Source: Dissophora ornata (Eukaryota > Mortierellomycota > Mortierellomycetes > Mortierellales > Mortierellaceae). From it: DNA of 64,000 nt. The notes under the pieces are model-generated. The model was not told where the DNA came from. It did not search any database and saw only the letters and a program-made list of their open reading frames with translations. The translations under genes and the position numbers were made by a program. Of this stretch, positions 1 through 64,000 are shown in pieces. The stretch's first letter is position 1; every line of letters begins with the position of its first letter. The stretch is from positions 20,055 through 84,054 of the forward strand of contig MU616607.1 of the NCBI GenBank assembly GCA_025201705.1. Direction: 5' to 3'.

Positions 1-1225
1 TGGGACTAGAAGAGGAGGAGGGATGTTCGCGAGGTTGGAGGCGCTGAGGATGTGGAGAAAAGAGACGGATTTATCTCGCTATTTGTACCTTTTCCAGTTG
101 GTTAGATTCTCCAATCTGGTGTCAAAGGATAGCTGCGGAGAAATGGTCGCCAGCCAGGCTCTGGTGCATCCAGTGTAGCCATATGCTCCAGCTAAGGCAA
201 TGTCTGTGGGGCTAGACAAAATCATGCCGCAGTACATGCCGTGCCTTAGTGTTACACGCACTAATCAAAGCATGGTGACTGCTGTCGACTGAATTAACAA
301 TAGCTGCCGTAGACCAGCGCCGAACCGGCTATTTGCTTGAGAACTGAAGCGTCAGGAACAGCAAGAATGGCTTCTAATTCATTGAGAGAGTTCAGAGTTC
401 AATCGGCATTCGGTTAAAAAGAGAGCCTGTTTATTTTGGTTACGCAAGACCATTATAATATGGATATCGTAAAAATCACAAACCTTTCACAGGCATGGAT
501 ATAACCTTTACGATTTCCACACACGTACACAATGGCTAAACATACCGTAGTTTTGATTCCATCCAAACCGGCTTTCCATCGCCAACGAACGGTTCACGCG
601 GCGGGACCTATCGGCTCCTGGCCCGAAGCTCGTGAATAAATTATTGACGCGCAATGCGATATTTATCTTAACTGTTTATTGCCCCCGAAAGGATGCATGT
701 ATGCAATATCACGTTGTCTGATGCAGGTTAAGACACATGGCAGATCGTCAGCTCAATCTCTCCACTTTGCTCACCACTTCATCCCCGTCGCCCACTCCAC
801 ACGAAGATGTGGCAGAATGGGAAATCCTCTCATTTCTCATGAATCAATATGTTGATGGACAAGCTGCTTGTCCCTTTGTCGAGCAGAACTGTGATATCCA
901 CCAGTGACAGAGCTGGGTATATAGCCTAGCATGTCGATATGCCCATTGGTCTGTCGGTGCGAATGTGATGTATTGCGTTTCTGCTCTCCTGGAAAATATG
1001 GCAAATAACCTGATTTTGGGTTGTGGAGAAACACATGTACGCCGCCATTCCACAACTGGCGAATTTTAATGTCCGCCTGCGAGTCCCTGAAAACATCCCG
1101 TCCCATGCGCTGGTCTTATGACATATGCCTTGCATCGCACACCGTACCCCATTCCGCAACGTCAACGGGGCTGCCTGTAATCACTAATGCAATCTAGTAC
1201 ATAGGGGTTTATCGCACATCATCTT
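1..1225. repeat. Unit 1 spacer (5' flank of an off-window lipase plus conserved spacer)
   Basis: No supportable gene. Bases 1-300 are the leader and promoter of a lipase copy transcribed leftward out of the window. The core-promoter block resembling GTACAAATAGCGAG on the minus strand lies near 85. Bases 440-1225 repeat in every unit, including a block around 960-1050 that ends in a TTTCTGCTCTCC(A/T)GG stretch resembling a splice acceptor. Short frames here are conserved only because the DNA is duplicated. Confidence 0.7.
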
Positions 1226-1229
1226 CACT

Positions 1230-2030
1230 TGCATGCTTGTAGGCAGCCGTCATAGAGTAAGTACATTCCGCGCTTTTTCAAACTACCAGACGCATGACCG
1301 ATGCGCTCGACATGGTGTTCATGTTCACATGGATGGAAGCACTCAAATTGAATCCTCGGATGCATATTCTACCGGGCAGATTGAGCACAGTTCGTAGGTT
1401 GAGTTATTACTCCAATTTTTTTGGACATCCGGTTGCGTTATTACAATAATGGAGTCTGATGAAAGCGCAGGCGTTGCATGCATCATCGTCGTAAACGTCG
1501 ACATTCGGGTTGTCTTGTTAGCACCGGGTGAGCTGTCAGATTACGAGCGGCGAGACAAATCGCTGCTCCACAGCTTACCTACCCGAGCTAGGTTCACGAG
1601 GGTGTTGTTCTGGTTCTCTGGCTGGGGTTCGTGCGGGTTTCCGTCGTCGTTTGGAGAAGCATTGATTTTCCAAAGCCCGATCAGTCGTTCCTCCGTTATA
1701 CATCACCGCCGCAGGGACTAGGGTGTAGTTCTTGTCAAGAAAGAGGTGTTGTTGAGATGCGTAAATGCGGATGGGGAAGGACTTGTTGATGGTTCTCTGT
1801 TCCAGTAGATGTGCTTTCACACCGTCCATAGCATATTCTACTGCTGTCTGTTGTGGAGTTGATCGGGAGAACTTTAGGATCATGACCGCAAGGCAGAATG
1901 TTGAAAGATGGAGGTAAGCTTTTAAATCCACATGTATTCCCAGCGTTGACACTATCTCGGAGCAATGACCGTGGAGGGATGCGCAGAAAAAGGAATACTG
2001 ACTCACAGAGTTCAATGAAGAGCAACGTCA
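1230..2030 (-). pseudogene. PA-domain / RING-H2 E3 ligase remnant, unit 1
   Basis: Minus-strand remnant of the gene seen best in unit 3. The PA-like segment is open (about 1700-1960; the frame contains LEQRTINKSFPIRIYASQ and LFLDKNYTLVPAAVMY). The linker after it is frameshifted, ending in an Arg/Pro-rich false tail, and the RING-H2 segment at about 1230-1400 is badly eroded. The signal-peptide exon near 2010-2040 is partly deleted. It lies head-to-head with the acyl-CoA oxidase remnant. An intact ancestor of this kind would be a membrane ubiquitin ligase of the PA-TM-RING group (inference). Confidence 0.7.
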
Positions 2031-2109
2031 ACCCAGCACCATCATTGGTGGCAAAGAGAATTTAAAATTGGTGCAAATTCAAAACAGCTGCCTACATCCA
2101 CAGGTAAAC

Positions 2110-3611
2110 ATTCTTGTGTAACCGCAACCAAGTGGTGGATTAGTGGGCAACTCACACGGCCACACACTGCGTTGTCTTTGCACAGCTCATTGTCCGCAAC
2201 TAGTGTAACGGAACAAAGTCTTTTATCGCTCAGGTCCGTAACACTCATACCTACAACTTGATGCACAGTGTCAACATTGGCGATGTCGGAAAGAATAAGG
2301 GCCGCGACGGCATTGATAGCGGCTGGATCCAGTTCACAAACGTCCGCATTCCCCGTACCAATATGCTGATGAAGCACACCAAGGTTTCGCGTACTGGCGA
2401 GGTAAAGGAACCTGCCGTGGCCCAGTTGACCTATGGCGTTCCGATTCAGGGCCATGTTGCTATGGTTGTTGACTCGGGCAACATTGCCAAGAAGGCTGTC
2501 GCGATCACAGGTCGCTATGCTGCCAGTTCTCTTCCAACCCTTATGAAGTTCAAGAGACCAAACTGATTGGCTATGCCATCCGCCAGTACCGCCTCATGCC
2601 ACTCTCAGCCCAGGCATATGCTTTCCACCCTGCGGGTGTCGAGACCAACAAGTTATACGAGAAACTCATGGACAAGCTCGAGTCGACTCATCCTGATGAC
2701 GCTTCAACGGATGCAGTGATTGATAGACTCATGCTACCTCGGCTGGATTGAAAGCTTTCCGCACTTGGTCAACGTTGAATGCCATCGAGGCCTGTCGCCA
2801 AACTCTCGGTGGTCATGGATACTCTGCTTGCACTGACCTCTCCACCACCTACAACGATTTTGCTGTCCACACCTGGGATGGAGACAATACCATTCTGACT
2901 CTCCAATCAGGATGTTATCTCGTCAATCGCTACCGTGAGGCACTCGCCGGAAAGACGACTAAAAGGAGTCGATCACCTCAACAATCTCGACACACTTCTC
3001 ATTCAAATATGTGCAGTCAAGACTCTCGAGGAGATCTTAGACTTTGATGTTATCCAGCAAGTTTGGGGTGTTGGCGCTGCCAAATTTTTCAAGAAACCTG
3101 AGGTGACTCTAGTGTATCGCTGAAGCAGGGTATGAACCCTGAGGTTGCATACGAGGAGTGCTCTCAGGCGCGTCTGACTGCCTCGAAGATTCATGCTTCC
3201 GGTTGCGTTCTCCGTCGTTTTGCTCAGGCCACCAAGAGTGCCTCCGAGGGTCTCCGCCCTGTCTTGAACAAGATTTGCCTGCTTTACGGTCTCTACTCGA
3301 TCGAGCAAAACTCTTGGTTCTTCCTGAAGTACCGCTGTTTCACACCTTCACAAATAGACTTTGTTCGTTCTTAGGTCAATGTCCTCTGCAATGATGTCCG
3401 TTAATAGTACATTCCGTTGATCGATGCATTCAATTATTTCGATTACATGATCAACTCGACCTTGGGAGTGTATGATGGAAACGCGTACGAGAAATACTTT
3501 GATCAGGCCAAGGGACAGGACCCTATTTGCCAGCCACACACATACTTGACATTGATTCAGTCGCTTCTCCGCAGCGACATTAAGGATGATGGCAACGATG
3601 ACGATGAGTAG
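2110..3611 (+). pseudogene. Peroxisomal acyl-CoA oxidase remnant, unit 1
   Basis: Plus-strand fragments of an acyl-CoA oxidase, the FAD enzyme of the first step of peroxisomal beta-oxidation. Recognisable pieces are TKWW, then GRDGIDSGWIQFTNVRIPRT, LMKHTKVSRTGEV, the central helical part (GGHGYSA, the FAD-region segment) and a C-terminal LTLIQSLL ending in an acidic tail and TAG at 3609-3611. The frame is broken several times, for example by the TAG in the VRS*VNVL segment near 3373. The N-terminal quarter expected of the family is absent: homology begins just beyond the RING gene's start. At 3225-3227 this unit still has CAG where units 3-5 have TAG, so its sequence is ancestral at that site. 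Confidence 0.85.
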
Positions 3612-3901
3612 AGATATTATAGTGTACCGAGAGCTTAGAAAGCACATACACACTCATTGGAAATCAATATAAAACTCAAAAGCGACATGTCAATCGTGTC
3701 AACGATTTATTTTGCTCTTGAAGAATAACATAATACATCAAGAAGATAAGAGGATGTCCTGCATAACACCTGTCTCTTAGCAGGTATGTAAATGTAGAGG
3801 CACATTGTCATGGATCGAACCAAGCGTGCAACGCGGGAATGAAACAGGGTGGTGGACGATTGGATCATAGGGTATGCGTTACAGTGAGGTGTGCCAAATC
3901 A

Positions 3902-4979
3902 CTACAAACTTATGAGAGACGAGCAGTTAGCTGTTTTTGCATTCGAGGGGTCGAGCTGGTTGAGAACGAACCGAAGAACCACGATGGAGTTGATCATAGT
4001 CACTAAATGTAGAGCCGTGCGAGAATGTTTAGTTTAAAGCGTATGGTACAAATCAACGAGGTATAAGATAGGGAACTTCTGGTTGGAAGTCTTACAATGT
4101 TCGTTCAAGGAAAGGGAGCAGAGGTCCTGGAGCACAACATTGGTGACACCAGTGTCGTTCTGGAAGCAGGTCGTGTAAGGGGTAACAACTTCGTCGTATC
4201 TATCATTCACCGTACCAAGACAGGAGACAATGGTTAGCGTGATAAACAAGGGCCGCATCGCTCTACTTCAATATAAATCCGAATTATGCTTACTTGGTGG
4301 CAATGTTCGAGAAAATGACACCAGGGGCTGTATCGCCTCCGGCGTTCAACTTGGTCATGAATGTCGAGCCAGACACCATCTCGGTGAACGATGGGGCAAA
4401 CAAGTTAAAGAACGCCGCCAAAGGTGAAAAGATGCCCCATGCTTTGGTCAACGTCGTGAGCGAGTCCAAAGTGGTACCACGGGTGACCGGCGAGATGCCG
4501 ATGTGTCGGTAAACCTTGCCGGCACCGTCCAAGTACTTCATCCAATATCTAGCAAGAATGCCGCCTTGGGAATGGCCAACGATATCGACTTGCGTCACAT
4601 TCATCTTGGCCAGGACATTGTCAGCGAAGGTAGCTAATTCTTGGGCGGAATGCTCGACGGAAGCCAGACCGCCAACGCCAGGGAGGCTGTATATGCCGTA
4701 GGTAAGTCCAAAAACACAGTAACCGTTTTTGATGAATACAGGTGCGAATGTCCACCACGAGTCGACGGTGAGTAGGGTGGAATGAACCAAGATCAAAGGA
4801 CGCGGGTGGGCGGCAGTCAGCTTGCAGTTGTAGTTGTTGATGCCGGAAATCGCACGCTTTTGAAGACCAGTAACTGGAGAATCGGTGCTCACAGGTAGAG
4901 CAGCAACTTGGACAACCGAAAGAGCCACGAGAATAGCGGCAGATGCGGCGCCCAGAACTGAGGAGATGGCAAACTTCAT
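3902..4979 (-). CDS. Secreted class-2 lipase, copy A (3 exons)
   Basis: Exons 4979-4294, 4199-4096 and 4002-3902 join to give 296 aa. Both introns are GT-AG (donors GTAAGC and GTAAGA, branch-like CTAAC before the first acceptor). Residues 1-28 form a signal peptide. A Lys-Arg pair near residue 41 could be a Kex2 propeptide site. The oxyanion region RPLILVHSTLLTVDSWW is followed by GHSQGG (nucleophile Ser), YDEVVTPY (acid Asp, exon 2) and LNEH (catalytic His at the exon 2/3 junction). This is the pattern of Lipase_2 alpha/beta hydrolases (Streptomyces LipA-like), which hydrolyse extracellular acyl esters. It is one residue shorter than copies B-E in the loop after GLTYG. Confidence 0.9.
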
Positions 4980-4989
4980 TTCGATGGAG

Positions 4990-6400
4990 TGTTTCGTATA
5001 TCCGTAAAGGAAGTGGAGGGTGCTGTAGTTAGTAGCTGGTGAAAGTAGAAGGAGAGGAGGGATGATCGCGAGGTTGGAGAAGCTGAGGATATGGAGAAAA
5101 GAGACGGATTTATATCGCTATTTGTACCTTTTCCAGTTGGTCGTTTTCTTCAATCTTGCTGACCAAGGGTAGCTACAGAGAAATGCTAGGCAACCGGAGT
5201 CTGGCACATTCAGCGCAACCCTACGCTCCAGCTAAAGGCTATTGTTTTTGGATGTTATGAGCTGTTGTTGACCTACGCCGATTATTTGTTGTTGGACTTA
5301 GCTTAATGCCAGGAAGAGTTTGTGTTCAGGAGAAGAGAAATGTGCATTACGCAGGGCCCAATAAGAACGGTCTGTTTGTTTGCCTTCTTGATCGGCAAGA
5401 ATGGCAGCAAAGTACTTCTGGCGCGACATTCCCGAAAGAGGCGGAGACTACGATTGTGCCGTCGGAGATAGTCCAAGAGCGTCTTTATTTTGGTTACACA
5501 AGACCATAACAATATGAAAAATACAAACCCTCCACATGCATGGAGATAGCTTTTGCGTTCTCCACACAAGCAAATAATGAGATACTCTGCGGAGCTCGAT
5601 AATTCTTCCTCGTGCCAGTGTTTTGATTCAATGGAATCCCTAACAAAATGGCTTATATCACCGACGAATGGTTCGTACTGGAGGGTCTCCCGGAGCCTGG
5701 CCCGAAGCTCGTGAATAAATTATTGACGCGCTATCCGATATATATTTTGACTATTTTGACTGTTTATTGCCACTGCAAGGATGCATATATGCAATATCGC
5801 GCAGTCTGATGCGGGTTCAGATGCATGGCGGATCATCAACTCAATCCCTCCACTTTGCTCACCACTTTTTGTTCCTCGCCCACTCCACAGGCAGAATAGG
5901 AAATTCTCTCATTTCTCATAAGTAACACGTCGATGGATGAGCTGGTTGCCTTTGTTGAGAAGAATTGTAATTCTCCCCAGCGACAGAGCCGGGTATATGG
6001 CCTGGCGTGTCTGCATGTCTGTTAGCACGTTGGCGTGAATGTGATGTATTGCGTTTCTGCTCCAGGAAAATATGGCGAATACATGTGCTTCCCCACAATC
6101 CACAAACAGGGTTGAAATAAGAGCACCGTGTCCATGTTCACCGCAAACGCCAAATGTTTTTTTTCCCAACACTTGTGGGAAGCAGTGTGGCCACAATGTA
6201 TTTCGTCGTTCACTAATTTTAATGTCCGCCTTCGCGTCCCTGAAAACATTCCATCCCATGCGCTGGTCTTATGATATATGCCTTGCTTCAATGCTCATTA
6301 ATGCATCTGTAAACCGTGCCCTATTCCGCGTCTCCGACGGCGTTGCTTATAAGCACTAATACAATCCAGTTCGTGGGGTGTTATCGCATATTATCTTTAC
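4990..6400. repeat. Unit 2 spacer
   Basis: Lipase A leader and promoter (4980-5160) followed by the conserved spacer. No gene is supported: frames present here reappear in other units only with frameshifts. The minus-strand TATA position reads ACAAATAG near 5125-5135. Confidence 0.65.
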
Positions 6401-6404
6401 TCGC

Positions 6405-7190
6405 ATGCCTGTGGGCAACCGTCATAGAGCAAGTACATTCCGCGCTGTTTCAAACTGCCAGACGCATGACCGATGCGCTCGACATGGCATTCATGCTCAC
6501 ACGGGAGCACTCGAACCGAATCCTTGGCCGCATATTCTACCAAGCAGAATGAGCACAGTTCTTAGATTGGGTTATTGCCCCAAGATTTTTGAATCTGATG
6601 AAAGCGCAGGTGGTGTTTGCATCGCCGCCGTAAACGTTGACATTCGGGTTGTCTCGTTAGCGCCGGGTGAACTGTCAGATGACAAATCGCGAGACGAATC
6701 ACGGCTTCACAGCCTTCCCGTCCGAGTCAGGTTCATGAGGGTATTGTTATGGTTCTCTGGCTGAGGTTTGTGCAGTTTTCCGTCTTCGTTCGGAGAGTCA
6801 TTGATTTTTCCGAAGCCCGATCAGTCGTTCCTCCGTTATACATCACTGCCGCAGGGACCAGGGTGTCGTTCTTGTCAGGAAAGTGGCGTTGTTGAGAGGG
6901 TAAATTCAGATGGGGGAGGACTTACTGGTGACTCTCCGTTCTAGTACGCGTGCTTTCTCACTGCCCATAGCATATTCTACTGTTGTCTATGGCCGCAAGA
7001 CAGCATGTTTAAAGATGGAGCTGGGCTTGTCAATCAACACGTATTCCCAGCGTTAATACTATCTCAGAGCAATGACCGCGGAAGGATGTTCAGAAAAAGT
7101 AATACCGACTTACAGAGTCCAATAAAGAGCAACATCAACCCGCCAATAGACATCCTCGTTGAGATCGAGGCAGAGTTCTATTGAGAGCGA
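6405..7190 (-). pseudogene. PA/RING-H2 E3 ligase remnant, unit 2
   Basis: Same gene as in unit 3. The signal-peptide exon is at about 7115-7190, and its ATG has become ATA. The PA-like part near 6830-7000 has internal deletions and the linker and RING-H2 parts (6405-6760) are frameshifted. Only the plus-strand antisense is open over long stretches, which is not evidence of coding. Confidence 0.65.
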
Positions 7191-7254
7191 AGTTGGTGGC
7201 AAAAAAAATTTAAAAGTTGGTGAAATTCAAAACAGGCAGCATTTGAAGTGCCCA

Positions 7255-8804
7255 CATCCACAGGTGAACATTCCTGTGTAACCGTAACCAAGTGATGGAT
7301 TGGAGGCCAGCTCATACGTTCACACACTGCGTTGCCTTTGCACAGCACATTGTTCGCGGCAAGTGTAACGGAACAAAGTCTTTTGTCGCTCAGGTCCATA
7401 ACACTCATACCTACAACATGATGCACAGTGTCAACATTGGCGATATCGGAAAGAAGATGGGTCGCGACGGTATTGATGGCTGGATGTAGTTCACAAACAT
7501 CCGCATTCGTACTAACATGTTCACGAGATATACCGAGTTTTCACGTACTGGCGAGGTTAGGGGGCTCCCCGTGGCCCAGTTAACCTATGGCGCTCCGATT
7601 AAGGGCCATGTTGCTATGGTTTTTGACTAGGTCAACATTGTCAAGAAGGCTGTCATGATCGCAGGTCGCTATGCTGCCAGTTCTATTCCTACCCGCATGA
7701 CGTTCAAAAGTCCAAGCTGATTGACTACGCAATCCACCAGTACCGCCGTATACCACTCTTGGCCCAGGCATTTGCCCCTCGCGGGTGTTGAAACCAACAA
7801 GTTGTACGAGGAACTCATGGATAAGCTCGAGTCGACTCAGCCTGACGACGCTTCGATGGGTGCAGTGATTGATACCCTCAAAAAAACTCATGATACCTCG
7901 GCTGAATTGGAAGCTTTTTGGGCCTGGTCGACGTGGAACGTCATCGAGGTCATTCGCCAGACTCTTAGCGGTCATAGTTATTTTGCACACACTGGTCTCT
8001 CCACCACCTACAACGAATTTTCTGTCCACTGCACCTGGGATGGAGACAATACTTTCTGACTCCCTAACCCGAACGTTATCTCGTCAATTGCTACAATGAG
8101 GCACTCTCCGGGAAGACTAAACTAGAAGGAGTTGATCACCTCTACAATCTCGACACACTCCTAACCCGAGGATGTGCGGTCAAGACTCTCGAGGAGATCC
8201 TGGACATTCATGTTATCCAGCAAGTTTGGGGTGTCGTCACTGTCAACGTTGTCACGGAAGCTGAGATGGCTTCAGTGTATCGCTGAAGCAAGGTATGAAC
8301 TCTGAGGTCGCATAGGAGGAGCGCTCTCAGACTCGTCTTGTAGTCGCGAAGATCTATTCTTTCGGTTACGTCTTCCGTCGTTTCACTCAGGCTGTTGAGA
8401 GTGCCTCCGAGGGTTTCCGCCCTGTCTTGACAAAGATTTTCCCCCTTTGCGGATCCTACTTCACTGATAAAAACTCTGGGGTTTTCCTTTAGTACCGCTG
8501 CTTCACACCTTCGCAGATGGACCTTGTTCGTTCTCAGGTCAATGTTCTCTGCCGCGATTTCCGTCAGGAGTACATTCCGTTGATTGATGCGTTCAATTGT
8601 CCCGATTACATGTTCAACTCGCCCTTGGGAGTGTATGATGGAAAATACGAAAAGTACCTTGATCAATTCAAGAGGCAGAACATTGTTGGCCAGCCACACC
8701 TATACTTGACCTTGATTCAGTCGCTTCTCCATCGCGACATTGAGAATGATGAAACTCTCGAAGATGATGGCGAGTGGAGATATTGTAGTGCACCGAGAGC
8801 TTAG
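7255..8804 (+). pseudogene. Acyl-CoA oxidase remnant, unit 2
   Basis: Fragments in order: THCVAFAQHIVRGKCNGTKS, NIGDIGKKMGRDGIDG, the KLYEELMDKLESTQPDDAS helix segment (7795-7860), LSTTYNEFSVHCTWDGDNT, and a C-terminal frame (8517-8804) with YLTLIQSLLHRDIEN. TAG codons interrupt it at IDGWM*FTN (about 7487-7489) and elsewhere, and a frameshift follows CTWDGDNT. The N-terminal part is missing as in the other units. The site that is TAG in units 3-5 is still CAG here (8388-8390). Confidence 0.85.
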
Positions 8805-9090
8805 AAAGAACATATCCGCTCGTTAGGACATCAATACGACACTCCAAAGCGACATGTCCATAGTTCGTGTCAACGATTTATTTTGAGCATTAAGACATAA
8901 TACAATATATTAAAAAGACAAGAGGATGTCCTGCATCACACCTGTCTCTTAGAAAGTCTGTACATGTAGAGTCACATTGCGATGGATCTACTAAGGGGGG
9001 TGGATCAAACCAAGCGTGCAACGCGAGGATGAAACAGGATGATTGACTCTAGGACCATAGGTATGTGTTACAGTGCGGTGTTTGAATTCT

Positions 9091-10172
9091 CTACGCACTT
9101 ATGAGGTTCAGGCAGTTAACTGTCTTTGCATTCGAGGGGTCAAGCTGGTTGAGAACGAATCGAAGAACCACGAAGGAGTTGACCATGGTCACTAAATGTA
9201 CAGCCGTGGGAGAATGGTTTAGTTTAACGCATATAGGACAGATCAACGAGACATAAGATAGGGAACTTCTGGGTGAAAGTCTTACAATGTTCGTTCAAGG
9301 AAAGGATGCAGAGGTTTTGAAGCACAACATTGGTGACGCCAGTGTCTTCCTGGAAGCAGGTAGTGTAAGGGGTGACAACCTCGTCGTATCTATCATTCAC
9401 CATACCAGGACAGGAAACAATGGTTAGCATGATAAACAAGAGCAACAGCGCTCTACTTCAATATATATCCAAACTATGCTTACTTGGTGGCAATGTTTGA
9501 GAAAATGACACCAGAGGCTGTATCGCCTCCGTCGTTCAACTCGGTCATGAATGTCGAGCCGGACACCATCTCGGGGAATGATGGGGCAATTACGTTAAAG
9601 AACGCCGACAAGGGTGCAAAGACGCCCCATGCTTTGGCCCATGTCGCGAGCGAGTCCAGCGTGGTGCCATGGGTGATCGGCGAGATACCGATGTGTCGGT
9701 AAACCTTGCCGGCACCGTCCAAGTACTTCATCCAATATCTAGCAAGAATGCCGCCTTGGGAATGGCCAACAATATCGACCTGCGTCACATTCATCTTGGC
9801 CAGGACATTATCAGCGAAGGTAGCCAATTCTTGGGCGGAGGACTCGACGGAAGCCAGACCACCAAAGCCAGGGATGGTGGGGTATAAGCCGTAGGTGAGT
9901 CCAAAGACACAGTAGCCGTTTTTGATGAGTACAGGTGCGAATTCCCACCACGAATCGACGGTAAGCAGGGTGGAATGGACCAGGATCAAAGGACGCGGGT
10001 GGGCGGCAGTCAGCTTGCAGTTGTAGTTGTTGATGCCGGAAATGGTGCGCTTTTGAAGACCAGTAGCTGGTGAATCGGCGCTCATAGGGAGAGCAGCAAC
10101 TTGGACAACCGAAAGGGCCACGAGAATAGCGGCAGATGCAGCGCTCAAGACCGAGGAGATGGCAAACTTCAT
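9091..10172 (-). CDS. Secreted class-2 lipase, copy B (3 exons)
   Basis: Exons 10172-9484, 9389-9286 and 9191-9091 give 297 aa. Signal peptide residues 1-28, Lys41-Arg42 possible Kex2 site, NVT glycosylation sequon at Asn128, nucleophile Ser138 in GHSQGG, acid Asp232 in YDEVVTPY and His264 in LNEH. Exon phases are identical to copy A. Exon 2 carries Glu-Asp (FQEDTG) where copy A has Asn-Asp. Extracellular lipase/esterase by family; substrate range cannot be read from sequence. The intact frame contrasts with the two broken genes in the same unit. Confidence 0.9.
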
Positions 10173-10184
10173 TTTAATGGAGTG

Positions 10185-11565
10185 TTTCGTATATCCGTAA
10201 AGGAAGTGGAGGGTGCTGTAGTTTGTGGCTGGTAGGAGTAGAAGAGGAGGAGGGATGATCGCGAGGTTGGAGAAGCTGAGGATGTGGAGAAAAGAGACGG
10301 ATTTATCTCGCTATTTGTACCTTTTCCAGTCGGTCGTTTTCTCCAAGCTTGGTATCCAAGGGTAGCTTCAGAGAATCGATCGGCAACCGGTTCTGGTGCA
10401 TTCGGTGTAACCCTAAACTCCAGCTAAGGGCTGTTGTCTGTTGGGAGATATGAGCTGTTGTTGACCAACGCCGATTATTTGTTGTTGAACTTAACTTAAT
10501 GCCAGGAAGAGTTTGCGTTCAGAAGAAAAATGTGCACTCCGCAGGGCCCAATAAGAACGGTCCATCTTTTTCCCTTCTTGTTCGGCAAAAAGGACAACAA
10601 AGTACTTCTCGCGCGACATTCCAGGAAGAAGTAGAGACCACGATTGCACCATCGGAGAAAGTTCAAGGTCCTCTTTATTTTGGGTTGCACAAGACCATAA
10701 CAATATGGATATCGTAAAAAATACAAACCCTCCACATGCATGGAGATAGCTTTTGCGTTCTCCACACACGCAAACATTGAGATATTCTGCGGAGCTCGAT
10801 ACTTCTTCCTCGTGCCAGTGTTTTGATTCAATTGAATCCCCTATCAATGCGGTTTATATCACCAACGAATGGTTCGCACTGGAGGGCCACTTGGCGCCTG
10901 GCCCGAAGCTCTTGAATAAATTATTGACGCGCTATCCGATATTTATTTTGACTATTTTGACTGTTTATTGCCTGCAAGGATGCATGCATGCAATATTGCG
11001 TCGTCTGATGCAGGTTCAGACGCATGGCGGATCATCAACTCAATCCCTCCACTTTGCTCACCACTTCATTCACGTCGCCCGCTCCACACGAAGATGTGGC
11101 AGGATAGGAAATTCTCTCATTTCTCATAGGCAATACGTTGATGGACAAGCTGATCACCTTTGTTAATCAGAACTGTAATTCTCACCAGTGACGGGGCTGG
11201 GTATATGGTCTGCTGTGTTGGCATGTCTGTTAGCATGTTAGCGCGAATGTGATGAATTGCGTTTCTGCTTCAGGAAAATATGGCGAATACATGTGCTTCT
11301 CCACAATCCACAAACAGGGTCACGCCAAATGTTTTTTTTCCAACACTTGTGGGTCAGCAGTGCCGTCGTGCCGTCACAATGTATTTCGTCGTTCACAAAT
11401 TTTAATGTCCGCCTTCGCGTCCCTGAAAACATCCCATGCGCTGGTAATATGATGTATGCCTTGCATCAATGCTCATTAATGCATCTGCACACCGTGCCCC
11501 ATTCCACAGCGTCGAATTGCCTTTATTCATTAATGCAATTCAGTTCATGTGGTTTTGTCAGATGT
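10185..11565. repeat. Unit 3 spacer
   Basis: Lipase B leader and promoter, then the conserved spacer, closely matching unit 2 (for example the 10490-10860 block matches 5295-5650). No gene supported. Confidence 0.65.
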
Positions 11566-11570
11566 TATCT

Positions 11571-12421
11571 TCACTCGCATGCTTGTAGGTAACGATCATA
11601 GAGCAAGTACATTCGGCACTGTTCAACACTGTCGGACGCATGACCGATGCACTCGGCATAGTCTTCATGTTCACATGGGAGTGCTCGAATTGAATCCTCG
11701 TTCACATATTCTGCCAGGCAGATTGAGCACAGTTCTTGGGTTGAGTTATTACCCCAGGATTCATGGACATCCGGTCGCGTTGTTACAATATTGGGGTTTG
11801 ATGAAAGCGCAAGAGTTATTTTCATCACCGTCATCGTAAACGTCGACATTGAGACTATCTTATTAGCACTGAGTGAGCTGTTAGATGACGAGCAGCGCGA
11901 TGAATCGCGGCTCCAAAGCCTTCCTGTCCTAGCCCGATTCATGACGGCGTTTTTCTGGTTCACTGGCTGGGGTTCGTACAGTTCTCTTTCTTCATTTGGA
12001 GAATCATTGATTTCTTTCAAAGCCTGATCAGTTATCCCTCCGTCATAAGTCGCCGTCGTAGTGACTAGGGCGTGGTTCTTGTCAAGAAAGAGGTGTTGTT
12101 GAGAGGGCTAGATGCGGATGGGGAAGGACTTATTGACGGTTCTCTGTTCTAGGATGAGTACTTTCTCATGGTCCATAGCATATTCTACTGATGTTTGTTG
12201 TGGAGTTGTTTGGAAGAATCTTAGGATCATGTCTGCAAGACAGCCTATTGAAAGATGGAAGTAGGCTTGTCAGCCAGCATGCATTACCTGCGTTGATGCT
12301 ATCTCGGAGCAAAGAGTCAGAAAGGATGTGCGAATAAAGGAGTAACTACTTATAGTCCAATCAAGAGCAACATCAATCCGCCAATAGCCAGCACCCTCAT
12401 TACGCTCGAGGCAGAGTTCAT
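11571..12421 (-). pseudogene. PA/RING-H2 E3 ligase remnant, unit 3 (best preserved)
   Basis: The start ATG at 12421 opens a signal-anchor peptide ending VLAIGGLMLLLIGL. An intron-like stretch follows, then the PA-like segment in fragments, then one long frame (12020-11571) through a Ser-rich linker to a RING-H2-like motif. That motif reads CSICLAEY ... LPCEHEDY ... ECIG ... QCRMY. Zinc ligands are lost: the second His of the HxxH pair is Tyr and the final CPxC has become CRMY. The family is a membrane-bound PA-TM-RING ubiquitin ligase (inference from domain order). It is classed as a pseudogene because of the ligand loss and frame breaks upstream. It sits back-to-back with the acyl-CoA oxidase remnant, with less than 100 bp between. 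Confidence 0.72.
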
Positions 12422-12479
12422 TGCGAGCGAGGTTGGTGGCAAAGAGAATTTACAAGAGCAACTACATATAATGTGCCCG

Positions 12480-13996
12480 AATTCACAGGTGGACATTTTT
12501 GTGTAACCGCTACCAAGTGGTGGATTGGAGGAGCGGCCCATACGGCCGCCCACTGCGCTGTCTTTACACAGCTCATTGTCCGCGACAAGTGCTACGGATC
12601 AGAGTCTTTTGTGACTCAGGTTCGTGACACTCACACCTAAAACTTGACACCCGGTGTCCAAATAGGCGATATCGGAAAGAAGATGGGTCGCGACGGTATT
12701 GATAACGGCTGGATCCAGTTCACAAGCGTCCTCATCCCCCGTACCAACATGCCGATGAAGCACACCAAGGTTTCACGAATTGGGCAGGCTAAGGAACCTC
12801 CCATGGCCCAGTTGACTTACGGCGCTCCCATCCAGGGCCGTGTTGCTGTCGTCGTTGACTCAAGCAACATTGTCAAGAAGGTTGCCACGATCGTAGGTTG
12901 CTATGCTGCTGTCCGTTGCCAGTTCCCCTCCATCCCTCATAACATCCAAGAGACCAAACTGATTGGCCGTGCCATCTACCAGTACCGCCTTATGACACTC
13001 TTAGCCCAGGCATATGCCTCCCACTTCACGGGTGTCGAGACCAACAAGTTGTACGGGAAACTCATGGCCAAGCTTGAGTCGACTAATCCTGATGACGCTT
13101 CGATGGGCGAAGTGATTGGTAGCCTCAAATAGACTCATGCAACCTCGGCTGAATTGAAAGCCTTCCGCGCCTGGTCAACGTTGAACTCCATAAAGGCCTG
13201 TCGCCTGACTCTCGGCGGTCATGGATACTATGCTCACACTGGTCTCGCCACCACCTACAACGACTTTTCTGTCCACTGCACCTGGGATGGAGACAATACT
13301 ATTATGACTCTCCAATCCGGACGTTATCTCGTCAATCGCTACCGTGAGGCGTTCACCGGAATGATGCAACCAGAAGGAATGAACTACCTCAACCATCTCG
13401 ATGCTTTTCTCACTCAAGGATGCGCAGTCAAGACTCTCGAGGTGATTTTGGACTTCGATGTTATCCAGCAAAATTGTGGTATCGTCACTACCGCCGTTGT
13501 CAATAGAGCTAGAGATGGCTTTAGTGTTTCGCTGAAGCAAGGTATGAACTCTGAGGCTGCATACGAGAAATGCTCTCAGGCGCGTCTGGCTGCCTTGGAG
13601 ATCCATTCTTTCAGTTACGTCGTCCGTCGTTTCACTTAGGCTGTCAAGAGTGCCTCCAAGGGTCTGCGCCCTGTCTTGACCAAGATTTGCCTCCTACACG
13701 GTCTCTACTCGATCAAGCAGAACTCTTGGTTCTTCCTGCAGTACCGTTATTTCACACCTTCACATATTTGTTCGTTGTCAGGTCAATTTTCTCTGCTGCG
13801 ATGTTCGTCAGGAGTACATTCGGTTGGTCGATGCATTCAATTATTCCGATTACATGATCACTCAGCCTTGGGAGCGTATGATGGAAACGTGTACGAGAAG
13901 TACTTTGATCAAGTCACCCTATTGGACAGTCACACCCATACTTTCTCGCTTCTCCGCCGCGACATTGATGATGGTGGCGACGATGACTACGAGTAG
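12480..13996 (+). pseudogene. Acyl-CoA oxidase remnant, unit 3
   Basis: Best-preserved copy of the oxidase remnant. The 12644-13132 frame carries GRDGIDNGWIQFTSVLIPRT and AKEPPMAQLTYGAPIQGR. A TAG stops it at 13130-13132 (GSLK*THA), and the frame reopens at 13154-13639 with GGHGYYAHTG and SVHCTWDGDNT. A second TAG at 13637-13639 is shared with units 4 and 5. The frame then continues as AVKSASKGLRPVLTKIC. A frameshift after FTPSH (about 13763) is shared with unit 4. The tail ends acidic at 13994-13996. FAD/acyl-CoA dehydrogenase-fold middle and C-terminal domains only. Confidence 0.87.
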
Positions 13997-14280
13997 AGAT
14001 ATTATAGTGCACCAAGAGCTTAGAAAACACATACCCGCTCATTAGAACAGCAATATAACACGCAAAAGCGACATGTCGATAGTTTGTGTTAACGATTTAT
14101 TTTGCGCACGAAGGCATAACACTATACATTAAGACAAGGGGACGTCCTGCATCACACCTGTCTCTTAGAAAGTCTGTACATCATTGTGATGGATCGAGCC
14201 AAGCGTGTAAGGTGGGAATAAAATAGAATAATGGACGATAGGATAATAGGGTATGTGTTACAGTGAGGCGTTTGAATTCT

Positions 14281-15362
14281 CTACGCACTTAAGAGGTTCA
14301 GGCAGTTAGCTGTCTTTGCATTCGAGGGGTCGAGCTGGTTGAGAACGAATCGAAGAACCACGAAGGAGTTGACCATGGTCACTAAATGTACAGCCGTGGG
14401 AGAATGGGTTAGTTTAAAGCGTATAGGACAGACCAACGAGACATAAGATAGAAAACTTCTGGTTGGAAGTCTTACAATGTTCGTTCAGGGAAAGGGCGCA
14501 GAGGTTCTGAAGCACAACATTGGTGACGCCAGTGTCTTCCTGGAAGCAGGTAGTGTAAGGGGTGACAACCTCATCGTATCTATCATTCACCGTGCCAGGA
14601 CCGGAAACAATGGTTAGCGTGATAAACAAGGGCAACAGCGCTCTACCTCACTGTATATCCAAACTATGCTTACTTGGTGGCAATGTTTGAGAAAATGACA
14701 CCAGAGGCTGTGTCGCCTCCGTCGTTCAACTTGGTCATGAATGTCGAGCCGGACACCATCTCGGTGAATGATGGGGCAATTACGTTAAAGAACGCCGACA
14801 AGGGTGCAAAGACGCCCCATGCTTTGGCCCATGTCGCGAGCGAGTCCAGAGTGGTGCCATGGGTGATTGGTGAGATACCGATGTGTCGGTAAACCTTACC
14901 GGCACCTTCCAAGTACTTCATCCAATATCTAGCAAGAATACCGCCTTGGGAATGGCCAACAATATCGACCTGCGTGACATTCATTTGGGTCAGGACATTG
15001 TCAGCGAAGGTAGCCAATTCCTGAGCGGAGGACTCGACGGAAGCCAGACCACCAAAGCCAGGGATGGTGGGGTATAAGCCGTAGGTGAGTCCAAAGACAC
15101 AGTAACCGTTTTTGATGAGTACAGGTGCGAATTCCCACCACGAATCGACGGTAAGCAGGGTGGAATGGACCAGGATCAAAGGACGCGGGTGGGCGGTAGT
15201 TAGCTTGCAGCTGTAGTTGTTGATGCCGGAAATGGTGCGCTTTTGAAGACCAGTAACTGGAGAATCGGCGCTTATAGGGAGAGCAGCAACTTGGACAACC
15301 GAAAGAGCCACGAGAATAGCGGCAGATGCAGCGCTCAGGACCGAGGAGATGGTAAACTTCAT
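14281..15362 (-). CDS. Secreted class-2 lipase, copy C (3 exons)
   Basis: Exons 15362-14674, 14579-14476 and 14381-14281 give 297 aa with signal peptide, Lys-Arg pair, GHSQGG, YDEVVTPY and LNEH all present. It differs from copies A and B by LTQMNVTQ and YLEGAGK, both shared with copy D. About 250 nt around 14857-15112 are identical to the matching part of copy D, consistent with recent duplication or gene conversion. The promoter has a small duplication (TTTGTAC repeated near 15505). Confidence 0.9.
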
Positions 15363-15374
15363 TTTGATGGAGTG

Positions 15375-16730
15375 TTTCGTATATCCGTAAAGGAAGTGGA
15401 GGGTGCTGTAGTTAGTGGCTGGTAGGAGTAGAAGAGAAGGAGGGATGATCGCGAGGTTGGAGAAGCTGAGGATGTGGAGAAAAGAGACGGATTTATCTCG
15501 CTATTTGTACTTTGTACCTTTTTTAGTCGGTCGTATTCTCCCATCTTGCTGTCAAATGGTAGCTGCAAAGAAGTGGTCGGCAACCGGTTCTGGTGCATTC
15601 GGTGTAACCCTTTGCTCCAGCTAAGGGCTGTTGTCTTTTGGATAATATGAGCTGTCGACGATCAGCAGCCGATTATTTGTTGCTGAACTTAACTTAATGA
15701 CATGAAGAGTTTGTGTTAAAATGTGCACTCAGCAGGGCCCAATAACAACGGTCCATCTTTTTCCCTTCTTGATCATCAAGAATGATAACAGAGTACTTCT
15801 AGCGTGACATTCCAGAAAGTGGGAGAGACCACGATTGCACCGTCAACGAAAGTTCAATAGCGTCTTTATTTTGGTTGCACAAGACATGGATATCATAAAA
15901 AACACTAACCCTCCACAGGCATGGAGATAGCCTTTGGGTCCTCCATACATGCAAATAATGAGATACTCTGCGGAGCTCGATACTTCTTCCTCGTGCCAGT
16001 GTTTTGATTCAAGGGAATCTCCTTAAAAACGGTTTATATTACCAACGAATGGTCCGCATTGGAGGGCCTATTGGCGCCTGGCCCGATGCTCTTGACGCGC
16101 TATCTGATATTCATTTTGGCTGTTTAATGTCCCTGAAAGGATGCATGTATGCAATATCACGTAGTCTGATGCAGGTTCAGACAATTAGTGAATCATCAAC
16201 TCAATCCCCCCACTGTGCTTAACATTTCACTCCTCCCCCACTCCACACGAAGATGTGGCGGAAAGAGAAATACTCTCATTTCTCATGAAGCAATACGTTA
16301 ATGGACAGGTTGCTCGCCTTTGTCGAGCTGGACTATAATTCTCGCCAGTGACAGTGCGCGGTATATAGCCCGGCGTGTCGACATGTTTGTTAGTCTGTTG
16401 GTGTATTGCGTTTCTGCTCTCTAGAAAAATATGGCGAATACATGTGCTTCTCCACAATCCACAAACAGGGCCGAAATATGAGCAATACGAATATGAACAT
16501 GAACATGTACTTTATGTCGTATACGCGAGATGTTTTTTTTCCAACACTTGTGGGTCAGCAGTTACAATCACAATAATATATTTCGTCGTTCTCAAATTCT
16601 CATCGCTAGTCTCATGATATACCTAACATCCATGCTCATTAATGCATATGCACATCGTACCCCATTCAGCGTTGTCGGTGGTGTTGCATGTAATTACTAA
16701 TGCAATCCAGCTCATAAGTTCCTATCATGC
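15375..16730. repeat. Unit 4 spacer
   Basis: Lipase C leader and promoter plus the conserved spacer. A short insertion with GAATATGAACATGAACATG repeats lies near 16488-16507. No gene supported. Confidence 0.62.
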
Positions 16731-16734
16731 TTCT

Positions 16735-17585
16735 AGACGACCGTCATAGTATAAGTACAATCGGCACAGTTTCAACATTGCCGGACGCATGACTGACGCA
16801 CTCGACATTATATTCATGTTCACATAGGAGAGCACCAATTTAATCCCCGGTCGTATATTCTACCAGGAAGAGCGAGTACAGTTCTTAGCACAGTTCTTGG
16901 GTTGAATTATTACTCCAAGATTCTTGGGCATCTGGTTGCACTGTTACAATAACAGAGTCTGATGAAAGTGCAGGTGTTGTTTGCATCACCGCCGTCATAG
17001 TCGTCGCCATTCGGGCTGTCTGGCTACCGCTGGGTGAGCAGAAAGATGATGAGCAGCGAGACGAATCCTGACTTTACAGCTTTCCTATCCGAGCCAGGTT
17101 CATGAGGGTATTGTTCTCGTTCGCTGGTTGGGGTTCGTACGGTTTTTCATCTCCGTTTGGAGAATCATTGATTCCTTTCAAAGCCTGGTTAGTTGTCCCA
17201 CAGTCATACATCGCAGTCGTGGTGACTAGCGCGTGGTTATTGTCAAGAAAGAGGTGTTGTTGAGAGGGTTAGACACGGATGGGGAAGGACTTATTGACGG
17301 TTCTCTGTTCTAGGATGAGTGATTTCTCACGGTCCATAGCATATTCTACTGATGTTTGTTATGGAGTTGTTTGGGAGAATCTTAGGATCATGTCTGCAAG
17401 ACAGCCTATTGAAAGATGGAAGTAGGCTTGTCAGCCAGCATGCATTCCCAGCGTTGATGCTATCTCGGAGCAAAGAGTCAGGAAGGATGTGCGAATAAAG
17501 GAGTAAAAACTTACAGAGTCCAATCAAGAGCAACATCAACCCGCCAATAGCCTGCACCCTCAATGAGATCGAGACAGAGTTCTAT
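16735..17585 (-). pseudogene. PA/RING-H2 E3 ligase remnant, unit 4
   Basis: The signal-peptide exon is at 17510-17585, its ATG replaced by ATA, but its donor GTAAGT (minus strand, 17511-17516) is intact. PA-like and linker segments between 17100 and 17420 are frameshifted. The RING-H2 segment near 16740-16900 is degenerate. Confidence 0.65.
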
Positions 17586-17639
17586 TGCGAGCAAAGTTGG
17601 TGGCAAAGAGAATTTACATGAGCCACCACATACGAGGTG

Positions 17640-19227
17640 CTCATGTCCACAGGTGGACATTCTTGTGTTACCGCTACCAAGTGGTGGATTGGAAGAACGA
17701 CCCATACAACGACCCACTGTGTTGTCTTCACACAGCTCATTGTCCGCGGCAAGTGCTGCGGAACAAAGTCCTTTGTTGCTCAGGTCCGTAGTACTCATAC
17801 CTACAACTTAACGCTCGGTGTCAACATTGGTGAACATAGGAAAGAAGATGGGTTATGACGGTATTCATAACGGCAGGATCCAATTCACAAACATCTGCAT
17901 CCCCCGCACCAGCATGTTGATGATGCCCACTAAGGTTTCACATACTGGTGAGGTTAAGGACTCTCCCATGGCCCAGTTGACATATGCCGATCGGATTCAG
18001 GGCCGTGTTGCCGTAGTTGTTGACTCGGGTAACATTGTCAAGAAGGTTGTCACGATCGCAGGTTGCTATACTGTTGCCCGTCGCCAGTTCTCCTCCAACC
18101 TCCATAACGTCCAACAGACAAACTGATTGGCTATGCCATCCACCAGTACCGTCTTATGCCACGCTTAGCCCAGGCTTATGCACCTCACTTCACGGATGTC
18201 GAGACCAACAAGTTGTACGAGGAACTCATGGACAAGCTCGAGTCGACTCATCCTGATGACGCTTCGATGGGTGCAGTGATTGATACCCTCAAAAAGAGTC
18301 ATGCTACCTTGGCTGTATTGGAAGCCTTCTGCACCTGGTCAACGTTGAACGCCATAGAGGCGGCCTGTCGCCAGACTCTCGGCGGTCATGGGTACTCTGC
18401 TTACACTGGTATCGCCACTACCTACAACGATTTTTCTGTCCACTGCACCTGTCATGGAGACAGTACTATTCTAAACCTCCAATCCGGACACTATCTCGTC
18501 AATCGCTGCCGTGAGGCGCTCACCGGAATGACGCAACCAGAAGGAGTGGACTACCTCAACCATCTCGACACACTTCTCACTCAAGGATGTGCAATCAAGA
18601 CTCTCGAGAAGATCTCGGACTTTGACGTTATCCACAAGCTTGGAGTATCGTCACTACCACCGTTGCCAAGAGAGCTGGAGATGGCTTTAGTGTATCGCTG
18701 AAGCAAGGTATGAACTGTGAGACTGCATACGAGGAGTGCTCTCAGGCGCATTTCGCTGCCTCGGAGATCCATTCTTCGGTTACGTCTTCCGTCGTTTCAA
18801 TTAGGCTGTCAAGAGTGCCTCCGAGGGTCTCCGCCCTATCTTGACCAAGATTTGCCTCCTACACGGTCTCTACTCGATCAAGCAGAACTCTTGGTTCTTC
18901 CTGCAGTGCCGTTATTTCACACCTTCACATATTTGTTCGTTGTCAGGTCAATTTTCTCTGCTGCGATGTTCGTCAGGAGTACATTCCGTTGATAGGTGCA
19001 TTCAATTATTCCGATTGCATGATCACTCGGCCTTCGGAGTGTATGATGGAAACGTGTACGAGAAGTGCTTTGATCAGGCCAAGAGACAGGACCCTGTTGG
19101 GCAGCCACACCTATACTTGACCTTGATTCAGTCGCTTCTCTATCGCGACATTGAGGATGATGAGCCTCTCGAGGATGGTGGGGATGATGATGGCGAGTCG
19201 AGATACTATAGTGCACCGAGAGCTTAG
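17640..19227 (+). pseudogene. Acyl-CoA oxidase remnant, unit 4
   Basis: Fragments run from TKWWIG (about 17678) through NIG..HRKEDGL (frameshifted), PMAQLTYADRIQGRVAVV, a long frame 18156-18701 with KLYEELMDKLESTHPDDAS and GGHGYSAYTG, and a C-terminal frame ending at 19227. TAG at 18802-18804 is shared with units 3 and 5. The frameshift after FTPSH (about 18930) is shared with unit 3. The normal terminal TAG has become TCG, so the frame runs on into RYYSAPRA. Confidence 0.85.
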
Positions 19228-19485
19228 AAAGCACATACCCACTCATTAGAACATAAATACAGCACTCTAAAGCGGCATGTCGATAGTTTGTGTGAACGAT
19301 TTAATTTGCTCACGAAGGCATACATTAAGACGAAGGGACGTCCTGCATCACACCTGTCTCTTAGAAAGTTTGTAAATGTAGAGCCACATTGTGATGGATC
19401 GAGCCAAGTGTGTAAAGTGGGAATGAAATATAATAATGGACGATAGGATAATAGGGTATGTGTTACAGTGAGGCGTTTGAATTCT

Positions 19486-20567
19486 CTACGCACTTAAGAG
19501 GTTCAGGCAGTTAGCTGTCTTTGCATTCGAGGGGTCGAGCTGGTTGAGAACGAATCGAAGAACCACGAAGGAGTTGATCATGGTCACTAAATGTACAGCC
19601 GTGGGAGAATGGTTTAGTTTAACGCGTATAGGACAGATCAACGAGACATAAGATAGAGAACTTCTGGTTGGAAGTCTTACGATGTTCATTCAGTGAAAGG
19701 GCGCAGAGGTTCTGAAGCACAACATTGGTGACGCCAGTGTCTTCCTGGAAGCAGGTAGTGTAAGGGGTGACAACCTCATCGTATCTATCATTCACCGTGC
19801 CAGGACCGGAAACAATGGTTAGTGCGATAAACAAGGGCCGCATCGCTCTACTTCAATATATATCCAAACTATGCTTACTTGGTGGCAATGTTCGAGAAAA
19901 TGACACCAGAGGCTGTATCGCCTCCGTCGTTCAACTCGTTCATGAATGTCGAGTTGGCCACCATCTCGGGGAACGATGGGGCAATTACGTTAAAGAACGC
20001 CGACAAGGGTGCGAAGACGTCCCATGCTTCGGCCCATATCGTGAGTGAGTCCAGAGTGGTACCATGGGTGATTGGTGAGATACCGATGTGTCGGTAAACC
20101 TTACCGGCACCTTCCAAGTACTTCATCCAATATCTAGCAAGAATACCGCCTTGGGAATGGCCAACAATATCGACCTGCGTGACATTCATTTGGGTCAGGA
20201 CATTGTCAGCGAAGGTAGCCAATTCCTGAGCGGAGGACTCGACGGAAGCCAGACCACCAAAGCCAGGGATGGTGGGGTATAAGCCGTAGGTGAGTCCAAA
20301 GACACAGTAACCGTTTTCTATGAGTACAGGTGCGAATTCCCACCACGAATCGACGGTAAGCAGGGTGGAATGGATCAGGATCAAAGGACGCGGGTGGGCA
20401 GTAGTCAGCTGGCAGCTGTAGTCGTTCATGCCGGCGATATCGCGCTTTACAAGGCCAGTAACTGGAGAGCCGGCCTTCATAGGGAGAGCAGCAACCTGGA
20501 TGGCCGAAAGAGCCACGAGAATGGCGGCAGATGAAGCGCTCAGGACCGAGGAGATGGTAAACTTCAT
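19486..20567 (-). CDS. Secreted class-2 lipase, copy D (3 exons)
   Basis: Exons 20567-19879, 19784-19681 and 19586-19486 give 297 aa. The start chosen is the MKFTISSV methionine shared by all copies. The frame is open for another 40 codons upstream (to 20687), but that stretch is leader DNA in the other copies. The propeptide region reads VKRDIAGMNDYSC as in copy E, whereas the central part is identical to copy C, so the gene is a mosaic. The second donor context is CATC|GTAAG instead of CATT|GTAAG and still gives Leu after the catalytic His. Confidence 0.9.
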
Positions 20568-20569
20568 TT

Positions 20570-22885
20570 CGATGGAGTGTTTCGTATATCCGTAAAGGAA
20601 GTGGAGGGTGCTGTAGTTAGTAACTGGTGGGACTAGAAGGGGAGGAGGGATGTTCGCGAGGTTGGAGACGACGAGGATATAGAGCAAAGAGACGGATTTA
20701 TCTCTCTATTTGTACCTTTTTCAGTCGGTCGTATTCTCCAATCTTGCTGTCAAAGGGTTGCTGCAAAGAAATGGTCGGCAACAAGGGTCCAGTGCATTCG
20801 GTTTAACCCTACGCTCCAGTTAAGGAAATGTCAGTGGAGTTGGACATAAACATGCCACAGGAAATGGTGCTGAGCCCAGTGTTGCACGCAGTAACTAAAG
20901 TACAGTCGGTGTTTTCAGAAAATCGGGCAAAAGACATTAAATAAGTTACATGGAATTTGTGCATACATTTTATTTTCCTTCCACAGAACTCAACATCATC
21001 TCGAGGAGAGTCGTTTGCTGGAAACCAGACATGTGCTTACTGTCAGCGTGGTCTCTCATTCTGCGGATGGCGGCTATGTTTGCTGTTTTATCTGTATCCT
21101 GCTGTTGGAAATAAAGCTGAAGAGTGTCCAGCATCTAGTATGCAAAAGAAGGGTTCTTCTGTTGTGTCGTCGTCACCTTCCGCCGCAGGCTAAGAAACTT
21201 TCCAACCAGTCTCGATAATTTAAGTTAAGCCAGGTTCGACTGTACACATTCACTTGTACAGTGGTTGTTGTCTGTTGGATAATGAGAGTTCTTGTTGACC
21301 GGCGCGGATTATTTGCTGCTGAACTTAATGCTATCCTGTCAGTTTGTCGTTCCACTTTTTTATGTTTCCTCAGAAACGGGGTAGGACTCCCCAATTGCTC
21401 TGATTAAAACGATACCACGTTCAATTTTACGTTGGGTGGAGGGTTTCGAGGACTCGCTCCATTACTTTCATCCTGTCAAGTTGGCATTAGTTGTTTCCCC
21501 TCATCTCTCTACACACATATTCCCATTTTGGATCCTACTCTTGAATTCCTGATCACCTTTTACGTTGTTGACGTTCCTAACGCTTGCACAACCAACACTG
21601 AAGAAAGCGAGATGTTGTTCTCAATCCTACGCCGACGTCCAACAATGTCTTTTTGCCACGCGAAGTTGCGTCCATGAATACCATTATAAAGAATAGCATT
21701 TGGCGCTATTTCCAGAAAAAAGGCCAGATATTGTATGTGTAGAGGGAGAATAAAACATTTCGACGCGCCAGACCTCGTACCTGGTGCCTGGGAGCTGTCC
21801 GAAGTTTACCTCTCTTAGTGCTATTAATCATATGGAGGTACTTATGATTTGTACCCGTAAAAATCTAGGCCACATTCATTTTGTGACAGACGAAGGGAAT
21901 AAGGACGGTCCATCTTTTTCCCTTCTTGTACGGCAAGAATGGCAACAAAGCATCGTCGGAGAGAGTTCAGAGGTCAATCGGCATTTAAAAAGGGAGTAGG
22001 TTGCACAAGGCCATAACAACATGAATATCGTGAAAAACACAAACTCTCCACAGCATGGAGATAGCCTTTGCGTTCTCCACACACACAAACAATAACGAGA
22101 TCTTCTGCGGAGCTCGATACGTCTTGCTCGTGCCAGTGTTTTGATCCCTTATGAAGCGGACTTCCATCACTAACAAATGGTTCGCGCGGTAAGGCCTGTC
22201 GGCGCCTGGCCCGAAGCTCTTGAATAAATTATTGAATATTTATTTTGATTTTTTATTGCCCCTGCATGAATGCAATATTACACGTCATCTGATGCAGGTC
22301 CAGAAACATGGGACATGAACTTAATCCCTCCACTTTGCTCACCACTTCAGCCCTCACTTCAGCCCTCGCCCACTCCACACACGAAGATGTGGCAGAATGG
22401 GAAATCCTCTCGCTTCTCGTAGGCAATACGTTTATGGACATGCTGGTTGCCTTTGTTGAGCAGAACTGTAATTCTCGCCAGTGACAGAGCTGGGTATATA
22501 GCCTGGCGTGTCGACATGTCTGTTAGCATACTGGCGCGAATGTGATGAATTGCGTCTCTGCTTTCCAGGGACATATAGCGAATGCATGTGATTCTCCACA
22601 ATCCACGAAGAGTGCCGAAATAAGAGCATCTTATTCATGTACACGGCAAACGCCAAAGGTTTTTTTCCTCAACACTTGTGGGTCAGCAGTGCTATCACAA
22701 TGTATTTCGTCGTTCAACGAATTTTAATGTCCGCTTTCGCGTCCCTGAAAACATCCCATGCACTGGTCTTATGATATATGCCTTGCACCAATGCATCTGC
22801 ACACCGTGCTCCATTCCGCGTCGTCGACGGCGCTGCATACAAGTATTAATGCAATCCGGTTCATGTAGTCCTATCGCATATCATC
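20570..22885. repeat. Unit 5 spacer, enlarged by two inserts
   Basis: Lipase D leader and promoter, then spacer sequence that is interrupted twice relative to the other units: about 20915-21255 and about 21331-21890. Flanking spacer sequence resumes after each insert (TGTTGGATAATGAGAG near 21272; GACGGTCCATCTTTTTCC near 21904). The inserts show no recognised protein and no obvious terminal repeats. Confidence 0.6.
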
Positions 22886-22886
22886 T

Positions 22887-23735
22887 TCACTCGCATGCTT
22901 GTAGGCAACCATCATAGAGCAAGTGCATTCGGCACTTTCCAACACTGTCAGACGCATGACCGATGCTCTCAATATGGTATTCATGTCCACACGAGAGCAC
23001 TCGAATCGAATCCGCGGTCGAATATGCTACCAGGCAGATCGAGTACAGTTCTTGGGTTGAGTTATTAACCCCAGATTCTTGGACATCCGGCTGCATTGTT
23101 ACAATAATAGAGTTTGATGAAAGCGCAGGTGTTGTTTGCATCACCGCCGTGGACGTTGACATTTGGGCTGTTTTGTTAGCGCTGAGTGAGCTGTCAGATG
23201 AGGAGCAGCCAGACGAATCACGGCTCTACAGCCTGCTAATCCGAGCTAAGTTCATGAGAGTATTGTTCTAGCTCGCTGACTGGGGTTCGTACAGTTTTCC
23301 GACTTCGTTTGTAGAATCATTGATTTCTTTCAAAGCCTGATCAGTTGTCCCACAGTCATACATCACCGCCGCAGTGACTAGGGTGTCGTTCTTGTCAAGA
23401 AAGAAGTTTTTATGATAAGGGTAGATGCGAATGGGGAAGGACTTATTGACGGTTCTCTGTTCTAGGATGAGTACTGTCTCATGGTCCATGGCATATTTTA
23501 CTGATGTTTGTGAAGTTGTTTGAGAGAACCTTAGAATCATGTCCGCAAGACAAGCTGTTGAAAGGTGGAGGTACGCTTGTTAGTCAGCATGCATTCCCTG
23601 CGTTGATGCTATCTTGGAGCAAAGAGTCAGGAAGGATGTGCGAATAAAGGAGTACCAACTTACAGAGTCCAATCAAGAGCAACATCAATCCGCCAATAGC
23701 CTGCACCCTCATTGAGGTCGAGGCAGAGAACTTAC
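22887..23735 (-). pseudogene. PA/RING-H2 E3 ligase remnant, unit 5
   Basis: A PA-like segment is open at 23540-23268 (LEQRTVNKSFPIRIYPYH, DTLVTAAVMYDCGTTDQA). A RING-like segment at 23162-22887 has CLVAY and SCGHEYHIES, so the first cysteine and the ECI cysteine are replaced. The signal-peptide ATG region near 23730 is deleted. Confidence 0.7.
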
Positions 23736-23764
23736 AAGCTCAACCACATATGAAGTACCCAAAT

Positions 23765-25261
23765 TCACAGGTGGACATTCTTGTGTAACCGCAGGATTGG
23801 AGGAGTGGCTCATACGGCCACCCGGGGCAATCGCTACGGAACAAAGTCTTTTGTCGCTAAGGCCCGTGACAGTCGTACCTATAACTTAACGCCCGGTGTC
23901 CACATAAGTGATATCGGAAAGGAGATGGGTCGCGACGGTATTGATACTGACTGGATCCAGTTCACATACATCCGCATCCCCCGCACCAACATGATGATGA
24001 AGCACCCCGAGGTTTCATATACTGGCGAGGTTAAGGAGCCACCCATGACCCAGTTGAACTATGGTGCTCTGAGTCAGGGCCGTGTTGCTATTGTCGTTGA
24101 CGCGGTCGATATCGAAAAGAAGGCTGCCACAATGGCAGGTCACTATGCCACTATCCGTCCCCAGTTCCCCATACGTTCAAGAGACCAAACTGACTGACTA
24201 CGCCATCCACCAGTACCACCTTATGACAGTCTTAGCCCAGGCATATGCACTCCACTTCACGGGTGTCGAGAGCAACAAGTTGTACGAGGAACTTATGGAC
24301 AAGCTCGAGTCGACTCAGCCTCACGATGCTTCGATGGGTGAAGTGATTGATAGACTCATGCTACCTCGGCTTGATTGAAAGCCTTCTGCACCTGGTGAAC
24401 GTTGAGCGCCATCGAGGGCTGTTGCCAGACTCTCGGCGGCCATGGATACTTTGCTTACCCTTGTCTCGCCACCACCTACAACGATTTCGCTGTCCACTTC
24501 ACGTGCGAGGGAAGCAATACCATTCTGACTCTCCAATCCGGACGTCATCTCGTCAATTGCTACCGTGAGGCACTCACCAGAAAGACTCAACCAGAAGGAA
24601 TCGATCACCTCAACAATATCGACACACTTCACACTCAAGGACGTGCAGTCAAGACTCTCGAGGAGATCATGGACTTTGATGTTATCCACTAAGCCTGGGG
24701 CATCATCACTGCCAACGTTGTCAAGAAAGCTGAGATGACTTCAGCGTATCGCTAAAGAAGGGTATGAACCGTGAGACTGCATTAGAGGAGTGCTCTCAGG
24801 CGTGTTTGGCTGCCGCGAAGATCCAAACTTTCGTTTACGTCTTCCGTCGTTTCACTTAGGCTGTTAAGAGTGCCTCCGAGGGTCTCCACCCTGTCTTGAC
24901 CAAGAAATGCATCCTTTGCGGTCTCTACTCGATCAAGCAGGACTCTGGATCCTTCCTGCAGTACCGTTGTTTCACACCTTCGCAGATGGACCTTGTTTGT
25001 CCTCTAGTCAATGTCCTCTACTGCGATATCCGTCAGGAGTACATTTTGTTAATCGATTCATTCAACTATTCCGACTACATGATCAACTCGGCCTTCGGAG
25101 TGTATGATGGAAATGTGTACGAGAAGTGCTTTGATTAGGCCAAGGGACAGAACCCTGTTGGGCAGCCACACCCATACTTGACCTTGATTCAGTCGCATCT
25201 CAGCCGCGACATTGAGGGTGGTGAGCATCTCGAGTATGATGGTGATGATGTTGACGAATAG
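23765..25261 (+). pseudogene. Acyl-CoA oxidase remnant, unit 5
   Basis: The frame 23781-24197 carries the YNLTPGVHISDIGKEMGRDG and PPMTQLNYGALSQGR segments. Then come a frameshift, KLYEELMDKLESTQPHDAS, a second frameshift in the helical region, and a C-terminal part broken by TAA at 24690-24692, TAG at 24857-24859 (shared with units 3 and 4) and TAG at 25136-25138. It ends in an acidic tail at 25259-25261. The N-terminal domain is missing. Confidence 0.85.
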
Positions 25262-25578
25262 AGACATCGGAGTACACCGAGAGCTTAAAAAGAACATACC
25301 AACGCAATAGAACATCAATACAACACGCAAAAGCTACATGTCAATAGTTCGTGTCAACGATTTATTTTGCTCACGAAGAATAAAATAATACATTAAAAAG
25401 ACAAGAGGATGTCCTGCATCACACCTGTCTCTTAGAAAGTCTGTACATGAAGAGCCATATTGTCATGGATCTACTGAGGGATCGTGGATCGAACCAAGCG
25501 TTCAACGCGGGAATGAAATAGGATGATGGACGATATAATCGTAGAGTATGTGTTGCAATGGGGCGTGTCAATTCTCTA

Positions 25579-26657
25579 TTAAAACAAGAGAGACAGGCAG
25601 TTGGCAGTCTTTGCATTCGAGGGGTCGAGCTGGTTGAGAACGAACTGAAGAACCACCAAGGAGTTGACCATGGTTACTAAATTCATAGGCGTGCGAGAAT
25701 GGGTTAGTTTAACGCGTATAGGACAGATCGGCGAGGTATAAGATAGGGAGCTTCTGGTTGGAAGTCTTACGATGTTCATTCAGCGAAAGGATGCAGAGGT
25801 CCTGGAGCACAACATTGGTGACACCAGAGTCCTCCTGGAAGCAGGTAGTGTAAGGGGTAACAACCTCGTCGTATCTATCATTCACCGTACCAAGACAGGA
25901 TACAATGGTTAGCGTGATAAACAAGGGCCGCATCGCTCTACTTCAGTATAAATCCATGCTTTGCTTACTTGGTGGCAATGTTTGAGAAAATGACACCAGA
26001 GGCTGTATCGCCTCCGGCGTTCAACTTGTTCATGAATGTCGAGTTGGTCACCATCTCGGTGAACGATGGGGCAATTACGTTAAAGAAATCCGACAGGGGT
26101 GCAAAGACGCCCCATGCTGCGGCCCATATCGTGAGTGAGTCCAGAGTAGTGCCATGGGTGATTGGTGAGATACCGATGTGGCGGTAAACCTTGCCGGCAC
26201 CGTCCAAGTACTTCATCCAATACCTAGCGAGGATGCCGCCTTGGGAATGGCCAACAATATCGACCTGCGTGACATTCATTTGGGTCAGGACATTGTCAGC
26301 GAAGGTAGCCAATTCCTGAGCGGAAGACTCGACGGAAGCCAGACCACCAAAGCCAGGGATGGTGGGGTATAAGCCGTAGGTGAGTCCAAAGACACAGTAA
26401 CCGCGATTGATGAGCACAGGTGCGAAGGTCCACCACGAGTCGACGGTGAGCAGGGTGGAATGGACCAGGATCAAAGGGCGCGGGTGGGCGGCAGTCAACT
26501 TGCAGCTGTAGTCGTTCATGCCGGCGATATCGCGCTTTACAAGGCCAGTAACTGGAGAACCGGCCGTAATAGGAACAGAAGCAACCTGGACAGCCGAAAG
26601 AGCCACGAGAATAGCGGCCGATGCGGCGCTCAGAACTGAGGAGATGGCAAACTTCAT
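25579..26657 (-). CDS. Secreted class-2 lipase, copy E (3 exons)
   Basis: Exons 26657-25969, 25874-25771 and 25676-25579 give 296 aa. It has a signal peptide, a propeptide ending in Lys-Arg (VKRDIAG), GHSQGG, YDEVVTPY and LNEH. The second glutamate-containing loop reads FQEDSG. The C-terminus LSLLF differs from the LNLISA type of copies B-D and resembles copy F. It is the outermost right-hand copy of the array. Confidence 0.9.
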
Positions 26658-26669
26658 GGTTGATGGAAT

Positions 26670-28175
26670 GTATCGTATATCCGTAAAGGAAGTGGAGGGC
26701 GCTGTAGTTTGTAGCTGGTGGGACTAGAAGGGGAGGAGGGATGTTCGCGAAGTTGGAGACGTTGCGGATGTGGAGAAAAGAGACCGATTTATCTCGCTAT
26801 TTGTACCTTTTCCAGTTGGTAGTTTTCTCTAATGTCACTGTCAAAGGGTAGCTGCAGAGGGATGGTCGCCAACCAGGGTCTGGTGCATTTGGTGTAACCC
26901 TGCGCTCCAGCTAAGGCAATGTCAGTGGAGTTGGACGCAAACATGCCACAAGATATGATGCTGAGCCTTGTGTTGCGCAAAGTAACCAAAGTACATGTAC
27001 ACTGGTTGTTGGATAATGAGAGCTGTTGTTGAGTGGCGCCGATTATTTGCTGCTGAATATTATGTCACGTAGAGTTTGTGCTCAGAAGTAAAATATGTAC
27101 TGCGCAGGGCGCAATAAAATCAACTTCATTGTTTGAATAAGAACGGTCCTTTCTTGAACTGCAAGAATGGCAACAAAGCACTATAGTCTAGTGTATCGTC
27201 GGACAGAGTTTATGTCAATGGGCATTCGGATAAAAAGGGAGCCCGTTTATTTTGGTTACGCAAGACCATAATAATATGGATATCGTAAAAAAAACACACA
27301 CCCCCCACAGGAGATTGCGTTCTCCACACACGCAAACAATAAGATACTCTGTGGGGCTCGATACGTCTTGCGCGTGCCAGTGTTTTGATTCAAGGGAATC
27401 TTCTTACAAAGCGGATTTCCATCACTAACGAATGGTTAGCGCTGGAGGGCCTATCGGCGCCTGGCCCGATGCTCTCTATCTGGTATTTATTTTGACTGTG
27501 TAATGCCCCTGAAAGGATGCAAGTATGCAATATCACGTCGTCTGATGCAGGTCCAGGTACATGGGGAATCATGAACTCAATCCCTCCACTTTGCTCACCA
27601 CTTTGCTCACCACTTCATACCTCTCCCCCCACTCCACACGAAGATGTGGCAGAATGGGAAAATATCTCATTCCTCATCAAGCAATATGTTGATGGACAAG
27701 CTGCTTGCCCCTCTTTAGAGCGGAACTGTAGTTCTCGCCAGTGACAGAGCTGGGTATATACCCTGGCGTGTTGACATGTCTGTTAGCATGTTGGCGCGAA
27801 TGTGATGAATTGCGTTTCTGCTCTCCAGGAAAATATGGCGAATACATGTGCTTCTCCACAATTCACAAACAGGGTAGAAATATGAGCACCGTGTTCATGT
27901 GCACCGCAAAGTCCAAATGTCTTTTTTTTTGAACACTTCTGGGTCAGCAGTGCCATCCTATCCGCTGGTGTCATGATATGCCTTGCATCAATGCTCATTA
28001 ATGCATCTGCACACCGTGCCACATTCCGCGGCGTCGACGGCGTCGCCTTTATTCACTAATGCAGTCTAGTTCATAAGATCCTATCGCATATCATCCTCAG
28101 TCGCATGCTTAATGGCAACCGGCATATAGAGCAAGTACTGAGCATTCGGCACTACTTCAACGCTTTCGGACGCAT
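26670..28175. repeat. Partial unit 6 at the array's right edge
   Basis: Lipase E leader, promoter and full spacer. The match to other units ends at about 28,175, just after TTTCGGACGCATG, which in other units belongs to the RING remnant's 3' end. No gene in it. Confidence 0.7.
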
Positions 28176-28639
28176 GTGATTGTCTTGCTAGCTGTTTTGA
28201 CAATTTTCTTATCCGTTCTCGCATTTCGGGGTTCCTCAAGCGGTACGCACAGGATAGTACTTCTGTGAGGAACATGCGCGTCTTGGATAGCGCCCTCCTT
28301 GATTAACGAACAAGCTAGGAAGAAGGCGAGCACTCTCCTTTGTGGCCGAAATGACGGGAAACCTTGAATAGGGGTATATGGTTGTTGCTGTTGAGATGTT
28401 ACGCCACAAAATGGAGCATGCAATGTTGGTGTGAACCTTTTGTAGAATAGCAGACATGCCATTCCCCAAGATAAAACGCGTATCAAATGGCAAATTGGCA
28501 AATTCGCAATATAACTCGCATCGATACTACACACACCCAACTTTTTTTGTGCAGGTTACTGGCGACAGAAGCGGAACCCCATGCTTATCTTTGATCACGA
28601 GCCTTTGATAAATCAAAGAGTATTGTTTTTATTCATTGT
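28176..28639. other. Unique sequence between array edge and RNF220-like gene
   Basis: Single-copy DNA downstream of the RNF220-like gene. Minus-strand frames up to 127 aa overlap each other in different phases, and none resembles a known protein. Probably 3' UTR and intergenic. Confidence 0.5.
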
Positions 28640-30324
28640 CTACAAGTATATTCGACGCAAATCCTTGGGCAGCGTGATCTTTTGGCATTGCGGGCAGAGT
28701 TTCTTGCTTCCGAGAGTTTTCATCCAACAAGCCTCGCAGTGCACATGCCAACAGACGATTGACGTCAATGGGACAGCGTAGGGTTCTAAACAAATAAGAC
28801 AGGAGGGTACACTTTTGTTTGCAGTCTCCAGGTGCTTGATCTTGGATCTAAGCGCGTCAATCACGAGTCGGGTATCTCCAGAGGCAAACGCGGAGCTGAC
28901 CATCATGTTCACACGATGCTCCTCATCTCCTTCGTCGTCCCCTTCAAGATCAATCTCTGCATCTTCGTCGACTTCCTCGTCGTCCCTATCGCCCGGATCA
29001 GGACCCTCATCCTCAATATCCACGTCCCTGTCGACTTTAACCCGTTTCTTTGATCCAGACCATTCTTTCGCCGAGTTGCGGTGTGGGGACGCTCTTTGAG
29101 TCGCAGGACTCGACTCTAGTACAATCTCCCTCAGCTCGTCTGCGTCCGGATCTGCATTGTCCATCACCACATCCCTCTCTGTAAACTGAGCGCCGCCATA
29201 TTCGTCATCTTCGTCATCCTCCACGTTTAGGTCGTCATCAATGTCCTCCTGAACCAATCTCGACCCAGATCCCAGTGATCCCATCCCACCCTCAAACAAA
29301 GCCGTAGCTCTGACTCTTGTCTGTCCCGCCCAAGTGTATTCTTCGAACGAGTCCGTCATCCTATCATTAGGTGTTGCCACTGTAGAGCTTCTCGCTGAGG
29401 CACCGCCAGAGACAGGCGTATTGGCTCCAGACGAAGAACTTCCTCCACTGCCACCATGACGCATTGGCTGCGGATTCGTCAAGCAGGCGTCGATGTGAGA
29501 GTTAATATCGTCGAGGGATCCAAAAAGTCGCTCGTTGCAAATGAAGCACGTTGCAGGAGAATCATCGCCGGTGAGGGTATCTTCAAGTGTACCTGCAAGT
29601 CCTAATTCGAGACTTGCGAGTCCTCGGCCGGGTCCTGCAGTTGCACTATCCTTGTTATTCTGTCGGGCTGTTCGTCGTTTTTGGATATCGCGGAGCATCT
29701 GTTCACAATATATATAAATATATTAGATTGAAGGAAATATCATATGTCCGTAGAAAACTTACCGACCTCGATCACAGCCATAGACTTACAGCTTGTTTCT
29801 CATTATCAGATGGCGACCCACGACTCTTCCCCTTTGTGAACTGCCTGGATGCCGCAATTGCTGCTCCTCTTTTTCCTCGGGTTCTAATTGGAATGAAGAT
29901 TTCCGGATAAGTTGCACGGTTCCATCTCATACTGTAAAAACACACACACATCCCTTGGCGTGGCATACCCGTCATTTGAAACACAGGCTTCCAACTTGGC
30001 GAGCTCCATCCGATAATGTTGTTGATATTGTCCTGGTGCTACAATCTCATGACAGATTGGACACTTGACGGAGGGGTTACGTTTTTGACGCTTGACCAGT
30101 GTTGATGATGTGGACGACGAGATGCGTTTCGTTCGAGTTAGACCCTCCTCTGTGTCTATCGTGATATCCTCGTCCTCGCCATTATCCTCGCCCTGGTGCT
30201 CCTCCTCGCCTTCCAGTATATCGTTGTAGGACGCTTTTCCTTTGTGCGTCAACTCCGTATCTGCTGAGCGAGAATCTGTATAGTTGTCGTCATTGCTACT
30301 GTCCATGTGGCTCGCGGGTGCCAT
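28640..30324 (-). CDS. RNF220-like RING-type E3 ubiquitin ligase (3 exons)
   Basis: Exons 30324-29969, 29931-29790 and 29698-28640 join in frame to 518 aa. The first intron is only 37 nt. Residues about 95-118 contain CPICHEIVAPGQYQQHYRME, the N-terminal zinc motif typical of RNF220 proteins. A basic MLRDIQKRRTAR segment opens exon 3, followed by a CFICNERL..H..AC zinc motif and a very acidic central region. A C-terminal RING follows: CLICLEPY ... CWHVHCEACW ... LCPQC, ending DLRRIYL like animal RNF220. It would transfer ubiquitin to nuclear or cytosolic substrates; targets are unknown. It is divergent from the NIPA-like gene, sharing a 1 kb intergenic region. Confidence 0.88.
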
Positions 30325-30417
30325 GGGGTTACTCTAATCACGCTGTTTTTCGATGGCCACTTTAGCTAAACGGAGCTGTTGTTTCTACTGTCTGACTGAG
30401 TTGTGCCACTGATTCCA

Positions 30418-30440
30418 AGAGAGAGAGAGAGAGAGAGAGT
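30418..30440. repeat. (GA)n microsatellite
   Basis: Uninterrupted alternating GA for about 23 bases, in the divergent promoter region. Confidence 0.9.
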
Positions 30441-31250
30441 GCTGAATCTGATCGCATGGGGGAAATGTGGCATCAAGAAACCCTTTTTTTGTGCCATGAC
30501 TGTTTCTGTAAATGACAAAATCTCATAATTGACAGCGACGCCCCATCACCCAGTGCAGTCAGGATCGGGGAGACAAGGATGTTCTTCTCGTTCACAGCAG
30601 GAAGGCCTCGTGCCGACCAATCGAGATCGGGGGGGGGGGTAACGATGTTCTATCGGTGGGTGTAACATTCCTTTGCACGCAAGTCCTCTCCCGCCCCTTT
30701 CTTTTCTTCCCAGAGACTCTCTGACAATCTGATCAGGATAGTTGCACTGAAGCATTGAGCATTGAAGAGCATTAGAACCATGTTGCTGATATCTGTGGCA
30801 TGGCCCTTCATCTGTCTATTTTGGTGTCCAGTCCAGCATGGAGTATCGAAACATTTTCATCGACGTCAATCCTGGTATGCACCCGTGCAAACATATGTTC
30901 GCAATGCGCGTCTGGGGATGTCTCCACGTGATCAATTGGGAAGCAGAAAAGAGAGAGGGATGCATCTGTCCATTCCATTCCTCTTCCCTTCATTCCGCTC
31001 ACTGTGGGTACATCAGATTACTCTTTACCGCACCGGTACTCTGACCACGTTTCCCCTTCTTTTGCTCAAAACCCAATCAATCAAACCAAAGAAGCGTCCA
31101 TCTCTCCCTGACCCCTATAACCTTACTCATCCCAGCTGATCACCTGTGTCTGTGCTTTTCCTCGACACGCCCTTCCCTCCTTGCTCTGTTCACTTTCCTC
31201 AGTGCAACTGTTCCCTCTCTCCCTCTCCCTCCTGTCCATTGTCCTTTACA

Positions 31251-31270
31251 TACACACACACACACACACT
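31251..31270. repeat. (CA)n microsatellite in a leader region
   Basis: ACACAC run of about 20 bases, 50 bases before the NIPA-like start codon. Confidence 0.85.
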
Positions 31271-31320
31271 CACACAATCCATTCCTACAAAGGACAGTAG
31301 AACGAGACGGGCCGCCACAA

Positions 31321-33658
31321 ATGTCATTCGAGAACCTGTCAGAGGTCCTCTGGTCCACCCCTGGCGGCAGAGGCATCTTTGGGCTCTTTGGCCATCACGA
31401 CACAAACGGAACAATGTCTTCTTCCATGCATAGCTACGGCGGCGCTAGTAATATATTCGGCGACAACCAGGGCGGCGGCGGAGAAAACGGAACCACACCT
31501 CACAATTTTGTGGTCGGCATCTCTATAGCAGTCGCGACATCGTTCATCCAATCACTGGGTTTGACCATCCAGCGCAAATCACATGTCCTCAACGAAGCGA
31601 TCCACCCGAAGGAGCTGCGTCGGCAGGCCTGTCAACGCCCGCTGTGGCACCTGGGCTTCCACACATATATCCTGTCCAATCTCACGGGGACGATCTTCTC
31701 GATTGGATATCTGCCCGTGATCATCTTGGCACCCTTGGGGGCGGTGACGCTGGTCTTCAATGCGCTGTTTGCACGGCTACTCTTGGGCGACCAGTTCTCT
31801 CGACAGAGCGCAGCGGGTAAGAACAGACCATCCACTAGATCTCTATCAGTCACGTCCATGCCCTCCATCTCCGGTTTTTTTATCTTCCTCTCCCTTTCGC
31901 GTTGTTCTTGCTGCTGTCTGTGCATCATGCACTGTCACGATGACTGCAAAAAAATCCATGTTCTATTCCACTCTGCATGTCTGTCTGTGTGTCTTGCCGC
32001 CACATCTCCGCCCTGCACGGCTACACCGGATGTCACTCAACAAAGCAACCCAGTCTAAATATATCCTCGGATATGTACGTGGTACGGACGCCCCAGTCAA
32101 CACTCTTCCAGGCTTTTGTATCCATCCCTCTCGACTAAAACGACGAGAGTTGTTTCTGTCGGCCAGTGTGGCGATGAGATTCAGGCTGTGCAGGGCAAAC
32201 AAACATATTCATGCGCATGTGCTCATGCACCCAATCCTGTTTGTCAATCAATCCCTGCCCTGTCCCTTTCCCCCCCACTCCGCGCAAACTATGTGGGTCT
32301 CGTCCGTGTTTGACCATATAATATTCCTGACGGTCTGACCTTTATTGTGTGCTCTTCCTTCGTGTTCAATAGGGACGTTTCTGATTTTGTTGGGCGCAAT
32401 TATGATCGGGCTGTTCGGGATCGTGCCCGAGCCGAGTCACTCGCTCGAGGATCTGATCCAGCTCTGGAAGCGACCTGCATTCATTATCTATTTCTCTCTG
32501 ACCGAGTTCACAGTTGTCAGTCTGCTGGTCGGAAACAAGATTGTGGAGCGTCAGCTGAAAGAGGACGCTGTAGCCAACCTTGCAGCCAATCACCACCGCC
32601 GTCACCTTCGCTCAGGATCGGCGGCTGGCAGCGTGAACCCCAACATGAGCATTGATAGCACGCCACATTATCACAAATTTGTAGGAGGACGATTGTTGGG
32701 TAAGCTGAGTCCGACAAAGATCAAGACGCTATTGGGGATCTCGTATGGCTGTGTGGGTGGCATGCTCTCGAGCCAGGCGCTTCTGTTCGCAAAGAGTGCA
32801 ATCGAACTCTTGATGCTCACGATCTTGGAGAGTAAGAATCAGTTTGAGAACCCATTGAGTTGGTTTCTGGTGATAGCTCTTATCACAGCAGCTCTCTTAC
32901 AGGTAAGGACTTTTTTGTTTGAGGAGCTTTTTTTTTTTTTTTTTTTTTTTGCGTGTGGTAGGTAGTGTGACCAAAATTCAAAAGCGTATCCAAAGAATGC
33001 CTAGAACGACAGTTACAACATTTGATGTGGCTCACAATGTTCGCTTTTATATCGTTTCTTATTGCAATTATAGTTGTATTACCTGAACAAGGGCCTTCGA
33101 TTATGTGACACCGTACTCTTGGTACCGCTCTCGTTCTGTGCCTACAATGTTTCGTGTCTCTTCAACGGGCTCGTCTACTACAACCAATGGGGGCGACTCT
33201 ATTGGTGGCAGATCTTGTTAGTCCTCTTTGGGATCAGTCAAGTCCTCATCGGCGTCTTGGTTCTGGCGTGGCGGCCCACATCGGGTGACGAGTATGGCGA
33301 GGATGTCAACAATGGCGACGAGGCTACACTGTTACTGCCCAACGCCTCACGTCCAGGAACACCGCGACATAGTAGGGTGTTCTCGTTCAAGGGCGTCGGT
33401 GGTGATGGTGGTGTGGTTGGTCATATGCAGCAGGATCCATCGATTGATGCAAGGGATTTGATCCAAGGATTTGAGATGTACGATAGCGACGACGATGATC
33501 TTAGGGGCAGTAACATACAAGATCAGCCACTACTACAACAGCAGGACCAGAGGCTTATCACGCTGGCATCAGAAGAAACTGCGACCGAAGAATACCCTTC
33601 GCCAATACAGTCTCCGAGGAGCCTTACATTTGCGCCCGCTAACCGAGTGTCAAAATAA
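31321..33658 (+). CDS. NIPA-like magnesium transporter (DUF803 family, 3 exons)
   Basis: Exons 31321-31816, 32373-32902 and 33074-33658 give 536 aa in a continuous frame. Introns are GT-AG: GTAAGA donor with 556 nt, and GTAAGG donor with 171 nt containing a poly(T) run. Hydrophobic segments fit the NIPA/DUF803 fold of about nine membrane spans: VVGISIAVATSFIQSLGLTI, the GYLPVIILAPLGAVTLVFNA region, GTFLILLGAIMIGLFG, then ISYGCVGGMLSSQALLFAKS, and the YWWQILLVLFGISQ region. A His/Arg-rich loop lies between spans 4 and 5 and a disordered acidic tail follows the last span. The family moves Mg2+ at plasma or endosomal membranes. An alternative start is 31414 (MSSSMHSYGG). Confidence 0.85.
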
Positions 33659-33924
33659 TTGTATTAATAAATTAGAGCGTCAAGTTATTATGGCTGTGTG
33701 TATAAAGCTTGGAGTAAAGAAGAAAATCAACAATGGGTACAGCGCTCCACCGGGACGTTGAACGCAACCACGTCATTTATGATTACTGTGCCTTCTTTGA
33801 GCGTACGCTCGACTACTGTTTTTTTATTTTTGTTCTGGTAATTTACAAGAGGGGAGGGACTAAGGATATTTATGTAGTGTACACAAGAAAAAAGAAAGCT
33901 GAAAGTCTTTAAAATGGCCACCCC
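33659..33924. other. Convergent intergenic region
   Basis: Short 3' region between the NIPA-like gene (+) and pirin (-), A/T-rich, serving both 3' ends. No gene. Confidence 0.6.
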
Positions 33925-34815
33925 TTAGTTGGCAATGCTCGAATGCCAGTTTTGGGCACGCTCGAAGCCGTTCTTGCCGTATTGGTAGTCGACAAAAGTA
34001 TTGTAGATCTCCTCCTTGGTGTTCATCACAAATGGACCATGCTGCACAATTGGCTCCTTCAAAGGCTCGCCTGCAATCACCACAAAGTGTGCGTCCTCGT
34101 CCTTGGTCTGGATCTTGATCGTCTCGGCACCATCCTCAGTGAATGTAAGAGTGTGATGGGCCTTGCCCTCGAATTCCTTGTCGCCAATGTAGGCAGTGCC
34201 CTTGAGCATGTAGATGAATCCAGTGTAGGTCGAAGGGATAGACTGCTCAACGGTCTTGTTCTTGTCCATCTTATAGTCCAAGTACATGGTTGGTGTCCTG
34301 GTGTAGACCTTGCTCTCAACACCGTGCGATTCACCTGCGATGACCTTGACGGTCACTCCCTCCTGTGGCGTAGCTCTAGGGATCTCCTTGTCGAGCAACT
34401 CTTGGTACTGAGGCTCACACATCTTGTGCTCCTTGGGCAAGTTGATCCAGAGCTGCAGGCCGTGGGCACGGGTCTGGGACTTGACTGGCATCTCTGAGTG
34501 AACGATACCGCGGCCAGCAGTCATCCACTGCAAGTCGCCGGGTCCGATGGTTCCCTTGTGTCCTGCAAAGTCCTCATGCTGGAATTGACCCTCGAGCATA
34601 TAGGTGACAGTCTCGAAGCCGCGGTGAGGGTGGTCAGGGAAGCCACCGTTCTTGTCCACGTTGAACTCGTCCAGCATCAGGAAGGGGTCGTGGTTGCGGA
34701 GCTCAGGGCGACCAATGGAGCGACGGACACGAGCGCCAGCACCCTCGGCTTGCTCTCTGGAGAGAACGGACTTGGCGATGGAGCGTGAGGCTCTGGCAAG
34801 AGTTGCGGCAGTCAT
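33925..34815 (-). CDS. Pirin (intronless)
   Basis: Single exon, 296 aa. The N-terminal cupin carries the metal-binding set: FPDHPHRGFETVTY (two His), then GRGIVHSEMP (third His and Glu), with RPELRNHDPFLMLDEF ahead of it. The C-terminal cupin ends VDYQYGKNGFERAQNWHSS. Pirins are nuclear/cytosolic iron-binding bicupins with quercetinase activity and transcription-cofactor roles in animals; the role in fungi is unclear. The first 20 residues are Ala/Arg/Ser-rich and could act as a mitochondrial presequence (inference). A TATA box lies about 200 bases upstream. Confidence 0.93.
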   Translation of the reverse strand: MTAATLARASRSIAKSVLSREQAEGAGARVRRSIGRPELRNHDPFLMLDEFNVDKNGGFPDHPHRGFETVTYMLEGQFQHEDFAGHKGTIGPGDLQWMTAGRGIVHSEMPVKSQTRAHGLQLWINLPKEHKMCEPQYQELLDKEIPRATPQEGVTVKVIAGESHGVESKVYTRTPTMYLDYKMDKNKTVEQSIPSTYTGFIYMLKGTAYIGDKEFEGKAHHTLTFTEDGAETIKIQTKDEDAHFVVIAGEPLKEPIVQHGPFVMNTKEEIYNTFVDYQYGKNGFERAQNWHSSIAN

Positions 34816-35007
34816 TGTTGGTGTAGTAGATGCTAGAATGTGTGAAGTGGTTGTGGTTTGTTGGGGAGATATGTATGCTTCTTTTTTGATAGCAGAGAGT
34901 AATCGATGTTGGATCGATAAGATCTGTTTGTGAGGGTGCGGCTGTGTGTTGTTGTTGTTGTTGTTTTTTGTTGAGAGAAAGGTTGGAGTTGGTGGAGCCG
35001 AGGATCC

Positions 35008-35015
35008 TTTTTATA
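35008..35015 (-). promoter_or_regulatory. TATA box of pirin
   Basis: Minus strand reads CGTATAAAAAGGATCC, about 193-200 bases before the pirin ATG. Confidence 0.6.
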
Positions 35016-35069
35016 CGTTTTCTTGACCATGGGATTTCTTGTGTCGTTGCTGACAGAACATTTCAAACT

Positions 35070-35158
35070 TCCCTTCTAAGCACAAAAATGCTTATGTGAA
35101 TTGGCCCAATGAGCAGTAAGCATTTTAAGCCACAGCCGGTGGCTTACCTTCTAAGCAT
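35070..35158. repeat. Double-hairpin element bounded by CCTTCTAAGCA repeats
   Basis: Flanking direct repeats (C)CTTCTAAGCA at about 35071 and 35147 enclose two inverted repeats. The first is AATGCTTA (35087-35094) with TAAGCATT (35117-35124). The second is TAAGCCAC (35126-35133) with GTGGCTTA (35139-35146). Possibly a miniature transposon relic; no target duplication was established. Confidence 0.55.
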
Positions 35159-35639
35159 TGTTTGCCTTTTCTGGAAGAGTGAAACCCTCCATCTCTTTTG
35201 AATACGAGCTGATATTCATGTTGAAGTGAACCATGGCATGACTGACGCGCGCACACGAGCAAAAAAAAAAACTTTCTATTCCACAGCGATCACGATCATC
35301 ATCATCATATACTCCTTCCATAACACCAGAAATATGACACTCTCTTCCGAAATACCCACCTGAAGTTCTTAGTAATAACCATATGGAAACACAAATACTT
35401 CTTACAATATCCATCAAATATGTCATATATACATCATATTTGTCAAAATCGACAACCTCGGTATGAAAGAGTATACCTATCCTCTTATCTATGAAAAGAC
35501 ATCTTCCATTCGGCGTATCGAAAGTCATTGCTGCTTCACCGAGCAAACGTACTCGTAAATGAACGACATTATGCAGAACAAACTCCCTGCCACAATGGAT
35601 CCAGTTGAACAATATCTTCTTGAATCTCTGCAGATCCAA
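35151..35639 (-). CDS. Hypothetical open frame, low support
   Basis: A 162-codon frame with no recognised domain. It has an Asp-rich patch (GVYDDDDRDR) and no clear promoter. It overlaps the hairpin element at its 3' end, which argues against a conserved gene. Confidence 0.15.
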   Translation of the reverse strand: MDLQRFKKILFNWIHCGREFVLHNVVHLRVRLLGEAAMTFDTPNGRCLFIDKRIGILFHTEVVDFDKYDVYMTYLMDIVRSICVSIWLLLRTSGGYFGRECHISGVMEGVYDDDDRDRCGIESFFFCSCARVSHAMVHFNMNISSYSKEMEGFTLPEKANNA

Positions 35640-35860
35640 CGTGTTAATTAAAAGTACATATTAAAGATGGAATGCAGTGGGTAAGCCTAGTCAGAGTTAC
35701 CGTCATCATACTGGCACATGGCCATGATGATGCGCCACATCCCACAGTTTGAACATGTCACCAACGCATCGAATGACTGCGCCCCGACGACAAGCCTATC
35801 GCTCTCCACTCCGGTCCCAGCGTAATCCGACACACGTCCTTATAATACATCTGATTCGGC

Positions 35861-36331
35861 TTAAGCAGAGAGGTCTGAACCGACACCCTTCTTCACTCTA
35901 AAAGAGTCGCAATGGTCGTCGACCATCGGCGTCCGTCCATACGCCTCGACTGTGTTGACCATTGCTGCCTGACCATCCCCGGTGTTCACCAGAATACAGC
36001 CAGCTAGTGTCTGTGCACATCCATATACTGCCGCCGGAATTTCCAGTTCTCGTTCAGGATTCAACATATCTGGTCCGTGAAATCCACAAAGGTGCCAGTG
36101 CGTAGGATGCGGCTGTATGGTGACAACACCAAAACCGTGTCCACGCTGGGACAGGCATCGGTGAACAACTCTAACAGCCGTTGCCCGCGATGAACTTTCG
36201 TTTGCTCGGACGCGTGAATGTGCGTGTGAACGAATGTGAATATCGTGCCCTTCATGCCCACCAAGCGAGCGCACGTTCCACAGCACACAGTTACACTCGC
36301 GCATCTCCCGCACGATGGGCACATCTCTCAC
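35861..36331 (-). pseudogene. Unidentified decayed coding fragment
   Basis: Two overlapping minus-strand frames give complementary halves of what looks like one protein. The frame near 36280-36065 has HASEQTKVHRGQRLLELF and DTVLVLSPYSRILRTGTFVD. The other continues with ERELEIPAAVYGCAQTLAG and GDGQAAMVNTVEAYGRTPMV to a stop at 35861. A frameshift near 36060 would separate them. The family is not recognised. Confidence 0.3.
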
Positions 36332-36401
36332 ATGATGGACACATCCCTCTCATGGTGGACATCAGCAAATCTACTCCCGAGAGTGTTTGTCTTGCCCCGA
36401 A

Positions 36402-36540
36402 CGTACCGCACGACAGCCATGTAAGCAGCGCCGTGGAGCTGCCGTGTAAAAATGTGCCGTATGACAGCCCATGTAGTGACAGCCGTGTAAGAAGCACCGC
36501 ACGATAGCCGTATGAATAGCGTTGTGTGACAGCCATGTAA
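36402..36540. repeat. Degenerate ~24-bp minisatellite
   Basis: About six imperfect copies of a unit like GTACCGCACGACAGCCATGTAA, each ending GCC(A/G)TGTAA or similar. A related GATGG(A/G)CACATC-type repeat precedes it at 36313-36362. Confidence 0.65.
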
Positions 36541-37299
36541 TTTACTTCATGGCTGTTGCGTTGCTTTTGGATCCTTTTGTGTCTTTTGCAGCAGCATGCC
36601 TTAATCAGGCTAGTTCTTCTCATGCAAGGGTAGAGATGAGCCTTTCTTGCCCTACGGAGACGTACTGCCGACAGTTCGGAAAGAAAGAGAAAGTACTCGG
36701 ACTAACTGACAGCAAGATGGGTCGCTTGAATTGTCAAGGTAACACGACAGAGCCACATCGCACCATTCCGCCTTGGAAACTGAAAAGGGTTGTCTTTGGA
36801 TAGCTCCTTTATACATTGCAGTTGCAGGGAGACACGGCTGCTGTGCGAATTGTGCGCTTCGCCGACTTGCTCTCGGTTCTTGGTTTCCGCCCACGTGTAA
36901 TTTTAGCGCCGGGCTGTATGACGCTAATTCTAACCGTCCAGGGCCCAGGCTTATTCCGAGAGTGTCGATGTCGCTGACTGCAGGTGGATGGACAGTGCGA
37001 CAGAGGACACGGAGGATGTACGATTAATGCGGCTGTGGCCCTGTTTCTGTCAAAAAGTATCGGCGGCGGGCAGTGTGGAGGTCCTACAGTGTTTGTCTAG
37101 CAAGACAAGGGACCGCCTAATAAAGTTTGAGACTCTTTTTCTTTGTCCATCTCATCGTGCATCAATTGAACTCTTTGTCTCAATCCCATCCAATCATTCA
37201 ACCATTCAATTCCATTCAATCATTTAATCGACACTTTTCTTCACTACTCCCTCCCCCCCCCATTTCCTCAATCCCGCCTAGCGCACCAAGCACATTCCA
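36541..37299. other. Unassigned region upstream of the DMT transporter
   Basis: No supported gene. The last 150 bases are C/T-rich and are probably the transporter's promoter and leader. Confidence 0.5.
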
Positions 37300-39924
37300 A
37301 TGTCCAAACGTGCGCCTCGGGGCTCATCCATTTCACCGTCTCGCCATGACAGCCGCGAGAACTCTGACCGCGAGGAGAACGAATCCTTCCTCACCTATTC
37401 TACGCCTATCGCCAAGCGGAAACATCGTCAACCACGCGACGACAGCAACGAAGATGCCGAGACCCTCAACGCAGACCCACACGCCAGTAATAGCTCTTTC
37501 CCTATGCATCACCGTCGAGACCATTCTACCGTCTCGACATTCTCGTCTTCTAGCTCGGCCTCGACTCTGTTAGCTGGTCCTTCCTACTCCTCCTCCTCTT
37601 TTTCTTCGTCAAAGGTGGCAGGAGGAGGAGGAGAGGGAGCTGAGGTAGACGAGATTTCGACAGCAACGCTTGTTACCGCAGCCATTGAACCGCTCGGCAT
37701 AGCGATGTCCGCCCCAGCTATTGTCCTTGAGGCCACTTCTCCCCACCACCAGCAACAAATGGGGCAGGAAGTACCATATACAAAATGGAGCACCATTGGC
37801 CATCAAGCCTCGTTCTTGGCCACTGGTATTTTTTCGACCATCGCTGTTCAATGGCTTTACTATGAGGGAGCTGCCTGTAAGTCAACAAAAGCATGTTTTG
37901 TGTTTTGTCTTCACTGTTGGGCTGAACCGGGACCTCCCCGCCTTTTCTTTTAATCCTCTTCTATTATTAATTTTTTTTGGCCTTCTTTTTGTTCTTTTTA
38001 TTTTTCTTTCTTTGTGGTGACAATACAGCCGGAACAACGATGTTGTCGGTGTTCTTCAATTATATCGGGATGATGAGTGTGGGACTGGTCTATGCGGCCC
38101 AATCGTGGTACGCAGATCGAAAACAGCGTAGACTAGCCACAGCCGCCACCGTTGGCGGGACACATTTCGAGTACGGTGTTTTGACAACGGACTTGAACGA
38201 GATGTCAGAGACCCACGGAGTAAGTATTTTTTTTTTGGCTCTCGTCCTTATTGGATACATCTGTAGCACGATGATGACGGCGATCGTGGTGTCAAGGACC
38301 ATATCGAACTCGTCGGAAACAAAATCAGCACTGGATTGAGACATCATCATGCACCAGGAGCAGCAACATCGACGGGAGCGGATGTGTATCAGATCGGAAA
38401 TGACGAGGACACTGAGGAAGAAGACGAGGACGACGAGGAGTTTGATGAAATCGATGTTGAGAAACAGCGTCTTCGGATGCTCAAGAACAATGTGCCTTCG
38501 TCCTCCTCTGCAGGAGCAGCTGAGAAGACATCCTTCAGATCACGGACGCGGCTGCACTGGCCTGTTATCCAAGTGGCGGTCATGGATGTGATCGCCAACG
38601 CTTTGGTGACTGTCGGCTTTTTCTATGTTGGAAGCGGAGTACGTCTTCTTGTGCCGTGTCTGGTGTGCAAATGCGTGTCGAGAACGTATGAACCCCACCC
38701 CTCTAGAGTTGACTGACTGATGTCTTTTCGCTCCTCCCATTCTGACGATAGATGTACCAAGTTATCTACAGCTCCATTGTGATCTGGTGCGCGATTCTCA
38801 CACGCATCTTTTTGTCAAGGAAGCTCAACAACATCCAATGGCTGGCCATTTTCGGTGTTACCCTGGGGCTTGCGATCAGTGCTGTTGGCACTGTCCAGGA
38901 TGCATCGCCTGACGACGGCCCTGGGCAGAGCTGTAAGTTTATTATTATTTTTTTTTTTTCAACTTTGCATGTTCACATGTTGCACAGACAAGGACATGGT
39001 CTGCTGGTTTGAATGCGATAACGATCAGCGTTGATCACACAACAAGCTGATGCTATTCAGGGCTAGTCCAGGGCCAGGGTTAGCTTTCATGCTTTGTGAC
39101 ACGTTGGGCCAAGTATTGGTCCCTCATCAACGTGTGACGATGAAATATATCGCGCATATCATACAGAGAAAGAGGGGAACGAGGGGTGGGGCCAACAAAG
39201 ACGCGCAATGCATTATAAATAGATGTCCACACGACCTGCATACTGACATCATCATCTTGTCTGTGAATGACCAATAGGGCTGGAAAAATCCTTTGGAGCA
39301 TTGGTGACTCTCGGCGCGACATTCCTATATGCATGTGTCTATGTCCTCTCCGATAAAGTCCTCTCGACCTTCAAGCCAACGCCTGTCCCTGAAAAAGTCT
39401 GCTCCATGGTCGGAGGCTACGCCTCCATCCTGACTTTTATCTACCTCTGCATTCACACCTTCCCTAACTGGCAGACTGAGGTCATGGACGTGGTCCAGGC
39501 TCACAATGGTAGCTGGCTTGGTATCATGATTGTCTATCCACTCGTGACTATCTCGTCAATGTTGCATTCGCTCAACTACTATGTCCTGCTGTCGAGGATC
39601 AATAACATTGCTGTCGGCATCATGCAGTCCTTGAGGGCAGTCTTGGTGTTTGTGATGAGCCATTACTTGTTCTGCGGGGTGTCGAGCACTCAGTGCTTTA
39701 ACGAGTGGAAGTTCATCTCTGCGATCGTCGTCATTGGATGCGTCACCCTGTTCAGCTTCAACAGCGCTCCCTCGGCTACTTCAACCCCCACAGCAGAAGC
39801 GCCATCAACAGGAGCCGAATCCTCCACCGTCGTCGTAAAAGGATTATCGCCATCTCGAGGTGCCTCACCGATACCCCGTCTGTCATCGACACAGCGCAGA
39901 AGTTCATCTACAAGGTCTTCATAG
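37300..39924 (+). CDS. DMT-superfamily membrane transporter (SLC35-like, 5 exons)
   Basis: Exons 37300-37876, 38029-38219, 38267-38638, 38752-38932 and 39278-39924 join in frame to 655 aa. Introns are GT-AG; the second is 47 nt. The N-terminal 165 residues are Ser-rich and cytosolic. Membrane segments include ASFLATGIFSTIAVQWLYYE, TMLSVFFNYIGMMSVGLVYA, VMDVIANALVTVGFFYVGSG, MYQVIYSSIVIWCAILTRIF and WLAIFGVTLGLAISAVG. An acidic His-rich loop (residues about 257-340) separates the second and third. The GSGMYQVIYSS pattern followed by an amphipathic RKLNNIQW is typical of nucleotide-sugar/SLC35-type carriers. The substrate cannot be assigned. It ends convergently with the FHA-RING gene, 164 bp apart. 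Confidence 0.75.
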
Positions 39925-40088
39925 CAACACTGCCTGCATCGACAGTAATAATAAGGCTATGCATACACATCACCAGATCGCAGTTTTCATTATTTTTGCT
40001 ATGCGATGCATGCTGTTTTAATATGACAATATGTGTATGTGTGCGGGTGTTTGGTCGATTTGTTGTTGTTATTGTTGTTGTTGCTTTT

Positions 40089-43000
40089 TTACATGGAAGC
40101 TTCGGTCACGATCGTCTGTGATTGACGTAGCGCCAAGTTCGTCTCGGCTCCTTGCTCCAAATCCATACCTTCCCGGCTCTGGCTGCTACTTCTACTACTA
40201 TTACGTCCACTGCTGCTTCCGCTGCTGCGACTACTACTACCACCTCCATGATGTTCAAGCATATCATCGCCGAGCGCTGGCTCCCCATCCATCTCAGAGA
40301 CAACTCCCAGTTCCGATATGCCAGAGTGGCCCGTGCCCGTCCTGTGATTTGCGAGCAGTATGGACGGGTGCTGTGGAGGTGTCATCACTAACGTCTTTCC
40401 GAACACATCTGTGCTACCTCCTTGGTGCTGCTGCCCAGGGTTAGTTGACGCTCCTCCTGCCACATGAAGATGAGTGGCCGAAATCGGAGACGTTGCAGAG
40501 TTCGAATTTGTCCGGCTACGGTTCCTGTGTGGGATGGTGATGTTTCTTACAAAGTTCTGGATCATGTGGCCCATATGACTTGACGGGCTCGAAGGCACCT
40601 GCCGATCGTGCTGTGCTGTTGTTGATGACGACAAAGATTGTCTGGGGCTCACGTTGGAAGATGAAGGAGCTGCGAATGGGATGGGCGACACCCCAAAACT
40701 CGACACAAACATGGGTGGCGAGGGTGCCATAAAAAAAGCCGATGAGGGCGACTGTTGAACTGCAGAGTCAGAGGTGGACGGTCCCGCACCTGCACCTGCG
40801 ATATCCATGGGTGATATGGTCGCATACGTAGAGCTTTGGTGATGGACTGGTGAGGTTGGTGAGGTCGGTGAAGAGGGCTGCGCGGGCGTATCGATTCGCA
40901 GCGGTGCAGGTCTGTTTTCCGGTGGCTGAAAGGTGTGTGCCTGCTCTGAGTGTGGTGTCGGGGTGGTAGAAACCTCTTCCATAGGATCAGGAGCCGACTC
41001 TTCCTGCTGCGCAACTGCAGCCGGCTCTGTATCGTTAATTTGTTCAACCGAATCGTGTCCAGCAGCTCCATTCTCGACAGCTGCCGTGGGGCCTATTTTT
41101 CAGCAAGGCGTAAATCAAGAAAGTATGGCGTGATGGGTTAGATGCATACTGGGATGTGACAATGTAGCCTCCAGTCTGTGGAATGTTGCGCCGACATACT
41201 CTGCAGTGGCATCTCTTCTTCAATCGGGTCGTCAATCTCGACAGTATCTTCCAAATCAGCGAACGTTCGACAGAGAGGACAGAGGAAGCTAGGGTGATTA
41301 GCCACCAGCATGGGCCGGATACACTTGTAATGGTACACATGCGAACATGGTGCCACAAAGAGCGACTGAAAGGATGCAATGCGGAAGAGGCAGATACAGC
41401 AGTCTGTCGAGCTGGCAGCGTTGGCGGTTGTTAAAGATCGGATAGCCTTAAGAGTGTTCTCTCTAACATGATAAAGGCGTCAAAAGATATTACGGGGTGA
41501 GTTAAGAAGCACAACTCATGACACGCATCGTCTACATGCACAGGGTACATAAAAAAGGGGTTGCAAGGCCAGGGAGCGATAAGCTTCTAACCCATGACTC
41601 TCATAGAAGCGATAGAAAATGAACATGCTGACAGAATTGCTTGAGCTAATGCGAGCATGTTCTCACCTAAAGGGATTGGCCTGCTGCTGCCACGATCGAT
41701 TCAACTCTAGTCGCATTTTGACACATCGGTATATCTCTACAAGAACAGCAGGATGGTCAAACTCGGTTCTGTGCAAGCTGTAGTGTAGACACTAAAGCTA
41801 TTTCGCCCAAGATTGAGTAGCACCGGTCCAAGTCTGGGTCATTGAATCCAGGCCTCGTGTTTCGAACACTGACTGCAGGCGCTTTAGTCTTGTGATCACA
41901 AAAAAAATAATTTTCGTTTGTGTTTATGCGTGTTGCCCCCTGTGTGCCGCCCACTGCCTGCTCATTTACTGTTGTGCTGTCTGGTTCAATGGCAGTTTCC
42001 TTGACCCAACTCCAAATTGCGCCAATCCTCTTCGTTCGCTCTTGCGGTCCTGTCGACTCCTATGCTGCCCGATGGGAGGCCTTGTTTTTTGTACTACATA
42101 TTAATTAATGCCTGAAAGACTTACCCTGTGTGCCTCCTTGGTAATCCACTCCAAGCTGGATGATATCACCATCCTTGAGCGGTGTCGGCTTCGACTCTAC
42201 GCCAGGAGGCGACAGTCGAGTGTGGTTGAGAAACGTGCCCGAAGACGATTTCGTGTCTCGAATAAAGAACTACATGTGACAGACGCAAGGCAGTTGAGAG
42301 GTCAGTACGGTGAGAAAATCGTTCAACAAATAAGAGATGCATTATGCTAATGTTTGGATAGGGTGTGCACTCTGGCCTTTGTCGCACGATGTCATGCAAA
42401 AAAAAAAAAAAAAAAAGTGTAAAAAAAAATGCGTGTGGAGCAAGAGGGAAGCGTCGCACCCATTTTCTTGGGCGTACAAACATGAACTAGACACCATCTG
42501 TCCTGCCATGGGTTCTCAGTTGTGAGCAGAGCGCGAATATTCAAGGTTGTTACCCTCCCTCCTTTTGCTTTGATTCGTTTGCGCTCTTTTTTTTTGTGTA
42601 ATGATAGGGAGGGCCTACACAAAAATGCCCAATGCCCAATATCCTGTGCAAACCATCGGTCCCCCATGACCTCCTGCGAATATCAATAGTCTGCCGGAAA
42701 ATTAAGCTTTTCTGGCGTCGCTGTAGATGGTGCTCGAGGTCTGGTCCTTGTTTTATCTCTGGTGGATGAATGAGCAAGACGGAGGAAGAGCGCACAGATA
42801 TTTTAAAACGAAAAGGGGGTAAGGGATCCCATCCCGCCCCATACAATAAATGTCATTTAAAGCTCACATTGCCAGAAACCGGCCACCATGTCCCCTTCCA
42901 TCCTTGTCTATTCCTAGTCCTTCCGATGTAAACAACCTGCTTGCTGAACATTCCATTGTCCCATCGGGGTACATGTGTCCTGCGGTCTCATAGTCTTTGG

Positions 43001-43711
43001 CTGAGATCGCTGCCGTTTAACTTTTTTCTTTAGTTGTTGCTGTCTGTGTTTGTTTGTCATTGGCGTCAGGTGCATGGTGAGCGCATCACATCGAGACTGG
43101 ACCATCGCACCAAATGAAGTAAGGGCAGGCACCAATCCAAACAAAAACACCCAACCAAAAAAAATCGAGCCCCGAACTCTTTGTACACAACGGACATACA
43201 CAGAACCAAACTCTCCACAAACACGGGTTGAGCAACGTACCTCACTCGGATAAAAAAAAAGAAAAAAAGAAAAAGAGAAACCAGCCGGCCGCCTCACCAC
43301 CAAACCAACCCATCCAAGGGTTGGTCCTCACAACCAACAACCACTTGGTGCATAAAGGAAACATAAAGCTTGTACCTTTCCATTCTCTGTAAAAATCTCG
43401 GCGTGGCCTCGCGAAACGACTTTGGACTTGAACGTCACCCTGTTTGGCAGCGTCTGCTTGTCTGTGAAACGCCCGATTTTGAGCACAAAGCCCTCGGACA
43501 CGTCCTTGTCCACGACGTCAAAGTGGAGGGACCGTGGTGCGTCTAGGTGAGGGACAATGCGGATATGGGGCACTGGTGCTGTTGTTGTGACCGACGTGGA
43601 TCCAGCAGCGGTGGCGTTCTCTGTTCCTGCAGCAGAGGCAGCGGTAGAGGGGGAGGCCTGATGCGCATGGGTGCTGTTTGGATGAGCGCTCATGCTGTGG
43701 GGCAGGGACAA
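40089..43711 (-). CDS. FHA-RING E3 ubiquitin ligase, Dma/CHFR type (5 exons)
   Basis: Exons 43711-43376, 42269-42125, 41736-41667, 41462-41200 and 41092-40089 give 605 aa with all phases matching. The FHA domain is split by a 1.1 kb intron: exon 1 ends LKIGRFTD ... SKVVSRGHAEIFTENGK and exon 2 continues FFIRDTKSSSGTFLNHTRLS. A short exon encodes EIYRCVKMRLELNRSW. The RING lies in exon 4: CCICLF ... APCSHVYHYKCI ... CPLCR. The last exon is a 330-residue Ser/Pro-rich tail. Yeast Dma1/2 and animal CHFR use this layout in spindle and septin checkpoints, binding phosphothreonine through FHA. The start methionine is uncertain if an extra 5' exon exists. Confidence 0.88.
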
Positions 43712-44593
43712 CGCGAATGGTACGAGGAAAGGCAGCTTTGCGAACGTTGCAGAATAGCAAGAAGGAAAGTAAGGATAAAAGATGGATGATTGTGAAGAGA
43801 CGAAAGAGCGAAAGAGGCGAGAGGTTGTTGTCTCTTACTGCAGAGAGAGGGAATGCAGTAGCTGGAAGGAAGGAATGAGAAGTGATGAGGAAAGAGAGAG
43901 AAGAGAGAAAGAGAAGGAGAAGTAAGCACGAAAGTGTAAGCTCAGATGCAAATAAAATAAAAAGAGCGGCAGATCGATGACATACCTCGTGTGGTCATCC
44001 GCAAGTCGGTCTGCTGTAGTCCGTGTACTTGATCTCCCTACGGAGTCGCGCATGAGGCATCCTCCCTCTCCTCCCCTAGGACCAAACAACGCCTCCCTGG
44101 CATGCAATACAAAGACGCGTGCATTCTTGTACATGTCCAGTACATCCAGATCTGGCATGCTGTCGTGTGTCAACCATCTTGGTCGTCATGTCTTTGTGGT
44201 CGGCAGATCCATTTTCAGGCTGCACGTTGTTTGTTTCATTCGCCCTAGCTTTGTTTTCTATTCGCAAATCATCAGCCATGTGCACCATCCTTATTGTCGT
44301 CCTCTCTTCTCTCTGTCTCGGGTGTCGAGCGCCTCTTCAAATACTGCTGCGAATCCTCCCGGACACCCTCCGCATTGTTATCGCCGCCCCCTTTTTTCTT
44401 ACTGTGTTCGCATGACCCACCAGCTCCTTGGTCAGAGATCTCTGCATCTTCTCACATCAGCCATGCGGTGTTTATTGCGGTGTTTATTGTCTTTTTTAAT
44501 GTCTGCATGCAGCTCATATCAATCGCAAGACACTGCACTGTTGCATTGTATATCGTAAAGAGTGCGCTTTTTATTTTCCTAACACATGACAAC
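43712..44593. other. Region between FHA-RING start and TFIIE beta stop
   Basis: Purine-rich on the plus strand at 43790-43930. A charged minus-strand frame at 44076-44288 (MADDLRIENKARANETNN) and another just upstream have a coding-like composition and could be an alternative 5' exon of the FHA-RING gene, but no matching splice pair was established. Confidence 0.4.
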
Positions 44594-45887
44594 TCACTTC
44601 TGTAATACGAAATCCTTCGTCAGATCCAAGCCCTTCATATGCGTATTGGTGATCTTCATCTTGCGGTTTCGTCGCACTGGTTTCCTCTTTGGAAGATCGC
44701 CGGGTCCCTTCTTGTCAAACACCTGCATGTGAGTCAGGCCAGCCTTTTCAAGCTCCTTGGGCAAGTCGATCTCGTCAGGGACAACCAAGCCATGCCAGAT
44801 ATCGCGGAACTCTGTTATTTGGTTTTTTTTGTTCGATTATGAGGGGGAAAAAAAGATAGCAACAATGGAAAAACAGCTCAGCGAAAACAAAACAACAAAA
44901 GCTTTCTGCTGCTATTGCATAGACAATAGCGTTGGTGGAAATAAATACATTACCTGGCTCCATTGCAGTGTTGTATCGCTGGTCATTCCAAAATAGCACT
45001 CTGGGATTCCCGTCCTTATTCCGTACGACCAGTATGCGTCCCTCAGCTGCCAACTCTTCGACCGCCTGCGGGAGTTTTGAATATGAATCTTTCAATTCCT
45101 TGTAATCCATTCCTCCTTCGCTCTTTTTCTTTTCCAGCATCGCAAACAGATCCTCTTTGCTCTTGATTTGATATGTAGGCTGAAAGACGAAAAATCATTG
45201 TCAGCGACGGTTTGTTTCATAATCAAATACGATGTTGTTGTGAAGCCATTGGAACAAAGCCATACCTTGTACGCAAATGTGGCATCCCGCTCGTCAAAGC
45301 TCACTTTATCGTTCGACTTTAGAAGTTGGTAGAGCTCCGGTTTGGCATCCAGATCAATGTTTCCCTTGCGCTTCAAATCCTCGACTGTCTGGGGTTCGTC
45401 TTCAGTCTTTAATAAAGATAAGGAGATAGTCAGCATGGCACACATAATCCAGAACTAGAATTTCATCTTGTTTTGCTTTTCCACATCGCCGATGATGAAT
45501 ATGTATACATATATACCTTGAGGAAGTTGATGGCATTGAGGAGCAAGCTGTTGATATGTTTTCCCGTTCCTGTATCCTGCGGTTGTGAGTAGACTACCGA
45601 TGAACAAAAAAAAAGAAAAAAAAATAGTTAGCTCCAACACTTTTCAAAACAGTAGCTTGCTTCTGGCTTCGCAAACCTGCGCCCTGCTTTCTCTTCATAC
45701 CCTCAGTCTTCTTCTTCTTGCTGGTTTTGAAGACTTGGAGTCCATTATTGTTTGGGTTGGCATTCGAGCCTGTATAGAGTGGACCCTCATTCTGGGATGC
45801 GATTGGCTGAACAACAGCGCGCTTGATGATGGGTTGATCAGCAAGGCGCTTTTTGAATTCACTGGTCGCACTCTTAAAATGTGACAT
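44594..45887 (-). CDS. TFA2: Transcription factor TFIIE, beta subunit (5 exons)
   Basis: Exons 45887-45677, 45593-45517, 45406-45266, 45179-44954 and 44811-44594 join to 290 aa with consistent phases. The N-terminus MSHFKSATSEFKKRLADQP is followed by a basic stretch. Winged-helix parts follow: LLLNAINFLK, then ELYQLLKSNDKVSFDERDAT, PTYQIKSKEDLFAMLEKKK and VRNKDGNPRVLFWND. The C-terminal basic domain has FRDIWHGLVVPDEIDLPKEL and KPVRRNRKMKITNTHMKGLD. TFIIE beta recruits TFIIH to the RNA polymerase II preinitiation complex. Length agrees with fungal Tfa2. The poly(T)-rich tract in intron 1 is the acceptor's pyrimidine tract. Confidence 0.92.
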
Positions 45888-45986
45888 GGTTGAGCTTTCA
45901 GTCTGATTGATGAAAGAAAAAAGCGCATCCTTCATTAAATAGCAAGTTGAGGCTTCGATTGTCCACGTGATTTTTCTTTGAAGAAA

Positions 45987-46011
45987 GAAAAAAAAAAAAA
46001 AAAAAAAAAAA
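45987..46011. repeat. Poly(A/T) tract upstream of TFIIE beta
   Basis: A run of about 24 A on the plus strand, 100-125 bases upstream of the TFIIE beta start codon; possibly a nucleosome-excluding promoter element. Confidence 0.7.
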
Positions 46012-46313
46012 AGCGCGTTGCTGATATTCAAAAAAAAGTCTGCTGCAGATGTGAAAGCCTGCGCGTTTCGACTCGCAACACCAAGAGACTCATTTCAATG
46101 AATGCGTCTTAAGATATATTTATTTACTTGTGAAGACATAGCACGAAGAAAGGACAAGAAGTCGTCCAGCGTCAACTTGGTCCTACTATACATTGATGAG
46201 GCTGTAGATACATTTGAAGTCGTGGATCGAACCAGGTGTGCTTCATATGAATGAAGCAAGACGATGAACGATAAGACTTCGGAATATGTTAAAAGCCGAG
46301 GCGTCTCGATTCC

Positions 46314-47396
46314 CTAAAGCAAGAAAGACAGGCAGTTGGCCGACTTGGCAGTCGAAGGATCGAGCTGGTTGAGAACAAACTGCAGAACCACAAAGGAGTT
46401 AACCATAGTCACTACATGTAGAGCCATATGAGAAGTGGTTAGTTTAAAGAGTTTAGGACAAGTCGGTGGGGTACAAGGTATAAAATAGGGAGCTTCTGGT
46501 TGACAATCTTACAGTGTTCGTTCAGGGAAAGGAGGCAGAGGTCCTGAAGCACAACATTGGTGACGCCAGCGGAGTTCTGGAAGCCTGTCTTGTAAGGGGT
46601 GACAACCTCGTCGTATCTATCATTCACCGTACCAGGACCGGAAACAATGGTTAGCGTGATAAACAAGGGCAGCAGCGCTCAACTTCAGTATAAATCCAAA
46701 CTATGCTTACTTGGTGATAATGTTCGAGTGAATGACACCCGGGGCCGTATCACCTCCTGCGTTCAACTTGGCCATGAATGTCGAGTCCGTCACCATCTCG
46801 TAGAACGACGGCGCAACCGTGTCAAAGAATGGTTGCAAGGGTGCAAAGATACCCCATGCTTTGGCCCACGTCGCGGCCGAGCTCAGAGTAGTGCCATGGG
46901 TGATTGGCGAGACACCGATGTGGCGGTAGACCTTGCCAGCACCGCCCAGGTACTTCATCCAGTATCTCGCGAGAATGCCGCCTTGGGAATGGCCAACAAT
47001 ATCGACTTGCTTCACATTCATCTTGGCCAGGACATTATCAGCGAAGGTTGCCAATTCTTGCGCAGAGTCCGCTATGGGAGCCAGACCCCCAAATCCAGGA
47101 ATGTCTTTGTACTTGCCATATGTGAGTCCAAAAACACAGTAACCGCGATTGATGAGTACTGGAGCGAAGGTCCACCACGAGTCGACGGTAAGCAGGGTCG
47201 AATGGACCAGGATCACAGGACGCGGGTGGGCGGCAGTCAGCTTGCAGTTGTAATTATTCATGCCGGAAATTGCGCGTTTTTGAAGACCGGTAGCTGGAGA
47301 AGCGGCGCTCATAGGGAGAGCAGCAACTTGGACGGTCGAGACTGCCAAGAAAGCGGCAAGTGTAGCGCTCAGGACAGAGGAGATGGCAAACTTCAT
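46314..47396 (-). CDS. Secreted class-2 lipase, dispersed copy F (3 exons)
   Basis: Exons 47396-46711, 46616-46513 and 46411-46314 give 295 aa. It has the same intron positions and phases as the array copies and the same signal peptide, Lys-Arg pair, GHSQGG, YDEVVTPY and LNEH. It is the most divergent copy: YGKYKDIPGFGGLAPIADSA and TKLNAGGDTAPGVIHSNI-type differences, with MNVKQ removing the NVT sequon found in copies A-E. It lies 20 kb from the array with seven unrelated items between, and it has lost or never had the RING and acyl-CoA oxidase passengers. Confidence 0.9.
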
Positions 47397-47419
47397 GGTT
47401 GATGGAGTGTTTCGTATAT

Positions 47420-48750
47420 CCGTGGAGGAAGTGAAGGGTGGTGCAGTTAGTTGCAGGTAGAGCTAGGAAGAGGAGAGGTGGATGAAGATTAGCTGAGGGA
47501 GTGGAGAAAGTGTGCGGGGCGACCTCGCTTTTTATACCCTTTCCACTCAATCGTTTTCTCTGGTTACTCGCTAAAAGGTACCTGTGGAGGGGGTTAGCAG
47601 CAAGGATCCTGTGCACTCGGTGCTACCATGCGCCCCAGTGGGAGCAATATCTGTGAGCAAGACAAATACATTCCACAAGAGACATGGCGGTAGGCGTTCA
47701 AATACGTTCTATTGTTGTAGATAAGCACTACGGTAAGCAATGTCATTAGCGGAAATGCAATATGCATGTATGACGCCGACTGTTGTGGGGGTGGGATTAC
47801 CAGGTACAGTGTACTGTATGCCAGATTCCCAATTGCTGTCACTATTTTCTGAATAGGACAGAATAGAGCAAGAGCTGTAACTAACCAACGCCGACGACTA
47901 ATTGTAAAGGTCACGATGAAATTGATGCTGCACTGTGCAACAATATTCATTTTATAGTTATTTTCCCCCCATTGGAACAGTGAGAATGGTGGGAAGTAAG
48001 AATCGGGGATCTAAGTCGATTGGTTTACCGGGTATTTACTCCGACAAACGGAAAACCTGCTTCAGCGGCGCAAGGACATGCAGGTATGAATATCGTAAAA
48101 ACACAATCCTCTACAAAACATGGAAAGAGCCTTTGTATTCTCCAAACACAAAAACAATAGAGGTGATTTACCGTGCTTGATGAGAGGGCCATTATCATGC
48201 TCTCGCCAGTGTTTTGATCCAAAGAATCCTCTTACCAAGCAGCTTCCCACCTCCAACGACTAATTCGGTAAGGCATATCGGCTCCTAGCCTGAGGCTCTC
48301 AAAATATTGTTGACGTGTCCCTGTTCGATATTTCACTTGCATACACTAGATATAAAAAATACATTGTGCAAGTTACCCGGCGCAGGTTTCCTGGCGCAGG
48401 TATGAGTACGTGTACATGCGTCTCGTCAACTCAATCCCTCCACTTTGTTCATCATCGCATCTCTCCTCCACACTCAAAGAGATGGCAGAGTGGGGAGTCT
48501 CCTCAATGAGAATGCTATATGCATATGGATGCAGACTACCAGCTCGTCCATCGTGCAGGCTACCAGCTCGTCCATCGTGCAGAGCTACCATACGCCTGCA
48601 GGTCTTGCATAGCAACTGAGAACGTATACATACGCCAGCGTGATGTGTTTATGTGGATTGTGTAACATGTCCTCTGGTCGATTCCTGGTATTCGATCCTT
48701 GGACGCATGTGCTTCTCCACAATCCACAAGCGGACTTGAAAAATCGAGGA
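47420..48750. repeat. Spacer of dispersed lipase unit F
   Basis: Shares blocks with the array spacers, for example the CGCCAGTGTTTTGATCCAA segment at 48204-48222 and GTGCTTCTCCACAATCCACA at 48709-48728. It breaks off shortly after. A 20-bp direct repeat (AGGCTACCAGCTCGTCCAT type) lies at 48530-48585. No gene. Confidence 0.65.
47528..47536 (-). promoter_or_regulatory. TATA box of lipase copy F
   Basis: Minus strand reads GGGTATAAAAAGCGAGG, about 132-140 bases before the ATG. The aligned position in the array copies reads GGTACAAATAGCGAG. Confidence 0.7.
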
Positions 48751-49306
48751 GTATATACGAAAGATACAAGCAAAAGATGTCATGGTCGGTCTGTTGGCGC
48801 TGTTTGCTTTTTGCTACACAACCCCGGCGTTGTGGGGAAACTATATCCCCCTTCTGCCCCTGTCATTCTTCACAGAGCCTTTTTTTATTTTCTTGGTCGC
48901 TATTGCGTCTCTGCAGAGCCTTATATGACATATAGATAGCATGGGGCAAAGAGCGATGGGGCGTGTAAAAATATCCATTGGTCATCTGACATCAATTGCA
49001 TACACCTGGTCATGGTGCAGTCTCTAGAACGCCTCATCAAATTCCTGCAGCTCATCTGCTTTTTTATCATAAAATTCACCGTCGCATTGCCTTGAATCCA
49101 GTCCATTGGGCATGAGGGGGAACTGCATCTGTAGTAAATTACGTCCAAAGTCTACATGTAAACTAATACTAGAATCTCGTGAAAACGCGTTGTTTGCAAT
49201 ATACTCTAGTATTTGTTAATAGCCACGAGGGTAATCAGGAAGAGGATGGTTGCGTGATTAGCTTTGTATTTTTTAATGGCAACAGCCTGCTTATCCAAAT
49301 CTTAAG
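48751..49306. other. Unassigned region
   Basis: Unique sequence between the lipase F spacer and the LRR gene's 3' end. No gene recognised. Confidence 0.5.
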
Positions 49307-52003
49307 TTATTTTAATCGAATTGAGAAGCGTGGTTTTGTCGTTGTAGATGAAGATGGCGTAGAACAAGTAGTTGTTGGATTGGGATGATCACTGCTTGTC
49401 GATCTCATCCTTGTCTGTAACTCGCGCATACGACTTCCGCTACTACGGCTGCTTGGCGGTGTTGTTATGGTCGGGTCTACAGGAACTCCTGCAGAAGGTG
49501 CCATAGATGTTCCTCTGGAGTGATTAGAGAGTGGCGATGTCGTGGATGTAGGGTCAATCGAGGACGATGTCACTGCGGAAGTAGAATCTGACTTGACATG
49601 TCTCTGTGCACCGTTGGTTGAGTTCACAGACGTAGAGGACGAGACGTTCTTTGAGGTAGAGGGGAGTGGAGGCGCAGTGGCCGGTCGCGGACCAAAGAGG
49701 ATTCTAACCCTCTCCATCTCCGTGTTCCAATGCGGTGAACAAAGTGTGTATTAAAGAGGTATAAAGCTGCCATTCTTTTCCATCATCTTGCCCCGCTTGA
49801 ACGACGACTTGAAAATTGGTCCATTGCAGAAGCTACACCGTTGTGCAGTCTTGAGATATGCCCTCAGGTGTGCAGGAAGTGCCAAGGGAACTTGAATGCT
49901 GCCGCGCACAACCGCCCTGGCGGCTAGCTCCAACAACGTCGGCGGCGAATGCAAAGACGAATGCACAAATTCCTGGACAAGAGGACAGCGGCCCAACCGA
50001 AGCCTTCTCAGGTATTGGAGTTGACCGATCTCTGCTGGGAGGACTGAGAGTGGGTTATCATCCAGATCCAAGACTGCCAAACCTTTGAGCTGACCGATTT
50101 GAGTAGGAATCCAGTTTAGTCGGTTGTTGTCGAGGGAAAGCGAATTCAGTTTCGTGAGCCCACCAATGGTTGAAGGGAGACTTTCTAGAAAGTTGAACGA
50201 CAGCTTTAAGTCGACCAGTTTGGTGAGGTGCTGGATTGAATCCGGTAGTGTAGTGAGGCTGTTTTTGGACAGGTCGAGCAAGGTTAGGTTGCGCATGTAT
50301 CCAATTTCAGGAGGAATGCTGCAGAGATCATTACAACAACTAAGTAATTCCATGGAGTGATTCCGCTATCAGTAAAGGCTCATTCACTTTACTGCCCAAA
50401 AAAAAAATGAAACGGCCCGCAGCATGCAATCGGAGGCTATCTTACATTTGAAGGCAGGTCGCCGAGGACAAGAGACGGATGTTGGAAGAGAGCTTTACAA
50501 TACCGTGGGAGCAAAGCCCAATGTTGGTGAGACTCGGCAGTTCCGAGAACGGTATTGAGCTGAGGTGGTCCACGTCTTCGTCCGCGGTCATCGTCATGGA
50601 ATAGTTCAAAACTGAGTGGCTGCCAGGTCCTAGAACTGAAGACGAGTAGCCAGGAATCGAAGTGCCGACCTTCTTTCCTTTCCTGACCCTCCCTGCTCGA
50701 TTGTATGTGCCCTCGCTATATCTATTGTCTCCATGATCGAAATCCTCGTCAAGTACTTCATCTTCAGCGATTAAATGGTGCTTATGACTACCAAAAAAAT
50801 CCTGGGGCAAGTGGACGACAGCCTCATAGCTATCACGATCCATCCATGCGCCGATCTCTTTACCATTTGTATATGACCCGTCAGTGTTATATCGTCGAAG
50901 TGTCGTCTGAAGGCGATATTGATCCGGGAGGGCATGAATAATTGGCTCGGCATCGAAAAAGTTGAACGGTGCATCCTTTGGGCCATTCTCCAGTGGATCG
51001 GCAATTCCCAAGGCGGAGATGATATCCATTTCACGCCTGTTGTTTTGGCTCTGCCTCTTCTTGTCATCATAGTCATCCTCATTCTCCTCTTCCAGCTCTG
51101 TCAGCCCCTTCTGGGTCATCCTGTAAGAATGCTTTTGGAGGTGAGAGTGTTCAATGTGGCGCTTCAATCGCACTTCATCCTGTTGACCGACTCCAGCCTC
51201 TCCCATTATTTCACCCTGAAGTGCGTCACTTGGCTGCGAGGCTGTCGACAATGACATCGCGTTGCTGGCAACAACAGAAGCCGTGGTGATTGTGGGAAAG
51301 ATTCGCCAGTGCCGCTGATGCCCACCAGATTAAGTGACGCGTCTGGCCCGTCTGTTACAGTGACAGGGGACGACAACGAAGAGCCAACGCCTACTTGTGA
51401 ACAGGGGCTAACAGTCGTTTCATGATCAGACAACAAATGCTGGCGAGAGTTGAAATTCGAGAGCGACTCCTGCGTGGTAGAGCGAGAGTAGGGGACACTG
51501 CTTTCGTGTCCTGAATCGTTACTGTTATTTAGCAATGGGTTTATTCTACGTCCTGAGCCAGACGCGATCGCGTAAGCAGTGTTGGAGCTGAATAACTGCT
51601 CACCCTGATCCTGCCCAACGGCATGCCACTGCAGTTCGAATTCAGGACCCTGATTCAGGATCGAGCTCAGAGAGACAATATCTGCATTCTCTGAATTCGC
51701 TTCTTCTACACTCGAGTGAGAAGCAAGGGAGAGTGCTGCGGTCGGCGATCCAGCTGCTTCTCCGCTGGAATAGAATATGGGGCTCGGGATGATCCCATCC
51801 TCTGTAAGATGTAATCGATGCGGCTGAATAGGCGTGACAGAAGTCGAGTCCGCGCTCTTGATAAGTAAGAGACGATGTGCCAGACGCCGTCGCCTCGAGG
51901 CCGGGTATGACGACGCAGAGATTGTGCTGGTGTGATCCTCTTTCCGAGCATGCGTGTAACCAAAGGGCAGCTTGGCGTGCTCTCGCGAAACAGTTGCGCC
52001 CAT
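49307..52003 (-). CDS. N-myristoylation-type leucine-rich-repeat protein with in-frame TAA
   Basis: The start at 52003 reads MGATVSREHAKL, a classic N-myristoylation signal (Gly2, Ser6). The first exon (52003 to about 51330) is Ser-rich. An intron near 51330-51210 moves to the next frame; its exact sites are uncertain, with GTGGGC or GTAACA donors and an acceptor before GGTGAAATAATG. The second exon ends at 50446 (donor GTAAGA) and joins 50339. Five to six 23-residue LRRs follow (LTLLDLSKNSLTTLP, LNSLSLDNNRLNWIPTQIG). Then comes a CSFCNGPIF motif and FIPL followed by TAA at 49751-49753. The same frame continues YTLCSPHWNTEMERVRILFG to a stop at 49307. This is either an interrupted gene or one needing readthrough. 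Probably a membrane-associated scaffold (inference). Confidence 0.7.
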
Positions 52004-53308
52004 ATTTGTAAATCGGCTCGCGAAAATTTCTTGTGCGGCTCCAAATGTGGCAGTTTGTGTGGGAGGACAGTGATATGGTTTTTCTTGGACGGCCCTGAAA
52101 AAAAAAAGATCTGATTGAAGTTGACGAATGCATGAATGCCGCACCGAAGGGCGGGAGGTGTAGATGAAGTGGAATGGGTCCAAGATGTAGCGCGAGAGAG
52201 GAAGGAAAGAATGTTGTTATATGGGACTACAGGACTACAAAACAAACAAAAAAAAAAAAAAAAAAAAAAAGGGCGGGGGAACGGTTTTGAAAGTAGGGAG
52301 AAAGTGTTAGATTTACACTGAATGTTCAAAGTCCAGGGTCATCTGTACTCCTTGCTCAGTGACGGGGTTAACGCAGCCAACGTTGAAATCAATCAAAGGA
52401 GACAGGGAGAGTGACAGGGACGGAGAGAATGAGAGTATATGGTCAAAAGAGAGCAAACAGAGAATATAAGGATGGAAAGCAAAAGTGGAGGCGATGTCAA
52501 TAGAACCACATATCCATCTGGATGGCAGCTGTTTACTGATCACTGCGAGTGAGACGAAAAGCGCGGTATTGAGCAGCGTTGGTGTTGTTCAATGACAGGC
52601 AGAGGTGGCAGTCGTGACAAGACAGCACAGCGTTTCAACTTTGTCAAAAGGAGGCAGCGGAGAGAGCGGAGGCGCCACGGAGGGTTAGCTGGGAACTGGG
52701 GCACAGTAGTGATACTAGCGGAGACCAAATTAAAAGCACGAGCGTAAGCCAGGCACAGCCTGGGAGCGGAAACATGGGTGCATGCGCTGGTGCATGGATA
52801 GACAGCGATAGCCGAGACCAGATGGGGGTATTGTGTCTCTACTATGGCTGAGCAGGGGTCTTTTTTCTCTTTTCTGGAAACCTAATCAGGCAAAGAGGAA
52901 GGGAGAGCAGCAGGGAGATCATGCGCTCCATGTGAGGTGTCGGTATCCAGCAGGATGTACGTTTGCTCCCCACTGCTCCCGTCTCTTTGCTGTTCTGGTG
53001 TACCTCGTGCCTCATACAAAACCTTAGACTTACCACGACGGTGGGAAAATAACAGCACCTGCTAAATCGAGAAACGAACAGGTGTTCCCTTCCTTGCCGT
53101 GCAGCTTGCTTGCATTGCGAGCTGTGTCCGTATTCTTTCTTTGCGCTCCCGTGATCCATCTTGCAATCTCATCTCATCCCATTCAACGCACATCCCACCA
53201 GATCAATCTCACCCACTCCACTCCACTCCCCCACTCCCCACTCTCTTTTCCCTCGCACCACACTCTGAACAGATATTCTATAATCAATCGCCACACCCTT
53301 CTTTGCCT
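52004..53308. other. Divergent intergenic region
   Basis: Promoters of the LRR gene (-) and carrier (+). Includes an A22-25 run near 52249-52270 and a pyrimidine-rich plus-strand leader at 53150-53300. No gene supported. Confidence 0.55.
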
Positions 53309-55391
53309 ATGCTCGACTGCGACGAAAGCATCGCCCTCGTACATGTACAGGAAGAAAGTAAGAGCAACAGCCTTGCCCGTCTCTCAATTCTCGCTCCACT
53401 AAAGCCCAGCTCCCCCTAGACAAGGCTGGCTGGAACAGGGAAAATGAAATACAATCGGCGTGGACCGTCCTGTCCTGCGAGAGGACGTTGGACTTGACAA
53501 TGGCAACTCTTGGACAGCTAGTCCAATAAAAAATCGAGCCTTTCCTCTCCTTGGATGTTCACTCGAAGACCTGCTCCCTCACTGTACTTTCCAGGTTCAT
53601 TGGGAAACAGCGCGTGTTTTTTTGGGAATGAAAAAAGTAACACGCTCAATTGACACATGCTGACACTATTTTTTTGATCTTTGTAGCTGCTGGAGGAGAC
53701 TGGACATCCAATTTTGTAGCAGGGACAATAGGAGGTAACACTCATGAAAAATGGCGAAGGCTTGGTGGACTGAAATAGATGCACGCTGATCTCACGTCAT
53801 GCCTCGAGCTAAAGAAAGGCACTGATGGACAGAGCCACCTCCTAACTACTGCAGATCTTGACTTCAGGCATAGCGGGATTGTGTGTTGGTCATCCATGGG
53901 GTAAGTCACTCATGTTGTCTGGTTGGCGATATCGGAACTTTTAACGAGTGCATGATCACTTATCTTGTGCATCCAAACAGACACTGTCAAGGTTAGACTC
54001 CAGTCCAAGGAGCTCGCCAGCAAATACTCAGGGACATGGAACTGTTTCTCGACAATATTGAAGCAGGAGAAGGTACGCTGCCTAAACACATGTTTATTGG
54101 CATGTTGCACAGACAAGGTGCGCGCCTGATTTTCAACTCACCCAAACTCACCCAAACTCACCCAAACACGCGCAATTGATCCTTGTTATCGTCTAGGTGA
54201 AAGGCCTCTACAAGGGCATGGTAAGCTTCAATAGTTGTCACTCCATGTCTGATCCCAGGTTCATGCCAATGAATGACCTCACACTGACTTTGTTGCTTGA
54301 TTGTTTCGCTATCTTCCTCCTCCCCTTGTCTGATGATCTCGTAACATTGATCCTTTATTCCAACTGGCCTTGAAATCTATGGAAACTACACTGAATATGT
54401 TTTAGGCTTCCCCAATGGTAAGCCAGAGAAAAATGAACAGCTCCCTCGTGATTGGACCTTCCCTTGTTACTGACGACATACTGAAACACGATGTCCTTCT
54501 TACTTCCTTCCTAGGTTGGAGTCGCATTGGTGAACGCACTTCTCTTTGGCGTCTATGGTTTCTTCATGGACATTCAGATGAAAAATCCTAGTGACGATCC
54601 TACGTTATTGCAAATTTACCTGGCTGGTACAGGATCTGGCATCGTCAATAGGTAGGTACAACATCTCCGAGCTCCCTCTTTTGATACACTTCAGAGTCGC
54701 ATCCATACTGACAATTTCCTCTGTTTTATTCTTGCATAGTTTTATCAGTTGTCCGATGGAGTTGTCAAAGATTCGTCTACAGAATCAAGATCAGGCAACC
54801 AGCTCAAAAGGAGGCGCCGGCACATTCTACAAGGGGCCAATGGATTGCTTCAAACAAACCTATCGTCAAGGCGGTGTTCGAGCATGTTACCGTGGATTGT
54901 GGTCCACAATCTTGCGAGAGACTTCCTATGGACCATACTTCCTGAGCTACGAAATTTTTTGCAGAGCACTGACACCTGAGGGACAAAGGACGCAGGACCT
55001 GTCAAGTGCAAGACTTGTTGTCGCTGGAGGATTTGCAGGCATCGCTGGCTGGATGAGCACATACCCAACAGGCAAATGAAGAGACCACAATATTTAATGT
55101 CCTTCCTTCTTGTTAGTGCTTCGCAAAATTTCCTAACCAAGACCTTTGTTGTGCGTAGATGTGATCAAGACCAGGATCCAGTCGCAGCTCGACTCCATAC
55201 CAAAAGCACAACAGTTCAAGGGCGTTTGGGATTGCACAAAACACATGTACCGGGAGGAGGGTTTCCGGGTCTTCTTTAAAGGTGTCAACGCAACGGTGAT
55301 CCGTGCGTTCCCATGCAATGCTGCAACATTCTTGGTCTACTCGCTGGCCTTGCGGGCGTTGATGCCTGCCTCAGATGAAGCCCTGGCATGA
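53309..55391 (+). CDS. Mitochondrial carrier (SLC25 family, 9 exons)
   Basis: Exons 53309-53357, 53687-53734, 53868-53900, 53981-54072, 54197-54220, 54406-54417, 54515-54651, 54740-55071 and 55159-55391 join to 319 aa. All three signature repeats are present: HPWDTVKVRLQ, CPMELSKIRLQ and YPTDVIKTRIQ, each with the following basic/aromatic-Gly partner (KGLYKGM, ACYRGLW, RVFFKGV). Exon 6 is a 12-nt microexon (ASPM) and the last intron starts GC. The order resembles the acylcarnitine/amino-acid branch (SLC25A20/29/45-like); the substrate is not assignable. The first exon is the least certain, placed because its phase fits. Confidence 0.87.
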
Positions 55392-55617
55392 CATTAACAT
55401 GTTCTTATATTTTCGAAAGGTGTAAAGCCAGCGCAAGGCATCAGTAAACGTATCCGACAACATAGAAATAAAATGTATATCTGTCTCTGGCAATTGGACG
55501 CGCGTGTTACCAACCGCGTTCTCGTGACCGTCGTCATTGCATGCACAACAAATTGTTTTTGAGACTTTTGCATTCAATTTTTCACTTGAACTCCATTCCT
55601 TCACTCATTCATTCTCA

Positions 55618-57796
55618 ATGGCTGCCACTCGAGTCCCCATTCGGCAGGACAGATCGCTGCTCAACCCAAAGTTCGAGGGCTACAAGCTCGACTTTCTAGA
55701 AGAGTCGCGCCAGCACTTTGTCCCCATTGGCGCCCCCGGCCCCGGTGTCGTCGTCCCAAAACTGCCCTCCGCTACCAAGCTTTCGTACAGACAGATCCAG
55801 TCTAGGATTCGCCACAACCACCTGCACCCGGGTTGGAACTCATTCAAGCCGGCCAAAGGCGGTAGCAGCAACGCTCGAGGTGGAGTCCTATTTGCTATCG
55901 ATGAGGATTTCATGCTGATCGCCCTTCAATACGAAAAGGTAGCCGACATGGCACTCATACGGATCTCCTGTTCTACATTCTTCCACGCCAGATCGAGCCA
56001 AACTTGACATTCGCTTGATTGCTTCTCTTTGACCCGTATAGACAGCATCTAGACTTAGAAGCAAAAGGCTGCTTCAAATACCAGCGCCTGCAGTACCCCT
56101 CAATTTTTATCTCGAGTTCCCGTCAGTCAAGCCCTTGTCAGAGGATTACATCCTCGCCTCGGATGGCGCATCAACATTTTATCTGATCCGACTCTCCTTC
56201 ACAGGAATCGAGTATGAGGCGAAAATCGAGGCATGCACCAAATTCCAGCCGGAGGGTTTATCTGAGGCGGAAGCGACAGCTCCCTGTGTATTGTTAGAGG
56301 CAAAGGCATTTTCAGTTACAAACAGCGACAATGAGCGATCGATGGAGATCAAGTTCGTGGTGTGCTACACCTCCAACGATGGCTTTTATTCTTCAGAGCC
56401 GTCTCCACATCGTAGATCGGATAAGAAGACGATGTTCATTGTTAGCCTGTGCAGCGCTGTCTGGGATCGTCCACTCGCAAACTCAGTAGTATCGTCAGAT
56501 ACGGCTATGGATGTGGATGGGAGCGTTGCGCCTGGGCCAGACGGACAGCAGATAAAGGCACTATCCTCGCGGATTATTCACTCTATTAGGGGAACAGAGA
56601 TTCCGTTCTATTGCGCACTGGATCCGTCGAATGAGGGTTATGTCATCGGCAGCAATTCAACATATAAAGCTACCAAAGAACCTGTGGCTGCTCAGGCGAC
56701 CCACTACTTGGAGCCAGGATCAGAAGCGATGGATTTGGATGGCACTGATACCGGGGTGGTACCTACTCCAGAGCCTCCGTACATTTGGACGCAAACAGAG
56801 ACCGATGTTACTGTCTGCTTCGGTCTGCCCAAGGGCACAACCAAACATGCGATCCACTGCAAATTTACTCGCCAAGGACTGCAGCTCCAAGTCAACCTCT
56901 CACAACCATCTGATCAGGCAGTTAGGATGCCCAATCTTGATAATATGCCTCTCTTTGATGAGATTCAGCCGGACGACTCTTTCTGGACATTGGAGAGTGG
57001 CGCTGGTATTCTCACGCTTAGTCTGGAAAAAAAGAACTCAAAGACTAGGTGGACTCAAGTGTTCGCAGAGGGCATGGATACAGATCCGGTCGAGGAGACG
57101 CTCGATCCATCAATGTTTGCAGAGTTTAAAGGCGCATTAGAGAAGTATACGTCCGGTCAAGCCAATGCTGGGCCAGGCAGAGAGTCGACTATTTTACCGT
57201 CACTCGCACAGGATCCACAGGAAGACATTGATGAGGAAGGTGAAGAGATCAAGTTTTCGTGGATCCAGGCAGAGAATGGACATGATATCGTGCGCGCTAC
57301 GACTATCGGTACCGGGCATGACTGGATCGGACAGGCATTCCCCAGTTTCGAGGGCAGCTTGGGTGACGAACAGCCCTTCCGCGTGCCAACTGTATGTCTC
57401 AAGCATGATGTCGACGGCCTCGTCTATGCGATTCATCATATTCCCGGCTCTGTTCCTTCGCAGTCATCTATCCAGCAGTCAGACGGCATCATGAGATTCG
57501 AACATACGAGCACGTTTGATGCATTGGCGTTTGTGCAGGCGTCCAAGAGAGAGAAACGCTTCGTGATGCATGATCCTCAGGGCCGGTTTGCTGTGATTGT
57601 GGAATCAAGTAGAAATGTGTACATCTACTGGCACACTGTCGACCACAAGCTGAAGCAAGAGCGGCAGACTGTTGTAGACGTGTCCAAAGGGCAGCAGGTT
57701 GATGTCATCGGATGTCAACTTATCAGCGATGGAGTGCTTGTGATTCTAATGGAAGGCAAGCACGGAGCGCTGGTCATCGATCTGAACCGGGCATAG
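55618..57796 (+). CDS. NudC domain-containing protein 1 homologue (2 exons)
   Basis: Exons 55618-55938 and 56042-57796 give 691 aa. The N-terminus RSLLNPKFEGYKLDFLEESR matches the start of NUDCD1 proteins. A beta-propeller-like half precedes the CS domain at about residues 350-450 (PPYIWTQTETDVTVCFGLPK ... FTRQGLQLQV ... FWTLESGAGILTLSLEKKN). The C-terminal half ends DVIGCQLISDGVLVILMEGK. NUDCD1 is an Hsp90 co-chaperone linked to COPI/dynein-associated clients in animals. It converges with PDAP1, with about 105 bp between stops, and starts only 226 bp after the carrier gene. Confidence 0.9.
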
Positions 57797-57901
57797 TGTC
57801 ACTGTCGAAAGAAATTGAATACAAACAAAACCACTGATACACTGCTTTATTTCGGTTGTTAATGGTGCGTTCTGGTCTTTGGTGGGCGTCCACTACCTTG
57901 C

Positions 57902-58896
57902 CTAAAATTCAAACGACCCTTGAAGACCTAATTTTGCAGCAGCAGCTTCTTCTTTGGCTAACGAAGTGGTGCAAAAAAAAAGTGAAGTGAAGTGAGTGAG
58001 TGTATGTGCTGCACGGACGTCAGTTTGCCTAGCTTAGTGTAGTTAGTTCGTTTTACCTTTTGTATTCGCAAGACGCTGTGCGGCTGCTTCTTCACGTTCC
58101 TTGCGAACAACCGCCAAGCGAGCCATGTCCGCCTTTGCCTCGACAGTCTTTCCCTCCTTGTGCAGTTTCCAGTACCTCTGCTTTGCTGCCTCCTTTTCTG
58201 CCGCCTCTCTATCACACCAGAGTCGCAGATTGTTGCAGATCGTCAATTTAATATTAGAAGGCTGTAGTCAACAAAGATAACAAGCGATTAATTACCTCTC
58301 TTTGCGAGACATCTCAATGGGTATGCTCATATCCAGAGCATTGTTGGTTCCTTTCTGTCTCCTGATTGCTGCGGTCTCATGGTTTGGGTTGTGGACTTCG
58401 ATGCCAGGAATGGACGTCCCGGAGTTCTTGGCCTGTGCGCACAATTTTTCAAAATTTCGATAGGAATGTTGTTATTATGACTCTTATCCTGGTTGAGTCG
58501 AATAAGGCTTGCTCATTATTCGATTGGAGCAATTGGAGAGCTTTTTCAACGGAAAAAAAAAAAAAAAAAACTGATCATTTACGGCGGTAGCTTCGCCCTG
58601 CGCAGAATCTGTCTCGGATTCTTCTGATTCTGCGTTGGCGGGCTCGGACTCTACTGAAGGTTCATCGTCTTCCTCAAGTTCCTCGCGATCCTAGAGTTGG
58701 TTGAGATTCAAAAAAAAAAGAAAATGTGTAAAAATGTCCGTGAGACAGGGCCCTGGCTTACATCTTGGAGTACAAAAATTGCGTGTTGATTTTGATGACT
58801 TGCTGTTTCTGGACGGCTTGTGTGAACAGCCTGGATTCGACGGCTGAATGTCCTTCCGCCACCTCGCTGCGGTTTTTTGAATTTACCTCCAGCCAT
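57902..58896 (-). CDS. 28 kDa heat- and acid-stable phosphoprotein (PDAP1) homologue (5 exons)
   Basis: Exons 58896-58762, 58690-58583, 58432-58296, 58208-58057 and 57957-57902 join to 195 aa. It starts [20 protein letters not shown], the basic Gly-rich N-terminus of the family. An acidic Glu/Ser block ([17 protein letters not shown]) is followed by [10 protein letters not shown], then the signature [20 protein letters not shown] and [16 protein letters not shown]. It ends [14 protein letters not shown]1/Hasp28 proteins are small phosphoproteins with a proposed role in growth-factor and RNA-linked processes; the fungal role is unknown. The middle of exon 1 fits the family less well, so a small missed intron there is possible. 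Confidence 0.85.
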
Positions 58897-58956
58897 TATG
58901 GAGGGAGAATGTAAGGGGTATTGGTAAGTTTCGAAAGGTAATGAAGACAATAACAA

Positions 58957-58960
<4 letters not shown>

Positions 58961-59022
<62 letters not shown>

Positions 59023-59025
59023 AAG
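58961..59025. repeat. Long poly(A/T) tract
   Basis: About 60 A interrupted by a single G, upstream of PDAP1. Length may be unstable or mis-assembled. Confidence 0.85.
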
Positions 59026-59610
59026 GTTGAGAAGTAAATTATATTCTAGGTGATGACTACGAGAAAAAGTGCTCTCGATTTTCTTTGAAGGGTATGACCC
59101 ATCGTGAATGCAAATAGAAATCTCAATGACACACGCGATACAAATAGCCGCTGTATTCGTTCGGAAAGCTTTTTGTCCTAACAAAAAACGCCCAAACTTC
59201 ATACACACTTGTTGTTCCTGAAATAAAACATCTTCTAGAGAGATATATTAATATAGGTCCAGTATTGACGATGCACTATGTTCTGCGTACCACGTTATAT
59301 CGTTACCCAGAGGCTGAAAAAAAAAGCTACCCAGAGGTTGAAAACGGGTTGAACCTACAGTGAGTTCGCTGTAGGTGTTGTTCATGAAACTAGCAGAGCG
59401 TGCTGTAGCTACAAGCCCTGGCCCTGAACAAAATAAAAGTCTGATCCTGCGGGAGCTGTGCCATGCAGCACTTATTTTAGGCAGCACTATCCTTATTCCA
59501 AGTCGATTGAGTAACCCACGTCACTGAGTCTGCTCAGCCACATATCGAGGTCAAAAAGAGCAATGCACTCGACTTCATTTACTTGGTGCCCTCTCTCAAT
59601 TATACACAAC
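59026..59610. other. Upstream region of SmF
   Basis: No gene. Contains a direct repeat, (C)TACCCAGAGG(C/T)TGAAAA, at about 59304 and 59328. Confidence 0.5.
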
Positions 59611-60456
59611 ATGTCTGCCGTAAGTCATCAGAGAAGACAACAACAACCGGGCGTAGTTGCTCTGGAGTATCGTCAAAACAGTGGGACATCTTCTCTCGTG
59701 TCTTGTGTCATGACTGCCGCAGGACATCAGGAAACTTAGACGCACAGAGTCGGCCTTGAAGCCAATCACGATCGAGCGACTTTGATCAGGAAGGCGGCGT
59801 CGAAGACGCATCGCTATTTTGCCATGAAGATATCGACCACCAGATCTTCTGATTCATAACTGGAAGTTGCCAACAAAGAGAATTCATGCTCAGCAGCAGA
59901 CCTCGGCTGGATATGGGCTTAAGGATCGTTATTATTAACGCAGCAATTGAGCTCTCTCTGCTTGTTTGGCAGTGGCAATGGCGAGACATGGATATAGTGC
60001 TGAACTTCAGGATCGAAAATCCAACTGAATTTCGCCTGTATACAGCCCAGCATGTGTGCCAGTAAATTAGAATATGTGGGGCCATAAACTAAGATGTATC
60101 TGTCGTTGCTTTTTGCGTATAGTTTGTTCCTGTCAACCCAAAGCCATTCCTCAATGATCTCACAGGAAAGGCCGTCATGGTCAAGCTGAAGTGGGGACAG
60201 GAGTACAAAGGATTCCTGGTCTCTGTCGATTCGTACATGAATCTGCAGGTAACGTCTCGTCACTACCTCCTGTCATCTACATATACTCGCATTCATTCAC
60301 GGCAGAGCATACACTCACAATGTCATGTAAACGATTTTTATGTTATAGCTTGCAAACACAGAGGAATTCGTGGATGGAACATCCGCAGGAACACTGGGCG
60401 AGGTGTTGATCCGATGCAATAACGTCTTGTATGTACGGGGTATTGACGAAGAGTAA
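59611..60456 (+). CDS. Small nuclear ribonucleoprotein SmF (3 exons)
   Basis: Exons 59611-59619 (Met-Ser-Ala only), 60123-60248 and 60349-60456 encode 80 aa. The sequence [60 protein letters not shown] and [17 protein letters not shown] shows the Sm1 and Sm2 motifs and is nearly canonical SmF. SmF is part of the heptameric Sm ring on spliceosomal U1, U2, U4 and U5 snRNAs. The 503-nt first intron is unusually long for such a gene; it shows no recognised nested gene. Confidence 0.95.
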
Positions 60457-61657
60457 GCGTGCCCAACAACGCGTACCAATCGAAGGCGGGCGCAGACAAC
60501 AATATCGTAGCATCAAACATCAAAGATCGAAATAAATTGATGGTTACCCAGGAATACTTTCGATTATTGTTGATGCCCTTGTCCTCTCTGCAAAACACGC
60601 GGTCTTCATTGGCGCACGATGCTCTACTGTTGGCGAAAGCCGTAATGCAACGGATCGACCCCCATGACATCCCAAAATGAGTACACAAACGGGTCTATCT
60701 CGGGATTTCCTAGGGCATAAGGTCGCAAATGAACCAAGTGATGTGAAATCTCGTATCCACCTGTTGACTTTAAGAGCGTTCACACGCTTTACGGCGCGAA
60801 TCACTGATGATTTGGCCGCCGCCGCTCGAGAGCGACTGGAAGACTGTGGCCCTTGGCTAGCCTGTTCAGAGTAAAATGCTGGATATTGATATTTCTCACC
60901 ACGACTTGATCTATGGGCATATAACGTTGTTGGAGGAATATTGCGACAAATAAGTAATAAGTGTCGCAGTTTGCCAAGGATGTGCACGATGGACATGTGA
61001 ATGGCGCCTCAACTGTAAACTTGAGGGCGTCTATACGGTCGTCAGGGCCACGGGCTTATTCAAGATCAAGTGGTCGGTCTTCTTCCTCTCCAAAGTCGTG
61101 GCCGCGTCCTCGTAAACGTCTCATCCCCCACGACAACAACAATGCGCCAGCGTTGCGGATGCCGTTCAACGATCAATTCCCGTTCCGAGTCTGAGAACAC
61201 GCCCCAAGATCCTGTTGTTGTAGATGTGGACTCCCACGGAACCGTAGCTCAGACGCGCACCATCGCTGCTCTCTCTACTGCGATCAGCCGTTGGAAAGCG
61301 TGGCCTATCTTCTTCCGCTCATGGTTTTCTTTCCACATACTAATCCAGGGCAGCTACTCGCTACGATTTGTGTGCTTCGCATTAGGTGTAAACTTTTTTT
61401 CATCACGTCGCACAGACCGTTCGTCCCAGACACGCACAGACGTCTCTTGTACACTCGACAACGTTAGTTGTCTTTGGAGTTCGGGGCAAGTCATTCAGGT
61501 ATGTTAGAACATTATCACAGCAAACGTTTAGAGAACGTTAGTTAGTTCACGACACACCGAAAGTAGATACTAGGTGAGGTCGGCGCAACCGACCTCTGTT
61601 CGCCATTAAGATGAAATAAAATATAAGTGTGAAAAGTCGCGCTTTGCACCTCGTTAG
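60457..61657. other. Unassigned region left of the retrotransposon fragment
   Basis: Several short frames (for example 60483-60680 and 61070-61507, both +) without recognised domains. Could hold degraded internal retrotransposon sequence, but no reverse transcriptase or integrase core motif was seen. Confidence 0.45.
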
Positions 61658-61876
61658 AGCACCATTGTCCGTCGTGAACCCGACATCATCGATGAGGAAG
61701 AAGAATACGAGGTCGAGGCCATCATGGAACACCAACATCGCAACAACCGCCGAGAGTACCTTATCAATTGGCAAGGATACCCACGAGAAGATTGGACTTG
61801 GGAACCAGAGAGCAACTTGAGCCATTGCAAGGACCTCTTACAACAATACAAACGCGACCACGGACTCAAGACATGA
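61658..61876 (+). mobile_element. Chromovirus (Ty3/gypsy) integrase C-terminal chromodomain fragment
   Basis: A 72-residue frame after an in-frame TAG. It reads EEEEYEVEAIMEHQ, then RREYLINWQGYPREDWTWEP and ESNLSHCKDLLQQY, ending TGA at 61874-61876. This is a chromodomain with the aromatic cage residues (Tyr, Trp, Trp) of chromovirus integrases. Reverse transcriptase, RNase H and the integrase core are missing, so the element is 5'-truncated. It is followed by a T-rich 3' tract, a polypurine tract and an LTR. Confidence 0.85.
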
Positions 61877-61995
61877 AGGATTTATTTTATTTTTATTTTT
61901 ATTTTTTACTGTGTTATTTTTTTTTATTTTATTTTTTTTATTATTATTTTTTTTATTATTTTTTTTTATTATTTTTCTTCTTATTATTTTTTTTT

Positions 61996-62007
61996 AAAAG
62001 GGGAAGG
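61996..62007 (+). other. Polypurine tract of the chromovirus fragment
   Basis: AAAAGGGGAAGG directly abuts the LTR's TG start, the expected plus-strand primer position. Confidence 0.7.
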
Positions 62008-62257
62008 TGCAACAGATTAGTCAGCATCTGTATGTCAGCACTCGTATGTCAGCACCCGTACGTCAGCACCCGTATGTCAGCACCCGTATGTCAGCACCCG
62101 TACGTCAGCACCAGACCCAACTTGTATATATATATATAGCTGTAGTTCTAGTAATAAGATCCCCATCATTGCTCCAACTCTTGTTCCTGTCCCTTCCTGT
62201 CTTCTGCCTCTTCCGTTCCTGTCTTCCGTCCCCACTCGTTCCTGTCTTCCTATTGCA
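62008..62257 (+). mobile_element. 3' LTR of the chromovirus fragment
   Basis: Starts TGCAACAG right after the polypurine tract and ends CTATTGCA, giving 5-bp terminal inverted repeats TGCAA/TTGCA. It holds a 14-bp tandem repeat array (62021-62110), a TATATATATATATAG stretch at 62122-62137 as promoter, and a (T)TCCTGTCTTCC-rich right half. It interrupts a minus-strand gene at 62258. Confidence 0.72.
62021..62110. repeat. 14-bp tandem repeat inside the LTR
   Basis: About six copies of CAGCACCCGTATGT, with TATGT and TACGT variants alternating. Confidence 0.9.
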
Positions 62258-62800
62258 GGTAGATCGCTGCGTCGGGTTGGCTCTGTCGCATTTCAAGATG
62301 ATCCAATCGGTTTTGTTCGCCATAAACCCCCAGAGCGCAAAATAAGGAAGATGCTGATGTTCCTGGTTTTCCGACTCCCACAGCAATCGCGCAGCAATTT
62401 CGTAAACTACGCTGTTAAGATTTGGATTCTGAGTGAACGCCACGATCGCCACTAAGGATCCGTCATATTTCGAGGTAACGTTATATTCATCCTGTCGAAA
62501 CGCGGCCTCATCGTCGACGTCCATATCGAACGGCACCAAGAATTCGGGGCTAAATGACAGCTGGAGTTGTTCACGGAACCTCACAAGGATGGCATCCGAA
62601 ATCTCACGAAAGAAGAGATAGGAACCCGGCAGATCTTCATCCTCGATAATTTGCCGTGACCTCATTCCGCAAAGAATTCGGTTTAGTATCGGAATGTATC
62701 TCGTAGGATGGAGATCATCATCTCCAGCAACGTCTTTCAGGAACCAAATGATGCTGTCATCCGGGAACGTTGGGCTGAGAGTGGAGGAAGGTATTGGCAT
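62258..62800 (-). pseudogene. Unknown protein gene truncated by the LTR
   Basis: The frame opens at 62800 (MPIPSSTLSPTFPDDSIIWF) and runs 181 codons to the LTR border, where the natural sequence stops after CDRANPTQRST and the frame reads into LTR sequence. Segments include YLFFREISDAILVRFREQLQ and TSKYDGSLVAIVAFTQNPN, a composition like a globular alpha/beta domain. No family recognised. The upstream ATG at 62908 is in frame (MHTMGRFSIKAT) and could be an alternative start. The C-terminal part is not seen left of the element. Confidence 0.55.
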
Positions 62801-62939
62801 GATGTGAAGAAGTTGGTTGTGGGAAGTAGTTTTAATGTGAAGGTGAGGATGTTGGAGTCTGCTATCAATCGTTGCTTTTATGGAAAACCGCCCCATGGTA
62901 TGCATGACTGGAACTTTTGCGTAGCTGAATTGTAAACTT

Positions 62940-63297
62940 ATTTTAAGACAATTCAATGGATGGATCATGCTGCTCGGATAATAGTGTGGTATCAGTGGCG
63001 TTGTCCTCAAACTGTTTGATGAGTTCCAGAGTAACTATATTTTAGCTACAAGCCCAATGTAAATAAACAAACGGACGCGAAAAACCAAGACGTGTAACTC
63101 GCTGTTTGTTATATGCGGTAGATTTGCGAATGAATTGTTTAACTTACCTTTATATAAGGAATGAAGTGAGTGTGCAGGGGGCTGGGATAATGTTTACGCT
63201 GTTTAATTCATATCAATACGTATAAATCGAGTATTTCCTGCCAGCTTCTCTTGACACACTCGTCTTCATTATTTTCTATCCACTAAACCCCCATTCA
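62940..63297. other. Intergenic region before the Fanzor-like frame
   Basis: A/T-rich, no gene; probably promoter sequence for the plus-strand frame that follows. Confidence 0.5.
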
Positions 63298-63401
63298 ATG
63301 ATACACTTACTCTCCTGCCCTCTGAGTCCACTCAATCCATTGAGACCTCAAGTGTTCCGTCCTCGCCTGCGCCACACCTGGATGGTGATGATGTCGATCA
63401 G

Positions 63402-64000
63402 ATGCGCCCATATGTGCCTCCCACTCTCCAACGCGAAGATGCGTTCTATTATCCTCAAGATTCAGCCAGTCAAGACAAGGGCATCACTCACTCAAATGGC
63501 GATCCTTGGTACAGCAACCAGGCCGGCGATGTCCACCAGGGTTTACCTTCGTCTCTCCTGAACCAGAGTAACTTGGAAGAGGAGAACATGCCTCCAGAAG
63601 CACCTGCATCACCTCGGGTCCTTCTGGAGAACGGAAAAAACTCAAAGACTACCGCAGGTCGACCTTGATGATGACAACTGGTAAAATGAGAGAGCACATG
63701 GAGGCCATTCGAGACGACAACTTCGAGCCTAGAAATTACAAGGAGAGCGGCTATGCTTTACGAGGATCAATTCGAACTGACGGATTTAGGCTCCAGTTGC
63801 TCGCATTCAAGCTGAACGAACTTAATGCGGTCAAATACAGGCGTCTTCCACAAGACAAGCTACCGTCCCGAATCACTTCTACTCTCGGCGGCACAGATTA
63901 CTTCCTGACGGAGATCAGAAATGTAGTGAAGGTCAAGCAGGACGTTACTGACCTCTGGGATTGTGATCCCGAACAAATCAAGATAATAGGCCTGGATCTA
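63402..64000 (+). CDS. Partial Fanzor/TnpB-like nuclease candidate, cut by the window edge
   Basis: The 5' part (63402-63668, possibly starting further upstream) is a Pro/Ser-rich N-terminal region (MRPYVPPTLQREDAFYYPQD). The second part, in another frame from about 63640, reads KLKDYRRSTLMMTTGKMREH, YALRGSIRTDGFRLQLLAFK, STLGGTDYFLTEIRN and KIIGLDL at the window end. The two frames would join if the A6 run at 63635-63640 had one more A, so there is a one-base frame break or a base-calling error. The ending hydrophobic-Gly-x-Asp pattern is like the RuvC-I strand of TnpB/Fanzor nucleases. The rest (RuvC-II/III, zinc ribbon) is outside the window. Confidence 0.4.

Follow-up and report, generated by a model that had tools for sequence, protein, structure and literature searches.

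Purifying selection on tandemly amplified lipase genes beside passenger genes truncated from the outset in Dissophora ornata

When a gene survives in every unit of a tandem array while its neighbours are broken, does the decay of those neighbours indicate selection on the survivor? The question is raised by a lipase locus of the fungus Dissophora ornata (Mortierellaceae), examined in a 64-kb stretch of DNA (the window) that takes up the right-hand end of a contig (C46) of 84,054 bp. A first-pass annotation of the window had described five array copies and one dispersed copy of the lipase, all preserved, in units whose acyl-CoA oxidase and RING genes were broken in every copy, and had taken this pattern to suggest selection on the lipase. 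Although the count is correct within the window, the edge of the window had been mistaken for the edge of the array: seven lipase units are repeated head to tail, of which five are inside the window and two further units (1 and 2) lie to its left at C46:8876-21350 (Table 1). Together with the dispersed copy and another on contig C761, this gives nine lipases. The leftmost unit, unit 1, is the founder and has the gene order RING(-) / acyl-CoA oxidase(+) / lipase(-); units 2-7 are derived, and in each of them the lipase is the sole complete gene. No Rfam families were found in the window, and no description of this array was met in the literature listings searched.

Table 1. Features of the lipase array and of the dispersed lipase, in window positions unless given on contig C46
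Feature	Position	Strand	Remarks
Array left end	C46:8876		beyond the window's left edge
Unit 2 lipase upstream region	1..1296		unit 2 lipase itself left of window
RING remnant, unit 3	1297..2034	-	exon 1 only, stops and frameshifts
Acyl-CoA oxidase remnant, unit 3	2121..3657	+	N-terminal part missing, stops and frameshifts
Lipase, unit 3	3902..4979	-	exons 4979-4294, 4199-4096, 4002-3902; 296 aa, intact
RING remnant, unit 4	6469..7279	-	
Acyl-CoA oxidase remnant, unit 4	7287..8821	+	
Lipase, unit 4	9091..10172	-	exons 10172-9484, 9389-9286, 9191-9091; 297 aa, intact
RING remnant, unit 5	11643..12442	-	exon 1 only, one in-frame stop
Acyl-CoA oxidase remnant, unit 5	12506..14042	+	
Lipase, unit 5	14281..15362	-	exons 15362-14674, 14579-14476, 14381-14281; 297 aa, intact
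RING remnant, unit 6	16792..17606	-	
Acyl-CoA oxidase remnant, unit 6	17670..19246	+	
Lipase, unit 6	19486..20567	-	exons 20567-19879, 19784-19681, 19586-19486; 297 aa, intact
RING remnant, unit 7	22959..23728	-	exon 1 only, two in-frame stops
Acyl-CoA oxidase remnant, unit 7	23822..25306	+	
Lipase, unit 7	25579..26657	-	exons 26657-25969, 25874-25771, 25676-25579; 296 aa, intact
Array right end	28176 = C46:48230		
Dispersed lipase	46314..47396	-	exons 47396-46711, 46616-46513, 46411-46314; 295 aa, intact

All nine lipases are intact, with 295-297 residues, two introns, the triad motifs and a KR site. GTAAG donors were located in each of them by a script search, and all nine carry the motifs GHSQGG, KYDEVV and LNEH, the aspartate of which we take to be catalytic. 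The six copies in the window are on the minus strand, and their spliced frames are open from ATG to stop across introns of 94 bp and 93-101 bp with GT-AG ends; the start, signal peptide (judged from the hydrophobic N-terminus alone), introns and Ser, Asp and His motifs are thus kept as first described. The unit 5 lipase matches Pfam family PF01674 (Lipase_2) at 46.2 bits, against a curated cut-off of 20.3, and the unit 6 protein is the same as database protein P0001 when compared by eye. Residues 39-295 align with nearly the full chain of MAS1, a lipase of Streptomyces sp. W007 (PDB 5H6B/5H6G; E 3.7e-66), such that the GHSQG serine falls on residue 109 of the MAS1 chain and the histidine of LNEH on residue 232, both given as catalytic in MAS1 (PMC9146090). 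Unlike MAS1, the fungal lipases possess a pre-pro region ending in KR and two introns, as well as a fifth cysteine (241), which only one of the nine copies, the dispersed one, lacks. The array comprises MAS1-like lipase genes whose products are predicted to be secreted. In a protein tree of 43 sequences, for which 34 of the 120 listed database matches were hand-chosen for species spread, the nine copies group as a single clade with a support of 91, in which the dispersed lipase branches basally to those of the array; beside the dispersed lipase, neither an oxidase nor a RING remnant was matched.

The founder unit bears directly on the fate of the passengers. Its acyl-CoA oxidase has an uninterrupted exon of 617 codons, preceded by matches to the N-terminus (seen by tblastn only, with introns presumed), and a branch dN/dS of 0.10, while both exons of its 226-aa RING protein are present, and both genes therefore look intact. 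A search with the Acyl-CoA_ox_N profile gave no match on C46, founder included, and the founder oxidase was absent among the 120 database proteins listed. The description of the passengers as broken in all copies is accordingly accurate for the six derived units, five of them in the window, but not for the founder. In all six, the RING copies stop at the exon 1 boundary, and the unit boundary at C46:8876 lies beside the point where RING exon 1 ends (C46:8879). Also, the derived oxidase copies share one deletion of ~2.15 kb, which removed ~203 N-terminal residues and whose junction is identical across units 2-7 and on C761. The six oxidase remnants (6 x 1,533 bp) further carry 47 distinct disabling changes, a count from which deletions in the first 30 bases are excluded. 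Given these common truncations, we rejected the reading that every unit once had two complete passengers which broke down independently. They decayed because the derived units never contained complete versions of them, and their loss therefore tells nothing about the lipase, serving only as a neutral yardstick; with the founder unit still present, the order of truncation and amplification is directly readable.

Selection on the lipase, as originally proposed, is borne out by codon substitution, although not by the passenger decay from which it had been argued. Across the nine copies the maximum-likelihood dN/dS is not near 1 but 0.316 (2dlnL versus 1, 130.6), as estimated with custom-written code rather than PAML, in agreement with a counting method (0.314), and on trees that ignore recombination, a single-tree assumption which conversion between units breaks. 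The suggested comparison with the pseudogene segments yielded, for units 2-7, values of 0.37 (CI 0.30-0.45) for the lipases, 0.73 (CI 0.65-0.85; 2dlnL 13.7) for the oxidase remnants and 0.91 (CI 0.75-1.15) for the RING remnants, the lipase interval overlapping neither of the others; masking of stops and broken codons and dropping of insertions slightly lowers dN in the remnants. A dN/dS of 1 was rejected on seven of nine lipase terminal branches (2dlnL > 3.84), with values of at least 8.6 for each of units 1, 3, 4 and 7, the dispersed copy and C761, and of 4.9 for unit 2, which is lost if corrected for nine tests; the short terminals of units 5 and 6, with low power, do not alone reject 1. Taken singly, none of the six oxidase remnant terminals rejects 1, and jointly they give 0.77 (2dlnL 8.3). 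The oxidase remnants are not perfectly neutral, which perhaps reflects some early constraint, founder conversion or model misfit. Conversely, no disabling change was found in any of the nine lipases, whereas the oxidase rate predicts ~36 in the eight non-founder copies (~27 in the six array ones). Given that dS among the lipases is comparable in magnitude to dS among the oxidase remnants, the copies are not merely too young for decay. Retention of the lipases by purifying selection on the protein is well supported. Further, the proximal 200 bp upstream show a K of 0.121, compared with 0.216 and 0.186 in the downstream flanks, an indirect hint that the lipase copies may be expressed.

Some adjacent lipases have become more alike through gene conversion, a conclusion supported most clearly for units 4-5 and 5-6, in which the lipase regions are 95.4% and 94.5% identical while the oxidase remnants are 80.5% and 87.2% identical, respectively. 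In both pairs the longest shared runs within the lipase were reached in 0/2000 permutations; the 4-6 pair is clear by identity, with 101/2000 permutations in the run test (21 unit pairs tested, uncorrected). A signal was also detected outside the lipase, in the oxidase remnant of units 1-2 (0/2000). Intron 1 of the dispersed copy diverges unusually little from the array (mean K 0.100, versus 0.281 for intron 2), which may reflect constraint on this intron, and synonymous differences dip in lipase codons 221-260; since they dip likewise in codons 21-40, a short conversion tract behind the intron 1 similarity is only a guess.

The benefit of the copies would most likely be more secreted lipase, i.e. 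dosage. A more far-reaching version, which we put forward tentatively, is that repeated lipase amplification represents an adaptive dosage strategy: the array, its older dispersed relative and a repeat on contig C476 (see below) would be parallel events, the unit would have been pared early to the paying gene, and conversion would centre on the lipase together with its proximal promoter, since haplotypes rich in good copies would be favoured by selection. Less probable is that the copies were kept for differing substrates or conditions, with some sites positively selected. Such diversification would accord with inter-copy dN as high as 0.16, with ~30% of codons near a dN/dS of 1 (~70% at 0.06; M1a), and with a dN/dS of 0.60 on internal lipase branches versus 0.255 on terminals, which indicates looser early constraint or something else. 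M2a also improved on M1a when all codons were included (2dlnL 12.1), but the gain shrinks to 3.6 once the last codons are left out and to 3.0 when the signal and pro-region are removed as well, and a freely estimated second class reaches only 1.10, no improvement on M1a. Diversifying selection as read from the first M2a fit was rejected, for it rested on a ragged C-terminal tail, and among the nine lipases no site class with dN/dS > 1 robust to the alignment ends was found. Conversion, moreover, evens some copies out instead of permitting divergence.

That the lipases arose by neutral segmental duplication, and are either not yet dead or held open by conversion from one functional copy, is improbable. 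Gene conversion is indeed detected, and units 5 and 6 singly fail to reject a dN/dS of 1; yet passengers of the same age have accumulated disabling changes where the lipases have none, and six terminal branches individually reject 1. Further, lipases of units 3-7 are 85-88% identical to the founder lipase and their oxidase remnants 85-89% identical to the founder oxidase; with the lipases no nearer to the founder than the remnants, steady conversion from unit 1 does not explain their integrity. Creation or chimerisation of the copies by repeat misassembly is hardly credible, even for an expansion within a tandem repeat of a draft assembly of 968 contigs, as long stretches of the units diverge by several to >20 percent, with copy-specific indels, which is far beyond sequencing error, and as the unit 7 lipase, the dispersed lipase and the founder RING gene are matched by eye by P0066 (5,836-bp contig), P0006 (21,064 bp) and P0121 (13,875-bp contig), respectively, which appear to derive from a second assembly.

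Taken together, we favour a history, at a probability of roughly 0.85 as a whole, in which a founder RING / oxidase / lipase locus was duplicated in tandem, with one breakpoint, as junction alignments show, where RING exon 1 ends and the other ~1.4 kb upstream of the lipase. A second event, the ~2.15-kb deletion that lies between RING and the oxidase body, cost the oxidase its N-terminus, and the shortened unit would then have been amplified, most simply via unequal crossing-over. Afterwards the truncated passengers decayed near-neutrally while purifying selection kept the lipases and gene conversion evened out some adjacent ones.

The array resembles a known general class, that of tandemly amplified gene families which evolve in concert and are flanked by pseudogenised passengers, and shares with it head-to-tail units, partial genes at the unit ends and patchy conversion between neighbours. 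Unlike that class in general, the D. ornata founder unit persists with both passenger genes apparently intact. The array has a built-in control, i.e. three equally old segments within the derived units, two dead from the outset and one complete, with the founder adjacent. This makes it a clean natural gauge of how far amplified copies are constrained, and a convenient case for testing gene dosage in a family of secreted enzymes from early-diverging, oil-rich fungi. A caution also follows, namely that decayed neighbours are no evidence of selection on a survivor until their original completeness has been checked.

A second lipase tandem repeat was observed in the same genome on contig C476, where direct repeats ~4.0 kb apart are 84% identical over 2.6 kb and continue past the contig end. 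This repeat differs from the array in both its lipase paralogue (fragments 40-47% identical) and its unit.

Nine highly similar lipase copies, each with the serine motif in its exact form, were identified in the assembly (31.4 Mb, 968 contigs), comprising seven tandem copies on contig C46 (units 1 to 7, unit 1 being the founder and units 3 to 7 falling inside the window), one dispersed copy and one on a separate contig, C761. In all nine, the spliced reading frame is open over 295-297 aa, the two introns begin with a GTAAG donor and end with an AG acceptor, and the three motifs named in the first-pass annotation are present; no disabling change was found among them. Each also possesses a lysine-arginine pair at residues 40-42, which resembles a Kex2 processing site. 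The protein belongs to PF01674 and can be aligned to the Streptomyces lipase MAS1, whose catalytic residues include Ser109 and His232 (PMC9146090). The deposited model of the unit 3 lipase, P0003, runs into intron 2 and stops early at 283 aa, likely an annotation error.

Features of the lipase array and related loci (window coordinate = C46 coordinate - 20,054)
Feature	Window	Contig	Remark
Window		C46:20055-84054	right end of 84,054-bp contig
Founder RING exon 1 (-)		C46:9460-8879	
Founder RING exon 2 (-)		C46:8787-8689	last part of RING finger
Unit 3 lipase	3902-4979		deposited as P0003
Unit 6 insertion	20830-21890		about 1 kb, unit 6 only
Array right end	28176	C46:48230	
RNF220-like RING protein gene	28640-29722		PF15926, PF13923
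Dispersed lipase	46314-47396		20 kb right of tandem row
Dispersed lipase intron 1	46617-46710		
Upstream patches, dispersed locus		C46:68139-68795	
P0124 (EDD21DRAFT_357236)		C761: about 1681-3661	deposited hypothetical protein
Lipase relative and distant oxidase		C132:12892-20678	about 4.5 kb apart
Second lipase repeat		C476:17000-25819	direct repeats ~4.0 kb apart

Selection acting on the lipases is well supported. Their dN/dS was 0.31 by the counting method (36 pairs) and 0.316 by maximum likelihood (nine copies; 2dlnL 130.6 against 1), and holding it at the remnant value of 0.77 cost 79 in 2dlnL. The comparison with segments of the same units bore out the earlier proposal: within units 2-7, dN/dS was 0.37 (0.30-0.45) for the lipase versus 0.73 (0.65-0.85) and 0.91 (0.75-1.15) for the remnants of the acyl-CoA oxidase and RING passengers, respectively. 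Lipase terminal branches ranged from 0.19 to 0.49, with a value of 1 rejected on seven of nine (units 1, 2, 3, 4 and 7, the dispersed copy and C761; for unit 2 only without correction for nine tests) and not rejected for units 5 and 6. Oxidase remnant terminals (0.65 to 0.95) reject 1 jointly (2dlnL 8.3), none doing so singly. Internal lipase branches gave 0.60, and under model M1a the lipase codons were divided between a class at 0.06 (about 69%) and one near 1 (31%). For an apparent site class above 1, the 2dlnL of 12.1 on the full alignment shrank to 3.6 once the ragged C-terminal tail was dropped and to 3.0 when the signal and pro-region were also removed; thus site-class fits with and without the ends revealed no robust positive selection on the lipases. 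Dosage is our preferred candidate for the benefit of the copies, and we regard the array as a case of a familiar process with unusually good internal controls.

The first-pass annotation had described both passengers as broken in every unit and had read selection from this decay. Inside the window the pattern holds; outside, that description is incomplete, as an intact-looking oxidase and RING gene lie immediately to the left in the founder unit, ordered RING(-), oxidase(+), lipase(-). In the founder oxidase, an open exon of 617 codons encodes three acyl-CoA oxidase/dehydrogenase domains, and tblastn additionally matched residues 1-99 of a homologue 714 aa long; on the codon tree its branch has a dN/dS of 0.10. 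The two founder RING exons are matched by the 226-aa P0121 at 100% and 97%. Derived units each align to founder positions 8876-9675 and then jump to about 11,912. This junction is identical in units 2-7 and C761 (founder-side landmarks 9,752 and 11,913) and marks one deletion of about 2.15 kb, which removed the promoter side of the oxidase, its first exons and some 203 of 714 residues. On its other side the unit is bounded at C46:8876, where RING exon 1 stops (8879), so that derived RING copies lack exon 2. The lipase is thus the only gene that the repeat contains in full. Passenger decay alone is therefore no valid argument for selection, because the derived passengers were never complete. 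They have decayed since: oxidase remnants of the six units carry 57 disabling changes (47 distinct, six common to several units), and every RING remnant has at least one in-register stop, with frameshifts in four of six. A second oxidase gene on C574, whose protein P0132 is 92% identical to that of the founder, may reduce the cost of losing the derived copies. The deposited P0124 was assembled from RING and oxidase remnants and is probably a spurious gene model.

Conversion from the founder does not account for the open frames of the lipases in units 3-7, since their similarity to the unit 1 lipase is no higher than that of their oxidase remnants to the unit 1 oxidase. Between neighbouring units, identity in the lipase region was 95.4% for units 4-5 (versus 80.5% and 77.6% in oxidase and RING remnants) and 94.5% for units 5-6 (versus 87.2% and 85.3%), with dS of 0.094 and 0.089 for the lipase in these two pairs and of 0.324 and 0.201, respectively, for the oxidase remnant. 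The longest common runs of both pairs lie inside the lipase and were matched in 0 of 2000 permutations; that of units 1-2 was equally unmatched, but is located in the oxidase remnant. For units 1-7 and C761 taken together, mean K was 0.119 for exon 1 and 0.121 for the 200 bp proximal to it on the upstream side, 0.136 and 0.151 for the two introns, and 0.216 and 0.186 for the downstream flanks; farther upstream, where alignment is poor, it reached 0.498. The low proximal value fits promoter constraint, though it lies partly within conversion tracts.

A tree built on 43 proteins unites all nine copies in a single clade (support 91) in which the dispersed copy is basal; M. claussenii stands next to that clade. 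The dispersed locus retains patches of the upstream region but shows no oxidase or RING match among the matches listed, so that this one tree points to the dispersed lipase as an older relative, not as a copy that escaped from the array. Over intron 1 and nearby exons of this lipase, a conversion tract or constraint may be at work: the K of intron 1 relative to the array copies averages 0.100, compared with 0.281 for intron 2, 0.473 upstream and 0.800 downstream. Among the best 120 of 4,549 lipase matches, named ones were Mortierellaceae first, then Streptomyces at 45-48%, with no other fungi; bacterial ancestry of the whole family is a lead only.

More distant relatives occur on C132 (65% identical), C476, C179 and C150. 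The C132 relative neighbours a distant member of the acyl-CoA oxidases that scores 32-38% against the one from Mortierella; together with the array founder, lipase and oxidase thus adjoin twice in this genome. The C476 repeat is unrelated to the array by descent, its copies being 84% identical over 2.6 kb, with a third cut by the contig end. The RNF220-like gene adjoining the right side of the array is distinct from the passenger RING. The unit 6 insertion is probably a dispersed repeat, because parts of it match C442 (81%), C352 (77%) and C794 (72%).
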